A program made the translations under genes and the position numbers. From Candidatus Nitrospira nitrificans (GTDB lineage Bacteria > Nitrospirota > Nitrospiria > Nitrospirales > Nitrospiraceae), in contig NZ_CZPZ01000014.1 in assembly GCF_001458775.1 (NCBI RefSeq), positions 1 through 64,000 of the forward strand: a stretch of DNA of 64,000 nucleotides. The letters are read 5' to 3'. Positions 1 to 64,000 of this stretch are shown one piece after another (the stretch's first letter is position 1; each line of letters starts with the position of its first letter). Under the pieces are notes generated by a model. The model was given only the letters and a program-made list of their open reading frames with translations, was not told where the DNA came from and did not search any database.

Positions 1-34
1 GGAATTATCAAGATGTCCGTTGAAAATGTTCTGA
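1..34 (+). repeat. IS256-type element, left terminal inverted repeat
   Basis: The core GTCCGTTGAA at 15-24 is repeated in inverted orientation at 1397-1406. Similarity continues outward to base 1 (GGA-TTAT against GGA-TTAT). The repeat may extend beyond the window edge. Confidence 0.7.
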
Positions 35-58
35 GTCGCTCCATGGTTATGGCTCTTG

Positions 59-1336
59 TCAGGCTGCCTTCTTGCTCGGCACAGAGGCCGCCTCTGTCTG
101 CTCGGTCTCAATTGTGGCCCTGATCTGCGTAATCTCGGCATAGCCCTTGACCTTCCGGAACCGCTGCTCACAGCAGAGCAGCACGGTCCCCAGCCACCGC
201 TGAAGCATCACACTCCCGCGGATTCGCTTGAGGTTCCGCTCACTGTGCCGGACCAGCGAGAACATGCTCTCGATTGGATTGGTGGATATGAGCGTCTTGC
301 GCAGCAGGGGCGGCACCTTCAGCCGATGCAGGGTCAATAATTCCTCAAAGGCTTCCCGGAGCGATGTGGCCGCTGATTCGTTTTTGGTTCGGAGCCAGGC
401 CTCCAACTCCTGCAGCATCCGCCTCGCGTCGGCATAGCTGGTCTGCTCCAACGCCGTCATCAGCCGCCGATGCGCCTCTGCCCGATACGGCTTTGCCAGG
501 TGCCGCTGTAGATTCCGGCTCTTGTGAATAGCACAGCGTTGATGCACCAGCTTCTTACCGAACCGGGCTCGAAGCGCCTTGATCAGCCCACTGCCGCCAT
601 CGGTGACAAACAGAATTCGGCGGGAGAGGACCAGCCCGCGACGCTCCAGGTCCACAAACAGCGCCTCACAGATCTCGTGATTTTCTGAAGAGCCCTGCCA
701 GAACCCCAAGGCCTTCTTCTCCCCACCCTGGTCCACCCCCAGGGCGACGAGAAACGCCTCGCCCCCTCGGTGGATGGTGTCGAGGAAGAGGGCAAATGGC
801 GTGACGTCGGCCAGAGATCGTTGTTGGAACGCCTTCAGTTTCGTCGCGGTCAGCTCCACGAGCTTGCGAGAGACCGAGGAGGCGGACACGCCGAACGCCC
901 CTGCGGCCTCGATCACGGTGTCCGCGTAGCGCTGCGCCGACACGCCTCGGAGAATCTTCGCCAACAGTTCCTCCGAAAATGCCCCCGGCGCACGCATCCG
1001 GGCATAGGACTGCAGGGTCAGCTCTCCCTGCGTCACGTGCCGCAAGCGGGGGCGCGTCACCTTGACCTTCTGGTCTCCCAGGAAGATCGAGCCGTCCTCA
1101 TGCGCCCACTTTTGAAGAGCAGGGTCCGTCGGATGGTAGTCCGGTCCCGCGATCTCCTCGCGCTCCATCAGCATGATACTCTCACCCACCATCCGTCCCA
1201 TCTCCAGCATCACCGCATCCAACGCTTGTTTCCCGGAGTGAATGACACGGACCAGGGTCCCCAGCATTCGGTCCTCACCCGTCATCGCTCGCAATCCTGC
1301 CAACACCTGTTTCCGTTGTCTGGTCTCCCGCCTCAT
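59..1336 (-). CDS. IS256-family transposase
   Basis: DDE transposase of the IS256/mutator family, which moves the surrounding element by cut-and-paste or copy-out chemistry. The protein is about 425 residues, the usual length. Family hallmarks are visible: a first acidic residue in FLDTIHRGG, a second in LFVTDGGSG, the QRCAIHKSRNL Cys/His motif, and the final Glu in STNPIESMFS. I chose the ATG at 1336 because AGGAAAGGAG lies just upstream on the minus strand; a longer reading frame begins 54 bases earlier without a clear ribosome site. The frame is intact, so the element may still be active. Confidence 0.92.
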   Translation of the reverse strand: MRRETRQRKQVLAGLRAMTGEDRMLGTLVRVIHSGKQALDAVMLEMGRMVGESIMLMEREEIAGPDYHPTDPALQKWAHEDGSIFLGDQKVKVTRPRLRHVTQGELTLQSYARMRAPGAFSEELLAKILRGVSAQRYADTVIEAAGAFGVSASSVSRKLVELTATKLKAFQQRSLADVTPFALFLDTIHRGGEAFLVALGVDQGGEKKALGFWQGSSENHEICEALFVDLERRGLVLSRRILFVTDGGSGLIKALRARFGKKLVHQRCAIHKSRNLQRHLAKPYRAEAHRRLMTALEQTSYADARRMLQELEAWLRTKNESAATSLREAFEELLTLHRLKVPPLLRKTLISTNPIESMFSLVRHSERNLKRIRGSVMLQRWLGTVLLCCEQRFRKVKGYAEITQIRATIETEQTEAASVPSKKAA

Positions 1337-1386
1337 CGGTGGCTCCTTTCCTGTGTGCCCGTAGAGTATTCCACGGCAGGAGCCCC

Positions 1387-1420
1387 TCATTCAAAATTCA
1401 ACGGACTTCAATATAACTCC
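1387..1420 (-). repeat. IS256-type element, right terminal inverted repeat
   Basis: Inverted copy of the left end, with TTCAACGGAC at 1397-1406 pairing with the left core. It lies upstream of the transposase start, so it probably overlaps the transposase promoter. Confidence 0.7.
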
Positions 1421-1848
1421 AACTGAAATCCGATGGTGTGATATCCGATGTATTCGTTATTCCACAGGCGAGGGTGTCAAGAAATGACATGGAAGGGATA
1501 AGGCTCGCTGCTGCAGAACACGGGGCTGATGCTGTGCTGATCGTCAATGGTATTGCCGATGTCGATCGTTATAATAATTATTCTGCATTCCTATATCTTA
1601 CCATTGTCGGCATGTGGTTGGTTCCCGGGACTCATGCAGACTCGTTGTTCGTACTGGATGGAGCTATGTGGGACGTCAAGAACCAGTACCTCTATCTGAG
1701 CGTTGAGTCTGAAGGTGTGGCGTCGAAAATGGGACCGACTATGGTCTTGCAGAACAAAAAGGGGACGACTGAGGCTAAGAAGCTCGCTGTTCAGTCGTTC
1801 GGGCTTGAACTTTCAAAAAGGCTGAAAGCGATTGCCGCCCTCAAGTAA
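1417..1848 (+). pseudogene. 5'-truncated conserved hypothetical protein, cut by the IS256 element
   Basis: The reading frame is open from codon 1417, directly at the edge of the inverted repeat, after a TAA at 1414-1416 inside the repeat. The only start is a GTG at 1438 with no ribosome site. The product (VFVIPQARVSRNDM, then EHGADAVLIVNGIADV, a hydrophobic segment and WLVPGTHADSLFVLDGAMWD) resembles the C-terminal part of a lipoprotein-like conserved protein of unknown function. I infer that the N-terminus and signal peptide were removed by the insertion. The remainder ends 14 bases before the next gene. Confidence 0.65.
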
Positions 1849-1862
1849 GTTGTGGCGTAGAC

Positions 1863-2744
1863 ATGGCCGACCGTAACAAACGATTGGACTCCAACGTGCC
1901 TGGCAATTTTTACGTGGATGCGACCTGCATCAACTGCGATACCTGCCGGCAATTGGCGCCCCTGAGTTTTGAAGAGATCGGGGACTATTCCGCGGTGCAT
2001 CGTCAGCCGGATAGTGATCCGCAGATTCATCAAGCCTACCAGGCGTTGCTGGCTTGTCCGGTCGGGTCGATCGGCGCGGAACATCGCGATACATCCCGCC
2101 TGCGGAGCGCGATGGAAAGTTTTCCGATGCAGATTGAAAACGGAGTGAGCTATTGCGGCTTCAATTCGGAGACATCGTTCGGAGCGAACAGTTTCTTCAT
2201 CGAACATCCGGACGGCAACTGGCTGATCGACTCACCGCGGTATATCAAGCACCTCGTTGAATGCTTCGAGCGTCGTGGCGGCATCGCCCATATCTTTCTC
2301 ACCCACAAGGATGACGTGGCGGATGCGGACAAATATGCCGGGCATTTCGGCGCCGAGCGGATCATCCATCGGGCAGACGCGGATGCCGCGCCGAGCACGG
2401 AACGTATCATTGACGGGGAAGAGACGGTTTCGATAGGACCGGACTTCCACATCATTCCTGTGCCGGGCCATACCGCCGGCAGCATGGCGTTGCTCTATCG
2501 GGAGCGATTCCTCTTCACCGGAGATCATCTCTGGTGGAATCCGCGCGCCAAATCGTTGGACGCTCCCACTCGCCTCATCTGGAGAAAGTGGACGTTAGTT
2601 GAATCCATTCGCAAACTCCTCGACTACAGCTTTGAATGGGTATTGGCCGGGCATGGCGATCGGGTGCATCTTTCCTCGACGGACATGCGAAGACATCTGC
2701 TGGCCTTGGTTGAACGTCGAGAAAAGGGCAGGTCATTGCGCTAG
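1863..2744 (+). CDS. Ferredoxin domain fused to MBL-fold metallohydrolase-like domain
   Basis: A 293-residue cytoplasmic protein. The N-terminus carries a [4Fe-4S] ferredoxin pattern: Cys22, Cys25 and Cys28 (CINCDTC), with the fourth Cys at 65 in LLACPVGSIG. Residues from about 95 form a metallo-beta-lactamase-like fold with a degenerate metal motif (FLTHKDDVADADKY in place of HxHxDH), then PVPGHTAGSMALLY and FTGDHLWW. This ferredoxin-MBL architecture is known in cyanobacteria, plants and other bacteria, where a redox or persulfide-related role has been suggested but the reaction is not settled. The stop is two bases before the next gene, suggesting co-transcription. Confidence 0.85.
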   Translation: MADRNKRLDSNVPGNFYVDATCINCDTCRQLAPLSFEEIGDYSAVHRQPDSDPQIHQAYQALLACPVGSIGAEHRDTSRLRSAMESFPMQIENGVSYCGFNSETSFGANSFFIEHPDGNWLIDSPRYIKHLVECFERRGGIAHIFLTHKDDVADADKYAGHFGAERIIHRADADAAPSTERIIDGEETVSIGPDFHIIPVPGHTAGSMALLYRERFLFTGDHLWWNPRAKSLDAPTRLIWRKWTLVESIRKLLDYSFEWVLAGHGDRVHLSSTDMRRHLLALVERREKGRSLR

Positions 2745-2746
2745 CG

Positions 2747-4381
2747 ATGTTCACACCCGTCGTCCAATGGATCGATCGCAATATTCTCTCGCTTGGCCGC
2801 GAGATGCGGTTGTCCTATCTGCCGCCGCTCATGGTCTATGTCGCCTACGGGATCTCCGGCCTCACCGGCATCGTCGGAACCTTTTTCGTCAAGGACTACC
2901 TCGGCCTCTCCGCCGCATTTCTCGCCGCGCTGGGATTCTGGGCCGGGATTCCGTGGGCCCTGAAGATGCCGATCGGGCATACGGTCGATCTTCTCTGGCG
3001 ATGGAAGAGCTGGCTCGTCGGGTTGGGGGCAGGGCTCCTGGCTATCAGCCTCGGCATCATGGCCCTGTTGATCGGCGAGCGCGAAGCGATGACGGCCGTT
3101 TTGCCGGCGGAAATCTGGTATGTCCTCAGCGCGCTGCTGGCCCCTATCGGCTATGTCGTTCAAGACGCCGTCGCGGACGCCATGACGGTCGAGGCCGTTC
3201 CCCGTGTCGACGATCAGGGCCGACTCTTCGATGATCAGACACGCAAGCTGATGCACACGACGATGCAGACACTGGGTCGTGTCGCGATTGTCGGCGGCGG
3301 GATTCTCGTGGCGCTGATCAATGTGTATGTCTTCACCGGGACCGAAGGACTGCCGCAGGCCGATCTCATTCGGCTTTACCAGCGGATCTATCTCATGGCC
3401 ATGGCGATCCCATTCGTATCTGTGGCAGGCGTGGGATTGGCTTGGTGGTTGAAATACCGGCAGACCCAACGATTCGTTCAGCAGGGGTTCTCGCTCGAGC
3501 AGGCCCGCCGGATGGTGAATGTGCGCGATGCGGAAAGCGAACTGACGAAACCCAATTGGTGGATCCTCATCGGCAGCATGGGCTTTGTTCTCTTTACCTT
3601 GACCGTGGGGCTCGGCGGATTTCCGTATCGGGAAGAGATCGTGTTTGCGGGTTCGATGACCATCGTCCTGTTTTTGATGTCGAGACTGATGCGGGAACTG
3701 GAACCGGATAAACGGCTCACGTTGGTCGGCACCGCCGCCGTGGTCTTCTCGTTACGCGCCATTCCAGGGACCGGCCCAGGCGCGACGTGGTGGATGATCG
3801 ATCACTTGAAGTTCGATCAGCAGTTCCTGTCGGTGCTTTCCTTGATCGGCGGCATCGTGGCCTTGGTGGGAATGTTTGTGTTTCGGCGATTTATGGCCGA
3901 ACGATCCATCATGTACGTGGTCGGGTTCTTGACGATCGTCGGGACGATCCTCGCGCTTCCGATTGTGGGGCTCTATTATGGATTGCACGAATGGACGGCG
4001 CGCCTCAGCGGGGGAATCGTCGATGCCCGTTTCATTGCCTTGGTCGACACGGCGTTGGAATCGCCGCTTGTTCAGATCTCCATGATTCCCATGCTGGCCT
4101 GGATCGCGAATTCAGCTCCCGCCAATCTGAAAGCCACCTTCTTTGCCGTGATGGCCTCGTTCACCAACCTTGCGTTGTCATTCAGCCAGCTCGGGACGAA
4201 GTATCTCAACGAAATCTTCGTCGTCACGCGGGAAGTTCGAGACCACGCGACCGGCGGCATTCAGACCGCTGCCGACTACAGCCAGTTGGGCGATCTCTTC
4301 ATGGTGCAACTTGCGCTCGGCCTGGCTTTTCCCTTTTCCGCCATCCTGTTCGCCAAGCTCACGAAGTTCAAGAGCGCATAG
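2747..4381 (+). CDS. Multi-pass membrane transporter, MFS/BT1-like
   Basis: A 544-residue inner-membrane protein with about twelve hydrophobic helices. The early segment ALKMPIGHTVDLLW and the loop DAVADAMTVEAVPR resemble the folate-biopterin transporter (BT1) branch of the major facilitator superfamily. A central charged loop (about residues 225-265) separates two helix bundles, and a large non-membrane loop with LYYGLHEWTARL lies late in the protein. The start follows the preceding stop by two bases, so translation may be coupled. The substrate cannot be read from sequence; BT1 assignment is moderate, transporter assignment is firm. Confidence 0.75.
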   Translation: MFTPVVQWIDRNILSLGREMRLSYLPPLMVYVAYGISGLTGIVGTFFVKDYLGLSAAFLAALGFWAGIPWALKMPIGHTVDLLWRWKSWLVGLGAGLLAISLGIMALLIGEREAMTAVLPAEIWYVLSALLAPIGYVVQDAVADAMTVEAVPRVDDQGRLFDDQTRKLMHTTMQTLGRVAIVGGGILVALINVYVFTGTEGLPQADLIRLYQRIYLMAMAIPFVSVAGVGLAWWLKYRQTQRFVQQGFSLEQARRMVNVRDAESELTKPNWWILIGSMGFVLFTLTVGLGGFPYREEIVFAGSMTIVLFLMSRLMRELEPDKRLTLVGTAAVVFSLRAIPGTGPGATWWMIDHLKFDQQFLSVLSLIGGIVALVGMFVFRRFMAERSIMYVVGFLTIVGTILALPIVGLYYGLHEWTARLSGGIVDARFIALVDTALESPLVQISMIPMLAWIANSAPANLKATFFAVMASFTNLALSFSQLGTKYLNEIFVVTREVRDHATGGIQTAADYSQLGDLFMVQLALGLAFPFSAILFAKLTKFKSA

Positions 4382-4506
4382 CAGGATGGTGAAAAGCGCC
4401 GCCGACTGCGTTCTCGCTTCGCTCAAACCCTCAGCGTTTCCTACCGCGTACGCCTCGGGCTCTCGCTCACTGCGGCCTTGTCGAGCGACGCTTTTGACCA
4501 TCCTGC
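4381..4506. repeat. Hairpin-ended intergenic repeat (CAGGATG family), copy 1
   Basis: The element starts at the stop codon of the transporter gene. Its ends are inverted repeats of 17 bases (4382-4398 and 4489-4505; CAGGATGGTGAAAAGCG against its complement, one mismatch). The interior is GC-rich. A second copy with the same arms and the same mismatch position lies at 51168-51336. It can fold as a long cruciform/stem and may act as a terminator for the upstream gene. Confidence 0.7.
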
Positions 4507-4617
4507 AAGACAAAAGGCTAAGATATGAGAGTCTCTCGACCGAATCAACTTAGCGGAGCTAGGTTGTTCACCCATTCACTGATACCGGTGATCCAAAGAA
4601 GGATGAGATTGAGTTGA

Positions 4618-4817
4618 ATGGACACGAACTATATTCTTGACGAAATCAGAGGCATAGCTAAGGCCAAGGTCGAAGGGCGAACGATTACTTTAAATCCAAA
4701 GCATTTAATCGATCAGGAACTAAAGTTGGCCTCAATGAAGTTAAACGGGGCCGCGTCAAGGGGGCCTTTCCCACCGCTCAGGCAACCGCACGTGCCCTCC
4801 GCCGCCCCACGGCATGA
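4618..4817 (+). pseudogene. Frameshifted antitoxin remnant
   Basis: From ATG 4618 the frame encodes MDTNYILDEIRGIAKAK and continues through VEGRTITLNP. Around 4725 the plausible coding frame moves by one base: from 4728 a different frame reads GLNEVKRGRVKGAFPTAQA and ends in a TGA at 4815-4817, overlapping the ATG of the toxin remnant (ATGA). Such an overlap is typical of type II toxin-antitoxin pairs, so I read this as the antitoxin gene with one frameshift. The antitoxin family is not recognised. Confidence 0.5.
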
Positions 4818-5058
4818 CCGCTTCTTTTACACTCCGTTTTCAGAGGCAGTATCAAAAACTCTCGAAAGAACGGTAAGCCAGATTCGAGAAACAGTTGGCC
4901 TTCTTGCTTTCCAACCTTCGCCACCCTTTTCTGCGAGCCATGAAGTGCGATGAAACGAATAACATCTGGCAAGCCCGAGTGGATGTGATTACCGGTTTGA
5001 CTTTCAGATTGACGGCGACACGTACCTGCTGCTGTCCATCATTCCCCATCCCAAGTAG
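4814..5058 (+). pseudogene. Decayed RelE/ParE-like toxin gene
   Basis: Reading from ATG 4814 gives MTASFTLRFQRQYQKLSKER, then a TAA stop at 4874-4876. In the same frame follow FEKQLAFLLSNLRHP and NNIWQARVD. A frameshift at about 4985 leads into DYRFDFQIDGDTYLLLSI and IPHPK with a stop at 5056-5058. The pieces together match a RelE-superfamily toxin (mRNA interferase/ParE-like) in order and length, about 80 residues. One nonsense codon plus one frameshift make it non-functional as read. Confidence 0.65.
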
Positions 5059-5099
5059 TCGACGGTCTCTTTGATTTTATCCCCTGCATCCTTGACCCT

Positions 5100-5567
5100 T
5101 CATTCACAACTGGTGATTATTCCGGCTGGTTCGTGAGAAGGGGTTGCTCGACTAACATGCCGAATCATGGCCATGACGGCGGGATTGACATTCTCGGGTC
5201 GGAGCAGAATGCTAGGGTTGCGGTCGGCGAAGACACGGAACACTTCATCGGCGAAGCCTTGTCCAACGGATCGTACGTCGCGAAAATCGAAAACGATTTC
5301 GCGAAACTTTTCCAGGTTTGCCAAAAGACGCCGTGCCTCCGAGCGTGAGACATAATCAGGCTGCAAGAGCTTGATCAATACCTTCGTCTTCTGGAACTGA
5401 AAATCGTACTCCTGAGGAGCGAATTCGCCGAAAACTTCTTCGAGGGTTCGGCGGGCATTTCGCCGAAGCGAAAACTGCACCAAGGTCCCACGTATGAAAC
5501 GTGGCTGCGAAACGAACACATCGTCCTTGGCCCTATTCCACTCGATTTTGATCCGGTGGGACTTCAA
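5100..5567 (-). CDS. STAS-like (DUF4325) domain protein, C-terminal half of a split regulator
   Basis: A 155-residue product with a DUF4325/STAS-like domain, seen in IVFDFRDVRSVGQGFADEV followed by RVFADRNPSI. The only start is a TTG at 5567, four bases inside the end of the HATPase reading frame. The same domain commonly follows a HATPase in one polypeptide. Reading one more T in the T8 run complementary to 5595-5602 joins the two frames seamlessly (…GEGFFFTSRVGDTFSLKS…). I therefore regard this as the C-terminal half of one gene, separated by a real or artefactual frameshift. Confidence 0.75.
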   Translation of the reverse strand: MKSHRIKIEWNRAKDDVFVSQPRFIRGTLVQFSLRRNARRTLEEVFGEFAPQEYDFQFQKTKVLIKLLQPDYVSRSEARRLLANLEKFREIVFDFRDVRSVGQGFADEVFRVFADRNPSILLRPENVNPAVMAMIRHVSRATPSHEPAGIITSCE

Positions 5568-6034
5568 CGAGAACGTATCACCGACTCGTGACGTAAAAAA
5601 AATCCTTCACCCGTGTGGGCCTGCGGCATGGTAGTCGTCTTGCCCTTGAGAAGCTCAATGAGCGCTGTTTCCTCGTCGGGGAGATGGAGCTTTGAGGCAA
5701 TCGAATGAAATAAACCGATCCCGTCGTCGCGAATTTCAAAGGAAGTCAGGGTAGGTCCTACCACAATCTGAATAACGCACCGGTCGGATTGCGAATGTTC
5801 GATGGCATTATTGAGCATTTCCGTAAAGGCATAGCGCATGATTGCCAGTACGTTCGGACGGAGCGCTCGCTTGAGCTGAAAGCGGATCTCTACTTCTGAC
5901 CAGGCTTGATCTTCATCGCACCCACGTATCTCCAACGAACGAGTCAGCGCGATCGGCTGATCTGCTCGACTTGCCAACATGTAGCTGGCTCCTCGAGTCG
6001 TTCCCCATTTCACGATTTTGTGGTCGGCAAGCAA
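5564..6034 (-). CDS. HATPase (GHKL) domain protein with winged-helix N-terminus, N-terminal half of a split regulator
   Basis: A GHKL ATPase domain is visible: N-box TEMLNNAIEHSQ, G1 EIRDDGIGLF and a G2-like HTGEGFF. The TTG start at 6034 is internal to a helix-turn-helix-like stretch: the frame upstream reads GELRTHLRLSRQALSLHL with no ATG, GTG or TTG before a stop near 6134. The true start is thus unclear, and a second indel upstream is possible. The normal architecture is wHTH-HATPase-STAS-like, an anti-sigma/phosphatase-type regulator. This copy ends in VIRSR after an 8-base T run that shifts the frame. Confidence 0.7.
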   Translation of the reverse strand: MLADHKIVKWGTTRGASYMLASRADQPIALTRSLEIRGCDEDQAWSEVEIRFQLKRALRPNVLAIMRYAFTEMLNNAIEHSQSDRCVIQIVVGPTLTSFEIRDDGIGLFHSIASKLHLPDEETALIELLKGKTTTMPQAHTGEGFFLRHESVIRSR

Positions 6035-6123
6035 GCTTTGAAGATGAAGACTTAAGGCTTGCCGGCTGAGCCGGAGATGTGTTCGTAGCTCTCCTCCGGA
6101 AGCAGAACGTCGGCGAGATAGAT

Positions 6124-6165
6124 ATTGTCAATTAATTGTCAACGCATTAACTTATTAATTGTCAA
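6124..6165. promoter_or_regulatory. Three direct ATTGTCAA repeats, candidate operator
   Basis: ATTGTCAA occurs at 6124-6131, 6135-6142 and 6158-6165, spaced 11 and 23 bases apart, close to one and two helical turns. On the minus strand these read TTGACAAT, so each also resembles a -35 box. They sit immediately upstream of the winged-helix regulator gene. Autoregulation is inference. Confidence 0.5.
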
Positions 6166-6284
6166 TGTATCCGCCTATCGATTTTGAATGGGCAATATCG
6201 CTCACAGACGGCTCCGGCGAAGCGAGCAACCGGCATCGCGTAGGTAGGCGAGGCTGGAAAGGCGAGGAGAAGTGATGATGGGGG

Positions 6285-6836
6285 TTAAAAGAGGCCTGAC
6301 GTGTTCTGTTGGTCTGTCGGAGTGGGATAGGTCAGTCTACCCTGCTCCAACACCGCGAACGATGTCATGACATGGGCATTGGCTTTCGTTTCCGACATGA
6401 TATGTCGAACTTCCCGGTTCTTTGTCACTAACGCGTCAGCGATCAAGGATCGATGGCACCGCCAAGGGACCGCTTCCGCGCACATGATCGCCGTGCGCTG
6501 CAATCGGCTCTCGGCCATCAGCTCGTCCAAGGCTCTCCGGAACTCCTCTGTCTGCATGTAATCCGCGTAGCCGCGAAAACTCGCGTTTCGCCAGCCCATG
6601 TTGATGGAATCCTTCTTGGCTTTTCGTAAACCACCGAGCTGGGGCATGTGCTGATACAAGAAACCTTCGCTTCGCAGGTTCCTTAAAAAAGCTTCTTTGT
6701 TGTAGTGAGGATTGTGGCGAGAGCGGGGGATGGTACGGACGTCGATAAGCTGCTGGACGCCATGCGCTTTCAGAAGCGACAGGAATTCATGGATTGGTCT
6801 TGTCGAATGGCCGATGGTCCAGAGAACGTCGGGCAT
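6285..6836 (-). CDS. DUF488 family protein
   Basis: A 183-residue protein of the DUF488 family. The N-terminal motif TIGHSTRPIHEFLSLL and the following VRTIPRSRHNPHYN are diagnostic, as are MCAEAVPWRCHRSLIADAL near the C-terminus. The conserved Cys/His residues suggest a catalytic or metal site, but the function of the family is unknown. It ends the minus-strand cluster that begins at 8016. The start is seven bases from the stop of the TfoX-like gene, so they are probably co-transcribed. Confidence 0.85.
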   Translation of the reverse strand: MPDVLWTIGHSTRPIHEFLSLLKAHGVQQLIDVRTIPRSRHNPHYNKEAFLRNLRSEGFLYQHMPQLGGLRKAKKDSINMGWRNASFRGYADYMQTEEFRRALDELMAESRLQRTAIMCAEAVPWRCHRSLIADALVTKNREVRHIMSETKANAHVMTSFAVLEQGRLTYPTPTDQQNTSGLF

Positions 6837-6843
6837 AACGTGT

Positions 6844-7155
6844 TCATCGCTCGACTGCTTGAGTGGCCCAGTTGGTTAATGCTTCCGCATCTTCCATGAT
6901 ATCGACCGGTACCTCGTAGAAGGACTTGAGCGTCTGCTTGGCATTCGGTCGAAAAGGCTTCATGCCATGTTCGGTGTAATCGGGAACGGTGGCCGCATTT
7001 ATCTTGAAGTAAAGACGGCCGTTATGAATGATGCCGAAAAAATTGGCTCGATGATAGAGGCCGTAGCCGCCGAACATGGCCCGGCAAGTGACCCCGCGGA
7101 GATCGGCTAACTGATCCAAAATAAAGTCTTTGAAGCCGTCGCGTTTCGCCGACAT
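6844..7155 (-). CDS. TfoX/Sxy family protein (N-terminal domain only)
   Basis: A 103-residue protein matching the TfoX N-terminal domain: VTCRAMFGGYGLYHRANFFG, then GRLYFKINAATVPDYTEHGM and MKPFRPNAKQ. In gamma-proteobacteria TfoX/Sxy with an extra C-terminal domain controls competence genes; single-domain versions are widespread and of unclear function. The start lies three bases from the methyltransferase stop, so the genes form one operon. Confidence 0.85.
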   Translation of the reverse strand: MSAKRDGFKDFILDQLADLRGVTCRAMFGGYGLYHRANFFGIIHNGRLYFKINAATVPDYTEHGMKPFRPNAKQTLKSFYEVPVDIMEDAEALTNWATQAVER

Positions 7156-7158
7156 TCA

Positions 7159-8016
7159 TCATCCGGACTTACGTCCGGCGACCATCCGCACGGCGATCGG
7201 CAACGCGATGACCGATCCCTTTCGATATCGTTCGGCCGTTTCGATGATACGTTGTTCGGCCTCCGTTTGTTGTTTCCGGCTCAACTTGGCCCATAGATTT
7301 TGAATCGGCGCGGCGATGTCCATGAGGCTAGAAAAGTATTGTTCCGCCGCCGCAAACCTGACGTCCCCGAGAAATTCCTGCTCGGAGATATCGACGAAGC
7401 CCGCATGTTGCAGCATGTGTCCGAGATCGCCGGGCTTCGCCAGACGGAAAATTCCCGGAGTCTCCGGATCCGGCGTGGGAAGCTCGATGAATTGCTTGAT
7501 GATGTCCATGGGGATCTTGAGATAAGGGTTCTTTTCCGGCGCGGACCATACGGCGACAGCCACCCATCCATCGGACTTCAAGATGTGGGCGATCTCGGCG
7601 ACGGCCTTGGGAATTTCCGGCAGGAACATCAGGCAGAAGCGGCTCGTCACCGCGTCGAACGAAGCCGTTTCAAACGGCAAGGTCGTGACGTCACCGGCGC
7701 GGAACGTGACATTGGAAATGCCGAGCGAGGCGGCTTTACGGGCTGCGGCTTCGAGCATGTGCTCTGCCAGATCGATTCCCACGACGCTGCCGTTGGCTCC
7801 AACGGTGCTGGCTGCGAGGAGCGCTGGATAGCCCGTGCCTGATCCAAGATCCAACACGCAAAGTCCCGCTCGCAGTCTGGCGTCGGCGACGAGCCGGTGA
7901 TTGAGGAACGCCATTTGTTCATCGAAGAAGCGATCCCACTTCTCCCACCCCCCGGCGACGCGGTTCCAATCCTGGCGCTGGTTCTCGATGATTTGCTCCG
8001 GCGCTGGTGATGCCAT
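7159..8016 (-). CDS. Class I SAM-dependent methyltransferase
   Basis: A 285-residue cytoplasmic methyltransferase. Motif I is VLDLGSGTGYPALLA, motif II GIDLAEHMLEAA, then FRAGDVTTLPFETASFDAVT and the post-motif SRFCLMFLPE. The architecture resembles the UbiE/arsenite methyltransferase-like group (Methyltransf_11/25), but no substrate signature is visible. It heads the operon 8016 to 6285 (methyltransferase, TfoX-like, DUF488). The upstream lipoprotein gene ends four bases before its start, so it may also belong to this unit. Confidence 0.85.
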   Translation of the reverse strand: MASPAPEQIIENQRQDWNRVAGGWEKWDRFFDEQMAFLNHRLVADARLRAGLCVLDLGSGTGYPALLAASTVGANGSVVGIDLAEHMLEAAARKAASLGISNVTFRAGDVTTLPFETASFDAVTSRFCLMFLPEIPKAVAEIAHILKSDGWVAVAVWSAPEKNPYLKIPMDIIKQFIELPTPDPETPGIFRLAKPGDLGHMLQHAGFVDISEQEFLGDVRFAAAEQYFSSLMDIAAPIQNLWAKLSRKQQTEAEQRIIETAERYRKGSVIALPIAVRMVAGRKSG

Positions 8017-8020
8017 GAAA

Positions 8021-8455
8021 TTACCTCAGGGTTTGTAGGGTCTGACGCATCTCTTGGAGTTCAGACGCAAAGAGGTCCAGGTGCTGATCCCGTTGCGGCT
8101 GATTATCCTTGAATTTCCATAGCCGCTTGAAAATCGTCCCGAGTTCTTTGTTATGTGTGACGGCCAGCGCATAGGCCGGCTGTTCTCTCACCGACTTCTC
8201 GACACAGCAGATGCTGTTGTCGATGGCATGGAACTGATTGTGCAGGTCGTCGAATGGTTGATCGACCCCCTTCCCTCCCTTGGCGGTTTTCGCCGTGGCT
8301 TCCGCCATATTCGTCAAATTGATCAACGTTTCGACTCCCGTTGCTCCCTTTGCTTTTTCCGTAAAGTCCTTCGCATGTGGGTAAAACAGGTAGCTGCAAC
8401 CGCTGGTGCTCAACAGGAGAAGTATTGTCATGGGTAGGACGATTTTCAAGCCCAT
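8021..8455 (-). CDS. Small lipoprotein of unknown function
   Basis: A 144-residue protein with a clear lipoprotein signal: a hydrophobic stretch (IVLPMTILLLLSTSGC) ending in a lipobox Cys20. The mature part is mostly alpha-helical, with AEATAKTAKGGKGVDQPFDD in the middle and a Cys-Cys pair in SICCVEKSV. I do not recognise a family. Its position just upstream of the methyltransferase gene does not indicate a function. Confidence 0.75.
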   Translation of the reverse strand: MGLKIVLPMTILLLLSTSGCSYLFYPHAKDFTEKAKGATGVETLINLTNMAEATAKTAKGGKGVDQPFDDLHNQFHAIDNSICCVEKSVREQPAYALAVTHNKELGTIFKRLWKFKDNQPQRDQHLDLFASELQEMRQTLQTLR

Positions 8456-8492
8456 AAGCCCTCCTTGGCCGACACTTGGATGCGAGATGTGG

Positions 8493-8529
8493 AGGCCTCC
8501 CTGGCCCTGAGGGTGCTACAGGGAGGCCT
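8493..8529 (-). terminator. Hairpin downstream of the DUF1059 gene
   Basis: Perfect 11-bp inverted repeat, AGGCCTCCCTG at 8493-8503 and CAGGGAGGCCT at 8519-8529, with a 15-base loop. It lies between the DUF1059 gene and the lipoprotein gene. There is no T tract, so termination may be weak or Rho-assisted. Confidence 0.5.
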
Positions 8530-8550
8530 GTCGGCTGTGCCTCGCGTTCG

Positions 8551-8757
8551 CTAGACGGTAACCGTCACGGTCTTGATCGCGGCTTGTACTTTAGACACCA
8601 TCTCCGGTGGGATCGTATCCAACTTATGACATTGCTTGGCGTGAGTCGCCACGAGCTGCATCAGTTCTGTCTCCGTCTCCGCCCGCACCTGGAATCCGCA
8701 GCCGCCCGACGGTTGCACATCCAGACATCCGAGCTGTTTGTACTGTTTGTCTGCCAT
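8551..8757 (-). CDS. DUF1059 family small protein
   Basis: A 68-residue protein. The pattern GCLDVQPSGGCGFQVRAETE followed by LVATHAKQCHKL fits DUF1059: two Cys near the start and a HAK…CH element. Members are small soluble proteins often found in stress-related or MBL-fold contexts, with no defined function. The start ATG at 8757 is preceded by GAGGAGACC on the minus strand. Confidence 0.8.
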   Translation of the reverse strand: MADKQYKQLGCLDVQPSGGCGFQVRAETETELMQLVATHAKQCHKLDTIPPEMVSKVQAAIKTVTVTV

Positions 8758-9325
8758 GGTCTCCTCCTCTGGTTGGGGTGGGGGTTTGGTGAAAACAGTT
8801 ACATCGGGTAGATGAATTCCTCCTTCGCGATCTTTCCATTGTGCATCGTGTGAGCCCCGTTATCCGCCAACGGCCTACGTTTTCCTGTTTGTTTCGGAGG
8901 TGACGTCGCACTTGAAGAACCGGATGAAACGATCACGGTCGCCGTGGCACAGGCCTCGACACTTTCGATAGCAGAATCGTAGTGGATTCATACGGAGGAG
9001 ATCAACCCTTGATATGCATTGAAGGCTTCCCACGAAAGCGTACGTTGCGAACCTGCCGGGATTGCTTCTACAATTCTGCGGGAAAATCCAGAAGCACGAC
9101 TGCGGCGTTTGACTCCGCCGCAGTCGCCCGTTTTACTGTTCGGATGAAGACTGTGCTGATGAAGGATGTCGGCATTATTACTCAATCGATTAAGTGGAAG
9201 AGCATTGAGTGATCCCGCTCTTCCTTAACGGTTGGAGACAATGCAGTGAGGCATACGGTTGGAAAGCGCAGAGGACACACCCAACCCCCTGCATCCTATT
9301 TTTTGACAAGACGGAAGGCTATCGA
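8758..9325. other. Intergenic stretch without a convincing gene
   Basis: No reading frame here has a recognisable product or convincing ribosome site; short frames at 8982-9212 (plus) and 8988-9185 (minus) are not persuasive. The only clear structure is the hairpin at 9097-9126. Confidence 0.5.
9097..9126 (+). terminator. Strong hairpin, possible terminator
   Basis: A perfect 11-bp stem (CGACTGCGGCG at 9097-9107, complement at 9116-9126) with an eight-base loop, followed by CCCGTTTTAC. The short T run favours a plus-strand terminator, although no plus-strand gene precedes it, so the structure may be an orphan. Confidence 0.45.
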
Positions 9326-9514
9326 TCAGGCTGTCTGGTCGTGTGGGCTTGGCCAGAGCGATAACGACACTCCCACAACCAGATATATGACAGCCCCAAT
9401 AATCGCTCCCACATTGAGCTCGTACCAGGCGGTTATTCCAAGAAATGCCTCATTCAGAAGGAGCGCAAGCACCAACATCGCAAACCCAATCCAATTAATA
9501 AAACTCATACCCAT
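9326..9514 (-). CDS. Mini membrane protein, paralog A
   Basis: A 62-residue protein with two hydrophobic helices: NWIGFAMLVLALLLNEAFLG and VGAIIGAVIYLVVGVSLSLW. The start at 9514 is chosen because AAAGGAGACAATCC precedes the ATG; a longer frame begins at 9568. A second gene at 9656-9841 encodes a clear paralog with the same layout, including IGF-ML--AL-LNE and VGV-LSLW. The family is not recognised. The distance between the pair and their shared orientation suggest a tandem duplication. Confidence 0.75.
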   Translation of the reverse strand: MGMSFINWIGFAMLVLALLLNEAFLGITAWYELNVGAIIGAVIYLVVGVSLSLWPSPHDQTA

Positions 9515-9655
9515 GGATTGTCTCCTTTCTAGTGATGGTCTTTGCCCCGCGTTCGATGAACGCGTCAATGAATTGACCCTTTAAATTGAGTCGGAACGCT
9601 GCCGCACGATCGAGATGACCTTCTAGACCTTGAAAAGTCATAGGGGTAAACGACA

Positions 9656-9841
9656 TCATGCTTCTTGGCAACGTGTCCCTCCCCACAGAGAGAGCCACAC
9701 TCCGACACCGAGATACAGGATAGCCGGAACAATCAGGCCGAAGTTCGAGCCGTACCACACGTTCATGTATACGATCTCGTTGAGGAAGAGAGCAAAGAGC
9801 AACATCACAAATCCGATAATGTTGAACCAACGAATACTCAC
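9656..9841 (-). CDS. Mini membrane protein, paralog B
   Basis: A 61-residue protein with two hydrophobic helices (FNIIGFVMLLFALFLNEIVY and LIVPAILYLGVGVWLSLW) and a short hydrophilic tail. I chose the GTG at 9841 because AGGAGGTCATTC lies directly upstream; the longer frame to 9901 has a charged, non-homologous extension. It is a tandem paralog of the gene at 9326-9514, with roughly half the residues shared. Function unknown. Confidence 0.75.
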   Translation of the reverse strand: MSIRWFNIIGFVMLLFALFLNEIVYMNVWYGSNFGLIVPAILYLGVGVWLSLWGGTRCQEA

Positions 9842-10056
9842 GAATGACCTCCTCCTGCTGATGGTGGTGGCGATAGGGTGTGAGCAACGATCATGAAACA
9901 AAACCGTTTTAGGTTACAACTAGGGTTCAATTGTACGTCACCTCCGGCGCGAAAAGCTATGGTGAAAATGACAGCACTCTTCATACGGTATCTTCTAATC
10001 TGTGAGCGTTGTCCGCCATGTCGTGGAATCTATTGCGGCATAAAGGTCGAATAGTG

Positions 10057-11130
10057 ATGAGGATTATCGCTCACTTAGATATGGACGCGTTTTTCGCCGC
10101 GATTGAGGAGCGAGATACGCCGGCTTTTCGAGGGATACCGCTCGTCGTGGGCGCGGATCCGCAGGGTGGGAACGGGCGTGGGGTCGCCGCTACGTCGAAC
10201 TATCTGGCGCGCGCGTATGGGATTCACTCCGCGACGCCGATCTCCACTGCGTGGCGCTTGTCTGAAGCCGCTCGCCGGGCAGGGAAGCCACCGGTGACGT
10301 TTGTCTCGGTCGATATGGACAAGTATGCCCGGGTTTCCGAGGAAGTGATGCGGATCGTACGGCGTTTCCTGCCGAAGGTAGAACAGGCCAGTATCGATGA
10401 ATCGTATGGGGATGTGAGCGTTATGGGATCCTATGAGGCGGCGGAAGCAGTCTGTCGGGAGTTGCAGGACGCGATCCACACGGAAGAGCGGCTGACGGCC
10501 TCCGTCGGTATCGGACCCAATAAGCTGATCGCGAAGATCGCGTCAGGATGGCGGAAACCTCACGGACTTACGGTCGTACGAGCGGAGGAGGCTGAGGCGT
10601 TTCTGGCGCCACTCTCGATCCGGGTCATTCCTGGTATCGGACCAAAAACAGAAGGCCTGCTGAACGCAAAACATATCAAAACCGCCACGGATCTGAGAGC
10701 GTTGACCATCCATCAACTCGAAGCCCTGTTGGGGAAACGAGGGCTGGATCTGTACGAAAAGAGTCGAGGACGGGACGATTCACCGGTTGAGGAATATTCG
10801 GCGCCCCGATCCATCGGAGAGCAGGAAACCTTTGAGTTCGATACGCTCGACAGTCAGAGACTATTCACTCTGCTCGATGCGCTTGTTCAGGGGGTGGTCG
10901 ATCGTCTGCATCACGAAGGGTTTCACGCGTTTCGGACCGTCGTGCTCACTGTCAGGTTTGCTGATTTTAAAACCACATCTCGGGCGCGCACTTTGGCTGT
11001 GCCGACCGGCAATGTGGCACTGTTGCAGCGGGAAGGTCTGAAGCTGCTGCTACCGTTTCTCGATCGGCGCGAAAACCCCCACCGAAAACTCATCCGCTTG
11101 CTCGGCCTTCGAGTGGAGAAGCTGAGCTGA
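10057..11130 (+). CDS. dinB: DNA polymerase IV (Y-family translesion polymerase)
   Basis: A 357-residue Y-family DNA polymerase that copies past damaged template bases with low fidelity. The first catalytic motif is HLDMDAFFAAIEERD near the N-terminus, and the second is ASIDESYGDV, carrying the Asp-Glu metal ligands. Between them, GRGVAATSNYLARAYGI matches the usual R-G-V-V/A-x-T-x-Y pattern. SVGIGPNKLIAKIASG and a helix-hairpin-helix VIPGIGPKTEGLL are also present, then the little-finger domain. The start at 10057 gives the standard MRIIAHLDMDAFFA beginning; an in-frame ATG at 10009 would add 16 unsupported residues. Slightly short of the 350-400 typical range is normal. No LexA box was identified by eye. 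Confidence 0.95.
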   Translation: MRIIAHLDMDAFFAAIEERDTPAFRGIPLVVGADPQGGNGRGVAATSNYLARAYGIHSATPISTAWRLSEAARRAGKPPVTFVSVDMDKYARVSEEVMRIVRRFLPKVEQASIDESYGDVSVMGSYEAAEAVCRELQDAIHTEERLTASVGIGPNKLIAKIASGWRKPHGLTVVRAEEAEAFLAPLSIRVIPGIGPKTEGLLNAKHIKTATDLRALTIHQLEALLGKRGLDLYEKSRGRDDSPVEEYSAPRSIGEQETFEFDTLDSQRLFTLLDALVQGVVDRLHHEGFHAFRTVVLTVRFADFKTTSRARTLAVPTGNVALLQREGLKLLLPFLDRRENPHRKLIRLLGLRVEKLS

Positions 11131-11524
11131 TGGGATGAATTTTGTAGGGTTGCTTGCTCGGCCTCTTGTGTTGCCTCACCAAAGCATGGTGACAATTCAG
11201 GCGTGACTGAATGACCTGACCGACTCATTCCATCTGACTACATCACGGGATCAACCTCCTGAGGCCTACCTTCTGGTGAAGGACAGGCCTTCTTGTTATG
11301 TATGTTTTTTCATTCACTCATGGAACTATGTTTAGAATCAATTAGCTATCACCGCAATACTTCAGAATGATGATTCCATATCCCTTCACTGTTTTGTTTC
11401 GATACGCGTTCTCGCAAGGCATTCGAGGGGATTCATGGGAAATCCACGTGTGCATGTGTGAATGTGTTCAGGTATGGCATTTGCTCTCTTCAGCAACATT
11501 GCTCGATTGATCTTTGGAGGCATC
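11131..11524. other. Intergenic region without a gene
   Basis: About 390 bases between dinB and the PilZ-like gene. Apart from the hairpin at 11262-11290 and an AT-rich stretch at 11310-11400, which could hold the promoter of the downstream gene, I see nothing. Confidence 0.5.
11262..11290 (+). terminator. Probable intrinsic terminator after dinB
   Basis: Stem AGGCCT-A-CCTTC pairs with GAAGG-AC-AGGCCT around a TGGT loop. It is followed by a T-rich stretch ending in TTTTTT at about 11305-11310. The position is 130 bases after the dinB stop. Confidence 0.55.
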
Positions 11525-11965
11525 ATGAATAGTGGAATCAAGGAAGTCACCCGTGAGTCGCCTATTTCCCGCCTGGGCAATCTGAACGCCGGCGCAGTAT
11601 CCAGGACCCACAGAGACGCGGAGGAATCATTTCTTTCGCGACGCCAAGAGGCGCGAGTGAACGAACAAAAAGTCTGCGCCTATAGCTTGTGCGAATCGCT
11701 CAATGGAGAGCGAGTGACCATCGAGCAGGGCGAGGTCTACTGCATCAACAGGAGTGAGCATGGGATCCTTGTGTTGATGGGGGGGCGGCCTCGAAAACAG
11801 CAACTGCTGGAACTCCATGTTGCTGAAACGCGGTGGGAATATTCCCTGAGTTTGTATGAAGTCCAGTGGACGAAACTTGTACCAGTTGAGTCTCATGGCG
11901 AACTGTTTCTCGTGGGGTGTCGATTGGTATTTGGAGCCTCTCGATACTGGGCGTTTAAGTCGTAG
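11525..11965 (+). CDS. PilZ-like domain protein of a Nitrospira-type family
   Basis: A 146-residue soluble protein. The central part (GERVTIEQGEVYCINRSEHG, then ILVLMGG and LLELHV) and the C-terminal VQWTKLVPVE, LFLVGCRLVFGASRYW follow the layout of small PilZ-like proteins that I associate with Nitrospira genomes. The canonical c-di-GMP-binding RxxxR motif is not evident, so c-di-GMP binding is doubtful. The ATG at 11525 follows TTTGGAGGCATC; an upstream in-frame start at 11462 has no ribosome site. Flanked by intergenic DNA and a region of decayed genes. Confidence 0.65.
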   Translation: MNSGIKEVTRESPISRLGNLNAGAVSRTHRDAEESFLSRRQEARVNEQKVCAYSLCESLNGERVTIEQGEVYCINRSEHGILVLMGGRPRKQQLLELHVAETRWEYSLSLYEVQWTKLVPVESHGELFLVGCRLVFGASRYWAFKS

Positions 11966-11987
11966 GCATGTGATAGTTGGCCAGGCA

Positions 11988-12012
11988 GGAGATCAGGCAC
12001 TGCCTGATCTCC
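11988..12012 (+). terminator. Palindromic hairpin after the PilZ-like gene
   Basis: GGAGATCAGGCA at 11988-11999 and its exact complement at 12001-12012 flank a single base, giving a hairpin of about ten pairs with a small loop. It starts 23 bases after the stop codon. There is no T tract. Confidence 0.45.
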
Positions 12013-12102
12013 CTGAGGCTGAACCTGTCCGCCGCTCGCACAGGCTCTGAGCATCCCTGCAATCAGAACATCTCCCGTACGTAAAGCTGCCAGGCCTCTA
12101 CT

Positions 12103-12127
12103 AACCACCCGACTCCTTCGGGTGGTT
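12103..12127. terminator. Ten-base-pair hairpin
   Basis: AACCACCCGA at 12103-12112 pairs perfectly with TCGGGTGGTT at 12118-12127 around CTCCT. It lies in a gene-free stretch and has no T tract; which transcript it would end is unclear. Confidence 0.35.
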
Positions 12128-12246
12128 GGGCATGTCCACTCCCATTTTGTGGGTGACTCTTCAGTGGCGTCCATCTTTTAGCAGGATATTCTTTAAGCTC
12201 CCACCTCGGACATTTACTAGTTCGCTCAAAATCATTTTTAGATGAG

Positions 12247-12296
12247 TGTCCTTCCCCCGATTTTACAGAGGTGTCTGTAAAATCGGGGGAAGGACA
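12247..12296. repeat. Perfect 23-bp palindrome with 4-base loop
   Basis: Bases 12247-12269 and 12274-12296 are exact reverse complements (arm begins TGTCCTTCCCCCG). The loop is GGTG. It marks the exact point where coding similarity of the truncated acyltransferase gene begins, so it may be a rearrangement or inversion scar. Confidence 0.8.
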
Positions 12297-12302
12297 TTGG
12301 CC

Positions 12303-13489
12303 ATGGGTTCGCTGATCGCGTTCTACCTGGATGGGAAGGAACGTGACCCGTTTCCATCGGCTCTCCAACAGATATTGAGCCTTGTTGGGTTCGGATTGAT
12401 CGCGGGAGCGGCACTGACCCTTAGTAAAGAAACGCCTTTCCCGGGTTTCTCTGCGTTGGTACCGACCGTGGGCGCTGGTTTACTGATCGTATTTGGCTCG
12501 CCTGAAACGATCGTTGGTCGGTTATTGGCGAGTCGAGTGTTCGTCGGGATGGGGCTTGTCAGCTACAGCGCCTATTTATGGCATCAGCCATTGTTGTCTT
12601 TTGCTCGCCATCGAAGCCTGACTGAGCTTGATGAAATGGTGATAGCCGGCATCATTGTTCTTACGTTCAGTCTCGCCTATGTGACCTGGAGATATATTGA
12701 AACGCCGTTTCGTCGAGGGAACATCGTGCCGAAAAGATTGCTGTGGAGATTGTCGCTAGCTTCCGCGGTCGTGATCGCTGTGTCCACGGTCGGCCTGCAG
12801 CCGGTTACCGTGTGGAGGTGCAAAACAAACTGGCGAGAGAGATGGAAGCGCAGTGGCGAATCCATACGTGTTTTTTTGAGGTAGACCAACCCTATACAAC
12901 CCTCTTGGAGAATCACTGTGACTTGGCGCAGGGTTCGTCTGCTCAGCCGAGCGAGGATCCAGCCGGATCCTCCAAACGATTTATCTTGTATGGAGACAGT
13001 CTTGCGGCTCATTTGTATCCAGGTCTTGTGCGGGTTCTTGGCGAGGATAAGATTATCCAACTCACCGGAGGGAGTCGTAGTGCCCTGCGCGTGACAAAGG
13101 GTCGTCGGTGCACGGACTTCTACGACTGGTTTGTGGATGACTATGTCCCGAACAATAAGGCGGATGGAATCATTGTGTCGAGTAGATGGTTGGAAACGTA
13201 TGAAAAAATCGGCGATGAAGAATTTCGGGTTCATCTCGATGCGTTGTTTGAGAAATTGAAGGATCGTCGAGTCATCATCTATTCTCAGCCGGCTTCATTC
13301 TCCGTCGATATTAGTCGGTATATTTACAAGCTTGGGAAATTGATGGGGGATAGACGGAGTGGTGTATTTGGGGGATAAGCTTCATTTAACGTTGCCAGGT
13401 TCTGTGCTCGTAGCGGAATTGACGCATGGTCTATTGACGAGAGGATATGAAGAAGAGCTACCTGGAGCCTTGGATCGATCGACGAAAGC
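12303..13489 (+). pseudogene. Broken acyltransferase-3/SGNH fusion gene (OafA-like)
   Basis: From 12303 the frame encodes the last membrane helices of an acyltransferase-3 domain, including LVSYSAYLWHQPLLSFARH and WRYIETPFRRGN. The N-terminal helices and catalytic His region are missing. At about 12800 the frame shifts and continues as VEVQNKLAREMEAQWRIH, then SSKRFILYGDSLAAHLYPG, the GDS motif of an SGNH hydrolase. A further shift near 13350 leads to VVYLGDKLHLTLPGSVLVA, where the usual D-x-x-H is altered to DKLH, with part of the domain deleted. Intact homologues O-acetylate cell-surface polysaccharide. This copy is truncated and doubly frameshifted. Confidence 0.75.
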
Positions 13490-13908
13490 TCACACCATCT
13501 CCACCGCCGCGCTCATGGTTCGCAATCTGGATGGGACGATCCCGATACTGGAGTGATGGAGCGAAGAAGCTGTATGGATGGGGACCGCACGATGTTCTGG
13601 GGGCGACGTCCCATTAACTCCTTAAAACGGCGTTCCCTGTTCCGCTCAAGGTGATCGAGGATGAGCTCCGTACGAAGGGACGATGGGAAGGGCAGCTTGT
13701 CCATGTGCTTCGTGATGGATCCAGGGTCAGAGTGGTCAGCCATTGGGTGACCGAGCAATCCCCGCATTTGCACGATGGGTCGATAAACGTGATCGAAGTC
13801 AACAGCCCACTGAATGCGAGCTCCGGGTCTTTCAGGGAAGAATTACTTTCGTTGCTGAACCAATCAAAATGCCCCAACGGCCAATCTGCCTGCCCGAGGC
13901 TTTCCTGA
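13490..13908 (+). pseudogene. PAS-domain remnant, probably from a sensor histidine kinase
   Basis: Starting with LMVRNLDGTIP, a one-base shift leads to YWSDGAKKLYGWGPHDVLGA. A TAA interrupts the conserved SH-LL step near 13614-13617. The frame resumes as LKTAFPVPLKVIEDELRTKG, then RWEGQLVHVLRDGSRVRVVS. This is a typical PAS sensory fold from kinases, but no kinase domain follows. It joins directly to the acyltransferase remnant, so the two broken genes were brought together by deletion. Confidence 0.65.
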
Positions 13909-13950
13909 ATATCGATTGATTGCAAGCCGAGATAGCCGTATTCTGCGCGC

Positions 13951-15393
13951 GTGGTCTTCTCGTTCGTTATCCTCTATCTTCTCCTGTCTGTCGGCATCGG
14001 TCTATTCGCCGCGACCCGGGTGCGGAACTCGAAAGATTTTGCGGTCGCGGGAAGAAGCTTGCCGCTGCCCATCGTCACGGCGACGGTGTTTGCGACGTGG
14101 TTCGGCGCCGAAGCCGTATTAGGCATCTCGGCGACGTTCGTCAAAGAAGGTCTCCATGGAGTGGTTGCCGATCCATTCGGGTCCAGCATGTGTCTGATGC
14201 TCGCCGGACTATTTTTTGCCCCACGGTTATATCGACTGAACATGTTGACGGTCGGTGACTATTATCGATTTCGCTATAACCGCACCATCGAAGTCCTGTG
14301 CACGTTCTGCATCGTGGCCTCCTACCTGGGTTGGGTGGCGGCCCAATTCAAAGTACTGGGCTTGGTGCTCAATGTGGTGACAGAGGGCGCCGTCAGCCAG
14401 TCGGTGGGTATCGTGATCGGAGCGGCTATTGTCCTGACCTATACGACATTCGGCGGCATGTTTTCCGTCGCGATTTTAGATTTCGTCCAGATTTCAGTCA
14501 TCATGGGAGGGTTGCTGTATGTCGCATCACTTGTGAGTGATCTCGCGGGTGGAGTGGGGACGGTCATCGAGCAGGCGGCGGCCGCCGGTAAATTGGATTT
14601 GTTTCCCCCCGCGACATTCACCGCGTGGGTTCCCTTTGTCGGAGCGTGGATGACGATGATGCTCGGATCTATCCCGCAACAAGATGTGTTTCAACGGATC
14701 ACATCGGCGAAGGATGAACGAACAGCCGTTCGCGGTGCGCTGCTGGGCGCGGTGCTCTATTTCAGCTTCTGTTTTGTTCCGATGTTTCTTGCCTATGCGG
14801 CGACGTTGATCGATCCCGCAAAGTTCGGCCTCCTGCTGGAGCAAGATTCACAGTTGATTTTGCCGACATTGATCTTGGAACACACACCGATCGCTGCGCA
14901 GATCATTTTCTTTGGCGCTGTGCTCTCCGCCGTTATGAGCTGCTCAAGCGCGACGCTTCTCGCGCCGTCGGTGGCCTTGAGTGAGAACGTTGTCAAGCCG
15001 CTCTTGCCCAACCTGAATGATGCGGAATTTCTCCGTCTCATGCGGGTCGTCTTAATCGGCTTTGCATCGGTGGTGTTGATCATTGCCCTGTGGTCCGATG
15101 CCACAATCTATAAAATGGTGGTGAGCACGTACAAGGTCACCCTGGTTGCCGCGTTTATTCCATTGTTCGCCGGACTGTATTGGAAAGGAGCGACGACACA
15201 GGGTGCGCTGTGGGCCATTGTCGCCGGGCTTACGAGCTGGCTGGCGTCAGAGCTGGTCAGCGAGCCGACCGACGTCTGGCCCCCACAGCTCGTTGGGTTT
15301 GTGATGGCTGCCATCGGCATGCTCGTGGGATCGCTGTGGCCGTCACAGGGGCTTGCTTCTCACGAGGCCCGAGAGGGCATACGGGATGGGTAG
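13951..15393 (+). CDS. Sodium:solute symporter family protein
   Basis: A 480-residue inner-membrane protein with about thirteen hydrophobic helices. Family features include RNSKDFAVAGRSLPLPIV and WFGAEAVLGISATFVKEGL in the first helices, YYRFRYNRTIEVL, and MMLGSIPQQDVFQRITSAKD, the usual SSS signature between helices. The substrate cannot be named; the family uses the Na+ gradient to import small organic solutes. The start is a GTG at 13951 with a poor ribosome site, and it directly follows a region of decayed genes, so a few residues may be missing from the N-terminus. No partner gene adjoins it. Confidence 0.85.
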   Translation: MVFSFVILYLLLSVGIGLFAATRVRNSKDFAVAGRSLPLPIVTATVFATWFGAEAVLGISATFVKEGLHGVVADPFGSSMCLMLAGLFFAPRLYRLNMLTVGDYYRFRYNRTIEVLCTFCIVASYLGWVAAQFKVLGLVLNVVTEGAVSQSVGIVIGAAIVLTYTTFGGMFSVAILDFVQISVIMGGLLYVASLVSDLAGGVGTVIEQAAAAGKLDLFPPATFTAWVPFVGAWMTMMLGSIPQQDVFQRITSAKDERTAVRGALLGAVLYFSFCFVPMFLAYAATLIDPAKFGLLLEQDSQLILPTLILEHTPIAAQIIFFGAVLSAVMSCSSATLLAPSVALSENVVKPLLPNLNDAEFLRLMRVVLIGFASVVLIIALWSDATIYKMVVSTYKVTLVAAFIPLFAGLYWKGATTQGALWAIVAGLTSWLASELVSEPTDVWPPQLVGFVMAAIGMLVGSLWPSQGLASHEAREGIRDG

Positions 15394-15471
15394 GGTAGGG
15401 GCTCCCTGGGTTCTTGGTGATGGAGTGGTTTTGTTGCCCGACCCGTTGAGTTGGAGGGATAGTTGGAGGGA

Positions 15472-15834
15472 TTAATGGTCAAGCGTGAAACGCACGACTC
15501 GTCGGATGCTTTCCACCGTGAAAGGCTTTTGAATCACGCGCCGGGCGCCGAAGAGTTTCGCGACGTTGAGAAAGTTCTGATCGCCGGTGGCGCCGGTCAT
15601 GGCGATGACTCGAGCATCTAGAAATTCCTGCGTCAGCGCGAGCGTCACTTCCATTCCGTCCCGTTGCGGCATCAAAACATCGGTGATCACGAGATCCACG
15701 GGCGATTCGCGATACAGCGCCAGGCCGATTTGGCCATTCTCGGCCTCACGAATGTGATGGCCGTCTTCTTCAAGAATATCTCGCAATAAGGCTCGAACCG
15801 GCGCGTCATCTTCAACGATCAAGATAGAAGCCAC
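15472..15834 (-). CDS. CheY-like response regulator (receiver domain only)
   Basis: A 120-residue single-domain receiver. The acidic pocket is seen in ILIVEDDAPVRALL, the phospho-acceptor Asp in LVITDVLMPQRDGMEV, the Thr in MTGATGD, and the Lys in RRVIQKPFTVESI. There is no output domain, so it probably passes signals to a partner protein or works in a phosphorelay. No cognate kinase gene is adjacent; the decayed PAS remnant at 13490-13908 may be unrelated. Orientation is opposite to the symporter gene. Confidence 0.9.
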   Translation of the reverse strand: MASILIVEDDAPVRALLRDILEEDGHHIREAENGQIGLALYRESPVDLVITDVLMPQRDGMEVTLALTQEFLDARVIAMTGATGDQNFLNVAKLFGARRVIQKPFTVESIRRVVRFTLDH

Positions 15835-15905
15835 GTCTCACATCCTCTCAGGATCGGACCGGCATATTGCCCGTGTCCTATGCACTTCTAATCTGATAGA
15901 CGGCA

Positions 15906-16154
15906 TCACGCTGCGCGTAAGACGACGGGTTGGGCGTCCTCGTCGCAATCATCGGCCTCGTCATGGAGTTTACCGTTCGCGAGCACGAGCGCCGGTTGTG
16001 GTTTGGCCAGCCGGTGCTGTTCAATGACAGAATCGTGGACGCTCCCACAGTTCATGCAGCGGTGTGCCTTGGCCCACATATGACCGTAGGTACCTTCGAA
16101 ATCCAAGTAATGATCCTCGACCATCAGACCTTGGCAACGGGTACACTTCGTCAT
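15906..16154 (-). CDS. Small zinc-ribbon-like protein
   Basis: An 82-residue protein with two CxxC knuckles: TKCTRCQG near the N-terminus and HRCMNCGSVHD in the middle, which would bind one zinc ion. The C-terminal tail is acidic (DEADDCDEDAQ). Close relatives are common in Nitrospira, from my general knowledge. Role unknown; binding of nucleic acid or protein is plausible. The ATG is preceded by AGGAGAACAT on the minus strand. Confidence 0.7.
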   Translation of the reverse strand: MTKCTRCQGLMVEDHYLDFEGTYGHMWAKAHRCMNCGSVHDSVIEQHRLAKPQPALVLANGKLHDEADDCDEDAQPVVLRAA

Positions 16155-16484
16155 GATGTTCTCCTGGTTAAAAGTGATGGAACGTGCGCCATGAGGGAAA
16201 GGTATCGGAATTCCGGAGAATGAATAGACTCGGATGGGGTAACTCGGAAGGTGGATATTGTGAGACGAGTAGTCGCCAATCGCTTACTTATCAATGATTT
16301 AAGCCATGATGCTCACCAAGCCAGGTGAAAGGCCTTGCCTAGCTGGCCGTCTGAGCCACTTGTAGCTGGTTCCTCAATAGATAAACGCAGTTCAGCTCCA
16401 TTCTCTTCGGTTTAATCAAGTTCCCCCGCTACTCAGCCGATATCACCATTGGATAACCATAGTCACTAGAGATCGAGGTCCTCG
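16155..16484. other. Intergenic region upstream of the export operon
   Basis: 330 bases with no convincing gene. The region contains an AT-rich segment near 16285-16310 and a GCCAGGTG…CTAGCTGGC imperfect hairpin near 16319-16346. It presumably holds the promoter of the TolC-led operon. Confidence 0.4.
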
Positions 16485-18059
16485 GTGGCAGAGATCACTA
16501 TGTTTCCACATGTGCGGATTGGGGCGGGTCGTACCGTGAGATGGGCCGCCATGGCGTTGGTGGCTCTGTTCTCACTGAGCGGGTGCCTCATCAAACCCCA
16601 TGCGTTGAACAAGGAAGACGTGAAGGCTCGAATGGTGAAAGATTTCCAGGCGATTTCATCGGTTGAAGAGCCGGTCGTGGGGCCGATCAGCCTCTATGAG
16701 GCCGTCGCGCGCGCGTTGAAGTACAACTTGGACGCGAAAGTCAAAACCATCCAAGTGCAGCTGGCGCATCAACAGCTCAATATTGCGCACTATTCCTTGC
16801 TCCCCCAGCTCTCGGCCAATGCCGGGTTTGATGGGCGTAATAACTTCGCCGGTGGTGTCGGACAATCGATCGTCACCGGCCGCCAAGCGGTTGAACCGTT
16901 CACCTCCGCCGAGAAGAACATCGTCTCCGGGAATCTTGCTTTGAGTTGGGACGTGCTGGATTTTGGGTTGTCGTTCGTACGTGCGCAACAGGCCGCCGAC
17001 AACGTGATGATCGCCGAGGAGGAAAAACGGCGGATCGCCGTCCGCCTCGTACAGGAAGTTCGCAGCGCCTACTGGCGAGCCGTGAGCGCGGAACGGGTGC
17101 TGCCGCGGATCCAGTTCTTGAATGAATCGGTCACCAAGGCGTTGACGAGCGCCCAACGCATCGTCGATCAAAAGCTGCAGGCTCCGCTGACTCCGCTCAA
17201 CTATCAACGGGATCTGCTGAATACTCAGCGGGAGGTGCGACGACTGTTTCGTGAATTCAGTACGGCCAAAACACAATTGGCCTCTATGATGGGGTTGCCG
17301 CCGGGAACGCCGTTTGACCTGGTCATACCTCCGCGGGAAACCGTGGTGCCGGTGATCAACTTGGACAGCGAAAAGATGGAAGAACAGGCGCTCATGCTCA
17401 GGCCTGAGCTGCGCGCCATTGATTACAAGAAGCGTATCAATGCCAAGGAGGTCAAGGCCGTCTTCTTGGAGCTGTTCCCCAGTCTCAAAGTTTCATTCGG
17501 TGGGTATTACAACAGCAACAGTTTCCTTTTCTATCAAAATTGGTTGACCTATGCGGCGCAGGTCAGCTGGAATTTACTGTCTGTGTTTCGAACGCCGGCT
17601 AAGCTCAAGGCGATCGAAGCCCACGGACACATGTTGGATGCCCAAAGTATGGCGTTGAGCTTGTCCATTCTGACGGAGGTGCACGTCGGCGCGGCGCAGT
17701 TCGTCCACGCCAAAGAGGAATATCAGGATGCGCGGAATTATCAGCGAACACAGGCGGCGATCGTCGAGCACACAAAGAATATGTGGATCACGCAAAGGAC
17801 AAACGATCTCACGTTGATCCGAGAGCAAGTCAATGATGTGGCCGCCGATGTGCGATTGGACGCCGCGCGATCGGGATTGGAAACAGCGTACGCCACTTTG
17901 ATGGCGTCGCTCGGAGAGGAGGCCGTTCCAGCGGCGCCAGGCGAACAAAGCCTGGCTCAACTCGCCGATTCGATCAGACAATATTGGGAACCCAGTGGGT
18001 TTACGATGTCGGAGGAGGAAAGGAGCTCGGCCGGTCATGCGATACCAGTGGCGCAATAG
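16485..18059 (+). CDS. TolC-family outer-membrane channel lipoprotein
   Basis: A 524-residue outer-membrane efflux channel. A lipoprotein signal (MALVALFSLSGC) near residues 22-34 suggests lipidation, as in NodT-type channels. Two long helical hairpin repeats follow, e.g. SLYEAVARALKYNLDAKVK and SAYWRAVSAERVLPRIQFL, then LRPELRAIDYKKRINAKE and WNLLSVFRTPAKLKAIEA. The start is a GTG at 16485; an in-frame ATG at 16500 is an equal alternative. It overlaps the HlyD gene by 23 bases. As the exit duct of an envelope-spanning complex it probably works with the adaptors encoded next. No ABC or RND pump gene accompanies it. Confidence 0.9.
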   Translation: MAEITMFPHVRIGAGRTVRWAAMALVALFSLSGCLIKPHALNKEDVKARMVKDFQAISSVEEPVVGPISLYEAVARALKYNLDAKVKTIQVQLAHQQLNIAHYSLLPQLSANAGFDGRNNFAGGVGQSIVTGRQAVEPFTSAEKNIVSGNLALSWDVLDFGLSFVRAQQAADNVMIAEEEKRRIAVRLVQEVRSAYWRAVSAERVLPRIQFLNESVTKALTSAQRIVDQKLQAPLTPLNYQRDLLNTQREVRRLFREFSTAKTQLASMMGLPPGTPFDLVIPPRETVVPVINLDSEKMEEQALMLRPELRAIDYKKRINAKEVKAVFLELFPSLKVSFGGYYNSNSFLFYQNWLTYAAQVSWNLLSVFRTPAKLKAIEAHGHMLDAQSMALSLSILTEVHVGAAQFVHAKEEYQDARNYQRTQAAIVEHTKNMWITQRTNDLTLIREQVNDVAADVRLDAARSGLETAYATLMASLGEEAVPAAPGEQSLAQLADSIRQYWEPSGFTMSEEERSSAGHAIPVAQ

Positions 18060-18816
18060 CGTGATGGTGCCGGTGTTCCTTGCCGCCGTCGTGGGTGTCC
18101 CTTCGACCGGATGGTCGAAAGGGGACCAAACGGCTCACATCACACGGGTGGATCATGGTGTCGCGCGCGGAATCGTCAAGGCGGCGGCACAGGCGGTGCT
18201 CTATGCTCAAGTCCAGGGACGCGTCAGCATGCTTCCATACAAGGAAGGGCAACGGTTCGAAAAAGGGCACATGCTCGTCCAAATCGACTGTGACAAGTAC
18301 CAGGCTGAGCTGGCGGTCGCCATCGCCGAACACGAGGTCAAAGACAAAGTGTACAAGAACAACGTCGAACTCGGGAAACTCAATGCCGTCAGTAACCTCG
18401 ACCTGGAAACGTCGGAGGCGGAAGCCAAAAAGGCATCGGCTTCGATTCGTGTCGCGGCGGTCAATGTGAAAGGGTGCCAGATTGCGGCTCCATTCGGCGG
18501 CCGTGTCGTCAGTGTGATGGTCAATGAACATGAGAATGTGTTTCCCAACGACAAGTTGATCAGTTTGTTGGATGACAGCAGCCTGGAGATCGAGCTGGTG
18601 CTGCCGTCCTCATCACTGTCCTGGCTCAAGCGGAAATCGCCGTTTACCTTTGTCGTAGATGAGACTCGCCGGAAGTATCCGGCCAGGATCAAAGAAATCG
18701 GGGCGTCGGTGGATGCCGCCAGTCAGACAATCAAGGTGATAGGGGCCTTCGAGAAATTACTGCCGGAGGTCTTGGCCGGGATGAGCGGCACGGCGCAATT
18801 CGTAGAGCAACCGTAA
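18037..18816 (+). CDS. HlyD-family periplasmic adaptor protein
   Basis: A 259-residue membrane-fusion protein. It has a cleavable-looking signal (VMVPVFLAAVVGVPSTGWS), a biotinyl-lipoyl-like half-motif (LYAQVQGRVSMLPYKEGQ) and a short coiled-coil hairpin. The second half-motif is CQIAAPFGGRVVSVMVNEHE, followed by a beta-barrel. Such adaptors bridge inner-membrane machinery to TolC. I chose ATG 18037, downstream of GGAGGAGGAAAGGAG, over an in-frame start at 17995 inside tolC. The next gene follows after three bases. Confidence 0.85.
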   Translation: MRYQWRNSVMVPVFLAAVVGVPSTGWSKGDQTAHITRVDHGVARGIVKAAAQAVLYAQVQGRVSMLPYKEGQRFEKGHMLVQIDCDKYQAELAVAIAEHEVKDKVYKNNVELGKLNAVSNLDLETSEAEAKKASASIRVAAVNVKGCQIAAPFGGRVVSVMVNEHENVFPNDKLISLLDDSSLEIELVLPSSSLSWLKRKSPFTFVVDETRRKYPARIKEIGASVDAASQTIKVIGAFEKLLPEVLAGMSGTAQFVEQP

Positions 18817-18819
18817 ACG

Positions 18820-20187
18820 ATGGCCACGACAGTAGAACCCACCACACAACAGCTTCCAACGCTGATTCACCTGGCGGCCCTCACGCACCTGGAGGGGCAG
18901 ATCCGCGCGGCCAAAACGATCCAAGAGCTGCAGTTTCTCTCCGTCAACGAAACCAGACGGTTGATTCCGTATGAGCAGGCCTTTCTCCTCAGTAACCTGA
19001 GTCGGGGGGACGAGGCGTATCGTGTGTTGAATGCGTCGAGCGTCGCCGTCGTGGATCGCGATGCCCCAATGATCGTGTGGCTCGAACAGGCGGTGCAGGC
19101 GCTTCGTCGTGCCGGCGCTCCGAGCGAGCAGCCGATGGTCGTCACGGAAGAGCTGCTGCCTGAATCGCTTCGCGGTGGCTGGCGGGAATTTGTGAAGGGG
19201 CAGGTCTTTTGGTGTCCCTTACAACATCCGGACGAAACGCTCCTGGGAGCATGGTGGTTTGAGCGGGACTTTTCATGGCAAGAGAACGATGTGGCGATCG
19301 TCCATCGGTTGGCTGGGAGCTATGCGTATGCCTGGAAGGCCCTGTCGAGGAAGGAACGAAGTTGGTCGAAGAAGATCAAGCGTCCCACCTGGTGGCTGCT
19401 TCCCGTGGCGCTGATTGCGGCCCTCTGTCTCCCGATCCGGATTTCCGCCGTGGCGCCGGTGAAAGTCATGGCGAAAGACCCGGTGGTCGTAAGCGCGCCG
19501 ATCGACGGCGTCATTGCCGACGTGCCTGTGCATCCGAACCAAATGGTGCAAGCAGGGACCACGTTGTTTCGATACGAAGACACCAACCTGCGAAATCAAT
19601 TTCTGGTCGCAGAGAAACAATTGACCGTCGCTCGAGCAGAACGGAGCCAAGCCATCCAAGGGGGGTTCGGCGATCCGCAGCGCAAGGCCGAGGTGCCGCT
19701 GAGAGAAGCGGAGATGGATCTCCGGCAAACGGAGCTGACGTATGCGAAAGAAATGCTCGATCAAGTTGAAGTGAGCGCGCCGAAGGCGGGCCTGCTTCTC
19801 TATTCCGAGAAATCCGATTGGACCGGCCGGCCTGTCACCGTCGGTGAGCGGATCATGGAAATCGCCGATCCGAAGCAGATCGAATTGCGGATTGATCTGC
19901 CGGTGGCCGATGCCATCGTGCTCAAGGACGGAGCCGATGCCTTGATATTTCTCAACGCGCTCGCGTTGGAATCGTTTCCGGCAACGATCGTCCATGCCGG
20001 CTACCATGCGGAAGTGTTGCCGGGCGACATCCTCGCCTACCGCGTCACTGCGCAACTCGCACAGCCGGATCCGCGCATCCGTATCGGCTGGCAAGGCACA
20101 GCCAAGGTATATGGCGAACAAGGACCGCTCGCCTACTTGCTCCTGCGCAGGCCGCTGATGGCGCTTCGACAATGGATAGGCTGGTAG
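18820..20187 (+). CDS. Membrane-anchored HlyD-type adaptor with GAF-like N-terminal domain
   Basis: A 455-residue protein. Residues 1-185 are cytoplasmic and resemble a degenerate GAF-like fold (ELQFLSVNETRRLIPYEQAF, then GAWWFERDFSWQENDVAIVH). A transmembrane helix (WWLLPVALIAALCLPIRI) lies near 190-207. The periplasmic part holds HlyD elements: VVVSAPIDGVIADVPVHPNQ, a helical hairpin, VSAPKAGLLLYSEKSDWTG and a barrel domain. The spacing of three bases on both sides makes it part of one operon with the adaptor and the M50 gene. It probably forms the inner-membrane side of the export complex; a sensory role for the GAF-like part is inference. Confidence 0.8.
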   Translation: MATTVEPTTQQLPTLIHLAALTHLEGQIRAAKTIQELQFLSVNETRRLIPYEQAFLLSNLSRGDEAYRVLNASSVAVVDRDAPMIVWLEQAVQALRRAGAPSEQPMVVTEELLPESLRGGWREFVKGQVFWCPLQHPDETLLGAWWFERDFSWQENDVAIVHRLAGSYAYAWKALSRKERSWSKKIKRPTWWLLPVALIAALCLPIRISAVAPVKVMAKDPVVVSAPIDGVIADVPVHPNQMVQAGTTLFRYEDTNLRNQFLVAEKQLTVARAERSQAIQGGFGDPQRKAEVPLREAEMDLRQTELTYAKEMLDQVEVSAPKAGLLLYSEKSDWTGRPVTVGERIMEIADPKQIELRIDLPVADAIVLKDGADALIFLNALALESFPATIVHAGYHAEVLPGDILAYRVTAQLAQPDPRIRIGWQGTAKVYGEQGPLAYLLLRRPLMALRQWIGW

Positions 20188-20190
20188 GCC

Positions 20191-22332
20191 ATGATGAACC
20201 CGGGATCACCTGACGCCAAATCGCAGGAACACAAGCTTCCCCCGCTTCGCTCGAACCTCCAATTCAATCGCGGAACCCCGACCCCCGACGGCGTGCCGAC
20301 TTGGACGATCGTGGATCCCATTCGCAACCGGTATTTCCAGATCGAGTGGCCGGTTTATCAGATGATTCAGCGATGGAATGCCGGCACGATCGAGAAGCTC
20401 CATGCCGCGATGGCACGTGAGACGACCTGTCGGACGACCGCCGAGGACGTGGAAGACTTAGTGAAGTTCCTGTATACGAACAATTTGACCGAACAATCCG
20501 CCAGCGGCAAGCATACCGACTACCAAACCCAGGCCCAAGCCGGCCAGCATAATTGGCTGATGTGGTTGGTTCACCACTATCTGTTCATCAAGATCCCCCT
20601 GGTCCATCCGCACAATTTCCTCAGCGCTACCTTGCCGATCGTGGCACCGCTGTACACGGCGACGGCCGGCTGGACGTTCGGCGCTATCGGGCTGATTGGG
20701 CTGATCCTCGTCGGCCGCCAATGGGATGCGTTTGTCTCGACGTTTCTCTATTTCTTCAACTGGCACGGCGCGATTCTCTATGGTCTCTCGCTTGGCGTGA
20801 TCAAGGTGGTTCACGAGCTGGGCCATGCCTATACGGCCACGCGATTTGGGTGCCGCGTTCCCACCATGGGCGTAGCCTTCATGGTCATGATGCCGGTCCT
20901 CTACTCCGACGTGTCGGACTCCTATCGCCTCACTTCAAAACGGAAACGCCTGTTGATTGCGGCAGGGGGTGTCATTGCCGAGTTGGGGCTGGCTGCCGTC
21001 GCATTCTTCGCCTGGGGATTTCTGCCTGAAGGCACCGCACGAAGCATCGCGTTCATCGTCGCCACGACCAGCCTGGTGATGAGCCTCGCGGTCAATCTCA
21101 ACCCGCTTATGCGTTTCGACGGCTACTATGTCCTGGCGGATGGGTTAGGGATTCCCAACCTGCAAGACAGAGCCTTTGTGTTTGGACAATGGAAGCTGCG
21201 TACCCTGCTCTTTGACCACCAGAGCGCACCGCCGGAGTCGGTATCGGCTCGCATGCGGCAGACCATGGTGGCCTACGCGTGGGCGATCTGGCTGTACCGT
21301 CTCATTCTGTTTACCGGCATTGCCGTCATGGTGTACCACTACTTTTTTAAAGCGCTCGGCATCATTCTCTTTCTCGTCGAGATTGTGTGGTTCATCGCCA
21401 TGCCGATCGCGCGCGAAATGACGGAGTGGTGGAAAAACCGTACCCTCTATGCCGCATCGGCCCGCACCTGGGGAACAGTCGCTTGCGCGAGTGTGGTGCT
21501 CGTGCTCACACTCGTGCCACTGCGGACGAGCATTTCTATTCCGGCCGTCCTTCACGCCTCGTCCTATGCCACCATCTTTGCGCCGACGCCGGGGCGTCTC
21601 CGACAAGTATTGGTGCACGACGGGCAGGTGGTCAAAGCAGGAGACGCTCTCGTGATCCTGGAGAATCCATCATTGGAGAAGGAAGTCCACCTGGCCGAAA
21701 CCAAAGTCGAGAAATGGGAGTATCGGCTCGGACGCATGGCGGGCTACGGTCAAGATCGTGATCAACGACAGGTCATTGGGGAGTCACTGCGAGCCGTGCT
21801 TGCAGAACTGACAGGGTTGGAAGCGAAACGTGACAACTTGATCTTGAAGGCTCCGATCACGGGGATCGTCCGAGATCGGGCCGATTCACTGACTGTAGGC
21901 CGGTGGATCGACCGGAAACTGCCTGTGGCCTATCTGATCGACGGCACCCATGTCGAGATTGAAGGCCTCGTGCCGGTTGATGAATTGGCCTATGTCGAAG
22001 TCGGGCAACCGGCACGATTCATCCCCTTGGATTTGACCAGGCCATCCATCGAGGCGCGTGTCACAGAGATTGCCGAAGTGGATGAACGTGAGTTTACCCT
22101 GCCGTACCTGGCGTCGATCTATGGCGGCGATGTGCCGGTGCGCAAGGATGACAAGGACCGGCTGCGTCCCGAGATCTCGGTCTATCGTGTGCGGTTGCAG
22201 GTCGATCAGGCAGCCTCGCCTGTCGAGCAAGCCACTGTCGGCCATGTCCAGATCCAGGGCCAGCCATCCAGCGTGGCGCGGAGGGTTTGGGATCAGACGG
22301 TCTCGGTCTTGATCAGGGAAAGCGGGTTCTAG
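20191..22332 (+). CDS. M50 site-2 protease/HlyD fusion with PqqD-like N-terminus
   Basis: A 713-residue inner-membrane protein. Residues 10-95 resemble a PqqD/RRE-type winged fold (YFQIEWPVYQMIQRWNAGTI). The site-2 protease domain follows, with zinc motif HELGH at 208-212 and the third ligand Asp310 in LMRFDGYYVLADG, plus about ten membrane helices. From about residue 460 a HlyD-type domain appears: FAPTPGRLRQVLVHDGQVV, a coiled coil, and ILKAPITGIVRDRADSLTVG. M50 proteases cut substrates within the membrane. Coupling one to an adaptor and TolC, without an ATPase, suggests proteolytic release of exported proteins. The likely substrates are the two anchored repeat proteins encoded next. Confidence 0.85.
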   Translation: MMNPGSPDAKSQEHKLPPLRSNLQFNRGTPTPDGVPTWTIVDPIRNRYFQIEWPVYQMIQRWNAGTIEKLHAAMARETTCRTTAEDVEDLVKFLYTNNLTEQSASGKHTDYQTQAQAGQHNWLMWLVHHYLFIKIPLVHPHNFLSATLPIVAPLYTATAGWTFGAIGLIGLILVGRQWDAFVSTFLYFFNWHGAILYGLSLGVIKVVHELGHAYTATRFGCRVPTMGVAFMVMMPVLYSDVSDSYRLTSKRKRLLIAAGGVIAELGLAAVAFFAWGFLPEGTARSIAFIVATTSLVMSLAVNLNPLMRFDGYYVLADGLGIPNLQDRAFVFGQWKLRTLLFDHQSAPPESVSARMRQTMVAYAWAIWLYRLILFTGIAVMVYHYFFKALGIILFLVEIVWFIAMPIAREMTEWWKNRTLYAASARTWGTVACASVVLVLTLVPLRTSISIPAVLHASSYATIFAPTPGRLRQVLVHDGQVVKAGDALVILENPSLEKEVHLAETKVEKWEYRLGRMAGYGQDRDQRQVIGESLRAVLAELTGLEAKRDNLILKAPITGIVRDRADSLTVGRWIDRKLPVAYLIDGTHVEIEGLVPVDELAYVEVGQPARFIPLDLTRPSIEARVTEIAEVDEREFTLPYLASIYGGDVPVRKDDKDRLRPEISVYRVRLQVDQAASPVEQATVGHVQIQGQPSSVARRVWDQTVSVLIRESGF

Positions 22333-22355
22333 AATACAGACGTGATCGCGCCAGT

Positions 22356-22473
22356 CAGCTAGTTAGTGGAGGTTAAGGCACATTCGTTTCGTCGATACCT
22401 TCTCGCACCGGACAGAAATTTGCTCGGTTTCAAGAGGGTCTCCAGCATCGACCGTCTTGAGCCGATGAAGACC
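22356..22473 (+). promoter_or_regulatory. Duplicated leader upstream of the first repeat-protein gene
   Basis: A 118-base segment, beginning CAGCTAGTTAG and ending TGAGCCGATGAAGACC, closely matches 25924-26039 upstream of the second repeat-protein gene. The end lies 33 bases before the ATG here and 32 bases there. Shared blocks include GCACATT, CCGGACA, GGTTTCAAGAGG/GGTTCAAGAGG and CAGCA. It may be a common promoter or 5' untranslated control element. Confidence 0.6.
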
Positions 22474-22506
22474 TGACAGGCCATCTCAATTCCCAGGTAC
22501 GCCGTC

Positions 22507-25500
22507 ATGCTTTTTCGTAAGAAGCCAAAACCGACCTCAGCGGATATCAAGCCCCAGCCGGCTCGAGAGACGCCCGAGACTCCGAGAACAAAACAATCCC
22601 TGCTTTCACTCGAACCGCGACTCATGTTCGATGCAGCCGCGGCAACCACGGCGGCCGAGGTGAATCAAGAACAAGTCGCGCAGGAGCAAGCCGAGTCGGC
22701 TGTGTCCGCGGAAGGCAGTGGCGAGCCAAACATGGGAGTGAGTGAGTCACAAGCACTGCTTCAAGCCATTATGACCTATAACTCCGGCGAGTCCACGACA
22801 GAAGTGGTCTTCGTCGATCCGACCGTGCCCAATTACCGAGAACTCCTGAACGGGATGAACCCCAACATTGAAGTGATCATGTTCGACGGTGGGCAAGACG
22901 GGGTCGAGCAGATGGCAAGCGCGCTGGCCGGACGCACCGGTATCGACGCCATTCACGTGATATCACATGGTGACGTCGGCGCGCTGCAGCTCGGCACCGG
23001 CACGCTCAACATCGACAGTATGTCGGGACAGTACGTCGACGAACTCGCCACCATCCGACAGGCGCTGTCAGGGCAGGCCGACATCCTCGTCTACGGCTGC
23101 GACTTTGCGGAAGGGGACGTGGGGCAGGCTGCCGTCAACCAGCTTGCGTTGTTAACGGGGGCCGATGTCGCGGCCAGCACTGACGACACGGGGTATGCCG
23201 GATTGGGCGGCGATTGGGACCTGGAGATTCAAACAGGGACCGTCGAAACAGAGGTGGCCATCGACTACCATACTCAGGTTGATTGGGTCGGCCTGCTTGC
23301 CGGTGAAACGCCTCCGACCATCACGAACTTGAGTGGTGACACCCGGGCATACAGCGAAGGGGCGGGGGCGGTGGTCATTGAGAGCGGCAACGCGGTGGTG
23401 GCGGATGTGGATAGCACGAACTTCGACACCGGGACCCTCAGCGTCTCGATTCCGGCCGGGGGCGACCCGGCCGAGGACGTGCTGAGCATTCGGCATCAAG
23501 GGACCGGGGTGGGGCAGATCGGGGTGAGCGGCAGCACCGTGACCTACGGGGGCGTGACCATCGGGACAGTTACGGGGGGCAGCGGCGGCAGCAATCTCGT
23601 CATCACGTTCAACGCCAGCGCCACGCCGACGGCGGTCACGGCGCTGGTGAGGAACATCACCTATCAGAACACCGACACGGCTGCGCCGACCACGGGGGCG
23701 CGCACCGTGCGGTTTGCGCTGACCGATGGCGATGGCGGCGCCAGTCCGACCTATGACACGACGGTGACGGTCACGGCCGTCAACGATGCGCCGACAGATC
23801 TTTCATTGTCGGGCGACACGGTGGCGGAGAATGCCAGTAATGGTACCGTGGTGGGAATCGTCAGCGGGACGGACCCGGACAGCGGGGACGCTAAGACGTA
23901 TAGCTTGACGGATACGGCCGGCGGCCGCTTTGCGATCAACAGTGCGACGGGTGAGATCACGGTGGCCGATGGCAGTTTGTTGAACTACGAAACAGCCATG
24001 AGTCATAGCGTGACGGTGCGGGTGACGGATAGCGGGGGCTTGACCTATGACGAAGCCTTCACGATTAACCTGATAAACGTGAACGAAGCGCCGACGGGGG
24101 CCGATGCGACCGTGACCGTCACGGAGGATGCAGCGCATACGTTCACCAGCGGCAACTTTGGGTTCAGCGACGTGGACGCCGGGGACAGTCTGAGCGCGGT
24201 GCGGATCGACACGCTGCCGGGGGCCGGCATGCTCACGCTCTCGGGGACTTCCGTGACGGCAGGACAGATCATCACGGTGGCCGATCTTACAGCGGGCAAC
24301 TTGGCCTTTACACCATCGGCCGATGCTAATGGGACGGGCTATGCCACCTTCACCTTCTCTGTGCGGGACAGCAACAATGCCTACGATGCCACGCCCAATA
24401 CCCTGACCATCGATGTCACGCCGGTCAACGATGCGCCCATGGTGGCGGTGAACTCCGGAAGCACGGTTGCAGAAGGCGGGACCGATACGATCGGCAGTGG
24501 CGAGTTAACCGTGACGGACGTCGAGCATGCGGCGGCGCAGTTGACCTATTCCATCGGAACGGGTCCGGCGTATGGACGGCTGGAGCTCACAACCGCTCCT
24601 GGAGTTTCGACGAGTACGTTCACCCAAGCCGATATTGCCGCGAATCGTCTGGTCTATGTGCACGACGGATCTGAAACCACCAGCGACAGTTTCACGTTTA
24701 CTGTAAGTGATGGGGCAGGGGGAACACTGGGCGCGACGACTATGACTCTGACGATCACCCCCGTGAATGATACTCCCACCATTACGAGTGGCGGTGGTGC
24801 ATCAACTGCGGCAGTCAATGTGGCGGAGAATGTCAGTGCCGTCACGATTGTGACCGGCGCTGACGTGGATCTGCCGGCGCAGGCCCTCACGTACGACATC
24901 AGTGGTGGGCCGGATCAGGCGTTGTTCACGATCGATGCCGTCACCGGTGCGCTGAGTTTTACCGCGTCTCCCAATTTCGAGGTGGCCACCGATGCGAACG
25001 GCGATAATGTGTATGTTGTGCAGGTACAAGTGATCGATAGCCAAGGGGCCAGCACGACACAGACCATTCAGGTGACGGTGACGGACGTGGCAGAGAGGAC
25101 CCCAACGACTTCGCTTATCCCACCAGTGCTGCTGCCGACAACACCGCCGAGTCAGACTGGTCCAGGGCTGGTTGCTTCAAGTCCATTGAGTCCGAGTCCA
25201 GCCGAACCATCGACAGACGCATTTTCTCCGTCTCCGATATTGCCCGGCTCACGCGTGAGGACAGCGGACTTTCGTCCGCCGAGCCCGGTCCTGCTCGCGA
25301 CCGATTCACAGGCCGACCGCAGTGATTCCCGCCTCTCCGACGACCTAAGAAAGCCGATGAATCCGGCCAAGGACCAGCCCCTCTTTACGGTGCTGCCGGT
25401 TGAGCCGGCTCCGGTACTCGTGCCTGAACCGCCAGAAGGACAGCCGTCCGTGAGCGAGCTCTTACTGGCCAAGCTCGACGAGCTGGCCGTCTCGTTGGAT

Positions 25501-25740
25501 CACACCGTTGGGGTGTCCGAAGAGCGGCATGGGTTGATCACTCGGATTGTGGCGTTAACGGGCACGACATTGTCCGTCGGGTTTATCTCCTGGGCCATCC
25601 GCAATGGGGCCTTACTGGCTGGATTCAAGGCGACCCTGTCACCCGGCGGCACGCTGGCCCGCAGCAGGTCGGTACGATCAGCCGAAGTGAGCATGAACGC
25701 CGGCGTGAAGAAGCCAAGCGCAAGCGGCAGCGTGAAATGA
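22507..25740 (+). CDS. LEPR-motif/DUF4347 cadherin-like repeat protein with C-terminal membrane anchor (1077 aa)
   Basis: Large predicted surface protein. The N-terminus is basic without a Sec-type signal, then the motif SLEPRLMFDAA (LEPR at 35-38). DUF4347 spans about residues 95-262, with ISHG (His154) and YGCDFAEG (Cys198). About 600 residues of cadherin-like and VCBS-like repeats follow, joined by TVTAVNDAPT-type linkers. A CSPG-type repeat (ADIAANRLVYVHDGSET) and a Pro/Ser-rich stretch come next. A hydrophobic helix (IVALTGTTLSVGFISWAIR) lies near 1010-1038 and a basic tail ends the protein. There are no RTX nonapeptides and no sorting Cys. I infer that it is exported by the adjacent TolC/HlyD/M50 system and held by the C-terminal helix. 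Confidence 0.85.
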   Translation: MLFRKKPKPTSADIKPQPARETPETPRTKQSLLSLEPRLMFDAAAATTAAEVNQEQVAQEQAESAVSAEGSGEPNMGVSESQALLQAIMTYNSGESTTEVVFVDPTVPNYRELLNGMNPNIEVIMFDGGQDGVEQMASALAGRTGIDAIHVISHGDVGALQLGTGTLNIDSMSGQYVDELATIRQALSGQADILVYGCDFAEGDVGQAAVNQLALLTGADVAASTDDTGYAGLGGDWDLEIQTGTVETEVAIDYHTQVDWVGLLAGETPPTITNLSGDTRAYSEGAGAVVIESGNAVVADVDSTNFDTGTLSVSIPAGGDPAEDVLSIRHQGTGVGQIGVSGSTVTYGGVTIGTVTGGSGGSNLVITFNASATPTAVTALVRNITYQNTDTAAPTTGARTVRFALTDGDGGASPTYDTTVTVTAVNDAPTDLSLSGDTVAENASNGTVVGIVSGTDPDSGDAKTYSLTDTAGGRFAINSATGEITVADGSLLNYETAMSHSVTVRVTDSGGLTYDEAFTINLINVNEAPTGADATVTVTEDAAHTFTSGNFGFSDVDAGDSLSAVRIDTLPGAGMLTLSGTSVTAGQIITVADLTAGNLAFTPSADANGTGYATFTFSVRDSNNAYDATPNTLTIDVTPVNDAPMVAVNSGSTVAEGGTDTIGSGELTVTDVEHAAAQLTYSIGTGPAYGRLELTTAPGVSTSTFTQADIAANRLVYVHDGSETTSDSFTFTVSDGAGGTLGATTMTLTITPVNDTPTITSGGGASTAAVNVAENVSAVTIVTGADVDLPAQALTYDISGGPDQALFTIDAVTGALSFTASPNFEVATDANGDNVYVVQVQVIDSQGASTTQTIQVTVTDVAERTPTTSLIPPVLLPTTPPSQTGPGLVASSPLSPSPAEPSTDAFSPSPILPGSRVRTADFRPPSPVLLATDSQADRSDSRLSDDLRKPMNPAKDQPLFTVLPVEPAPVLVPEPPEGQPSVSELLLAKLDELAVSLDHTVGVSEERHGLITRIVALTGTTLSVGFISWAIRNGALLAGFKATLSPGGTLARSRSVRSAEVSMNAGVKKPSASGSVK
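23314..23766 (+). repeat. Long coding repeat unit, copy A
   Basis: A module of about 150 codons (YSEGAGAVVIESGNAVVADV to VRFALTDGDGG) recurs at about 29157-29644 and 31881-32368 in the neighbouring gene. The B and C copies are nearly identical at DNA level; this copy has diverged further. Recombination between the copies would change the length of the proteins. Confidence 0.75.
24440..24900 (+). repeat. CSPG-type coding repeat, near-identical to the one at 33660-34110
   Basis: The stretch encoding QLTYSIGTGPAYGRLELTTA and ADIAANRLVYVHDGSET is nearly base-identical to the copy in the 3' part of the second repeat-protein gene. The identity continues through synonymous positions, which indicates recent duplication or gene conversion. 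Confidence 0.75.
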
Positions 25741-25923
25741 GCGCGTTCCACTCCACTCGCTCTGTCATGAAGTAGCCTTCATTGAATCAATAGGCCGACT
25801 CTCCCGGATGGTCGGCGTGCCGGGACCGGTTCGAAATTGGAGGCGGTGTGATGACCACCTCCTGTCTGCTGCCCCTGGAGTTAGCTTTTATAGCCAGGGG
25901 GTGAAAGGAGGCCCAGCTTCTTT
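25741..25923 (+). other. Intergenic DNA with two consecutive hairpins between the repeat-protein genes
   Basis: Hairpin 1 spans 25839-25862 (GGAGG-GGT pairing with ACC-CCTCC). Hairpin 2 pairs CCCCTGG at 25872-25878 with CCAGGGG at 25894-25900. They are followed by GTGAAAGGAGG, which resembles a strong ribosome site. A nine-codon open frame (MKGGPASFS, GTG start near 25901) ends in the TAG inside the second leader. Together this could be a terminator or attenuator; no riboswitch class was recognised. Confidence 0.4.
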
Positions 25924-26039
25924 CAGCTAGTTAGCGGCGGTCAGAGCACATTGTTCCCCTACCTAATCCACTGTGCCGGACAAAATCTGCATGGTTCAAG
26001 AGGATATTCAGCACTGAACGAAATGAGCCGATGAAGACC
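25924..26039 (+). promoter_or_regulatory. Duplicated leader upstream of the second repeat-protein gene
   Basis: Second copy of the leader at 22356-22473, with the same start (CAGCTAGTTAG) and end (TGAGCCGATGAAGACC) and the same distance to the start codon. Conservation of both ends with divergence in the middle suggests function rather than mere recent duplication. Confidence 0.6.
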
Positions 26040-26071
26040 CGAAGCGGTACTTGAGTAGAGACGGCCTACGT

Positions 26072-29000
26072 ATGTTCGGGCGAAACAAACACGCCATGTC
26101 ACAGCAAAAGAAGAAGCCCAAGACGGCTTCCAACGGGTCAGAGGCGCCTCGCCCGAAACTGTCGTTCCTTTCGCTCGAATCTCGTCTCATGTTCGATGCA
26201 GCGGCCTCGGCCACAGCGGCCGAGGTCAATCAAGAACAAGTCGCGCAGGAGCAGGCCGAGTCGGCGGTGTCCGCGGAAGGCGGCCGCGAGCCAACCGCGG
26301 CAGAGGATGAGTCGCAAGAGGTGCTTCAAGCCATCGCCTCCTACAACCCAGGCGAGACCACGATAGAGGTGGTCTTCGTCGATCCGACCGTGCCCAACTA
26401 TCGAGAACTCCTGAGCGGGATGAATCCCGATATGGAAGTGATCATGCTCGACGGCGGGCAAGACGGGGTCGAACAGATGACGGCGGCCTTGTCCGGAAGG
26501 ACCGGCATCGATGCCATTCATGTGATCTCACATGGTGCCGCCGGCACGTTGCAGCTCGGCACGGGCACATTGACCACGGAGTCGATGTCCGGGGAATACG
26601 CCGACGAACTCGCGACGATCCAACAAGCGCTTTCAGAGCAGGCCGACATCCTCATTTATGGCTGCGACTTCGCGGAGGGAGAAGTAGGACAGGCCGCCGT
26701 CAACCGACTCGCGGCGCTCACCGGCGCCGATGTGCAAGCCAGCAACGATTTCACAGGGCACATGTCTCTCGGCGGTGACTGGGATTTTGAGGTTCGGACC
26801 GGCGCGATCGAGGCACGAATTGCGATCGATGTACAGACGCAGGCGAACTGGGTTGGGCTGTTGGCTGCGCCGGTGTTGGATGCCTCAAAAAGTCCCACGT
26901 TGAGTTCCATCGGCGAAGACGCCGGCGCGCCGTCGGGAGCGGTGGGAACGCAAGTGTCTTCTCTCGTCGATTTCGCGAGTCCATCGGGTCAAGTGGACAA
27001 TGTCACCGATGCGGACAGCGGTGCGCAGCTCGGTATTGCAATTACGGGCGCCAATACCAGCAACGGGACATGGTGGTACAGCACGAACAATGGGTCGACC
27101 TGGAATGCCCTTGGATCTGTCAGTGATGCCGGCGCTCGCCTCCTGGCCGCCGACGGCAACACCCGTCTCTATTTCCAAGCCAATGCGAATTACACCGGCA
27201 CCATGAGCGATGCCATTACCCTTCGGGCTTGGGATCGAACGAGCGGAACGAACGGCGGCACCGCCAATCTATCTACGACCTCCACGGCGATTGATCAGTT
27301 CAACACGGTCTCTTATTCCAACAATAACGGAACGGTCAATTGGAGTGGCCCTTGGCAGGAGATCGGTGAAAGCGACGGGACCGGCGCTGGGATGGTCATG
27401 GTGAACAGTTATGCCGGTCTATCGGGGAACTCGTTGCAGATAGAAACGGACTTCCTATCGCGGGGCGCCGGCCGGTCGATCGATCTGAGCACGGCATCGT
27501 CGGCGACTCTGTCATTCGACTATATCCGTCAACATGGTGGCGGAACCAATGGAGTGGTTTCGGTTGAGGTCTATAATGGAAAGACATGGACCACCCTCGA
27601 TACCCTTCGCATCAATGCGACCGACAGCGCGGCGCAGAGTTACAAAGTCGACATCAGCGCCTACGCCAATGCAAACACGCAAATTCGATTTATCGTCACC
27701 GGAAGAGACTCGATGGGTCGGGTGCATGTTGACAATATCCAAGTCGAGTCGACCGGCGTGGGCGGCGGTGCGACCGCTTACAGCAGCGCGAGTGACACGG
27801 CAAGTCTAACCGTCACGGCGGTTAACGACGCTCCGGTGTTAGACAATAGTGGCGTCATGACCTTGACGAGCATCACGGAGGATGCCACCAATAATAACGG
27901 GCAAACAGTCGCTTCGATTATCGCCAGTGCGGGAGGCGATCGCATTACAGATGCCGACGCCGGGGCTTCGGAAGGAATCGCCATTACGTCCCTCACTAGC
28001 GGCAGCGGAACCTGGCAGTACAACACCGGTTCCGGCTGGACGAACATCGGGACCGTGTCCGAATCGTCGGCTCTCTTGCTGCGCGCGACCGATTCGATAC
28101 GGTTCGTCCCCAACGGCGAACGGGCTGACAGCGGGAGCATCAGTTTCCGCGCCTGGGATCGAACGTCCGGCACGGCCGGGAGCAAGGTCGCCACAGGAAC
28201 GACGACGACCGTGACGGACCAATTCAACAGTGCCTCGTTCGGCAACAATAACGGAACGCAGAACTGGACAGGCGCCTGGATCGAAACCGATGCGGGCGGG
28301 GCGGGAGTGGCGTCCGGCAGCATTCAAATTAGCTCCAATCAGTTGCGTTTTGATGCCGATCGCGTGGGCGACAACATTGCGCGAGAGGTCAATCTCAGCG
28401 GCACGACCGGCTCGACCCTGTCATTTTCTTATAATAACACCCTGAGCGGAGCAGACCGGGTCGAAGTGCGAATCTCAAGTAATGGAGGGGCCAATTACAC
28501 GACGCTGACCAACGGCACATTCTCCGGATCGCTCCAGACCGGAAGCGGGTCCGCCAGTTTCGATATTTCGGCCTACGCCTCTCCGAACACGCGCATTCAG
28601 TTTATTGTCACCGGCGTCGGTGGGAACGCTCGGTTCTATGCGGATAATGTGCAGGTGACCTCTACGTCCGTCTCTGCTACCGGCGCGTTCAGCTCCGCCG
28701 CAGATACCGCCTCGATTACGGTCACGGCGGTCAACGACGCGCCGGTACTCACTCCTTTTGGTCCCACGACCACGACGACCGAAGGCGCTCCCACTGTTTC
28801 GGGAAGAGTGAGCGACTTGTTGCTGTCCAGTATGACGGATGTCGATAGCGGTGCCGTGGAGGGGATCGCCCTGTTCGGCCTCGGAGGTGCCGGTGGAACG
28901 CTCGAGTACAGTCTCGACGGCGTGACGTGGTCGAGTGTCGGAAGCGTATCGACAGGCAGTGCCTTGTTGCTCAGGGCCACGGACTATCTTCGCATGACTC

Positions 29001-32000
29001 CCGATACCGACAACGGCGGGACGCTGCAGGTCGATTACCGAGGCTGGGACCAAACGGCTGGAACAGCCGGGACGAAGGTGGATGTCTCGGTGACCGGCGG
29101 AACGACGGCATTCAGCATCGCGAGCGACCGCGCGGTGACCACGATCACGGCGGTCAACGATGCGCCGACCATCACGAGCTTGAGCGGCGACAGTCTGGCG
29201 TATAGCGAAGGCGCGGGGGCGGTGGTCATCGAGCAAGGTGGCAATGCGCTGGTGGCCGATGTGGATTCGACGAACCTCGACACCGGCACGTTGACCGTCT
29301 CCATCCCGTCCGGGGGGGACAGTGCCGAAGACGTGCTGAGCATCCGCAACCAAGGGACCGGGGCGGGGCAGATCGGGGTGAGCGGCAGCACTGTGACCTA
29401 TGGCGGTGTGGCCATCGGGACGTTCACCGGTGGCACTGGGGGGAGCAATCTCATCATCACGCTCAACAGCAGCGCCACGCCGACCGCGGTGACGGCGCTG
29501 GTGAAAAACATCACATACGAAAATACGGATACGGCATCGCCGACGACGGGCGCGCGAACCATACGCTATGTGCTTACCGATGGGGATGGCGGCACCAGTA
29601 CCAACTACGACACGACGGTGACGGTCACGGCCGTCAACGATGCGCCGACCGATCTGAGCCTGTCGGCCAATACCGTAGCCGAAAACTCAGCCAATGGCAC
29701 CGTCGTCGGCACGGTGAGCGGGACGGATGCCGATACCGGCGATACCAAGACCTACTCTTTCACGGACAATGCCGGCGGGCGGTTCGCGATCAACAGTTCA
29801 ACGGGCCAGATTACCGTGGCCGATGGCAGTCTGCTCAACTACGAAGCGGCGACGAGCCATGGCGTCACGGTGCGTGTGACCGACGCCGGTGGCCTGACCT
29901 ACGACGAGACCTTTACGATCGCTGTCACCAATGTCAATGAAGCGCCTGTCGCTGCCGACGACCGTGCAGGTCTCCGATTTGACGGTGTGGATGATTTTGT
30001 GGATATGGGCAGCGGAGCGACCTACGAGGTCACGGATACCGTTACGATGGAGGCCTGGATCAACCGGGAACCTTCGTCACAAGCCACGCAAATAATCATG
30101 AATAAGGAAGGGGAGTACGAGATTGGTTTGGATGTGGATGGGAGTCTGAAATGGGCATTTGCGAATACAAACCCAGGCTGGGCCTGGCATGACACGGGTG
30201 TGGTGATCCCGGTGCATACCTGGACCCATATCGCGGTGACCTATGATCATGGAACTATCACGAGTTATGTGGACGGGGTTGCGGTGGAGATCTTCGCCGG
30301 ATCAGGCACGATCGGCGATGCTCATCCGACCAAAGATACGCTTCGGATTGGTGGTCGCGAGAACAATCCGGCAGACCAGTATTTTTCCGGCCAGATCAGC
30401 GAAGCGCAGGTGTGGAATGTGGCGCGAACCGCCGGAGAGATTGCCGGTGACCGTAACGGCAATCTCTCCGGTACAGAAACCGGATTACTAGGCTATTGGA
30501 AGTTCAATGAGAATTCCGGGACCAATGCCGATAATCTGGCGGGGAACTCAGACGGCACGCTGGGCGGCGGAACCACCGGCCAAACCCCTCAGTGGTCGAC
30601 GTATCGTGTCAGCGAGGACAATACCCTTTCGATCGCAGGGCCAGGAGTTTTGGGGAACGACCACGATGTGGACGGCGACGCGTTATCGGCTGTCATTGTC
30701 ACCGGACCCTCGCATGCCGGCTCGTTCACGCTGAATTCTGACGGCAGCTTCTCATATACGCCGGCCGCGGACTTCTCCGGAACCGATTCCTTTACCTATC
30801 GCGTCAGTGACGGAGCTAATTTCTCCAATATTGCTACCGCCTATATTCAGGTAGATTCGGCGAATGATGCCCCGACGGATCTGAGTCTCTCCGCGAACAC
30901 CGTGGCCGAGAACGCAGCCAACGGGACGGTGGTGGGGACGGTCAGTGGGACGGATGTCGACACGGGTGATACGAAGACCTATTCGTTGACCGACACAGCC
31001 GGCGGGCGGTTTGCGATCAACAGTTCCACCGGCCAGATCACGGTGGCCAACGGTAGCTTGCTCAATTACGAGAATGCGGCCAGCCATAGCGTGACCGTGC
31101 GGGTGACCGACAGCGGTGGGCTGACCTACGACGAGACGTTCACGATTAATTTGGCCGACATGAATGAAGCGCCGACGGGCACCGACGCCGCGATTACCAT
31201 CGCCGAAGATAGCTCCTATACCCTGACCACCGGGAACTTCGGCTTCAGCGATGTGGATGCAGGCGACAGTTTGAGTGCCGTACGCATGGATACGATTCCA
31301 ACCGCCGGCTCCTTGACCCTGTCGGGGGTGGCGGTGACGGCGGGGCAGGTGGTGAGCGTGGTGGACCTCACGGCGGGCAACCTGGTGTTCACGCCCTCCG
31401 CCAACGCGACCGGCGCCGGCTATGCGAATCTGACCTTCTCGGTGCGCGATGCCAACAACGCCTACGATGCGGCTCCCAATACGCTCACGTTCAACGTCAC
31501 GGCGGTCAACGATGCGCCGACTCGCACAGCCGGCACTGTCAGTAATCTCACGGTGTCGGAGGACGCCGGTCTGGCATCTTTAGGCTTGGGAGGGGTGGCC
31601 TACAGTCCGGGTGGAGGTGCCGATGAGAGCGCGCAGATATTGACGTATGCCGTCACAGTAGTTCCCTCGGCCGGTGTCGGCGATGTTTTCTTGGCAGATG
31701 GCACCACGCGGGTGACCGTTGGGTCCTATACGTTGGCGGATATTCAAGGCATGCAGTTCAAGCCGGCGGCGAACGCCAGCGGGGTCACGGCGTTTCAGTT
31801 TAATGTTTATGACTCGGGCGGGACGGCCAACGGCGGGGCCAATACGATCAGCCAGTTTATCCAGATCACCCTGACGGCGGTCAACGATGCGCCGACAATC
31901 ACCAACTTGAGCGGCGATGGTTTGAGCTATAGCGAAGGCGCGGGCGCGGTGGTCATCGAACAAGGCGGCAATGCGCTGGTCGCCGATGTGGATTCGACCA

Positions 32001-35000
32001 ATCTGGACACCGGCACGTTGACGGTCTCTATTCCGGCCGGGGGCGACAGTGCAGAAGATGTGCTGAGCATCCGCAACCAAGGCACCGGGGCGGGCCAGAT
32101 TGGGGTGAGCGGCAGCACTGTGACCTATGGCGGTGTGGCCATCGGGACGTTCACCGGTGGCACTGGGGGGAGCAATCTCATCATCACGCTCAACAGCAGC
32201 GCCACGCCGACGGCGGTGACGGCGTTGGTCAAAAACATCACATACGAGAATACCGACACGGCAGCGCCAACGACGGGCGCCCGGACTGTCCGGTATGTCC
32301 TCACCGATGGAGATGGCGGCACCAGTGCCAACTACGACACCACCGTGACGGTCACGGCGGTCAATGATGCCCCGACCGATCTGAGCCTGTCGGCCAATAC
32401 CGTAGCCGAAAACTCAGCGAACGGCACCGTGGTCGGGACGGTGAGCGGCACCGATGTGGACACCGGCGACACCAAGACCTACTCGTTCACGGACAATGCC
32501 GGCGGGCGCTTTGCGATCAATAGCAGCACGGGCCAGATTACCGTGGCCGATGGCAGCCTGCTGAACTACGAAACGGCGACGAGCCATGGCATCACGGTTC
32601 GCGTCACCGACAGCGGCGGGCTGACCTATGATGAGACCTTTACGATCAATCTCACGAACGTGAATGAAGCCCCGACCGGCGCGGACGCTGCGATTACCAT
32701 TATCGAAGATAGCTCCCATACCCTGACCACCGCGAACTTTGGCTTTAGCGACGTGGATGCGGGGGACAGTTTGAGCGCCGTGCGGATCGATACGCTGCCG
32801 GGCGCCGGGAGCTTGACTCTCTCGGGTGTGGTCGTGACGGCGGGCCAGGTCGTCTCTGTGGCGGATATCACGGCGGGGAACTTGGTCTTCACGCCAGTGG
32901 CGGATGCGACCGGCACCGGCTATGCGAACCTGACCTTCTCGGTACGCGATGCCAGCAACGCCTACGATGCGGTCCCCAATACCCTCACCTTCGACGTCAC
33001 GGCGGTGAATGATGCGCCGATCAACACCGTCCCCGGGGCGCAGACGGTCAATGAAGATACCGCCCTCGCGATCAGCGGCGTGAGCGTCAATGACGTCGAT
33101 GGCAATCTGAGCACTGTGCAACTAGCGGTAGGCAACGGCACGCTGGCTGTGACTCTCTCGGGCGGGGCGACGATCAGCGCGGGGAACAACGGCACGAACA
33201 GCCTGACGTTGAGCGGTAACCAAGCGGACATCAACACGACCTTGGCCACCTTGGTCTATCAAGGTACGCCCAACTTTAACGGCAGTGACACGCTGACCGT
33301 CACGAGCACCGATGCCAACAGCGGCAGCGACGTGGATACCGTCGCGATCACCGTCACGGCGGTGAACGATCCGACCGTGGTGACGGGGGGCACGAGCGGG
33401 ATGGGCGACGAAGACACGACTCTGACGGGGACCCTGACGGCGACCGATGTTGAGGGCTTGAGCGACGGCACGGTGTTTACCGTGACCACGAGCGCGACGA
33501 ACGGGACGGCGAGCATCGATCCGGCGACGGGCCTGTGGAGCTACACCCCGACCGCGGACTTTCACGGGACGGACAACTTCACCGTGACGATTACTGATGA
33601 TGCGGGCACCAGCATCACCCAAGTGATCAGCGTGACCGTGACACCGGTCGATGATGCGCCAATCTTGAGTGTCAACACCAGCAGCACAGTGACTGAAGGC
33701 GGGACCGATACGATTGACAGCAGCGATTTAGTAGTGACGGACATTGAGCAGACCGCCGCGCAGTTGACCTATTCCATCGGAACGGGTCCGGCGTATGGAC
33801 GGCTGGAGCTCACAACCGCTCCTGGTGTTTCTGCCCTCACCTTCACCCAAGCCGATATTGCCGCGAATCGTCTGGTCTATGTGCACGACGGATCTGAAAC
33901 CACCAGCGACAGTTTCACGTTTACTGTAAGTGATGGGGTAGGGGGAACACTGGGCGCCACGACCATGACCCTGACGATCACCCCCGTGAATGATACTCCC
34001 ACCGTTACGAGTGGCGGTGGTGCATCAACTGCGGCGGTCAATGTGGCGGAGAATGTCAGTGCCGTCACGATTGTGACCGGCGCGGATGTGGATCTGCCGG
34101 CGCAGACGTTGACCTACGGCCTCAGCGGAGGTGCGGATCAGGCGCGTTTTACGATCAATGCCGTGACGGGTGCGCTGAGTTTCACCTCACCGCCTGATTT
34201 TGAAGTGGCTACTGATGTCAATGGCGACAACATCTATGTCGTCCAGATTCAAGTAACTGACAGCCAAGGGGCCAGCACCATACAGACTATTCAGGTGACG
34301 GTGATGAATGTGGCAGAAGGAGCTCCGCCCGCACCGCTTCCGCCGCCGGTCCTTCTGCCCACGACTCCGACAGGCTCAACTGGTCCGGGACCTATATCGC
34401 CGAGCCCAGCGGAGTCACCTGTACAGACAACCGAGGTCCCAACCACATTCCCAGTGGGGTCAAGCCCTAGCGCGAGTCCACCAGAATTCACTCCGACTGG
34501 TGCGATGCCGTCGGAAACGGAACGTCTGAATCCGATCAGGTCCGAGGAACCGAGGAAAACGATCGATTTGGCGAAGGATTCGGTCCCCTTCTACTGGATC
34601 GACGAAACCGGTAGGCTGCTCTTGACCGGTACTCCCGTGGAAGCGACTCCGACGCCGGAATTTGAACCAGTCGAGCCATCTCAGTCGGTGAGCGATCTCC
34701 TGTTCTCCAAGCTCGATGACATGACGGCCTCGCTGGAGCAGGCGATGGACCTGTCCCAAGAACAACATGCGATTATAGTGCGGATCGCCGCGTTGACGGG
34801 GACCACCTTGTCGTCCGGGTTCATCGTATGGACGCTTCGTAGCGGGACTCTGTTGGCGAGCTGTCTGGCGACCATGCCGGTCTGGCGGCACTTCGACCCT
34901 CTCCCTGTGTTAGGAGGAAGCGGCAGCGAGCGGGAACGCCGGCGCAAAGAAGCCGAGCGAGATCGGCAAGCAGAAGCCACCGAATTCAAGGGGCTGAAAC

Positions 35001-35035
35001 ATGTGCTCGACTCTCCGCCTGACCCCAAGCCCTAA
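26072..35035 (+). CDS. Giant LEPR-motif/DUF4347 cadherin-like repeat protein with LamG domain and C-terminal anchor (about 2987 aa)
   Basis: I chose ATG 26072 because it places LESRLMFDAA, His154 (SHG) and Cys198 (YGC) at exactly the same residues as in the paralog at 22507. After DUF4347 (98-265) come three jelly-like modules with WDRTSGT/WDQTAGT and two carbohydrate-binding-like inserts. Then follow cadherin-like repeats and a LamG/concanavalin-like domain at about 1298-1500 (LRFDGVDDFVDMG to LGYWKFNENSG). More repeats, a CSPG-type repeat and a Pro-rich linker come next. A transmembrane helix (AALTGTTLSSGFIVWTLRSG) lies near 2902-2930, then VWRHFDPLPVL and a highly charged tail. Adhesin or matrix function is inference from the domains; export probably uses the adjacent complex. 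Confidence 0.85.
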   Translation: MFGRNKHAMSQQKKKPKTASNGSEAPRPKLSFLSLESRLMFDAAASATAAEVNQEQVAQEQAESAVSAEGGREPTAAEDESQEVLQAIASYNPGETTIEVVFVDPTVPNYRELLSGMNPDMEVIMLDGGQDGVEQMTAALSGRTGIDAIHVISHGAAGTLQLGTGTLTTESMSGEYADELATIQQALSEQADILIYGCDFAEGEVGQAAVNRLAALTGADVQASNDFTGHMSLGGDWDFEVRTGAIEARIAIDVQTQANWVGLLAAPVLDASKSPTLSSIGEDAGAPSGAVGTQVSSLVDFASPSGQVDNVTDADSGAQLGIAITGANTSNGTWWYSTNNGSTWNALGSVSDAGARLLAADGNTRLYFQANANYTGTMSDAITLRAWDRTSGTNGGTANLSTTSTAIDQFNTVSYSNNNGTVNWSGPWQEIGESDGTGAGMVMVNSYAGLSGNSLQIETDFLSRGAGRSIDLSTASSATLSFDYIRQHGGGTNGVVSVEVYNGKTWTTLDTLRINATDSAAQSYKVDISAYANANTQIRFIVTGRDSMGRVHVDNIQVESTGVGGGATAYSSASDTASLTVTAVNDAPVLDNSGVMTLTSITEDATNNNGQTVASIIASAGGDRITDADAGASEGIAITSLTSGSGTWQYNTGSGWTNIGTVSESSALLLRATDSIRFVPNGERADSGSISFRAWDRTSGTAGSKVATGTTTTVTDQFNSASFGNNNGTQNWTGAWIETDAGGAGVASGSIQISSNQLRFDADRVGDNIAREVNLSGTTGSTLSFSYNNTLSGADRVEVRISSNGGANYTTLTNGTFSGSLQTGSGSASFDISAYASPNTRIQFIVTGVGGNARFYADNVQVTSTSVSATGAFSSAADTASITVTAVNDAPVLTPFGPTTTTTEGAPTVSGRVSDLLLSSMTDVDSGAVEGIALFGLGGAGGTLEYSLDGVTWSSVGSVSTGSALLLRATDYLRMTPDTDNGGTLQVDYRGWDQTAGTAGTKVDVSVTGGTTAFSIASDRAVTTITAVNDAPTITSLSGDSLAYSEGAGAVVIEQGGNALVADVDSTNLDTGTLTVSIPSGGDSAEDVLSIRNQGTGAGQIGVSGSTVTYGGVAIGTFTGGTGGSNLIITLNSSATPTAVTALVKNITYENTDTASPTTGARTIRYVLTDGDGGTSTNYDTTVTVTAVNDAPTDLSLSANTVAENSANGTVVGTVSGTDADTGDTKTYSFTDNAGGRFAINSSTGQITVADGSLLNYEAATSHGVTVRVTDAGGLTYDETFTIAVTNVNEAPVAADDRAGLRFDGVDDFVDMGSGATYEVTDTVTMEAWINREPSSQATQIIMNKEGEYEIGLDVDGSLKWAFANTNPGWAWHDTGVVIPVHTWTHIAVTYDHGTITSYVDGVAVEIFAGSGTIGDAHPTKDTLRIGGRENNPADQYFSGQISEAQVWNVARTAGEIAGDRNGNLSGTETGLLGYWKFNENSGTNADNLAGNSDGTLGGGTTGQTPQWSTYRVSEDNTLSIAGPGVLGNDHDVDGDALSAVIVTGPSHAGSFTLNSDGSFSYTPAADFSGTDSFTYRVSDGANFSNIATAYIQVDSANDAPTDLSLSANTVAENAANGTVVGTVSGTDVDTGDTKTYSLTDTAGGRFAINSSTGQITVANGSLLNYENAASHSVTVRVTDSGGLTYDETFTINLADMNEAPTGTDAAITIAEDSSYTLTTGNFGFSDVDAGDSLSAVRMDTIPTAGSLTLSGVAVTAGQVVSVVDLTAGNLVFTPSANATGAGYANLTFSVRDANNAYDAAPNTLTFNVTAVNDAPTRTAGTVSNLTVSEDAGLASLGLGGVAYSPGGGADESAQILTYAVTVVPSAGVGDVFLADGTTRVTVGSYTLADIQGMQFKPAANASGVTAFQFNVYDSGGTANGGANTISQFIQITLTAVNDAPTITNLSGDGLSYSEGAGAVVIEQGGNALVADVDSTNLDTGTLTVSIPAGGDSAEDVLSIRNQGTGAGQIGVSGSTVTYGGVAIGTFTGGTGGSNLIITLNSSATPTAVTALVKNITYENTDTAAPTTGARTVRYVLTDGDGGTSANYDTTVTVTAVNDAPTDLSLSANTVAENSANGTVVGTVSGTDVDTGDTKTYSFTDNAGGRFAINSSTGQITVADGSLLNYETATSHGITVRVTDSGGLTYDETFTINLTNVNEAPTGADAAITIIEDSSHTLTTANFGFSDVDAGDSLSAVRIDTLPGAGSLTLSGVVVTAGQVVSVADITAGNLVFTPVADATGTGYANLTFSVRDASNAYDAVPNTLTFDVTAVNDAPINTVPGAQTVNEDTALAISGVSVNDVDGNLSTVQLAVGNGTLAVTLSGGATISAGNNGTNSLTLSGNQADINTTLATLVYQGTPNFNGSDTLTVTSTDANSGSDVDTVAITVTAVNDPTVVTGGTSGMGDEDTTLTGTLTATDVEGLSDGTVFTVTTSATNGTASIDPATGLWSYTPTADFHGTDNFTVTITDDAGTSITQVISVTVTPVDDAPILSVNTSSTVTEGGTDTIDSSDLVVTDIEQTAAQLTYSIGTGPAYGRLELTTAPGVSALTFTQADIAANRLVYVHDGSETTSDSFTFTVSDGVGGTLGATTMTLTITPVNDTPTVTSGGGASTAAVNVAENVSAVTIVTGADVDLPAQTLTYGLSGGADQARFTINAVTGALSFTSPPDFEVATDVNGDNIYVVQIQVTDSQGASTIQTIQVTVMNVAEGAPPAPLPPPVLLPTTPTGSTGPGPISPSPAESPVQTTEVPTTFPVGSSPSASPPEFTPTGAMPSETERLNPIRSEEPRKTIDLAKDSVPFYWIDETGRLLLTGTPVEATPTPEFEPVEPSQSVSDLLFSKLDDMTASLEQAMDLSQEQHAIIVRIAALTGTTLSSGFIVWTLRSGTLLASCLATMPVWRHFDPLPVLGGSGSERERRRKEAERDRQAEATEFKGLKHVLDSPPDPKP
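29157..29644 (+). repeat. Long coding repeat unit, copy B
   Basis: Encodes YSEGAGAVVIEQGGNALVAD through RTIRYVLTDGDGGTS. It is nearly identical at DNA level to copy C at 31881-32368, and both are followed by the same cadherin-like unit (DLSLSANTVAENSANGTVVG). Confidence 0.8.
31881..32368 (+). repeat. Long coding repeat unit, copy C
   Basis: Same module as copy B, 2.7 kb downstream in the same frame. The long identical stretches (for example the block around 32100-32200 against 29375-29475) are possible sites of in-frame recombination. Confidence 0.8.
33660..34110 (+). repeat. CSPG-type coding repeat shared with 24440-24900
   Basis: The segment from QLTYSIGTGPAYGRLELTTA onward matches the paralogous gene nearly base for base over about 300 bases, across two separate genes 9.2 kb apart. 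This suggests gene conversion or recent duplication of the 3' parts. Confidence 0.75.
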
Positions 35036-35216
35036 CCAGCCGGCCAGAACGGTCTGGACCGGCTCTTCCTCGTTGATCAGTCTGTGCCCTCGCTTCTCGC
35101 CGCCCATCACGTTCCTCCAAATACGATCCGGCACAAGTTCCTCCTCGTAGACGTCCCGAATTTTGGTAATCTGTGTCCCAGTGTTCTTGTCTGACGATAC
35201 AGGGTAAGCTGAGACC

Positions 35217-37529
35217 ATGTCGACTCACACGCTATCTCGATCCGCCTCGTTGGCGAGGCGGCTCTTCCTACCGTTCCTGATCGTCTGTGGAGTGGCGGTC
35301 ACACTCGTGGGCGGGTATGTCGTGTTTCTTTCAACCAGTTTGGCTCTCCCCAAAAGCGATGAGCATCCGCCGCTGTTGATCTATGGTGCCCCGTTTTTTC
35401 TGACGCCGGGGATCCATGCTGTCGATTCAGGATTGCTTGACCACCTGCAACGGTTGGAGTACAAGCCGGCCACCGCGGCGCCGCGGGTCGCCGGTGAGTA
35501 TTTCACCACCAAGGATTCCATTGAGATTTTTCTCCATGCTCAGGAAGAGCACCGACTTCCCGCGCGATCGGTCCGCTTGAGATTGACCGACGGGATCGTT
35601 ACCGAGGTGTTGTCCGTGGCCGATGGGCGCCCGCTTTCATTGGTCTCGCTCGAGCCGGTTTTGATCAGCGGGATGCGTTCCGGCTCCCGGCAGGTTCGGG
35701 AATGGATTCCGCTGGGTCGTGTCCCTCCCACCCTGATCAAGGCGCTGCTGGTCATCGAGGATCGTCGGTTTTTTTCTCATTTCGGGGTTGATCCCATCGC
35801 GATCGGCCGCGCGTTTTGGATCAACCTGACTCGCGGCGTCCTCGTGCAAGGAGGCAGCACGCTTACTCAGCAATTGGCCAAGAACCTCTACTATTCTCCC
35901 AAGCGAACCATTGGGCGGAAACTCCGGGAAGTGATGGCCGCGATGGCGCTCGAGTTCAAGTACCGGAAAGAGGAGATTTTAGAGAGCTATGTGAACGAGA
36001 TCTATCTCGGCCAAGCCGGACCGGTTTCGATCTACGGCGTGCGAGAAGCCGCCCATCGTTATTTCAGCAAGGATCTTGACGACCTGTCGATCGATGAAAT
36101 CGCGCTGATCATCGGATTGATCAAGGGACCCAATGCCTATTCTCCCGTCAAAAGCGTCGAATCCGCCACGACGCGTCGCAATGTGGTGCTTCGCCGACTG
36201 AAGGAAGAGGGGATCTTGCCGGAGGAGGCCGTGGCGCAGGCCATGAATCAGCCTGTAAAGGTCATGCTGAATCAGGATGTCCTCACCGATGCGCCGTACT
36301 TCGTCGATCACCTGCTCAGAGAAATCGAGCAGGGGATCGGCATGGACATACCGGATGGGGCGAGAATCCATTCGACCCTTGATCCAAGGGCTCAACGAAT
36401 CGTTGCGCGGGTGTTGCATGAAGGATTGGCAAAACTTGAAAAAAGCTATCCGGCCCTGGCCGGAGTCGAGCCTCCGCTTCAGGGGGCGGCGGTCGTGCTG
36501 GATGTCAAGACCGGTCACGTGCTGGCGATGGTCGGCGGGCGTAACTATCAGCTGAGCCAATTCAATCGCGCGGTGCAGGCGCACCGATCAGCTGGGTCTC
36601 TCTTCAAGCCGTTTGTGTATTTAGCCGGATTTGAGGCTGCACGCGATCAAGGTGCGACCGGACTGACTCCGGCGACATTGTTGGTGGATGAACCGGTGAC
36701 GTTGGAATCCGGCACCGGGTCCTGGTCGCCTCAGAATTACGATCGGCAGTATCGAGGGCCGGTGACGGTCCGAACGGCGCTCGAGCAGTCGTTGAACATT
36801 CCCGCCGTTCGGACCGCGCATCGAACCGGCATGACGGCGCTCACGAGTGTGCTACACGCCTTTGGAATTACCACACCGTTGGCGGACGATTTGTCCCTGG
36901 CGTTGGGGAGTTCGTCAGTCTCGTTGCTGCAGATCACATCCGCCTATGCCGGGCTCGGCAATGGAGGCGTGGTCATCCATCCGGTCGCGCTGTCCAACAT
37001 GGTTCGTGAGGGGGGAGAGACCATTTGGAGTCCCCCGCTCGATCGACGCCAGGCGGCAACCCCGCAAGGAGCATTTCTCATGACGTCGTTGTTGAAAGGG
37101 GTGGTGGACCGAGGTACCGGAGCCAAAGCGAGAGCGTTGGGAGTGCATGGCCCGGTGGCAGGCAAAACCGGGACCACCGATGGGTATCGGGATGCCTGGT
37201 TCATCGGCTATACACCGGAGATGGCGATCGGTGTGTGGGTCGGTTTTGACGATGAACGCCCCCTCACGTTGACCGGCGCCCAGGCCGCCCTTCCGATTTG
37301 GAGCGAGCTGGCGCTCCGGCTTATTCCGCGTGATTCTCCGGACTTTGCGGCGCCTGCTGGTGTGGTTCAGCGGAAGATTGATCCCAAAAGCGGACAACTC
37401 GCCACGTCGCAATGTCCGGAGAAGCGGGTTGAGTTCTTCATCGCCGGAACGGAGCCGACGGTCTATTGCGAAGTGCATGGAGGCGGGATCTGGGAACGGA
37501 TGAAGCAGACGTTCGGTTTATCGCAATAG
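35217..37529 (+). CDS. mrcB: Penicillin-binding protein 1B-type bifunctional transglycosylase/transpeptidase
   Basis: A 770-residue class A penicillin-binding protein that polymerises and cross-links peptidoglycan. A membrane anchor lies at 15-38. A UB2H-like region of about 100 residues precedes the GT51 domain, as in PBP1B. GT51 motifs are IEDRRFFSHFGVDP (Glu181 catalytic) and QGGSTLTQQLAKNLYYSP. The transpeptidase has SLFK (Ser461, Lys464), SLN in EQSLNIPAVR and KTGTTDGYRDAWF. E. coli PBP1B is 844 residues; this one lacks the longer cytoplasmic N-tail. The bactofilin gene follows after 99 bases, which fits a cell-wall role. Confidence 0.92.
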   Translation: MSTHTLSRSASLARRLFLPFLIVCGVAVTLVGGYVVFLSTSLALPKSDEHPPLLIYGAPFFLTPGIHAVDSGLLDHLQRLEYKPATAAPRVAGEYFTTKDSIEIFLHAQEEHRLPARSVRLRLTDGIVTEVLSVADGRPLSLVSLEPVLISGMRSGSRQVREWIPLGRVPPTLIKALLVIEDRRFFSHFGVDPIAIGRAFWINLTRGVLVQGGSTLTQQLAKNLYYSPKRTIGRKLREVMAAMALEFKYRKEEILESYVNEIYLGQAGPVSIYGVREAAHRYFSKDLDDLSIDEIALIIGLIKGPNAYSPVKSVESATTRRNVVLRRLKEEGILPEEAVAQAMNQPVKVMLNQDVLTDAPYFVDHLLREIEQGIGMDIPDGARIHSTLDPRAQRIVARVLHEGLAKLEKSYPALAGVEPPLQGAAVVLDVKTGHVLAMVGGRNYQLSQFNRAVQAHRSAGSLFKPFVYLAGFEAARDQGATGLTPATLLVDEPVTLESGTGSWSPQNYDRQYRGPVTVRTALEQSLNIPAVRTAHRTGMTALTSVLHAFGITTPLADDLSLALGSSSVSLLQITSAYAGLGNGGVVIHPVALSNMVREGGETIWSPPLDRRQAATPQGAFLMTSLLKGVVDRGTGAKARALGVHGPVAGKTGTTDGYRDAWFIGYTPEMAIGVWVGFDDERPLTLTGAQAALPIWSELALRLIPRDSPDFAAPAGVVQRKIDPKSGQLATSQCPEKRVEFFIAGTEPTVYCEVHGGGIWERMKQTFGLSQ

Positions 37530-37628
37530 ATGAAGAGCCTACCCGAGTGTCGGATTCCACAAACTGTTAGGCGTATCCCTGGTCCTCAGGTACCCTTGGG
37601 GAGGATTGGCCTGTATGGAGGAATCCCC

Positions 37629-38072
37629 ATGAAAAAGACAGGGTATGTGGACGACGGCAATATTACGCTGTTGGCAAAAGGCGTTGAGCTCAAAGGGGAA
37701 ATCAAGGTCGACGGCACCGTGCGGATCGATGGGCGGCTCGATGGCGATGTTCACACGAAGGGGCAAGTCATCGTCGGGGAAGATGGAGTCGTGAAGGGAA
37801 CCATCCACGCCGATTCACTGATCAGCAGTGGGCGAATCAAAGCCACGGTCACGGCAACCGGCAAGATCCAGCTTCTCAAAACCGCGATTCTGATCGGCGA
37901 AGTCCATTGTCCCACGATGCTGATGGAAGAAGGGTCGAAATTTCAGGGGGTCAGCGATATGGGGGTCACAGGCTGGCCCGAAGAAGCCTCTCGACCGCCT
38001 AATAATGTTCGCGACATGAATGCGCATCGTGGGAAAGCGATTGCGCTGATCGGAAGGGAAGCCGACTTGTAA
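37629..38072 (+). CDS. Bactofilin (polymer-forming cytoskeletal protein)
   Basis: A 147-residue bactofilin. The core is a right-handed beta-helix built from short turns: ELKGEIKVDGTVRIDGRLDG, DVHTKGQVIVGEDGVVKGTI and ATGKIQLLKTAILIGEV. Bactofilins form non-polar filaments that organise cell-wall enzymes or polar structures. I took ATG 37629 because TGGAGGAATCCCC precedes it; an in-frame start at 37530 would overlap the end of the PBP gene region without a ribosome site. The adjacent PBP gene supports a role in localised wall synthesis. Confidence 0.9.
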   Translation: MKKTGYVDDGNITLLAKGVELKGEIKVDGTVRIDGRLDGDVHTKGQVIVGEDGVVKGTIHADSLISSGRIKATVTATGKIQLLKTAILIGEVHCPTMLMEEGSKFQGVSDMGVTGWPEEASRPPNNVRDMNAHRGKAIALIGREADL

Positions 38073-38213
38073 GCGCGCTCCCGCCTCTCGCTCGTTGTAT
38101 CGTCCTCACGTCCGGTGGTCTCGCTCCTTCCATCCCGTTCTTTCCTCTCGTGACAGACGCCGACAGATCTGTTATTTACTCGATACTGCTTCAGAGAGAC
38201 TGCGACGTTCGCC

Positions 38214-39323
38214 ATGACTCGACAACAGATCTTTTCCATCGTGTTCTTTTTCCTCCTGATCTTGCTCCTCTACCAAATCGGGCTGATGTTCAAACCGTTT
38301 GTGTTCTCGGCTCTATGGGCCGGTCTGTTGGCGCATTGGGCCTTCCCGATGCATCTCCGGCTGGCCAAATGGTTCGGCGGGAAGGACGCGTTCTCCGCCG
38401 CGATGCTGACCGTCGGCGCGTTGGGGATCGTCGTTGTGCCGTTGGTTGGAATGGGGGTGATGTTGATACGGGAAGCCGGGGCGGCGGAGCAGGAGATCCG
38501 AGCATGGATCTCAGCCGGCGGGCTTCAGCGATTGCCGGATCAAGTGGCCGGCATCCCTTTGGTCGGAGGTTGGTTGAAGGCGGCGGTCTCCGGGACCGGC
38601 AGTCCCACCTTTTCATTGGAGCAGTCGCTCGTCGGCGGGGTCAAGGAGTTGGGTCAGTTCTTGGTCGGAGGAATGGGGGGCTTGCTGAAAAACACCTTCG
38701 CCCTGGTGACGAATTTCTTCATTATGCTGCTCGTGTTGTATTTTCTCTTCAAAGACGGTCAGCAGTGGCTCGCCGTGTTATACGATTTGATCCCGATGGA
38801 AGAGTCGCACAAGTCCAAAATCCTGGCGCGGTTGGATCAAACGATTCGGGCGGTGGTGAAAGGGATGCTCGTCACGGCGATCGTTCAGGGGCTTCTGGCG
38901 GGGATGGCCTACTGGGCGCTCGATGTGCCGTTTCCGATGGGACTGACCGCGCTGACGACTGTGTTGGCGCCGATCCCGTTCGGCGGAACGGGACTGATAT
39001 GGGGCCCCGTGACGCTCTACCTATTCTGGATAGGTGAGACCGGGAATGCCCTGATCATGCTGGTGTGGGGAGTCGGCGTGGTGTCGATGGTCGACCAGTT
39101 CCTTCGCCCCTGGTTGATCGGCCAAGATGTGCAGATTCCCGTGTTGCTCCTCGTGCTGAGCGTGTTGGGCGGGTTGGCGCTCTATGGGTTGCTTGGGCTT
39201 TTCGTCGGCCCGATCCTTATCAGCCTCCTGATGACGGCGGTACAGATCTATCGAGAGGAGTATCACCTCAAGCCGCCGGGCCTCCCCGCAGGTCTGCCCG
39301 AAAAGTCTCCGGCTGCTCACTGA
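38214..39323 (+). CDS. AI-2E family transporter (PerM-like)
   Basis: A 369-residue inner-membrane protein with about eight helices. The family layout is visible: an N-terminal helix pair, a periplasmic segment (QEIRAWISAGGLQRLPDQVA), VLYFLFKDGQQWLAVLYDL, and DQFLRPWLIGQDVQIPVLLL, a well-conserved motif. Despite the name, most members are not proven autoinducer exporters; some exchange Na+ for H+. It follows the bactofilin gene by 141 bases with no clear terminator between them. Confidence 0.85.
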   Translation: MTRQQIFSIVFFFLLILLLYQIGLMFKPFVFSALWAGLLAHWAFPMHLRLAKWFGGKDAFSAAMLTVGALGIVVVPLVGMGVMLIREAGAAEQEIRAWISAGGLQRLPDQVAGIPLVGGWLKAAVSGTGSPTFSLEQSLVGGVKELGQFLVGGMGGLLKNTFALVTNFFIMLLVLYFLFKDGQQWLAVLYDLIPMEESHKSKILARLDQTIRAVVKGMLVTAIVQGLLAGMAYWALDVPFPMGLTALTTVLAPIPFGGTGLIWGPVTLYLFWIGETGNALIMLVWGVGVVSMVDQFLRPWLIGQDVQIPVLLLVLSVLGGLALYGLLGLFVGPILISLLMTAVQIYREEYHLKPPGLPAGLPEKSPAAH

Positions 39324-39448
39324 TTTCTTTCTATCGCGCGACCCACAAGTCAATGGTCAGTAGTCGGTAGTCCTTCATCAATGATCGCGGGCTGATGCAA
39401 GGACTATCCGCCCTCCTGCCAATCACGTATGACCAATGACCGCTCTGG

Positions 39449-40042
39449 TTACTCCAGCGGAATCGTAATAGCGATCCCACCCATCACATCGTTGAGCTTG
39501 AAATCTTGCTTCGGGCTTAACGGGTGACTGTTGTGGCACGTGACGCAGGCGGAAGAGACCGCGCGGTCCGGATAGATCGCCTGGAAGTACTGCTTCTTGC
39601 CGCTTGACACAACCCCGGTAATCGGTCGGTCAGGCTGTCGTCTGAGCACCTCCAGCGCTTTTCGCTCGAATTCGGTCGCAGGCGCGTTGCGTTGATAGAT
39701 CGGAGAGAACCCGATGAGCCTATAGCGGATGCCCCGTCCGCTTTCGGCGACCAACCGGCCTGAATGTTGAAGGAACTGAGCCGGCAGCGGGAGCGTGCTG
39801 TCCTGTTCCCAATGTTCGGTTGCGGCGACGATGCCTTTCTCCTGCATGCGGTTGACGATGTGCGTCGTGTAGATCGTCCGGTCGGCCTCCAGGACGGCAT
39901 GCACGTAATCGGTGACTTTTTCCGGAGAGATGCTGCCGATGGGCGGGGTCTCCTTGGCTGCGTGAAGAGAAGCCGCGCCCCAGGATCCCCCTACGAGGAA
40001 TGCGATGGTTGCGGCTCGGAACGTGGCTCGGACGATGTCCAT
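39449..40042 (-). CDS. DUF3365 (Tll0287-like) haem-binding periplasmic protein
   Basis: A 197-residue protein with a signal peptide (FRAATIAFLVGGSWGAASLH). A Tll0287-like PAS-type fold follows, with one c-type haem site CVTCHNSHP near residue 163. The conserved region SGRLVAESGRGIRYRLIGFS and the tail NDVMGGIAITIPLE are characteristic. Such domains act as periplasmic redox or gas sensors, alone or attached to kinases. Its start lies inside the 3' end of the large sensor kinase gene (52-base overlap), so it probably provides sensory input to that kinase; this pairing is inference. Confidence 0.85.
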   Translation of the reverse strand: MDIVRATFRAATIAFLVGGSWGAASLHAAKETPPIGSISPEKVTDYVHAVLEADRTIYTTHIVNRMQEKGIVAATEHWEQDSTLPLPAQFLQHSGRLVAESGRGIRYRLIGFSPIYQRNAPATEFERKALEVLRRQPDRPITGVVSSGKKQYFQAIYPDRAVSSACVTCHNSHPLSPKQDFKLNDVMGGIAITIPLE

Positions 40043-42495
40043 GGGCCTCCTTCGGAAGACAGGGGAGAGCTGATCGGGAGCGTGACAATGCAGGTGGTCC
40101 CTTGGCCTTCGACGCTTTCGATGCGGAGATCGCCCCCGAACTTTCGGATGATCCGCCTGGCCACCGTGAGCCCGAGGCCGGAACCTTCTCCCTGTCCCTT
40201 GGTCGTAAAAAACGGATCGAAGATCTTTGACAGGTGCTGTTTGGAGATGCCGGGTCCGGAATCCGCGATCGTCACCGTCACCGTGTGGTCCGACGCGGCA
40301 GTCGTCAACCTGAGTGTGCCGGCGCCCTTCATGGCTTGGGCAGCATTGGTCACCAGACTCACCAACGCTTGCCGAAGTTGGTCCGGAAAAACCAACACGG
40401 GTGTATGGCCCGCATAGGTTTTGTGGACCGCGACATCTTTCATGTCGACGGTGGTCTGTGCCGTGGCCAGCACTTGGTCCAAGATCTGCTCCACATACAC
40501 CGGCACGTGCTTGTCGAAGGCCTCGCGGTTCGTGACGCCGGTAAAATCACGAACGATCGTCGCCATGCGACGGCCATGGGCCACGATGTCCCGGGCGCAG
40601 GTCTTGATTTGTTCCAAGTCCTGCTCGTCCTGAATCGCTTCCCCCAACCCGATGATTCCGAACAAGGGATTGTTGAGTTCGTGGCCGATTCCGGCGGTGA
40701 GGACGCCGAGACTTCCTGTCTTCTCGGCCTGAACCAGCTGGTCTTGTAGGCGGCTCTCATCCGTGGTGTCCCGAAGCACCAGTCCGATGCTGTCTTCTTC
40801 CCCTGGCCTCGCGGGCAATCGGAACCATTGGTACTGATAGATGCGGGACCCGATGTGGAGTTCAGCGCGTTGGCCGGCCGATTCGTGATCCGCGCTAGGC
40901 ATCAGCGGGTCTCTCGGTACTGTCTCGCGATCGGTATCGGTCGCGGCGAACGGGATCACGCCGTTCGTTTGGAACTCCGCTTGAAGCCGTTTCTGAACGG
41001 CCGGGTCAAGGGGAAGAATCGTGAACAGGGAAGCTCCCGACATCGGTTCCTGGACGTTGAAAGATTCGCGGGCCGCCTGATTGATGTAGCGCACGACTTC
41101 GTGGGCATCGATGAGGAGAATCGGGGTGGGAACGGCGTCCAAGATCTGATCCGTCGACTGCTGGAGGACCTGGACTTCCTGGGTTTTCAACTTGACCTGG
41201 TCGGTCAGTCCGGCGAATGCGGCTTTGAGTTGATTGTTCATCCGATTGAATTCATCGGCTAAATCCTCCAATTCGTCGCCCGTGTGGATCCGAATCGGTG
41301 TCCGTAATTCACCGCGTCCGATCGACTGCGCGGCCTGTTGCAGTTGCCGCACGGGGGTCACGATGCGGCCGGCGGCGACGTAGCCCAGCGAGGCCAGCAG
41401 CACAACGGCGACGGCACCGAATACCGTGACCCAGGTGAACAGATGCTGAATCGGCGCGAAGAGCTCATCGGACGATTGCCAGACGAACGTGTGCCACGAC
41501 CCATTGTCGACAGAGCCGATAGAGCCGTTGGTCGCCCGGCTTGTTCCCGGAAGAGGGGCAAAGCCGATCACGGAGGTGTCCTGCCCTCCGTGACCGTCGC
41601 TCGCGGCTTGCACCCAACCGGGGTGTTGCGGCGTGACGAGCGGGATTAAGTTCGGATCGGACAACGGGACGCCGGTGGGAAGGATCGGGCAGCTGACGAC
41701 GATGCCGTTGGTATCAATCAGCATGACGTGGCCGGTCTTTCCAAATCGGGTGACCTGAGTCGAGGGAGAGAAGAATTCTTTGGCGTCGATCACGCGGTGC
41801 AGCACTCCGACGACTTCATACCGAAGGCTATCCATGACGGGGAGCGAAATGGTGAACACATAGGCGTTCACCTGGTCGTCGAAACGGATATCTTCGATAT
41901 AGAGTTTCCCCACCGCTTTGTTGAAGGCCCCTTGCCACCAGTGAGTTTTCTGGTGGCGGAACGCCGGATGGTCGGTCATGGTCCCGGCGAGTGTGCCCTG
42001 CGCATCGGTCAGGAAGAGCATCTTTGTCGAGGACCGAACCACGTGTGGAAGCGATTGGCCCGGCGCGCTATGGACGCCGGTAAAGTATTCATGGAGCAAC
42101 GTGCTGAGAGGGTTGTTCATGATGGATTTGACGGCGGCCGCGTCCTTTGCTTTCCACCGCTGTTCGAAATCCGTGAGTGTCGCGGTCGAACTCTTGGAGT
42201 CTCCCCGCGCGTCACGCCGTTGCTCCAACGCGCGAATGATCGTCGGGTCATTCGCGATGCGCGCGCTGTGCGCGATTTCTTCGGCCAGGAGGAGATCGAG
42301 TTTGCGGGCGGCTTCAGTCGCGAGCGCTTTAAAACTTTCCCCGCTGACTTCCCGGATTTCTTGAGACCCCTGCCAGAATGCCATCCCCAAGCCGACGATC
42401 AGCGGGATGACACCGACGAGCAGCATGGAGAGAATGACTTTCGCCTTGAGCCCCCACCTGGTGCCGGACGGCAAGGATGTCGGCGTCTCCGTCAC
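39991..42495 (-). CDS. Membrane sensor histidine kinase (dCACHE-HAMP-PAS-HisKA-HATPase)
   Basis: An 834-residue kinase. A transmembrane helix (VILSMLLVGVIPLIVGLGM) and an extracytoplasmic dCACHE-like domain of about 300 residues (HVMLIDTNGIVVSCPILPTG) come first. A second helix and HAMP (GRIVTPVRQLQQAAQSIGRG) lead to a PAS-type domain (ILDAVPTPILLIDAHEVVRY). HisKA has the phospho-His in AGIGHELNNPLFGIIG. The ATPase shows NAAQAMKGAG, DSGPGISKQHLSKIFDPFF and GSGLGLTVARRI. It overlaps its upstream neighbour by four bases and its downstream neighbour by 52, a tight operon. The ligand is unknown. Confidence 0.9.
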   Translation of the reverse strand: MTETPTSLPSGTRWGLKAKVILSMLLVGVIPLIVGLGMAFWQGSQEIREVSGESFKALATEAARKLDLLLAEEIAHSARIANDPTIIRALEQRRDARGDSKSSTATLTDFEQRWKAKDAAAVKSIMNNPLSTLLHEYFTGVHSAPGQSLPHVVRSSTKMLFLTDAQGTLAGTMTDHPAFRHQKTHWWQGAFNKAVGKLYIEDIRFDDQVNAYVFTISLPVMDSLRYEVVGVLHRVIDAKEFFSPSTQVTRFGKTGHVMLIDTNGIVVSCPILPTGVPLSDPNLIPLVTPQHPGWVQAASDGHGGQDTSVIGFAPLPGTSRATNGSIGSVDNGSWHTFVWQSSDELFAPIQHLFTWVTVFGAVAVVLLASLGYVAAGRIVTPVRQLQQAAQSIGRGELRTPIRIHTGDELEDLADEFNRMNNQLKAAFAGLTDQVKLKTQEVQVLQQSTDQILDAVPTPILLIDAHEVVRYINQAARESFNVQEPMSGASLFTILPLDPAVQKRLQAEFQTNGVIPFAATDTDRETVPRDPLMPSADHESAGQRAELHIGSRIYQYQWFRLPARPGEEDSIGLVLRDTTDESRLQDQLVQAEKTGSLGVLTAGIGHELNNPLFGIIGLGEAIQDEQDLEQIKTCARDIVAHGRRMATIVRDFTGVTNREAFDKHVPVYVEQILDQVLATAQTTVDMKDVAVHKTYAGHTPVLVFPDQLRQALVSLVTNAAQAMKGAGTLRLTTAASDHTVTVTIADSGPGISKQHLSKIFDPFFTTKGQGEGSGLGLTVARRIIRKFGGDLRIESVEGQGTTCIVTLPISSPLSSEGGPWTSSEPRSEPQPSHSS

Positions 42496-43604
42496 GATTG
42501 AGCGCTCCTCTCACCGCCGGCGGACTCACCGGGAAATGTGAGGGTAAAGGTGGAACCTCGTCCGACCTGGCTTTCAACCCCGATGGTGCCGTTCATGTGA
42601 TGGATCACATTCTTGATATTGTACAAACCCAATCCGGTTCCCTTCCCTGGCGGTTTTGTCGTGAAGAAGGGTTCGAAGATTCGATTCAGGAGCTCCGGGG
42701 CGATCCCGCTGCCGGTATCGGAGACACGAACCCGCGTCGCGGCGGCCAGCGCTGTGGTTTCGAGCGTCAAGGTTCCGTGGTGTTCCATGGCCTGCACGGC
42801 GTTGGTAATGAGATTGACGAACACATGGAGGAGTTCATCGGGATTTCCCTTGATGACGACGTCCGGCTGATACAGCTTGCGAATTTCGATGTCTTGGAGC
42901 GCCACCGCATAGCGGGCGATCTTGAGCGCCTCATCCAACTTACTGTTGACGCCGATCAGGCAGTCTTGCCGCAAGGATGCGCGGCGGGAATAGGACGTCA
43001 GGTCTCGGCAAATGGCCGTCGTGCGCTTCACGGCTTCAATGATATCGCGGGCCTGCAGGTGCACGGCTTCCAGGTCCGTTTCGTCCGTGAGATTTTCCGC
43101 CAGACCCAGAATCAGCTGGAGCGGATTATTCATGTCATGCGCGATGCCGGCGGCGAACGAGCCGATCCCGGCGAGTTTCTCCGCATGGAGCAACTCGGTC
43201 TGTAAGGTCGATTCATGTTGCACCAACAGCCAGAGAAGCCGCGCGGTCTGGCCATTGACCACATCGGTCCCCGCCGGGACCTCTTCCCGAAGCGCCGACT
43301 CCATCGCCGGATCACCGGTCACGTCCATCACGAGGTTGAGTTCTTGGCGCTTGACCAAATCGGTGACCCCGTCATAGACCGGCACGTGGAGCTCTTGCGC
43401 GCGCGTGAGCCCGGGAGCCGAGGGATTCCGATCGGTGATGCCGACGATCTGAATCGTGCGGATCTGGTGGAGCACATCGAGCAGGGCCATGCCCCCACGC
43501 CCCGCCCCGATGATGGCCACTCTCATCAGAGGCGAGGGGGAAGCTGGATCGCTTCCCTGATTCTCGGCTTGCGGATGGGACATGGTCGGCGAGATGATTG
43601 TCAT
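42492..43604 (-). CDS. Histidine kinase with N-terminal Rossmann-like nucleotide-binding domain
   Basis: A 370-residue soluble protein. Residues 27-130 form a Rossmann-like domain: MRVAIIGAGRGGMALLDVL (GxGxxG), VGITDRNPSAPGLTRAQELH and LVMDVTGDPAMESAL. A helical linker leads to HisKA (FAAGIAHDMNNPLQLILGLA) and HATPase (NLITNAVQAMEHHG, DTGSGIAPELLNRIFEPFF, GTGLGLYNIKNVI). There is no membrane helix. An NAD(P)- or CoA-type ligand controlling a kinase would give a cytoplasmic metabolic sensor; the ligand is inference. It lies between a response-regulator gene and the larger kinase gene in one operon. Confidence 0.85.
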   Translation of the reverse strand: MTIISPTMSHPQAENQGSDPASPSPLMRVAIIGAGRGGMALLDVLHQIRTIQIVGITDRNPSAPGLTRAQELHVPVYDGVTDLVKRQELNLVMDVTGDPAMESALREEVPAGTDVVNGQTARLLWLLVQHESTLQTELLHAEKLAGIGSFAAGIAHDMNNPLQLILGLAENLTDETDLEAVHLQARDIIEAVKRTTAICRDLTSYSRRASLRQDCLIGVNSKLDEALKIARYAVALQDIEIRKLYQPDVVIKGNPDELLHVFVNLITNAVQAMEHHGTLTLETTALAAATRVRVSDTGSGIAPELLNRIFEPFFTTKPPGKGTGLGLYNIKNVIHHMNGTIGVESQVGRGSTFTLTFPGESAGGERSAQS

Positions 43605-43633
43605 GCTGAATCCTCAGGCTGTGGCCCGTTCCC

Positions 43634-44068
43634 TCAGAGATGGGCCAATTCACGCTGCTCCATGGCACGCGCGACGGACGCTTTCAGTTTCTCGCCCTCT
43701 ACCGGTTTCACAAGATAATCCACCACGCCTTGTCGTAGTAAGGCCGTGGCCATGTCAGTGTCGGGGAATCCGGTCAGCACAATCAAGGGCACGCGAGGAT
43801 AATTTTGACGGAAGTAGGCGATCGCTTCGATCCCGTTTACTTTCGGCATTCGAATGTCGCAGATAATGACGTCAAGGAGCAGTCGATTTTCACCGTAGTT
43901 GATGGTTTCGATGGCCTTCTCGCCGTTCTCCGCTTCCAAAACATCGTAGCCGGCTTTGTGCAACGTCATGCGGACGACCTTGCGGATATCGGGCTCATCA
44001 TCCACAACGAGGACGCGCCCGTTGCAGCTCTCCCCTCCCACAAAAAACCCGGACTTGAATTCGCTCAT
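43634..44068 (-). CDS. CheY-like response regulator
   Basis: A 144-residue receiver protein. VLVVDDEPDIRKVV gives the acidic pocket, IICDIRMPKVNGIEAI the phospho-acceptor Asp, LTGFPDTD the Thr, and YLVKPVEGEKL the Lys. No DNA-binding domain is present. I chose ATG 44068 because GAGGAGGTCGTC precedes it; a longer frame to 44173 lacks a site. It is the first gene of the operon with the two kinases and the DUF3365 protein and is the obvious phospho-acceptor of one or both. Confidence 0.9.
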   Translation of the reverse strand: MSEFKSGFFVGGESCNGRVLVVDDEPDIRKVVRMTLHKAGYDVLEAENGEKAIETINYGENRLLLDVIICDIRMPKVNGIEAIAYFRQNYPRVPLIVLTGFPDTDMATALLRQGVVDYLVKPVEGEKLKASVARAMEQRELAHL

Positions 44069-44319
44069 GACGACCTCCTCGGTAAATAGCGGGGTGATAT
44101 GTTGGCGTTCATACGATGTGCATGCGCAAGGCTGATGCCGGAACATGACGAAGGTGAGCATGAAACAATTCAACGGCTTGCTCGATCAGAGTAGATCGTT
44201 GCCGGTGGGCGCCGGCTTAAATGCACCACCAGCATGTGGGAAACCACCACCGAGGATGCACATTGCGTTTCAGAACCAATTTCAGCTAGGGTATTGAAAA
44301 GCGAGAGGAGTGGAGGCCG

Positions 44320-44559
44320 GTGATTACGCCAGATGTGCTGACCGATTATATTCGCAAGTCCCTGCCGGATGCCGTGGTGACGGTGACCGACCGTACGGGA
44401 ACAATGAATCACCTCAAGGTCGTGATCGTCTCAGAGGGGTTTCATGGGAAAAACCTCTTAGACCGGCATCGAATGATCTATCAAGCGTTAGACGCGCCGA
44501 TGAAAGACGGACGAATCCATGCGCTCGAATTAACCGCGCGCACCAGAGATGAGGCTTAG
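44320..44559 (+). CDS. bolA: BolA family protein
   Basis: A 79-residue BolA-like protein with the class-II KH-like fold: DYIRKSLPDAVVTVTDRTG, then HLKVVIVSEGFHGKNLLDRH and RIHALELTARTRDEA. The conserved His in the loop (SEGFHGK) and RH pair are those that, in known BolA-Grx complexes, co-ligate a [2Fe-2S] cluster. The GTG start at 44320 follows GAGAGGAGTGGAG. The monothiol glutaredoxin gene begins nine bases downstream, a classic pairing for Fe-S cluster trafficking or iron sensing. Confidence 0.9.
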   Translation: MITPDVLTDYIRKSLPDAVVTVTDRTGTMNHLKVVIVSEGFHGKNLLDRHRMIYQALDAPMKDGRIHALELTARTRDEA

Positions 44560-44568
44560 GAGGAAACC

Positions 44569-44892
44569 ATGGCCGACCAAATCGAAGAAGAAATTCAAAA
44601 CGAAGTGAAGGCTCATAAGATTTTGATCTACGGCAAGGGAACCAAGACGATGCCGATGTGCGGGTTCACGAGGGAAACCATGCAATTTTTCGATAAGTAT
44701 GGGTACCCGTACGAGCTGATCGACGTCCTGTCGCAACCGGCAAAACGAGAAGCGCTGACGAAGATCACCAATTGGCCGACGCTCCCCAAGGTGTTTATCG
44801 ACGGCACGTTCTATGGAGATACCGACGTCCTCGACCCGATGGCCGCCAAGGGCGAGATCGAACCGCTGCTGAAAAAAGCCTTCGGGAAGTAA
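44569..44892 (+). CDS. grxD: Monothiol glutaredoxin (Grx4 type)
   Basis: A 107-residue monothiol glutaredoxin. ILIYGKGTKTMPMCGFTRET holds the active site, with CGFT where the family usually has CGFS; NWPTLPKVFIDGTFYGDTDV holds the glutathione-binding TLPKVF and the GD motif. Such proteins bind a [2Fe-2S] cluster with glutathione and form heterodimers with BolA. It is translated just after the bolA gene, with AGGAGGAAACC before its ATG. The Ser-to-Thr change at the last position of the site is conservative. Confidence 0.92.
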   Translation: MADQIEEEIQNEVKAHKILIYGKGTKTMPMCGFTRETMQFFDKYGYPYELIDVLSQPAKREALTKITNWPTLPKVFIDGTFYGDTDVLDPMAAKGEIEPLLKKAFGK

Positions 44893-45010
44893 GCAGGGCA
44901 TCCCTGCTAGTCTCTTGCTCCCCGAGCGCGCACACGGGAGCAATAATAATCTACAATTAAGGGCGGTGCTCGCTCGACGGGCGCAGTGAGACCAGCAGGA
45001 ACGCCCTGCT
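44892..45010. repeat. Inverted-repeat-ended intergenic element
   Basis: The ends (44892-44914 and 44988-45010) are imperfect inverted repeats of about 23 bases, AGCAGGGC-TCCTGCT--TCTC with a few mismatches. The left arm also folds on itself (AGCAGGG-AT-CCCTGCT) and could terminate the bolA-grxD transcript. It resembles the other hairpin-ended repeats in layout but not in arm sequence. Confidence 0.55.
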
Positions 45011-45084
45011 CAGGGGGGAGGTGTGCGTATCCGTTCCACCCGAGACTTGGAAGAGGAAAAAGAAGAGATGGTTGGAGAAATCTC

Positions 45085-45915
45085 ATGGGAAAGAGCCCCA
45101 TTCTTCTTACAGCGAGTACGTTGATGGCCGTGCTGGGCTTGGTCGTAAATGCAGGATGTGTTGCGGACCATCAAGGCAATCATATTGTCTGGGAGCACTC
45201 GCGGATTGTCGATCTGACCCATTCATTCGGATCAGATACGATCGTCTGGCCGACGGAACAGCGTTTCAAGCTCGTCGTTCAGCATGCAGAGGATACCGCG
45301 GGTGGGCATTACTATGCGTCCAATCGCATGGAGCTGCCGGAACATGGCGGCACGCATATCGACGCGCCGGTTCACTTTTCAAGAGGGAAGCAGACGCTGG
45401 ACCAGATTCCAATCGACCGTCTGGTCGGAGCCGGCGTCCGAATCGATATCACAGGGCAATGTGGTCGCGATCGAGATTACCGCGTGATGATCGCGGATTT
45501 CGAACGATGGGAAGCAGGGCATGGGCGAATTCCAAACCAGGCCATCGTCCTATTGAATACAGGCTATGCCCGGTTCTGGCCGAATCGGAAGGACTATCTG
45601 GGAACAGAATTGAGAGAGCAAGAAGGGGTGCGGGCGCTGCATTTCCCTGGGCTGCATCCGGAGGCAGCCGCCTGGCTGGTGCGAGAACGGCACGTGAAGG
45701 CTGTGGGGATCGATACGGCGTCGATCGACTACGGCCAATCGACGAAGTTCGAGACGCATGTCGCACTGCTTTCCGAGAACGTGCCGGTGTTCGAGAATCT
45801 TGCCAATCTGAATGACCTACCGGATCGCGGCTTTGACATTATCGCGCTTCCCATGAAAATTACCGGAGGGACCGGTGGGCCACTGCGGATTATTGCGGTA
45901 GTGCCGCGTTCTTAG
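45085..45915 (+). CDS. Cyclase-family protein (kynurenine-formamidase-like), predicted lipoprotein
   Basis: A 276-residue protein with a lipoprotein-like signal (LMAVLGLVVNAGC). The metal motif HGGTHIDAPVHF matches the HxGTHxDxPxHF signature of the cyclase family (PF04199), which includes bacterial KynB. IVLLNTGYARFW and VGIDTASIDYGQSTKFETH are also conserved. The family hydrolyses amide or lactone-type bonds using Mn or Zn. A periplasmic or membrane-tethered location is unusual for KynB, so another substrate is likely. Start ATG 45085 follows TTGGAGAAATCTC. An indoleamine-dioxygenase-like gene lies 4 kb away at 49715-50917. Confidence 0.85.
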   Translation: MGKSPILLTASTLMAVLGLVVNAGCVADHQGNHIVWEHSRIVDLTHSFGSDTIVWPTEQRFKLVVQHAEDTAGGHYYASNRMELPEHGGTHIDAPVHFSRGKQTLDQIPIDRLVGAGVRIDITGQCGRDRDYRVMIADFERWEAGHGRIPNQAIVLLNTGYARFWPNRKDYLGTELREQEGVRALHFPGLHPEAAAWLVRERHVKAVGIDTASIDYGQSTKFETHVALLSENVPVFENLANLNDLPDRGFDIIALPMKITGGTGGPLRIIAVVPRS

Positions 45916-45999
45916 TCATCGAACTTTCTCTGCTGCAGATTGTAGCGGCTTCCTTCTTCGCCCTTTTCGGTTCCAGCGTAGCCATGTATACTTGGATTC

Positions 46000-46182
46000 A
46001 TGAAACCTCGGCAACCGACCATCTCGCAGGACTCACGACGGCGACCGAGCAAGCTGAGTCAGCAGCTCGGTGACGAGAAGATTGAACGGGCTAGACGTCA
46101 GACTCCAGAAGAACGGCTGACGATTGCATTGAACCTCTCCGATATCTGCTACGAATTGAACCGGTGTTCTCCGAAGCCCTAA
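46000..46182 (+). CDS. Small basic protein, possible antitoxin-like partner
   Basis: A 60-residue basic protein (QLGDEKIERARRQTPEERLT, then ALNLSDICYELNR) without a known fold. The phrase TPEERL-IAL-LSD-CYEL recurs, in my experience, in small proteins encoded next to nucleotidyltransferases. It overlaps the following gene by 19 bases, so the two are translated as a pair. Antitoxin or adaptor function is inference. Confidence 0.6.
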   Translation: MKPRQPTISQDSRRRPSKLSQQLGDEKIERARRQTPEERLTIALNLSDICYELNRCSPKP

Positions 46183-46712
46183 GCCAGATTGTTGGACATC
46201 TACACCAAGCGCAGAAGGAGCGCCTGCTTCATTCGTACGCGTTGATCGGTGGATTTGCGGTGTCGGCATGGGGTGTTGCGCGAGCCACACAAGACATTGA
46301 TCTTGCCGTAGCACTCGGGACATCGGATCCTCAGGCGCTGGCTACTCACCTTGGAGCCATGTACGAACCGGGCGGCATAGATGATCCACTACGAGGAGTC
46401 TTCAGGCTCAGTCTGAAATATGAAGGGCAAGAAGTGCCGGTTCAGCTGATCGTTCTGCCGTCAAAATTGGCAGCCATTACGTTTAATGGAGTTGAAACCC
46501 TAAACGTATTTGGTCGTTTGGTGCCGGTCGTAAACTGGCAAGCGCTCGTGCTCTTGAAGCTCTACGCCGGAGGGCCAGTCGATCTACAGGACGCCCGAAG
46601 CATTGTGGCGGTGCGAAAACCCAACGAGATAGATCGGGGGCGCCTCATCGACCAGGCCGATGCATTAGGACTTGCCCAAGAAATGCGAACCCTGCTCGAA
46701 TCCTCCGCTTGA
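46164..46712 (+). CDS. Nucleotidyltransferase-fold protein (AbiEii/MNT-like)
   Basis: A 182-residue protein. ALIGGFAVSAWGVARATQDI followed by DLAVAL has the GG…W…R-T-D-I-D-L pattern of minimal nucleotidyltransferases. The Asp pair would bind metal and the third acidic residue is probably in VPVQLIVLPS or the following strand. The C-terminus (WQALVLLKLYAGGPVDLQDA) matches AbiEii-type or DUF6036-like enzymes. Such proteins are toxins or antitoxins that nucleotidylate tRNA or partner proteins. The GTG start at 46164 overlaps the small upstream gene. A type IV-like toxin-antitoxin pair is likely but not proven. Confidence 0.7.
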   Translation: MFSEALSQIVGHLHQAQKERLLHSYALIGGFAVSAWGVARATQDIDLAVALGTSDPQALATHLGAMYEPGGIDDPLRGVFRLSLKYEGQEVPVQLIVLPSKLAAITFNGVETLNVFGRLVPVVNWQALVLLKLYAGGPVDLQDARSIVAVRKPNEIDRGRLIDQADALGLAQEMRTLLESSA

Positions 46713-46909
46713 GTCAATGCATTCTAAAATCTTGTTGTGAATTTCTGTCGGTCCCCGCATGGCCTCTGCCGGGCGTCGGTTTACTCTTTCGCCAGCGGTC
46801 ACGTTTGGCCTGATTTCCCCACTGATTTCCGACCGCAGGAAATTCAGCCGGTCCCTATTTCTCTGCTCGGAAATATGAAATCCTTGGGATTATTACTGAG
46901 CCGACCACC

Positions 46910-47993
46910 AAATAGTGCGTAGTACATCACGCGGCATAGCGAACATGTTGTTCGCGAAACAGGTTCATGATGATCTGCGGTTGTTTCTGACGTCGATACA
47001 AATGGCTGCGCACGGTGGCCATGAGGTCGGTTCGCGTGGTGGGCCGGCTTTTGCCGAGCCCGTTTGTCTTGACGTCCTGGTTCAGCAACTCATCGGGATT
47101 TAGTTCCGGACAGTAGCCCGGCATCCGAATGAGCCGCAGTCGCGAGACGTGTCTGGCGGCAAAGCGCGTGGCGGCTCCGGATCTATGCACCGGATGCCCG
47201 TCCACAATCAGATAGATCCTGCCGTCCATCTGCTTGAGCAGCCGCTTCATGAATTCCGCAAAGACGGGAGCCTTGAATGTACCCTGAAACACCATAAAGG
47301 CGAGCGCACCCTTGTTCGTGATGGCCGAGATCATGTTGCACCCGAAGCGCTGCCCTGTGGCTCGTATGACGGGAGTGTGTCCCACCGGCGCATAGCTTGT
47401 CCCGGTCACGTGGTCACTGCGCAGCCCCATTTCGTCGCCCCAATAAATGGCGGCGTGCTCCCGCTTGGCCTGTCGGGCAATCATCGGGTATTCCTGTTTC
47501 AGCCACCGCGCGATGGCCACCTCGTTCCTCTCATAGGCGCGTCGCACCGGCTTCTGCGGGCTCACCCCCCACGCCCGGAGGTAGCGCCCCACGGTGACCA
47601 GCGAGACCCCGATCCCATATTCCCGCGCAATCAGACTCGCCACCGCAGCCCGCGTCCAGAGATAGAACGGCAGCTTCAGCTGATCGGGCAGCTTGCCCAC
47701 GATCAGACGACGGATGTGCTGCGCCTGCGTAACGGACAACCGGCCGCCCTGGCCACGCCGACGCCCCCGGGGCTTCGGTTTCAAGGCGCGCAACCCTCCA
47801 ACCTTGTCGATCGCCACCCACTTATTCACCGCACGCAGGCTAACGCTGTAAAGCTTGGCCGCCTCAGTCTGCGTACACCCGCGGCGCACCGCTCTCACGG
47901 CGAGTCGCCGGAGGTGCGCTTGCGCCGCTGGAACCAAGGTCCTGGCATCGTCCTGTCTATGCATAGTGCAGGATACTATACTACGCACTATTT
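46910..47993 (-). mobile_element. IS630-family insertion sequence
   Basis: Terminal inverted repeats AAATAGTGCGTAGTA at 46910-46924 and its exact complement at 47979-47993 bracket a single transposase gene. IS630 elements normally duplicate TA at the target; a clean TA duplication is not visible at these boundaries, so the exact ends may differ by a base or two. No flanking gene is obviously interrupted: the upstream nucleotidyltransferase gene ends 197 bases before it. Confidence 0.85.
46927..47964 (-). CDS. IS630-family transposase
   Basis: A 345-residue transposase with an N-terminal helix-turn-helix (CTQTEAAKLYSVSLRAVNKW), a second winged helix (LIAREYGIGVSLVTVGRYLR) and a DDE nuclease core. 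The acidic residues are in IYWGDEMGLRSD, YLIVDGHPVHRS and GYCPELNPDELLNQD, the usual IS630 triad. The start at 47964 lies just inside the right inverted repeat. The frame is intact, so the element is potentially active. Confidence 0.92.
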   Translation of the reverse strand: MHRQDDARTLVPAAQAHLRRLAVRAVRRGCTQTEAAKLYSVSLRAVNKWVAIDKVGGLRALKPKPRGRRRGQGGRLSVTQAQHIRRLIVGKLPDQLKLPFYLWTRAAVASLIAREYGIGVSLVTVGRYLRAWGVSPQKPVRRAYERNEVAIARWLKQEYPMIARQAKREHAAIYWGDEMGLRSDHVTGTSYAPVGHTPVIRATGQRFGCNMISAITNKGALAFMVFQGTFKAPVFAEFMKRLLKQMDGRIYLIVDGHPVHRSGAATRFAARHVSRLRLIRMPGYCPELNPDELLNQDVKTNGLGKSRPTTRTDLMATVRSHLYRRQKQPQIIMNLFREQHVRYAA

Positions 47994-48096
47994 AGTGAAC
48001 TAATCAGTATCGTTGGCCATCTACAATGAGATCTATGTGTAGATACGCTCGAATCATGAATTATCGATAATTCAAATCCATCAGGAGTCCTATTAT

Positions 48097-49344
48097 ATGT
48101 GCAAGGTCACTACGATTGCTCTTACCGTTAGTCTACTTTTAGGACTCTCTTGGAGTGCTTCAATTGCCGGTCCGGAATCCCAGCCAACTTCTCGCTCATT
48201 TGTTGCTGAATACCCCGATGTTGTAAATCAACGTCACGCTGCCTATCGCAGAGCGTTCATGGAGGAGCGGTATGTTGAGCTATTCGCTGAGGGTCTCAGT
48301 CAGTCCATAAAGCTTCCTTCCCCTCTATACATTAGACTCGAGGAGTGTCAGCAGCCTAATGCGTACTATGCTCCTGGTCCACCAAAGATTGTCATGTGCT
48401 ATGAGTTGTTTGATAGTTTCGAGCGGGCGTTTGCTGATGTGCCGGGAGGTGAGCGGGGCCGTGTGGTGATGGGTTCCTGGCTGTTTGTATTTTTCCATGA
48501 GCTAGGCCATGCACTAGTTGATCAACTACACATCCCTATCACGGGGAGGGAAGAAGATGCAGTCGATCGGTTTTCAACGGTCTTACTGACCAAGGTAGGG
48601 GAAGATGGAACTGATGCAGCCCTCAGTGGTGCGTATTACTTTTGGTTGAGTTCTGCCAAGAATAAGGATCCATTTTCATATTGGTTAAACTCTGTTGCTG
48701 GTACGCCAGCACACAATTTCGCTGATGAAAATGCACTCAACGAGCAACGGTTTTACAACATTTTATGTTGGGTCTATGGGCAGCATCCCGATCGTTATGC
48801 CTGGGTCGTCAAAAATGGGACTTTACCTATGGCGCGTGCACAACGTTGTAGTCACGAGTCCCTACGAATGATGAAGAACTGGGAGATCTTAATCTCGCAG
48901 GCCTCGGTGCAACAAACAGCGGCCACATCAGCTCCGCAAAGCTCAATTCCACTGTTAAGCGATTACCCCAAAGGCCGCATTGTTGGGCGAGTGGTATATC
49001 CAGAAGTACCTTCTAGCGGGGCTGAGTTTTCGGAAATATTCGTAATGCTATATCCGGCTACCAAAGAGCTAACTACTTGGTTCTCCAACCCAGTAGCTGT
49101 CAAAAAACAGGGCTGCTTAGTTCCAAGAGACTATCTGCCCGATGGTTTCCCACGATTTGGAGACAGCGATACTGATGGAAGTTTTACCATTAATGATGTT
49201 TTGGTTGGCACATATCATCTGTGTGCAGTTTATACGTGGAACACGAAGAGACAGAATAGAGATTCCAAACGTGAAGCGATCGCTGTGGTTCCAAACATAA
49301 AGGTTCAAGCGGGAACAGATGCGAAACTCACAGTCAGGGAGTAA
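48097..49344 (+). CDS. DUF4344 metallopeptidase-like secreted protein with C-terminal beta domain
   Basis: A 415-residue protein with a signal peptide (TIALTVSLLLGLSWSASIAG). Residues 40-270 match DUF4344: IVMCYELFDSFERAF, FFHELGHALVDQLHIP with the HExxH zinc site, and ITGREEDAVDRFST. After a short linker the last 130 residues form a carboxypeptidase-regulatory-like beta domain (GSFTINDVLVGTYHLCAVYT). AT content is higher than in the neighbouring genes, which, next to an insertion sequence, hints at recent transfer. Substrate unknown. Start ATG 48097 follows ATCAGGAGTCC. Confidence 0.8.
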   Translation: MCKVTTIALTVSLLLGLSWSASIAGPESQPTSRSFVAEYPDVVNQRHAAYRRAFMEERYVELFAEGLSQSIKLPSPLYIRLEECQQPNAYYAPGPPKIVMCYELFDSFERAFADVPGGERGRVVMGSWLFVFFHELGHALVDQLHIPITGREEDAVDRFSTVLLTKVGEDGTDAALSGAYYFWLSSAKNKDPFSYWLNSVAGTPAHNFADENALNEQRFYNILCWVYGQHPDRYAWVVKNGTLPMARAQRCSHESLRMMKNWEILISQASVQQTAATSAPQSSIPLLSDYPKGRIVGRVVYPEVPSSGAEFSEIFVMLYPATKELTTWFSNPVAVKKQGCLVPRDYLPDGFPRFGDSDTDGSFTINDVLVGTYHLCAVYTWNTKRQNRDSKREAIAVVPNIKVQAGTDAKLTVRE

Positions 49345-49492
49345 CAGGCGCCCGATCAATCCTGTTCGGTGTTCAAGCCAGACCTTGCAGATAAATGCAT
49401 CCGTCTAATGATCTGGCAAGATATGTATGGGATTGCTTTACGTATAGGCGTATCCAAAGCAAGCCTTGTTTCCCATGTTGAGGAGAGGTGTC

Positions 49493-49708
49493 ATGGCACA
49501 TAGAGTCAATTCTTCAATTCCCCAACGTGAGATTGGTCGCGCCGATATTGAGTTTTGTGTTCGAAAAGATAGTCGTGTTATTGGCAAACTTTTGGTATCG
49601 AAAGGTGCTGTAGTTTGGCGTAAGAAATGGAAGTCCACGCGTGGTAAGAAACTTGGATGGGACCTTTTTGATCAAATAATGCAAAAATACGGTCGAAGCG
49701 AGCGTTAA
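49493..49708 (+). CDS. Small conserved protein of unknown function
   Basis: A 71-residue basic protein: GRADIEFCVRKDSRVIGKLL, then VSKGAVVWRKKWKSTRGKK and LGWDLFDQIM. Similar small proteins with DIEF-V--D---LG-L-VSKG--VW are widespread in proteobacteria; no function is established. ATG 49493 follows GAGGAGAGGTGTC. The gene is AT-rich like its upstream neighbour. Confidence 0.65.
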   Translation: MAHRVNSSIPQREIGRADIEFCVRKDSRVIGKLLVSKGAVVWRKKWKSTRGKKLGWDLFDQIMQKYGRSER

Positions 49709-49714
49709 TAGAAA

Positions 49715-50917
49715 TTAGGTCTCGATGGCCTGTTTCGTTTCGTCAAGATGCTTTTGCAGGTAGGTCATGAAGGGGGTGCCGCCGGTGCCTACGGCCGTGG
49801 GGTTGGTCGTGCTGGTTTGATGCTGGCGATGGATGTAGCTGTCTGCATAGCCGATGTGGATTTCTCTGAACTGCGCCAACAGGTTGACGCAAGCACAGTA
49901 GGCTGACCACAGTTCAGGATGGTTCTGTCTGTGATCATGGACATAGCCGGAAAGGAGTGCCCGCCCCTGGCCATCAGTCTGGCTCTCTAGCGCATGAAGA
50001 AAGGCGCGATGCCGAGGCGGCATGTACTCCCGCATTTCTTGCAGGTAGACCGTCAAGAGATCGGGCGCGTGATGGATGCCCAGTCCGGCATCGAGACAGG
50101 GCACGATCGAACTCTGCGCGCCGGTCTCACCACGAAACAGTTGTGGCTGTCGACCGTAAGCTTCGACGTTATCGTAGATGAGGCCGTCGGGCAGCGACGG
50201 GTTGTTCTTCCAGCCGTGAATGTAGGGCCTCACGCGAATGTAATACACATAGGGATCGCAGCGTTCTTTCATGCGGAGCAATGTGTCTCGCATGGCGGTT
50301 TGCGCGGACGCCAGAGCTTGTAGGCCCAACAGCACTTCTTCATCCTTTCCCCTTGCAGCCGCATTGATCGCCCGCGCCAGGCCCTCCAAGCCAGGCCCCG
50401 CCTGCCGCTCGATTTGAATGTGGACAACGACGAACCATTCTTCGTCCAGTCCACCGAGAAAATTCTGCAGCAGCACGATGTTGTCGAGTTGGATCGGCTT
50501 CGACCTATCCAGCCGGCGCCAGTTGTCCAGCGCGTAGGAGGCATAGGAAAGAATCGGCGGACGGCCGAGCCTTTGGGCCATGTCATGCCATGGCCGGGCG
50601 AGCTGGGAGGGGAGCATGATGGCCGGTTGTCCCGGCGTTTCCCACACATAGGCATGACCGGCGAAGGACAGGATCCTCATCGCGGCTCGGTATTCGATAT
50701 CATGCCAACCGGGTGGAATAGAAGGAAGCAACGACGGTTGTTCGTCGATAAACTGCCGAATCCGCCTCGCACTCAATAGCTTCGGCATCTCGCCGCCGAG
50801 ATGGTTTAGCGTGGAAGCGTCAGGCAGCATTTCACAAGGATCGGAGGGGAGGAAACCCCGTTCAGGGGAAATCTCAAAATCTGTAAGCGACAGCGGTTGG
50901 GACGCGCGGGAGTTCAC
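49715..50917 (-). CDS. Indoleamine 2,3-dioxygenase-like haem protein
   Basis: A 400-residue protein with the length and motifs of indoleamine 2,3-dioxygenase, a haem enzyme that opens the indole ring of tryptophan. Features are FEISPERGFLP near the N-terminus, VRPYIHGWKNNPSLPDGLIY, LFRGETGAQSSIVPCLDAGL and EMREYMPPRHRAFLHAL. The proximal haem His is expected in FREIHIGYADSYIHRQ, and STTNPTAVGTGGTPFMTYL follows. GTG start at 50917 follows GAGGAGGCCTCT. Together with the cyclase-family gene at 45085 it could suggest tryptophan breakdown, but the two are not in one operon. Confidence 0.85.
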   Translation of the reverse strand: MNSRASQPLSLTDFEISPERGFLPSDPCEMLPDASTLNHLGGEMPKLLSARRIRQFIDEQPSLLPSIPPGWHDIEYRAAMRILSFAGHAYVWETPGQPAIMLPSQLARPWHDMAQRLGRPPILSYASYALDNWRRLDRSKPIQLDNIVLLQNFLGGLDEEWFVVVHIQIERQAGPGLEGLARAINAAARGKDEEVLLGLQALASAQTAMRDTLLRMKERCDPYVYYIRVRPYIHGWKNNPSLPDGLIYDNVEAYGRQPQLFRGETGAQSSIVPCLDAGLGIHHAPDLLTVYLQEMREYMPPRHRAFLHALESQTDGQGRALLSGYVHDHRQNHPELWSAYCACVNLLAQFREIHIGYADSYIHRQHQTSTTNPTAVGTGGTPFMTYLQKHLDETKQAIET

Positions 50918-51023
50918 AGAGGCCTCCTCGGCCTCACTCTACCACTCCTGCAAGAGATTGCAATCGGTCTCAAAACAAAACCGCAAAGAGCTTCGGTAGG
51001 TAGGAGGCCAAAGGTGGACACCA

Positions 51024-51064
51024 GAAACAGAAAGGCCACCTCTTCGAGGTGGCCTTTCTGTTTC
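51024..51064. terminator. Strong hairpin terminator, 19-bp stem
   Basis: GAAACAGAAAGGCCACCTC (51024-51042) pairs perfectly with 51046-51064 around a TTC loop. On the plus strand the right arm runs into TTCTCTTT. It lies between the ends of ahcY transcripts and the start region of the dioxygenase gene and may insulate them. Confidence 0.7.
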
Positions 51065-51167
51065 TTCTCTTTGAGCAGGTGTGGCGCGGGTGCTCTCACC
51101 GCGCGCTATTCACACTCACCCGAGCGCGCCGAGACTCGCTCTTAACCTTGGCGAGTGTCGCCTGAAT

Positions 51168-51336
51168 CAGGATGCTCAAAATGGCATCAGTTCTCACCCG
51201 CCCACCCCGGTGCGCCGAGGCGCACCGTTCCACAGGCTAGGCCGCAGGGAGCTCGGCGACCGAAGCATACCCTCGCGGTACGTTGCAGGGAGACGAGCGA
51301 CCGAGAACAACGCCGAGAGACATTTTCAGCATCCTG
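51168..51336. repeat. Hairpin-ended intergenic repeat (CAGGATG family), copy 2
   Basis: Arms CAGGATGCTCAAAATG (51168-51183) and CATTTTCAGCATCCTG (51321-51336) pair with one mismatch, at the same place as in copy 1 at 4381-4506. It abuts the ahcY stop codon, just as copy 1 abuts the stop of the transporter gene. Confidence 0.75.
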
Positions 51337-52632
<1,296 letters not shown>

Positions 52633-52663
52633 TCAACGGTTAATGGTTATCATGCGTCATCAT

Positions 52664-52700
52664 GCAAAGGGGGACGGGTGGAGAACCCGTCCCCCTTTGC
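52664..52700 (-). terminator. Hairpin between metK and ahcY
   Basis: GCAAAGGGGGACGGGT (52664-52679) pairs perfectly with 52685-52700 around five bases. It begins 22 bases after the metK stop and would reduce read-through into ahcY. Confidence 0.7.
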
Positions 52701-52722
52701 CGACATGCTACGCTTCGGACGC

Positions 52723-53871
52723 TTAGAGCCCGGCGTCCTTGCGCAAGGCCTTTGTCTTATCGGTTTTCTCCCACGTAAACTCAGGCTCCGTGCGACCGAA
52801 ATGGCCGTATGCCGCGGTTTTTCGGAAAATCGGGCGCCGGAGTTTCAGATGATCGATGATGCCTTGGGGAGTCATGGGGAAATGTTTGCGCACGAGCTTA
52901 TCGAGAATATCGACCGACACCTTTTCAGTGCCCTTGGTGTCGACGAGGACAGATACCGGATCGGCAACGCCGATCGCGTAGGCCAGCTGCACTTCGCACT
53001 TGTCGGCCAAGCCGGCGGCGACGAGATTCTTGGCGATATAGCGGGCCATATATGAGGCGGATCGGTCCACCTTTGTGGGATCCTTGCCTGAAAACGCGCC
53101 GCCGCCATGACTGCCGTGTCCGCCGTAGGTATCGACGATGATTTTCCGGCCTGTGAGGCCGGTGTCGCCCATCGGACCGCCGACGACGAAACGGCCGGTG
53201 GGGTTGATGTGATGTTTCACGCCGGTTGGAACGTAGAGACCTTTCGGCATCACGGGTTTAATGACTTTTTCCATGATGTCGCGCTCGATCTGTTTGCTGG
53301 TGACCTCGGGGCTGTGTTGCGTGGAGACGACGATCGTATCGATCCGAACGGGCTTGCCGTTTTTATACTCGACCGTCACTTGGGATTTGCCGTCGGGCCG
53401 CACCCACTTGAGAAGGTTCTTTTTGCGCACCTCTGCCAGCCGCTTGGTCAGCCGGTGAGCCAGGACGATGGGCATGGGCATAAGCTCAGCCGTTTCATTG
53501 GTGGCGTAGCCGAACATCAAGCCCTGGTCGCCGGCCCCTCCGGAGTCGACCCCCATCGCGATATCGCCGGATTGCTGATGAATGGCGGTGAGAACCGAGC
53601 AGGTATGATAGTCGAACCCCCACGACGCATCGCAATAGCCGACATCCTTGATGACGTCACGGATAATATCCGGGATTTCAACGTACGCCTTGGTCGAGAT
53701 CTCGCCGGCTACGAGGGCGATGCCGGTAGTCAGGATGGTTTCGCAAGCGACGCGGGAATATTTATCTTGCGCGATGATGGCGTCCAAGATGCCGTCGGAA
53801 ATCTGATCGGCGATCTTATCCGGGTGTCCTTCAGTGACCGATTCTGAAGTAAACAGGAAATTGTCTCGCAT
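52723..53871 (-). CDS. metK: S-adenosylmethionine synthetase
   Basis: Methionine adenosyltransferase, making SAM from methionine and ATP. The 382-residue protein has [20 protein letters not shown] at the N-terminus, [16 protein letters not shown] (the methionine/ATP loop) and the P-loop-like [20 protein letters not shown]. Ends with [12 protein letters not shown] 53871 follows GAGGGGCAC. Located upstream of ahcY on the same strand, so the SAM-producing and SAH-removing steps are side by side. I found no SAM riboswitch by eye in the upstream region. Confidence 0.97.
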
Positions 53872-54185
53872 GTGCCCCTCGTGGGTTCAGGTTTATGGAA
53901 AGCCAGCGCCGCTGTGTTTGCTGATTGTGACTGTGACGAGTGGTACCGAGCGTCAGACCACGCGCAAATCTCGGCAATTCTAGAGAGATCGGTCGGCTTT
54001 GTCCATCATTTCGATCGTAGGGGGAAAAATTTGTCACGCGCCGCTTGCTTGACTCGGGTTTTTGCGGACTTGTAACATACCGTCGTGACAAGACGATCGG
54101 CTGACCGCTGAGTGACGGGCGCGTGATCCTAGCGGCTATGGCTACCGTGACGGAAGAGTAAGCGTGTGTTTGTTCGCGTATTAAC
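53872..54185. other. Divergent promoter region between metK and the TlpA-like gene
   Basis: 314 bases without a gene. It must contain promoters for both directions; no known riboswitch or operator was recognised by eye. Confidence 0.45.
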
Positions 54186-54740
54186 ATGACATTTCATCGA
54201 ACGGCTTTGGTGTTCACCGTCATGGCGATCGGCGCGCTGTGCATGGCGCCATCCTCCGAGGCAGAGTCTCCCCAACCGAAGAAACGGCCAGGCTTCGAGC
54301 GTGGCGTTGTCCAAATCGGTGACGAAGCCCCCAATTTCACATTGCGTGATCTTTCGGGCAATGTCATGAGTCTATCTCAACTGAGAGGGAAGGTCGTCCT
54401 GCTGAATTTTTGGGCGACCTGGTGCGGGCCCTGCCGTGTCGAGATGCCGGCGATGGAACAGCTGTATCGAACGTTATCGCGAAGGGAGTTCGAGATCTTG
54501 GCGGTGTCGACGGATTCACAGGGCGCGGCGGTCACCCGCCCGTTCCAGCGAGAAATGGGATTCACGTTTCCCATTCTCCATGACTCGGAATACCGCGTGG
54601 GCCTGACGTACGGGGCCCGTTCGATTCCGCTCACCTTTATGGTCGATCGCCGAGGCATCGTGCGACAAAAGATTTTCGGCGCTCGTGATTGGGACTCTCC
54701 GGAGGCCCGTGACTTAATCCATGAACTGATGAAGTCGTAA
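54186..54740 (+). CDS. TlpA/ResA-like thiol-disulfide oxidoreductase
   Basis: A 184-residue periplasmic thioredoxin-fold protein. A signal peptide (LVFTVMAIGALCMAPSSEA) precedes a redoxin domain: GDEAPNFTLRDLSGNVMSL, NFWATWCGPCRVEMPAM with the CxxC active site, and GARSIPLTFMVDRRGIVRQ with the cis-Pro. Such proteins reduce apocytochrome or other envelope disulfides. CcdA is encoded two bases downstream and would supply the electrons from the cytoplasm, so the pair forms a functional unit. The ribosome site is weak. Confidence 0.92.
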   Translation: MTFHRTALVFTVMAIGALCMAPSSEAESPQPKKRPGFERGVVQIGDEAPNFTLRDLSGNVMSLSQLRGKVVLLNFWATWCGPCRVEMPAMEQLYRTLSRREFEILAVSTDSQGAAVTRPFQREMGFTFPILHDSEYRVGLTYGARSIPLTFMVDRRGIVRQKIFGARDWDSPEARDLIHELMKS

Positions 54741-54742
54741 CC

Positions 54743-55489
54743 ATGACACAATCCATGCCACAGATTTCGCTCATTGCCGCTTTCTCGGCGGGACTCCTTT
54801 CGTTTGTATCCCCATGCGTGTTGCCGTTGGTGCCGAGCTATATTTCCTACATTACAGGCCTGTCCGTCGAACAGTTGACCGATGCGTCCGAGCGGGTCAA
54901 GTTTAGGAAGGCCATCGTCGTGAACTCCTTGTTGTTCATCGGGGGGTTTTCATCAGTCTTTATCGCATTCGGGGCTTCGGCGAGTTTTCTCGGCCAGATC
55001 CTGATCACCCATCAAGATCTCATCCGCCGTATCGGCGGCGCGTTGATTATCGTGTTTGGGCTCTATCTGCTCGGGATTCTGAACTTGAAGTTCCTCAAGA
55101 TGGAACAGCGGTATCAATTCCGTAATAGACCCGCCGGATACCTGGGGTCATTCCTGATCGGGGTTGCTTTCGCGGCCGGTTGGACCCCCTGTGTCGGTCC
55201 AGTGCTGGGATCCATTCTTCTATATGCCAGTACGACCGACTCTCTTTTTAGCGGAGTCGTGTTGCTGGCCTTTTACTCGTTGGGGTTGGGCTTGCCGCTG
55301 TTCCTCACGGCACTGGGCGTCGATCGATTTCTGGCCTATTTCAAGGAAGTGCGGGCGTATCTGTGGGGCGTTTCGACCGTGAGCGGAGTCTTGCTGATCC
55401 TTGTCGGCGTGATGATCTACGCCAATTCGCTGACCATGGTGACCAGTTTCTTGGAGCGATACGGGATCGGTTGGTATCTGGGCCAGTAA
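54743..55489 (+). CDS. ccdA: CcdA-type thiol-redox membrane protein
   Basis: A 248-residue inner-membrane protein with six helices. The two conserved Cys lie in SFVSPCVLPLVPSYISY and FAAGWTPCVGPVLGSILLYA, the redox pair that carries electrons across the membrane. RRIGGALIIVFGLYLLGIL is also typical. It reduces periplasmic thioredoxin-like partners, here the protein encoded immediately upstream. A hairpin terminator follows six bases after the stop. Confidence 0.93.
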   Translation: MTQSMPQISLIAAFSAGLLSFVSPCVLPLVPSYISYITGLSVEQLTDASERVKFRKAIVVNSLLFIGGFSSVFIAFGASASFLGQILITHQDLIRRIGGALIIVFGLYLLGILNLKFLKMEQRYQFRNRPAGYLGSFLIGVAFAAGWTPCVGPVLGSILLYASTTDSLFSGVVLLAFYSLGLGLPLFLTALGVDRFLAYFKEVRAYLWGVSTVSGVLLILVGVMIYANSLTMVTSFLERYGIGWYLGQ

Positions 55490-55494
55490 CGGGG

Positions 55495-55550
55495 GTTGAA
55501 AAAGCTCCCCAACGTCGTTCTCGGTCGCTCGTTGGATGATCTTTTTGAAC
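55495..55550 (+). terminator. Terminator-like hairpin after ccdA
   Basis: GTTGAAAAAGCTCCCCAACG (55495-55514) pairs with CGTTGG…CTTTTTGAAC (55530-55550) with a few mismatches. The right arm contains T5, and a further T5 follows at 55553-55557. Confidence 0.6.
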
Positions 55551-55612
55551 GCCTTTTTATGAAGGGCGTCCATCGGCCGGCAGATTGATTCTCGGCACTC
55601 GTTATTACCCGA

Positions 55613-56581
55613 TCAGCACCAGGCGCCGAGACGACAGGCTGTAAAGCCCTGCCCCAGTGTCGTGGCGGCGGCCGCCCCAAGCGAGTCGAGCGCCGGAGGA
55701 ACGCCGAGTATTCCGATTGCCGGAGGTGGAGATGGGCTGACGGCCGGCCGATTGCTGCGGACCATCCCTGGGCCGGCGTCGGAAAGGGGGACCGATTCCG
55801 ATTTCTGAGCGAGGAGCGTACTCGGTTGGGCCCCCCCGATTTTCTCAAGCAAGCTCTTCCCGGCCCCTGAGGCGGTACTGTTCGGATACTTGTCTACCAA
55901 GACGACGAGATTCTCCCTTGCCCAATCGTCCGCACCCATTTCATGGTACGACTTCGCAAGGGAGTACAGGGCTTCAGCGGCGATGGGCTTATTCGGGTAA
56001 GCCTGGAGGATTTGCTGAAACCGGTGCGTGGCGGCGAGGTAGGAGCCCCGCCGGTAATAGAATTGTCCCACGAAGAGATGCATCTGAGCGATCCAATCAT
56101 GGCATTCCTCGAGCTTTTGCAGCGCCTGGGTGTCATAGCGACTGCCGGGGAACTCTTTTCTCATCTGCTCGAACGCGGTGATGGCCTTTTGCATCGGCTC
56201 AGGGTCACGATCGATGGTCTTCGCCATCTTGAAATGAATTTCCCCGATCCTGAATCCTGCATAGGGAGCCAGGACGTGATTGCGATGGAGTTCCAGAAAG
56301 TGTTTGTACTCGACTAAGGCCTCCGCATACTCCTCTTTCTCGAAATAGGCTTCCCCCCGTTTCATGATGACATTGGGGTGGTAGTGGTTCTCAACGGTAT
56401 CTCCGAGAAAAATTTGCTCGTCGGTGCTGCTGAAGACCTTCTTGATCCCGCTTCGAACGTCGCCCGGGCCGATATCGCCGGCGCAGGAGGTGATGAACAG
56501 CGAACCGACGCCGAGAAAAGCCGCCAGGCTCAGTCGTGATAGTCGTGAGAGCGGAGAAGCTGCGATTTCGAGGGGCAACAT
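55613..56581 (-). CDS. bamD: Outer-membrane assembly lipoprotein BamD
   Basis: A 322-residue lipoprotein: LAAFLGVGSLFITSC is the lipobox signal, followed by five tetratricopeptide-like repeats (NVIMKRGEAYFEKEEYAEAL, VGQFYYRRGSYLAATHRFQQ, KPIAAEALYSLAKSYHEMG). BamD is the essential TPR partner of BamA in folding outer-membrane proteins. The Pro/Ser-rich C-terminal tail of about 70 residues (SPSPPPAIGILG) is longer than in E. coli. ATG 56581 was chosen because it precedes the signal peptide; a longer frame to 56653 adds an unrelated hydrophobic piece. Confidence 0.88.
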   Translation of the reverse strand: MLPLEIAASPLSRLSRLSLAAFLGVGSLFITSCAGDIGPGDVRSGIKKVFSSTDEQIFLGDTVENHYHPNVIMKRGEAYFEKEEYAEALVEYKHFLELHRNHVLAPYAGFRIGEIHFKMAKTIDRDPEPMQKAITAFEQMRKEFPGSRYDTQALQKLEECHDWIAQMHLFVGQFYYRRGSYLAATHRFQQILQAYPNKPIAAEALYSLAKSYHEMGADDWARENLVVLVDKYPNSTASGAGKSLLEKIGGAQPSTLLAQKSESVPLSDAGPGMVRSNRPAVSPSPPPAIGILGVPPALDSLGAAAATTLGQGFTACRLGAWC

Positions 56582-56722
56582 ACCCGTAAACACATAGCAA
56601 GGATATGGGGAAAAAGCAATGACAAGAACGGTTCGGTTGACCTGCTTCCTCATGCCCCCCTATAATCCCGCTCCACGTCGGAAGTCTGAATAATTTCGCT
56701 CAAATAGATCGGGTTTAGAGTC

Positions 56723-57715
56723 ATGATTCGATCGAGGGTCATCGGAACCGGTAGCTATCTTCCTGTCCGGGTCGTGCCCAATGACGCGATCGCTCCGACG
56801 TTGAACTTGTCTCCGGCACGCATCCAGCGACTCACCGGTATCCGGACACGTCATTGGGCCGGCGAACGCGAAGCGTCCTCCGATATGGCGATTGAAGCGA
56901 GCCGTCTCGCACTTGATGCCGCTGATTGTTCGCCTTCTTCAATCGAAGCCATCATCCTTTCCACAACCTCTCCGGACATGACGTTTCCTTCAACGGCTTG
57001 CTTGGTCCAACGAGGATTAGGCTGCAAACAAGTGGGGGCGTTCGACGTGTCTGCCTCCTGCTCGGGATTCTTATATGGGCTCTCGATGGCGCAGGCCATG
57101 ATTCAGAGCGGACAGGTCAGGACCTGTCTGGTCGTGGCTTCAGAAGTCAAGTCTCGTTCGCTCGATCCTCAAGATGAGACGACGGCGCTGCTGTTCGGCG
57201 ACGGGGCCGGTGCCGTCATCCTGCGGGGTGAAGAGGAGAGCACTCCCGAGTGGCGGGGGATTCTGGGGATCAGGCTGTATGCCGATGGGGCGCATCATGG
57301 ACTCATTCGACTCCCCGGCGGCGGATCCCGGCTGCCCTTGTCCTCCGACACGCTGCGCAAGGGGGAGCACTCGCTTCGTATGCGCGGAGCGTCGCTCTTT
57401 CGGATAGCCGTTCGACGGATTGAACAGGCCGTGCTGGAGATTTTGAAAGAATTCGGCGCCAGTCCAGGCGATCTCAAACAGATCGTGCTCCATCAAGCCA
57501 ACGGTCGAATCTTGTCTCAGGTCGCCGAACGCTTGGGTATCGAGCAGAGCCGCTTAGCCTCGGTGATCGAGCGCTACGGCAATACGTCCTCAGCTTCTCT
57601 TCCGATCGCGCTCGATGATGCGGTTCGCGGGGGGAACATCTCACCGAATGATCTGGTGCTGCTGGGCACTTTCGGCGGTGGAGTAACCTGGGCAACGGGT
57701 CTCCTGCGCTGGTAA
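56723..57715 (+). CDS. fabH: 3-oxoacyl-ACP synthase III (FabH-like)
   Basis: A 330-residue thiolase-fold condensing enzyme. The N-terminus SRVIGTGSYLPVRVV is typical; the active-site Cys is in DVSASCSGFLYGLS, His in IVLHQANGRILSQ and Asn in ERYGNTSSASLPIAL. FabH starts fatty acid synthesis by condensing acetyl-CoA with malonyl-ACP. The gene stands alone, outside a fab cluster, so a specialised KAS III-like role is also possible. Confidence 0.85.
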   Translation: MIRSRVIGTGSYLPVRVVPNDAIAPTLNLSPARIQRLTGIRTRHWAGEREASSDMAIEASRLALDAADCSPSSIEAIILSTTSPDMTFPSTACLVQRGLGCKQVGAFDVSASCSGFLYGLSMAQAMIQSGQVRTCLVVASEVKSRSLDPQDETTALLFGDGAGAVILRGEEESTPEWRGILGIRLYADGAHHGLIRLPGGGSRLPLSSDTLRKGEHSLRMRGASLFRIAVRRIEQAVLEILKEFGASPGDLKQIVLHQANGRILSQVAERLGIEQSRLASVIERYGNTSSASLPIALDDAVRGGNISPNDLVLLGTFGGGVTWATGLLRW

Positions 57716-57785
57716 CGACAGGAGGGCGGGAGCGCCATTCGCCTGTCGTCCATCCTCATGTGAATCCGCTGTCGGGAGCGAGCGT

Positions 57786-59645
57786 CTATGTTCTGCTTGC
57801 TTCGCCCGACTGAGCGGACACTCGCTTGCCACCGCTGACCGGAAGTCGAACCACGAACCGACTTCCCTGAGGATGATTCGCCTCCACCCACACCTGCCCT
57901 CCATGGCCTTCAACGATATGCTTCACGATCGCCAGTCCGAGTCCCGTCCCTCCCAACTCGCGTGACCGGGCTTTGTCGACGCGGTAAAACCGTTCGAAGA
58001 CACGAGGCCGGTCCTCCTCGGGGATACCGATTCCGGTATCGGCGACGCTGAGATCGATCGCTCGGGCTGTTGAATCGGTAGTTCCAACCGAGAGAACAAG
58101 CTTGGTGCCGACCGAGATGGTTCCTCCTTCAGGCGTATATTTGATGGCATTATCGAGCAGATTGGTCAAGACCTGCACAAGCCGACCTTCATCACCCCCC
58201 ACCGGAGGGAGCGACGGATCGACCACGGTGACGAGACGGTGCCGTTTCTTATCGGCGATCGGTTTGATCATGGACAGCGTCCGGTCGACGACGGAACGCA
58301 ATTCAAGCGGTTCTTCCTTCAGCGAGACGCGGCCCGATTCGATTTTCGAGAGTTCGAGCAGGTCTTCGATGATCAGATTCAGCCGATCGCTTTGTTTGAG
58401 GATGATCTCCAAGAATTTCGCGGAAGCGACGGGGTCGTCCTTGGCGCCGTCCAGCAGGGCTTCCACGTAGCCTTTGATGGAGGTGAGCGGGGTCCGAAGC
58501 TCATGAGAGACATTCGCCACAAAGTCTTTCCGGATCTTCTCCAGACGCCGCAATTCGGTGATGTCATGAAACACCAACACGAGACAGGCTTCGCTTTCCC
58601 GTTCTCCCCCTGCCGGGGAGGCTTCGATCTGGAGACATCGTCCCGTCAGCGGCAGCACGATTTCATCCTCGCCCGGCACGCGTGACCCGAGAATGGTCGT
58701 GACCAGGTCATTGAGTCGTTGATGGCGGAACAGCTCGGCGCAGGGACGCCCTCGCGCTTCCACGCGCGAGATGCCGAATATCCGTTCCAACGCCGGATTG
58801 ATTTGCAACACGTGGCCGCGATAGTCCAGGACCATGACGCCTTCGACCATCGAGGTGAGGACGGCAAGCAGTTGGGCTCGATCTTCCGAGAGTTCGTCGA
58901 TCTTGGCATGCAGCTGGTCCGCCATGGTATTCAGCGTCGTCGCCAAGAGACCGACTTCATCTTGCGCGGTTGTTCTGATGGGCATCGTCTGGTGGCCGGA
59001 ACTGAGTTGCCGGGCGGCCGATGCGATCTTCGAGAGGGGTCTGGTTATGTTGTGAGCCAGCCAGACACTGAGCGTCAGGGCGACGAGGAAGGCGACTCCG
59101 AGCGCGAGAAAAAGGTGTTGTTTGAGTTCGGCCATCTCGCGTTCGACGATGGCCATAGGCAGGCCCACGCGGACGGCGATCGGCGCCGTATCCTGAGCCT
59201 GGTGTAGCAGCACCGCGCGATACATGGTGCGCTGGCCGGTGGTATGACTTGGGCGGATATCCGCTCCGTGTCCGGTAGAAAGGGCCTGTTGGATTTCCGG
59301 CCGAGACCTGTGATTTTCAACAGCGGGCACGTCGGCATCTCGGAGGGCGCTATCCGCGAGCACCGTTCCGTCTGCGGCGACCAGCGTCACGCGGGAGGAG
59401 GCTCGGGTGCCGAGCTCGCGCGCCGTCTCTTGCAAAGAGGAAGGGGTCGGATGTGAAGAAGAGGAGAGAAACAGCGGTTGAAAGCCGTATTCGACAAGCT
59501 TGGTTTTTGCCTCCAGCTCATCACCGAATTGCGCGAGGTACCGCTGTTCGAGGGACTTGACCGTCATCACGCCGGCGACCAGCAGCCCACAGGCGACCGC
59601 CACAAGCGTGCCAAGCGTCACTTTCCATCGAATCGACCACGTCAT
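57786..59645 (-). CDS. PhoR-like sensor histidine kinase
   Basis: A 619-residue membrane kinase. Two helices (near 9-26 and 178-197) enclose an extracytoplasmic domain. HAMP (NITRPLSKIASAARQLSSG), PAS (VMVLDYRGHVLQINPALERI), HisKA (FVANVSHELRTPLTSIKGYV) and HATPase (NLLDNAIKYTPEGG, DTGIGIPEEDRPRVFERFY, GTGLGLAIVKHI) follow in order. The layout and its OmpR-type partner match PhoR-PhoB, which senses phosphate limitation, but no pst/phoU genes are in this window. The regulator gene ends five bases upstream of its start. Confidence 0.9.
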   Translation of the reverse strand: MTWSIRWKVTLGTLVAVACGLLVAGVMTVKSLEQRYLAQFGDELEAKTKLVEYGFQPLFLSSSSHPTPSSLQETARELGTRASSRVTLVAADGTVLADSALRDADVPAVENHRSRPEIQQALSTGHGADIRPSHTTGQRTMYRAVLLHQAQDTAPIAVRVGLPMAIVEREMAELKQHLFLALGVAFLVALTLSVWLAHNITRPLSKIASAARQLSSGHQTMPIRTTAQDEVGLLATTLNTMADQLHAKIDELSEDRAQLLAVLTSMVEGVMVLDYRGHVLQINPALERIFGISRVEARGRPCAELFRHQRLNDLVTTILGSRVPGEDEIVLPLTGRCLQIEASPAGGERESEACLVLVFHDITELRRLEKIRKDFVANVSHELRTPLTSIKGYVEALLDGAKDDPVASAKFLEIILKQSDRLNLIIEDLLELSKIESGRVSLKEEPLELRSVVDRTLSMIKPIADKKRHRLVTVVDPSLPPVGGDEGRLVQVLTNLLDNAIKYTPEGGTISVGTKLVLSVGTTDSTARAIDLSVADTGIGIPEEDRPRVFERFYRVDKARSRELGGTGLGLAIVKHIVEGHGGQVWVEANHPQGSRFVVRLPVSGGKRVSAQSGEASRT

Positions 59646-59650
59646 CCTGA

Positions 59651-60352
59651 TCAGTCGAGATCCCTCAGTTTATAGCCCAATGATTTCACGGACACGATGG
59701 CATCTTCGAGGAGCGGCAGCTTTTGTTTGAGTCGGCGGATATGCACATCGACTGTTCTGGTTGTTCCGTAGTAGTCGTAGCCCCACACGGCGTTGAGCAA
59801 CACTTCTCGGGTCAACACACGCCCGGGATGCCGAAGCAGATGCTCAAGCAGGCCGAATTCCTTTGCCGTCAGCGGCATCTCGTGTTTTCCGAGGCTGACT
59901 TCATGCCGAGCCACATTCATCGTGAGCGCGCCATAGTGGTGCACCTCCGGGCCATCAGCGGGGGCGCGCGCGATGCGACGCAATAGCGCTTTGACACGCG
60001 CCACCAACGCTTTGGGGCTGAACGGCTTGGTGACATAATCGTCAGCCCCTAATTCCAGCCCGACAATCGTGTCCGATTCTTCCGCTTTCGCCGTGAGCAT
60101 GAGGATCGGAAGCAGGGCGGTGCCGGGCATGGAGCGGAGGCGTTTGCAGACTTCGAGCCCATCCATCTCGGGTAACATCAGATCGAGGACGACCAGATCG
60201 GGCTTCTCCTCTTTGACCTTTTTCAGCGCGTCGAGCCCACTGGTCGCGGTGATGGGTCGAAATCCCTCTTTCTCTAAATAGTGCGTCACGAGCTGCAGGA
60301 TGTCCTGTTCGTCTTCGACGATGAGCACTTTCTTGTGAGTGGACACGCCCAT
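59651..60352 (-). CDS. PhoB/OmpR-type DNA-binding response regulator
   Basis: A 233-residue regulator. The receiver domain has VLIVEDEQDILQLVTHYLEK, the phospho-Asp in LVVLDLMLPEMDGLEV and Lys in DDYVTKPFSPKALVARV. The winged-helix output domain shows VSLGKHEMPLTAKEFGLLEH, VLTREVLLNAVWGYDYYGTT and TVDVHIRRLKQKLP. First gene of the two-component pair. The phosphate role is inferred from the partner's layout; any other envelope signal is possible. Confidence 0.92.
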   Translation of the reverse strand: MGVSTHKKVLIVEDEQDILQLVTHYLEKEGFRPITATSGLDALKKVKEEKPDLVVLDLMLPEMDGLEVCKRLRSMPGTALLPILMLTAKAEESDTIVGLELGADDYVTKPFSPKALVARVKALLRRIARAPADGPEVHHYGALTMNVARHEVSLGKHEMPLTAKEFGLLEHLLRHPGRVLTREVLLNAVWGYDYYGTTRTVDVHIRRLKQKLPLLEDAIVSVKSLGYKLRDLD

Positions 60353-60434
60353 AGGAGACTGAGCGTACGGGGGAGGGGAGAGAGAGTCAAGCGGACAGGA
60401 CTACCGGGCAGGTGGCTCGCTCGGTGATGGCCGG

Positions 60435-61448
60435 TTATTTGTAGGCGATCGCCGCGCTCGATGGCCCGACGAGAGGCATGACCTCGAACCGTGTGAAGCC
60501 CACCTCACCGCACCACCGACGGAAGTCCGCCCCGGAATAATCGAACGCGTCGCCGAATTCGATGAGCATGTTGAGGGACATCAGCAGCCCCTGCGCATTT
60601 TCGCGACGGGCATCATCGATCAATGCTTCGATGGCCACCAACGCGCCGCCGGTCGGCAATGCGTCATAGGCGGCTCGGATCAGATGCATTTTTTTCTCCA
60701 GATTCCAGTCATGCAGAATCATGCCCATCGTGATGAGGTCGGCTTTCGGTAGCTGATCTTTGAAAAAGTCACCGGATGTCGCGCTCACGCGATGTTCCAA
60801 TCCGGCGGCAGCGACATATTTCTTCGCAATCGGTTCGACCACCGGCAGATCGAAGCTGATGCATTGCAGATGGGCATGTCGCTTCGCGACTTCGATGCTG
60901 AGCAGGCCGGTCGCGCCGCCGACGTCGCAAAGAGTCTGGTATTTCGAGAAGTCGAATTTCTCCGCGAACGCCTCGAAGTTGAGGCGTGAAATGCCGGTCA
61001 TGGCCTCCATGAATTGTTCCAGCCTGGGCAGATCCGAATAGAGTTCTTCAAACATCCCCTTCTGTCCATGCTTCACTTCGTTCTGCGGCCGTCCCGTCCG
61101 CAACGCCTCCGGCAGATCGTTCCAAAATTTGAACAGCCGCGCGTTGAGCATGACGAGAATCCCTCCGATATAGCGCGGGCTCGCAGCATCGAGGAAGAGG
61201 GCGCCTTCCGGCGTATTGACATACTTCGCCTCGGGGCCGTCGCCGTCGCGGTCGAGAAACTTCATCGCCACGAGCGCGTCAAAGAAATCGGGATTAGCCC
61301 GTGAGTGAAATTGCAATTCCCTGCCCAGCTCCGCCCCCGTGAGACGTCGATCGGCGAGTTTTGTGAACAGGCCGACCTCGACGGCCGTGAGTAAGACCTT
61401 GGAGCCCCAGAAACCGAAGGCGGTTTGCAAAATGGAAGATGGATTCAT
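60435..61448 (-). CDS. O-methyltransferase (plant-type/ASMT-like family)
   Basis: A 337-residue methyltransferase of the family with a dimerisation winged helix (SSILQTAFGFWGSKVLLTAV, EVGLFTKLADRRLTGAELG) and a catalytic Rossmann domain: TLCDVGGATGLLSIEVAKR, CISFDLPVVEPIAKKY, GDFFKDQLPKADLITMGMI, then LHDWNLEKKMHLIRAAYDAL with the catalytic-type His. Members methylate hydroxyls of aromatic or polyketide-like compounds; substrate unknown. ATG 61448 starts the conserved region, while an upstream in-frame start adds 18 unlikely residues. No biosynthetic genes adjoin it. Confidence 0.85.
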   Translation of the reverse strand: MNPSSILQTAFGFWGSKVLLTAVEVGLFTKLADRRLTGAELGRELQFHSRANPDFFDALVAMKFLDRDGDGPEAKYVNTPEGALFLDAASPRYIGGILVMLNARLFKFWNDLPEALRTGRPQNEVKHGQKGMFEELYSDLPRLEQFMEAMTGISRLNFEAFAEKFDFSKYQTLCDVGGATGLLSIEVAKRHAHLQCISFDLPVVEPIAKKYVAAAGLEHRVSATSGDFFKDQLPKADLITMGMILHDWNLEKKMHLIRAAYDALPTGGALVAIEALIDDARRENAQGLLMSLNMLIEFGDAFDYSGADFRRWCGEVGFTRFEVMPLVGPSSAAIAYK

Positions 61449-61920
61449 ATGAGGACCTATCTTATCTCTTAAAATTGGAATGCAGCATCTGCTCCCTTGC
61501 ACCGAAGCAGGTTACAGAACAGAGCTCGATATTTCATAGGATTCTGAACTTTGCAAGACGCCAATACCCATAAATAATTTCAGCGGCTCTCTCGGTAAAA
61601 AGACTATTTCGAGGTAGGTTCTAATCTATCCTATTAATATGCACAAATCAGGACCTACTTCTGTGATGTGATGACCTGAATGCAAGATACATTGAACGCG
61701 GCAGCTCAAATATTACTTTGGCCGTGGATGGCTGATCAATTGCATTGGCAAGACTGCCTATTTAGCGAGCCGTCAGCTAGCCAGTCGTCGCCCCGCGGCC
61801 TAGCCGAAACCTGTTATGATCCACGGTCCGGACAAGTCATCGGCAGTATGCGCGTTCACGGAATTGCTCTCAAGCCCCCGTCACGGGTAGCATGGTGACG
61901 AAGCCAAGCAATTGTTAGTG
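61449..61920. other. Intergenic region, partly AT-rich, without a gene
   Basis: About 470 bases. The part at 61520-61680 is clearly richer in A+T than its surroundings. A plus-strand frame at 61680-61898 has no family and no convincing ribosome site. Presumably holds the promoter of the O-methyltransferase gene. Confidence 0.45.
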
Positions 61921-62928
61921 TTACACGCCGGAGCGAGCAGGTTGCCCTAAGCTTACTGCCGCAGTTGAGGCATCCTCCGTTTCCTGTTTGGGAAAACCAC
62001 CGTAGGATCTCAGCTCCTAACTCCTCCAGTACCTCGCTGGCAGGTCTACTGCCGTACTTCAGGTTGAGGATGACGTGATTTACCCCCTTAGCTTCCAGAC
62101 ACTTCAGCAGATCTAGAAGGGCGCTCCGGCCCAAGCGAAAACCAAGATGGATTGGCTTGGGCGTAGCATGTGGATCCTCGACCAGATCGATGTACAGAGA
62201 TTGCACAAAGGGCTTGAACTGGTCCGGTGCGTGGTCGTCCACCAAGCGTTTCCACAGCGCAATCATGTCAGATTGCTTGGCAAGCGGACGCGGGTAGGTC
62301 ACCCAGCCATCGCTGTGCGCCGCAATCCATTCCATCGGCTGGCGACTGCTACCTGTCACGAGAAGCGGCAGGGTGCCTGCAGTTGCTTGGGCAGCAGATC
62401 TACCTGGTGCAGCAAGCCGAAGGGGCTGTCGATCTCGGGAAACGATTCTTTCCACACCCGGTGTAACAGGTTGAATGAGTCGCGAAATCGGTCGCCGCGA
62501 CCTTCTGGGGAAAGCCCGAACGCCGGAAACTCCACGGCCCGATCGCCGGATGCGACGCCAAGAACAAGACGGCCGCTCGATAATTGATCGATCGAGGCAG
62601 CCGCCTTGGCGACGTGCAGCGGATGCCGTAACGGCAACACGATGCTGCCGGTGGCCAGCGCGATACGCCGTGTATGCCTCGCTACATATCCGAGATAGAC
62701 CCATGGGTCGTAGATTTGCCCGACGTCGCCGAACGATGGATCGTATAGCGGCACGTCGCGCACCCAGAGCGCGGCGAAGCCCAGCCGCTCAGCCCGCCAG
62801 ATGCGGGCCAGGTGGTCGCGCATCGTGGGAATGCTGCCCTCATAGGCTTCAATGGGTGCAAAGATGCCGAGCGTGAGGCGTCCCTCATGAAACATGGTCT
62901 GAAATCCGTGATGGGTAGTCATCTCCAT
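61921..62928 (-). pseudogene. LLM-class (luciferase-like) oxidoreductase with two frameshifts
   Basis: Intact in order but split into three frames. The first runs from ATG 62928 (after AGGAGGACGGT): GRLTLGIFAPIEAYEGSIPT, ALATGSIVLPLRHPLHVAKA and SGRLVLGVASGDRAVEFPAF, to LLPKQLQ. Near 62372 the frame moves, continuing LPLLVTGSSRQPMEWIAAHS and GVNHVILNLKYGSRPASEVL. Near 61994, in a four-T run, it moves back and ends as PKQETEDASTAAVSLG…ARSGV with TAA at 61921. The total of about 335 residues fits TIGR03571-type flavin-dependent oxidoreductases. Both breaks are single-base changes beside homopolymers. Confidence 0.75.
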
Positions 62929-62953
62929 ACCGTCCTCCTGCAATCCAGTCCGT

Positions 62954-63412
62954 TCACTGCAATTCGAAAATTAGCTCCAACTCGACCGGCATATGAGCGG
63001 GTAGTGACGATGCACCCACGGCTAGCCGTGCATGGCCGCCGCCGTCTTTGAATACGGCGGCCAACAGCTCCGAAGCACCGTCCGCAACTCTCGCATGCTC
63101 ACCGAAATCCTGCGTTGCGGAGATGTGGACCGTGAGCCGCACCAGCCGCCGGATACGATTCAGCGATCCGAGTGCGGCACGAGCCACAGCCAGGCCGTTG
63201 AGCGCCGCCAATCTTGCGGCATCACGGCCTTCCGTCACCGACAGTCTTTCGCCGAGACGTCCGTTCCATGCCGGGCGTCCCTCTTGCACCGGCAACATGC
63301 CGCTGACGAAGAGCAACCCGCCTGCCTCCACCGCCGGTACGTACGCGCCGAGCGGCAGAGGCGGATCGGGTAAGGTCAGACGTAGCTCATGGAGGCGCGC
63401 TTCCGGTGTCAC
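62954..63412 (-). CDS. RidA (YjgF/L-PSP) family protein
   Basis: A 152-residue protein of the longer RidA subfamily: LGAYVPAVEAGGLLFVSGML, ARLAALNGLAVARAALGSLN, RLVRLTVHISATQDFGEHAR and LAVGASSLPAHMPVELELIF. Archetypal RidA deaminates reactive enamines using an Arg; this subfamily ends in P-VE-E--FE instead. The GTG start at 63412 follows AGGAGAGAGCAC. It lies 11 bases after the F420-reductase-like gene and 25 before the LLM oxidoreductase gene, forming one operon, perhaps for a shared catabolic step. Confidence 0.88.
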   Translation of the reverse strand: MTPEARLHELRLTLPDPPLPLGAYVPAVEAGGLLFVSGMLPVQEGRPAWNGRLGERLSVTEGRDAARLAALNGLAVARAALGSLNRIRRLVRLTVHISATQDFGEHARVADGASELLAAVFKDGGGHARLAVGASSLPAHMPVELELIFELQ

Positions 63413-63423
63413 CGTGCTCTCTC

Positions 63424-64000
63424 CTAAGGCGCGGCCTTGATAAGATGGGCATAGCGGTCGGCAGAGCCGGGCGTCCAGGGTTTGCCAACGAAACGATAGT
63501 TCATGCGTGGGAAATAGCCGTAGCGTTGGCCCAGCTCACCACTCAAGAGGGTCATCCGTTCGACGACACGCGCGTTGGCCAACTTGCCGGCGTCGATGAA
63601 ACGGAATGGCATCGATTCGACGATGCTGAGAAACGTCTGCTTGGCGGCTAGGTCATCGCCGACGACGAACACGTCGCTCACGGTTCCGTCAAACCGTGGC
63701 TCATCAAAGACCTCCCACCACACGTTCTTGAATGCCCCGACGATCCGGGTTTCAGGAAAGTGCCGCTGGAGTTCTTCCGCCCCGCTGGTATCCCAAGGCA
63801 GAATGAAATCCGAATAGTCGTCGTTGAACGGATTCGTAATATCGATGAAGATCTTGTCAGCCAAGGCCTGCCGATAAGGCTGCAGTGTTGTCACTATTCC
63901 ATCCATGAGAAACATGGCGGGGAGGACAAACTCCGCTTGAATCGCCTGCTCATAGGTTCCCGGTGTAATGCCTAAGATGTTCAGCCCCTCGGCAATCCGT
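63424..64000 (-). CDS. NADPH-dependent F420 reductase-like protein, partial (5' end beyond window)
   Basis: The frame is open from the window edge: RIAEGLNILGITPGTYEQAI, then AEFVLPAMFLMDG, IFIDITNPFNDDYSDFILPW, GAEELQRHFPETRIVGAFKN and DVFVVGDDLAAKQTFLSIVE. These match the NAD(P)-binding F420-oxidoreductase family, whose N-terminal nucleotide-binding motif would be outside the window. Internal ATGs near 63915 are not the start. As the first gene of the operon with RidA and the LLM oxidoreductase, it may supply reduced cofactor; this is inference. Confidence 0.8.
   Translation of the reverse strand, partial: RIAEGLNILGITPGTYEQAIQAEFVLPAMFLMDGIVTTLQPYRQALADKIFIDITNPFNDDYSDFILPWDTSGAEELQRHFPETRIVGAFKNVWWEVFDEPRFDGTVSDVFVVGDDLAAKQTFLSIVESMPFRFIDAGKLANARVVERMTLLSGELGQRYGYFPRMNYRFVGKPWTPGSADRYAHLIKAAP

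Follow-up and report, generated by a model that had tools for sequence, protein, structure and literature searches.

A candidate giant-protein export operon without an ABC transporter gene in Candidatus Nitrospira nitrificans

Results

Gene content of the operon

We favor, with moderate confidence, the reading of a four-gene operon in Candidatus Nitrospira nitrificans as a dedicated exporter of giant cadherin-like surface proteins, in which a PqqD-like/M50 protein recognizes and probably clips an N-terminal leader of the cargo. The operon lies in a window of 64,000 nucleotides, the whole stretch analyzed, from contig NZ_CZPZ01000014.1, and consists of the following genes.

16485..18059, + strand: outer-membrane factor of the TolC family (Pfam OEP, 3.1e-29, matched in two stretches; lipobox LSGC by inspection)
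18037..18816, + strand: periplasmic adaptor, RND-type membrane fusion protein (TIGR01730, 2.4e-33; N-terminal signal by inspection)
18820..20187, + strand: GAF-like domain/transmembrane/HlyD adaptor (HlyD_3, 2.2e-14)
20191..22332, + strand: PqqD-like/M50 intramembrane protease/HlyD fusion (Peptidase_M50, 1.7e-8; HlyD_3, 1.4e-14)

A previous sequence-only reading had described the order TolC, HlyD, GAF-like/HlyD, and PqqD-like/M50/HlyD, and this order was borne out, with a 23-base overlap between tolC and the adaptor gene and 3-base gaps between genes 2 and 3 and between genes 3 and 4. The likely start of adaptor gene 2 is ATG 18037, which is preceded by GGAAAGGAG. The claimed absence of an ABC ATPase gene and of RTX repeats also held, as none of the operon's proteins matched an ABC family in the Pfam search, and the last 600 residues of the two giant proteins of the window contain 0 and 0 RTX nonapeptides. 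A promoter scan upstream of tolC returned 1 site, compared with 0.8 in shuffled sequences. The genome has one SecA, on another contig (open frame of 1037 aa), and no second SecA_DEAD was found at the locus.

The label GAF-like on the second adaptor is backed by profile alignment and fold search rather than by Pfam, which gave no GAF match in the window GAF/HlyD protein. Its N-terminal part aligns with the profile of sister GAF/HlyD proteins (E 3.8e-28), and GAF domains were the top Foldseek matches of its low-confidence model (mean pLDDT 43), a search informative for the N-terminal half only. Such a domain would suit a signaling or maturation device, in which GAF sensing and site-2-protease-like cleavage control adhesin display or transcription while export proceeds by other means; site-2 proteases often act in signaling. 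On the other hand, an operon that combines three HlyD modules with TolC encodes duct parts, and no recurring regulator stands beside the operon in the annotated loci. We consider a signaling role quite unlikely.

The M50/HlyD fusion protein

The window M50/HlyD protein contains HELGH and FDGYY. Residues H208, E209, H212, and D310 are invariant in 15 of 15 diverse proteins of type A, the window's group, and in all 54 aligned proteins of both M50 groups (type A and sister), which split with support 1.0; two genomes, G051 and G044, have more distant M50-like proteins. With HExxH and the downstream aspartate retained, the M50 domain is predicted to be an intramembrane protease. An M50 domain acting mainly as an inner-membrane pore for the polypeptide, with catalysis secondary, was proposed for a SecA-linked sister locus (Kamneva et al., 2015; PMC4452313, section 17), and the operon encodes no other candidate pore. 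However, zinc ligands and a catalytic glutamate in 54/54 proteins would be needless for a pure pore, and we regard this explanation as unlikely.

The best NCBIfam match of the fusion was the daptide HExxH protease family NF041824 (residues 40-404, E 1e-47), with a score far under the family cut-off (163 vs 300 bits). The window protein shares HExxH with M50 proteases that mature RiPPs (NF041824; YydH/LiaK, NF058609) but differs from them in being fused to HlyD and in having giant proteins, not peptides, as neighbors. The label PqqD-like stood only in part. No direct Pfam match to PqqD was obtained in the window protein, even at E 10 with the first 120 residues. The support comes from homology to the sister M50/HlyD proteins, which is full-length (profile E 3.7e-82 over 688 columns) and includes the PqqD-like region. 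Three sister proteins matched PqqD at 1.1e-4, 9.6e-4, and 0.02, all under the cut-off, and one further sister protein gave no match to the profile. The AlphaFold model of the fusion, built with 7 close sequences, has a mean pLDDT of 36.6.

Giant repeat proteins of the window

Two presumed substrates are encoded downstream of the operon, each with a leader motif found by pattern search and leader alignment.

22507..25740, + strand: giant repeat protein 1, 1077 aa, presumed substrate (DUF4347, 1.1e-54; Cadherin_3, 2.2e-31)
22609..22634, + strand: leader motif LEPRLMFDA of protein 1
26051..35035, + strand: giant repeat protein 2, 2994 aa as listed, presumed substrate (DUF4347, 2.6e-56; 13 Cadherin_4 stretches)
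26174..26199, + strand: leader motif LESRLMFDA of protein 2

Protein 2 probably starts at ATG 26072 rather than at TTG 26051. Both proteins carry cadherin/Big_9 repeats according to Pfam. The two had been described as sharing an N-terminal motif and a C-terminal transmembrane helix. A common LExR motif is indeed present (at residue 35 in protein 1 and 42 in protein 2), although in protein 2 it reads LESR, and near each C-terminus lies a moderately hydrophobic segment, a putative helix, with a Kyte-Doolittle mean over 19 residues of 1.51 and 1.65, respectively. The motif resembles that of LEPR-XLL proteins (NF012209) in being an N-terminal LExR on very large proteins. The window proteins differ from this family in scoring below threshold or being unlisted, and in carrying FDxA in place of the LLxAD of the sister type. 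For NCBIfam LEPR-8K, protein 1 was sub-threshold (14.2 of 17 bits) and protein 2 was not listed.

Co-occurrence of machinery and cargo

We surveyed the window's own genome together with 58 relatives (59 genomes in all) and found a type-A M50/HlyD protein in 24. Genome G020, which has a fragment of the M50/HlyD gene, was kept out of the 24 and counted with the 35 others in the Fisher tests. DUF4347 was detected in 23 of the 24 genomes with type-A M50/HlyD and in 0 of the 35 others (Fisher p 1.7e-15, the species not being independent). The M50/HlyD fusion is therefore not regularly found without LEPR/DUF4347 in this set, and the genomic co-occurrence supports the earlier proposal of an ABC-less TolC/HlyD/M50 unit tied to giant proteins. 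Genomes that lack the system have neither operon nor cargo at the site marked by the flanking genes. One genome, G021, counts against the association, having the machinery but neither DUF4347 nor a leader. In G019, DUF4347 is a fragment on another contig, and the operon-linked cargo has a leader without a DUF4347 match.

The machinery was found beside giant repeat proteins in Nitrospirota and in Alpha-, Beta-, and Gammaproteobacteria, including E. coli plasmids; such a protein adjoins it in E. coli, Azospirillum, Kosakonia, Burkholderia, Variovorax, Niveispirillum, and Eleftheria. The system is present in 24 of 5,426 complete E. coli genomes and on plasmids of soil bacteria. Two further cases count against the association: the Phyllobacterium operon is without TolC and the first adaptor and has a leaderless neighbor, and the Magnetospirillum gene has no N-terminus. 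Within a few genes of the leaderless Phyllobacterium locus there is a type I ABC gene.

The N-terminal leader

The cargo feature common to type A is an N-terminal leader with a basic stretch followed by LExRxx[F/Y/L]D and small residues. As a DNA pattern, it was found in 21 of the 24 genomes with type-A M50/HlyD vs 0 of the 35 others, and the reversed pattern, used as a control, in 0 of 59. Of the 37 pattern matches, one (G025:C16) was a chance match in a 13-residue frame. At type-A loci, which are partly redundant, the leader was present in 35 of 43 cases, missing in 3, and not scorable in 5. The A. thermophilum leader sits within a split ORF, and that of Alisedimentitalea lies 5' of the annotated start. 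Hydrophobicity reached 2.0 in none of 34 leaders, vs 29 of 36 TolC and 26 of 40 adaptor signals from the same operons; by sequence, the leader looks unlike a classical signal peptide. The leader flavor tracks the M50 clade, with [F/Y/L]D in type A and LLxAD in 6 of 6 sister leaders.

DUF4347 occurs on 122 plasmid records, and as the sole marker of the system it was rejected: on 7 control records, taken from a larger set without an M50/HlyD match that includes several more from Azospirillum, 6 of the 7 DUF4347 proteins checked have no leader. Only 3 of these 6 leaderless proteins have many RTX repeats. An exception to the leader association is a Qingshengfaniella leader protein (LEQRIAFDAA) on a plasmid with no M50/HlyD.

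The C-terminal module

Both giant proteins of the window have a C-terminal module.

25411..25638, + strand: C-terminal module of protein 1, with a diverged end (51% identity with the protein 2 module across 76 residues)
34640..34912, + strand: C-terminal module of protein 2, GTTLSSGFIVWTLRSGTLLAS...DPLPVL followed by a basic tail (hydrophobic segment)

The sequence-only reading had the M50 protease cut a C-terminal membrane helix and so free the anchored giant protein through TolC. The module is well conserved where present, and all 16 of the 59 genomes that have it carry type-A M50/HlyD or a fragment (15 of the 24, plus G020); by inspection, its basic tail suggests an N-out/C-in topology. As a general mechanism, however, C-terminal cleavage was weakened. 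The module was not found in 9 of the 24 type-A genomes, some of whose assemblies break there, and whole cargo proteins without it were found in G016, G024, G028, and G032; most of these have other, weakly hydrophobic ends. It is also missing in all eight Proteobacterial ORFs examined, in a group whose M50 proteins nevertheless have intact catalytic residues. Proteobacterial proteins (Kyte-Doolittle 0.91-1.47) and module-bearing Nitrospirota proteins (1.12-1.81) cannot be told apart by hydropathy alone. We thus consider cleavage of the C-terminal helix an unlikely account of the system as a whole, and a possible one for a Nitrospirota subset. The alternative raised in the same reading, processing of the N-terminal leader, fits better, since the leader is common to type A and the catalytic residues are kept in 54/54 proteins.

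Module ORFs apart from the operon comprise 8 stretches, of which 4 run off the contig end and 2 are whole proteins with a leader; the one in G034 begins 434 bases inside the contig start and has no leader, and the one in G019 is an 86-residue remnant.

Discussion

Relation to type I secretion

Type I secretion systems such as HlyB/HlyD/TolC and LapBCE export RTX proteins and large adhesins. The window resembles them in its TolC, HlyD-type adaptors, and giant adhesin-like repeat cargo, but type A has no ABC ATPase, its cargo has no RTX repeats, and the conserved signal sits at the N-terminus. The TolC/HlyD set could be part of an ordinary split type I system if it worked with an ABC exporter from another locus, and the genome does contain 10 ABC_membrane matches, on other contigs outside the window. 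This is very improbable given the N-terminal position of the cargo signal, the absence of an ABC gene from the operon at nine annotated type-A loci, and the scoring of 22 type-A ORFs (some frame-broken), none of which has an RTX nonapeptide within its last 600 residues.

Relation to the SecA-linked sister branch

The relevant report returned by our literature search describes a secondary SecA_DEAD/GAF-HlyD/M50-HlyD/HlyD locus, one of them in Methylobacterium extorquens AM1, whose biological role it calls unknown (Kamneva, Poudel and Ward, 2015; PMC4452313); its sections 16 and 17 name no substrate, and the word cadherin is absent from its main text. Neither LEPR nor Kamneva appears in the first 300,000 of the 747,799 characters of PMC8277102. 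Like the window, the SecA-linked locus has homologous M50/HlyD and GAF/HlyD proteins, a further adaptor, sometimes TolC, and no ABC transporter. In contrast, no SecA-like gene was seen at type-A loci, and the type-A leader has [F/Y/L]D where the sister leader has LLxAD. The sister operon is associated with the leader LExRxLLxAD and usually with its own SecA-like ATPase, whose gene adjoins the sister M50/HlyD at 9 of 9 Nitrospira loci. Three sister-branch giant proteins, seen in part, have 11-27 RTX-like nonapeptides, so across the two branches a leader does not preclude RTX repeats.

Proposed mechanism

From the observed gene content, homology, co-occurrence, leader conservation, and intact catalytic residues, we infer export, leader binding and cutting, topology, and energy source as follows. 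The N-terminal leader LExRxx[F/Y/L]D would mark the giant proteins for export. RiPP pathways use PqqD-like domains to bind leader peptides, and by analogy that of the M50/HlyD protein may bind this leader, which the M50 site would then cut within the membrane. The three HlyD modules and TolC would form the duct to the outside, regulated or gated by the GAF/HlyD protein. The operon encodes no ATPase for the inner-membrane step, which counts against the export reading; with no motor encoded, this step would have to draw on housekeeping Sec or some other energy source, while the sister branch would usually supply its own SecA-like motor. In Nitrospirota, the C-terminal module with its basic tail would keep the protein anchored after export, with release left to a further event.

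More tentatively, and at less than even confidence, the system may represent a distinct kind of Gram-negative secretion, in which an LExR leader is bound by a PqqD-like domain and cut by a duct-fused M50 protease and both membranes are crossed without a dedicated ATPase. Its sister pathway would use its own leader flavor and a SecA paralogue without a detectable SecA_SW region.

The leader rule names cargo for both branches and gives a sequence signal open to mutation, and it offers a testable answer to the role of the SecA-linked locus. It also poses the question of how proteins of ~800 to 16,000 residues get through the inner membrane with no motor dedicated to the task. Because the system is found on soil-bacterium plasmids and in E. 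coli genomes, it may matter for surface adhesion and biofilm formation well beyond Nitrospira.

The operon and giant genes in the window genome

The sequence-only reading, a four-gene operon (tolC, an adaptor gene, GAF/HlyD, and an M50/HlyD fusion with a putative PqqD-like domain, hereafter M50/HlyD) followed by two large genes, was borne out by gene reading and domain matches. Inspection shows a lipobox in the TolC protein. For the first adaptor, ATG 18037 is the most probable start, giving a 23-base overlap with tolC, and ATG 26072 is the likely start of the second giant gene. The 4.12-Mb assembly contains one full M50/HlyD gene, two DUF4347 proteins (both inside the window), one SecA on a different contig, and ten ABC_membrane matches, none on the window's contig. 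Penicillin-binding-protein (PBP)-like and bactofilin genes just downstream (35217-38072) remain linked in the Nitrospira relatives examined, whether or not the operon is present.

Co-occurrence of machinery, DUF4347, and leader

The window M50/HlyD protein was searched against 59 genomes (its own and 58 relatives, numbered G). M50/HlyD proteins of the same group, termed type A, were found in 24 genomes (35-87% identity, some in pieces), and G020 had a fragment only. A second group of 25-28% identity occurred at nine places, and G051 and G044 each held one still more distant protein. The expected co-occurrence with DUF4347 held: DUF4347 was present in 23 of the 59 genomes, all among the 24 type-A genomes, vs. 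0 of the 35 others including G020 (Fisher p 1.7e-15, related species not being independent). The DUF4347 match in G019 is a fragment on another contig; G021 has type-A M50/HlyD, but neither DUF4347 nor leader was found there in this search.

The N-terminal motif of the presumed cargo (the leader, LExRxx[F/Y/L]D) was searched in the same genomes as a degenerate DNA pattern, with the reversed pattern as control. Its 37 matches, one of them due to chance, fell in 21 genomes, all within the 24 (Fisher p 3.9e-13); the reversed pattern matched in 0 of 59. The three type-A genomes missed are G001 and G043, with variant leaders in the alignment (loci L040 and L064), and G021, with none. Matches at G019:C12 and G029:C110 are short frames. 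Genes with an M/VFGF..KK...LEQRLMFDAA leader were also observed on other contigs of several Nitrospira genomes (L122, L123, L124, L126, and L132; two are short frames) and are possible cargo served in trans.

The operon site was compared in seven operon-less relatives. In the window, the operon is flanked by symporter and PBP genes; these two are about 1.0-1.2 kb apart in G018, G010, G031, and G003 and 3 kb apart in G030, and the stretch examined in G017 showed no symporter. Between these genes, G012 retains four pieces of tolC, interrupted by stops in all frames (L112:4153-4995), likely the relic of a lost operon. Since type-A M50/HlyD and DUF4347 are both absent from all seven, machinery and cargo appear to have been gained or lost together.

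Spread of the type-A operon

Of ten named loci matched by the window M50/HlyD, nine were from Nitrospira and one from Nitrosospira. The query matched 80 of 72,556 plasmid records (59 covering at least 80% of the query) and 24 of 5,426 E. coli genomes, where 21 of 25 places were on plasmids. A set of giant repeat protein, TolC, RND-type adaptor, HlyD adaptor, and M50/HlyD recurs in the annotation of E. coli, Azospirillum, Kosakonia, Burkholderia, Variovorax, and Niveispirillum; the unannotated Indioceanicola, Tistrella, Cupriavidus, and Caballeronia stretches were read from ORFs. The giant gene lies between the adaptors in Eleftheria and Azospirillum thermophilum and ~10 kb from a lone M50/HlyD in Azospirillum B510. 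Two exceptions are Magnetospirillum, whose 492-residue M50/HlyD gene lacks the N-terminus, and Phyllobacterium, which lacks TolC and the first adaptor and whose neighbor protein has no leader. At this Phyllobacterium locus (L047:11797-20118), HlyD and M50/HlyD adjoin an HrpK-domain protein, with a type I ABC exporter nearby. In G043, a periplasmic ligand-binding-like protein (455 residues, by reading the sequence) lies between TolC and adaptor (L064:4261-5628). In Variovorax, type II secretion genes immediately follow the operon (L083:20270-28900), and the cargo gene (CP063167.1:19413-68132, ending in L083) spans 48.7 kb, about 16,239 residues, very large for bacteria.

Leader versus C-terminal module

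Among 43 type-A loci (L032-L041 partly duplicating G genomes), a leader ORF was found by regular expression at 32, and at three more (Variovorax, Niveispirillum, and A. thermophilum) after the gene start was fetched or a split ORF read. Five loci stop at a contig or record end short of the leader (L032, L038, L041, L060, and L084), and regular expression and ORF reading found none at L045, L047, and L059. The leader consists of a basic stretch, LExRxxFD, and then A or G; Burkholderia and Cupriavidus have YD instead of FD, G043 has LD, and in G001 FD is followed by V. Leaders are less hydrophobic (median 0.94; 0 of 34 at 2.0 or above) than the TolC and adaptor signals of the same loci (29 of 36 and 26 of 40 at 2.0 or above).

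The conserved C-terminal module of the window giant proteins was detected in 16 of 59 genomes (G020 and 15 of the 24 type-A genomes); it was not found in the other nine type-A genomes, some of whose assemblies are cut. Complete cargo proteins without it occur in G016, G024, and G028, one of the two in G032 also lacks it, and its motif was in none of eight Proteobacterial ORFs examined (L086 and L089 look frame-broken). Hydropathy of the C-terminal end by itself did not separate the groups (Kosakonia, up to 1.47). The earlier reading had M50 cleaving the C-terminal anchor or, alternatively, the leader. Because the leader is widespread (35 of 43 loci) and the module is missing from whole cargo and Proteobacterial ORFs, the anchor option is weakened as a general mechanism and any M50 action would be placed at the leader.

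As a control, we used seven DUF4347 proteins on records that showed no M50/HlyD match at 1e-30 (60 records had one), in a search that covered the records themselves. Six lacked the leader; their RTX nonapeptides numbered 13 in Phaeobacter, 25 in Rhizobium, which has a type I ABC gene nearby, 13 in Dolichospermum, and 0, 1, and 4 in the other three (Gloeothece, Halotia, and Acaryochloris). The seventh, from Qingshengfaniella, has the leader and few RTX repeats. All 22 type-A cargo ORFs scored had none. However, three sister-branch giant proteins (see below) each carry 11-27 RTX-like nonapeptides in the visible part, which counts against a tidy leader/RTX rule.

Sister operon and SecA-like ATPase

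The 25-28% group belongs to a sister set that, judged by homology, is a related machine. It combines GAF/HlyD and M50/HlyD with TolC, one or two adaptors, and a SecA-like ATPase of ~663 residues. Large repeat proteins adjoin it where the stretch extends far enough. In Nitrospira relatives it was seen at L070:3980-15571, L065-L069, and L071-L073, with ELWxxDGT or other repeat proteins alongside where the stretch reaches. A second SecA above the cut-off occurred in 8 of 59 genomes at nine places, every one beside a sister M50/HlyD (split housekeeping genes, as in G004, left out); Thalassospira has the sister set, but no SecA was found on its stretch. The SecA-like protein at L070 carries Walker motifs and matches the DEAD, preprotein cross-linking, and P-loop profiles; because it has no SecA_SW match, it may lack the SecY-engaging part. 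Kamneva et al. 2015 (PMC4452313) described the SecA-linked locus and proposed that SecA acts as the motor and M50 forms the pore; the excerpted text names no cargo.

All six sister leaders read were LExRxLLxAD-like, namely those of L070, L072, L073, and the following:

Pseudosulfitobacter, LEPRFLLSAD
Thalassospira, IEPRILLSAD
Alisedimentitalea, LEPRLLLAAD, upstream of the annotated start

In a tree of 47 M50 proteins, type A (33) stood apart from the rest with support 1.0, and leader flavor tracked this split. The M50-site H, E, H, and D were conserved in 54 of 54 proteins. The Pseudosulfitobacter LEPR-XLL gene (NZ_CP085155.1:324509-363265, ending in L079) spans 38.8 kb and encodes about 12,918 residues, a very large size for a bacterial protein; SapC-family genes lie at or beside sister operons on two Rhodobacterales plasmids (L079:17260-18081 and L097:2058-2855).

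Proposed mechanism

Gene content, homology, co-occurrence, the leader rule, and intact catalytic residues are observed. We consider export with leader processing a moderately probable model for the type-A system: the PqqD-like domain would bind the leader, M50 would cleave it, and cargo would pass through the HlyD modules and TolC, with Nitrospirota cargo presumably anchored at the C-terminus. Because extra leader genes sit on other contigs in several genomes (e.g., G006:C17 and G034:C78), the type-A machinery may handle multiple cargo proteins.

Follow-up and report, generated by a model that had tools for sequence, protein, structure and literature searches.

The M50-HlyD gene and its neighbours

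The window (the whole 64,000-nucleotide stretch of Candidatus Nitrospira nitrificans DNA analysed here) contains a tight row of four genes on the forward strand, with two genes for giant repeat proteins downstream on that strand. The first gene of the row (16485..18059, +) encodes a TolC-family outer membrane channel (Pfam OEP, PF02321, E = 3e-29) and sits in the same operon arrangement in relatives. Overlapping it is the gene for an RND-type periplasmic adaptor (17995..18816, +; NCBIfam RND_mfp, 115.5 bits, over the cutoff). The third gene (18820..20187, +) encodes a second adaptor recognized by Pfam as HlyD_3/HlyD_D23, with an N-terminal extension ahead of a single apparent membrane span; relatives belonging to a sister clade, here called clade 2, have a GAF domain at this position. 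The last gene (20191..22332, +) is real and conserved, and its 713-amino-acid product, M50-HlyD, fuses an RRE/PqqD-like domain to an M50 intramembrane protease and a biotin-lipoyl/HlyD region (Pfam M50, HlyD_3 and Biotin_lipoyl_2).

The closest relatives of M50-HlyD that we found are from other Nitrospira (about 71–85% identity), with copies on proteobacterial plasmids at 33–46%; scans of IMG/VR returned a single relative (locus L079) and otherwise no match. The motifs of the M50 domain are intact in the window protein (HELGH, NLNPLMRFDG). HExxH occurs in all 43 homologues, a pattern search finds an NP..(R/K)FDG-type motif in most of them, and we regard the domain as a predicted site-2 protease. 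The full-length AF2 model (pLDDT 53) is too poor for topology.

Comparison across genomes shows the order TolC, adaptor, HlyD, RRE/M50/HlyD to be kept in Nitrospirota, Azospirillum, Variovorax, Kosakonia, Burkholderia and E. coli plasmids. No ABC transporter ATPase is found among the window genes from 16485 to 35035, the window operon encodes no ATPase gene of its own, and no ABC transporter lies between the operon genes in annotated relatives.

The N-terminal domain

The original prediction was that residues 10–95 of M50-HlyD are PqqD-like; the span and the sequence quoted for it are correct. The Pfam PqqD model finds no match on the window protein alone, so the claim needed profile and fold evidence, and both now agree with it. 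In an AF2 model of residues 1–114 (mean pLDDT 80.6, above 90 across most of 21–100), strands at 24–27, 37–42 and 47–52 form a three-stranded sheet that is followed by the three helices of a winged helix (53–60, 67–77 and 84–96), which is the topology of an RRE; we place the domain at residues ~15–103 (20233..20499, +). The best nine Foldseek matches in the PDB are all RRE proteins, comprising leader-bound lasso B1 RREs and a radical enzyme of a sactipeptide pathway that carries an RRE (E from 6e-3 to 7e-2, probability 0.97–1.0), and no E-value falls below 0.001, as expected for so short a domain. VIA-align ranks TfuB1 (6jx3, Z = 10.6) and TbiB1 (5v1v, 10.2) ahead of TigE (8.6) and PqqD itself (5sxy, 8.1), with LynD, MccB and further RRE enzymes below PqqD at Z of 7–8, where a small number of winged helices other than RREs also appear. 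The best structural matches are thus RREs, headed by lasso-peptide B1 proteins that were crystallized with leader.

Searches of the PDB and Pfam that used just the window-clade sequence, or the small alignment of that clade, did not find PqqD, and the PDB matches that they returned were discarded as chance (E of 0.2 and worse). Comparison of profiles does show the relationship: when 32 window-type N-domains were aligned with hhalign to 25 genuine Nitrospirota PF05402 proteins, the score was 29.8 (E = 4.8e-5) against 20.3 for the best of 200 column shuffles, and alignment with the sister clade gave 39.4 (E = 1.7e-6; best shuffle 20.6). The sister clade is itself closer to PqqD, with three of the four members scanned over the Pfam PqqD cutoff, a profile that matches the PqqD structure 3g2b (E = 1e-5), and the NCBI label ‘PqqD family protein’ on these remote homologues in several species. 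The RRE fold of the N-domain is therefore established at the level of prediction. It might still be a decayed winged helix that has no ligand and is kept for folding or oligomerization, as the divergence of the window clade under the Pfam PqqD threshold could suggest. We consider this most improbable, given that the RRE topology is intact and that positions are conserved across phyla (L16, P17, L19, R20, G34, P36, W38, D42, F49, W62, F93, L94 and L99 are invariant in ten sequences).

PqqD-domain matches also occur in another Nitrospirota family: genome G117 has three of them (C18, C2 and C47) within open frames of 820–850 residues.

Giant proteins and their leader

The first giant protein (22507..25740, +; 1,077 amino acids) consists of a leader, a DUF4347 domain and cadherin-like repeats, and the second (26072..35035, +) of a leader, DUF4347, and LamG and cadherin/Ig-like repeats (domains and repeats by Pfam). 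For the second, the likely start is the ATG at 26072 rather than the TTG at 26051 given in the open reading frame list. The two are 66% identical over the first 295 residues of the second, and both begin with a basic stretch that leads through S[LF]LSLE[PS]RLMFDAAA.TAAEVNQEQVAQEQAES into DUF4347. The motif reads LEPRLMFDA in the first (22609..22635, +) and LESRLMFDA in the second (26174..26200, +). Neither leader has a Sec-like hydrophobic core, the best 12-residue mean hydropathy being 1.2; the non-Sec leader that had been proposed for these neighbours is real. The NCBI model for LEPR-XLL proteins (NF012209) scores 18.5 bits at 22603–22659 in a six-frame search (cutoff 17) and 14.2 in a scan of the whole first protein; the second protein, at 15.4 bits, is just under the cutoff.

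The DUF4347 domains of both proteins (22507–25740 and 26072–35035) contain HVISHG and YGCD motifs resembling the His/Cys pattern of caspase-like peptidases, and DUF4347 is possibly a self-cleavage domain.

Co-occurrence of M50-HlyD with the leader

M50-HlyD is present in 15 of 118 Nitrospirota genomes and an over-cutoff LEPR match in 11, and the two coincide in 10 (P = 3e-10). The match in the lone LEPR genome without M50-HlyD (G073) is a 40-amino-acid frame and was dismissed, as was a sub-cutoff match in G109 (LESRLLLSGET..., L090), which by eye reads like what we take to be peptide release factor 2. Plasmid copies of the operon in alpha-, beta- and gammaproteobacteria likewise adjoin a giant protein with the leader at its N-terminus. 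Of 12 plasmid records that contain the M50 gene, nine have an over-cutoff leader, against one of 14 control genomes; of the three remaining records, that of Variovorax has a leader by eye, while those of Magnetospirillum and Phyllobacterium do not.

Two of these loci deserve mention in their own right. In Phyllobacterium (L047, 11812–20118) the M50-HlyD gene adjoins an HrpK-domain protein and no LEPR leader was found, which indicates either a different type of substrate or a decayed locus. The E. coli plasmid pABWA45_1 (L036, 370–20115) has the complete operon together with an Ig-like giant protein of ~4,450 residues, a combination associated with E. coli IncF plasmids. Overall, the M50-HlyD gene occurs in 24 of 5,426 complete E. 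coli genomes, chiefly on plasmids.

Two leader types and two clades

The leaders fall into two types, LE.R..FDA and LEPR.LLSAD, whose distribution follows the tree of the M50 proteins. All 22 pairs of clade 1, to which the window belongs, have an LE.R.[LMV][FY]D[AG] leader, a count inflated by near-identical Nitrospira rows, and all nine pairs of clade 2 have [LYI]E.R.LL[SANG]. The resulting agreement in 31 of 31 pairs does not represent 31 independent events, because the association of leader type with clade comes down to one branching of the tree. More telling than the pair count, as far as these sequences go, are the matching leader types in the five Nitrospirota genomes where both clades are present. 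In three of these (G050, G094, G105) the clade-2 leader is read next to its own M50 gene and is counted among the pairs, in the other two (G036, G115) clade-2-type leaders are read too, and the clade-1 operons of these genomes have clade-1 leaders. Recognition of the leader by the RRE is thus supported indirectly, by conserved adjacency and by a leader type that follows the M50 clade.

Clade-2 operons also differ in content, encoding DUF3467, an HlyD adaptor (with GAF in most) and a SecA of ~640–700 residues that has no wing/scaffold domain and retains the preprotein cross-linking domain. This short SecA lies beside the RRE-M50-HlyD gene in 10 of 11 clade-2 loci (L038, 16841–18754; L050, 19892–21847; L040, 12031–14034; L049, 20865–22682; L039, 3887–5410; and L052–L056), the exception being Thalassospira. 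The TGEGKT motif is present in nine of the 10, the tenth (Rhizobium, L039) having been read over the aligned stretch only. Consistent with an additional copy, SecA is encoded twice in each of the five Nitrospirota genomes that have clade 2 and once in each of the ten others tested. Clade 2 may therefore comprise a SecA-driven TolC export system, to judge from gene content. The window system has no dedicated SecA, and its genome has housekeeping SecA only.

These patterns bear on what the RRE reads. One alternative is that it is real but has a different target, either some other partner in the cytoplasm or the membrane core of its own protein, with the LEPR leader being read by the M50 active site, the HlyD parts or SecA. 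Within clades, partial Mantel tests find that leader divergence tracks the N-domain no better than M50 or HlyD; in clade 1 the partial correlation is 0.14 for the N-domain (p = 0.26) and reaches its maximum, 0.59 given N, for the HlyD part. The tests thus do not single out the N-domain, and clade 2 has a SecA of its own, with the preprotein cross-linking domain, that could serve as reader. Even so, we think this alternative rather unlikely: RREs of the same fold bind leaders in RiPP systems, a homologous RRE-M50 peptidase has been proposed to act on leaders (PMC10036551), and the leader is present in the window clade, which does without a dedicated SecA.

A second alternative concerns export itself. 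M50 proteases are often regulatory, and the operon has no ABC transporter or other obvious motor; the leader could then be a cleavage or retention signal only, with the giant proteins exiting elsewhere and M50-HlyD trimming or sensing them and playing no part in export. The fusion of M50 to HlyD, alongside TolC and two adaptors in intact loci, argues against this, as does the addition of SecA, an export motor, in the sister clade, and we rate it as distinctly unlikely.

Relation to known systems

In daptide biosynthesis, the RRE-dependent intramembrane peptidase MpaP is proposed to remove the leaders of short peptides (PMC10036551). The window protein matches the corresponding model (NF041824, daptide RRE-M50 protease) over residues 40–404 (E = 1e-47). 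Like MpaP/DapP, it has an RRE followed by an M50 core with HExxH and NP...FDG, colinear over nearly the whole model (window 20–364 and clade 2 1–375, of 379 positions), and its putative substrates carry a leader. Unlike the daptide protein, it scores 163.1 bits against a cutoff of 300 and has an HlyD domain that the MpaP model lacks; its putative substrates are giant repeat proteins rather than short RiPP precursors, and its operon has TolC, adaptors and giant proteins instead of short precursors, an aminotransferase, a dehydrogenase and a methyltransferase. The M50 protease of epipeptide maturation (YydH/LiaK, NF058609) is likewise an M50 domain in a RiPP pathway, but the window match (E = 1e-7) covers the protease core only and is far under the cutoff.

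Other parts of the system have different counterparts. PqqD and the lasso B1 RREs (PF05402) share fold, topology (Z = 8.1–10.6) and profile homology with the window domain, but are small stand-alone proteins or are fused to RiPP enzymes, and the window domain is under the Pfam threshold. Type I secretion (HlyB-HlyD-TolC) similarly combines HlyD-type adaptors, TolC and giant repeat substrates, whereas the window operon has no ABC transporter and its conserved signal is N-terminal. The LEPR-XLL proteins (NF012209) are also giants with an N-terminal motif, and the Thalassospira substrate is annotated as LEPR-XLL; the window leader is an FDA variant close to the cutoff (18.5 bits against 17).

Leader recognition of a very large protein by a PqqD-like domain had been expected to be new, and this holds in part. 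Since daptide MpaP is the nearest characterized relative, the RRE-M50 fusion was already known (PMC10036551), and the ‘PqqD family protein’ label and NF012209 exist at NCBI; taken one by one, then, the RRE domain, its fusion to M50 and the LEPR motif had all been described before. The apparent novelty lies in having a giant secreted protein as substrate, in the joining of HlyD to the protease and in the export operon. In the open-licence papers that were searched we found no description of the HlyD fusion, of substrates of 1,000–16,000 residues or of two leader types paired with reader clades, nor any mechanism for the LEPR leader, a motif named by NCBI.

A proposed role in the export of giant proteins

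We propose that the operon in the window is dedicated to exporting giant surface proteins. The RRE, on what would be the cytoplasmic N-terminus of M50-HlyD, would bind the non-Sec leader LE[PSQ]RLMFDAA of both DUF4347/cadherin giants and so bring them to the membrane, where the M50 domain would cut the leader off. By analogy with the daptide proposal, on which it is modelled (PMC10036551), this would be the simplest account of leader removal. The giants would then leave through a path formed by the fused HlyD domain, the second HlyD protein, the RND-type adaptor and TolC. We hold this account, from reading and cutting of the leader to export, to be reasonably probable. On a broader proposal our confidence is evenly divided. 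Here, giant surface proteins would be secreted by a system whose reader of a short N-terminal leader is a RiPP-type RRE joined to an intramembrane protease and an HlyD adaptor, and two distinct leader/reader pairs could coexist in a cell, with a dedicated SecA driving one of the two.

Our results suggest that a leader-reading domain on a membrane protease can select giant proteins for secretion. Present in environmental bacteria and on plasmids of E. coli and Citrobacter, the system appears to be a TolC-type route of export that lacks an ABC transporter, and its occurrence on these plasmids makes it testable in laboratory strains. If the proposal is true, the LEPR leader would gain a function, and the recognition of RiPP leaders, until now linked to short peptides, would also serve to choose proteins thousands of residues long for export.
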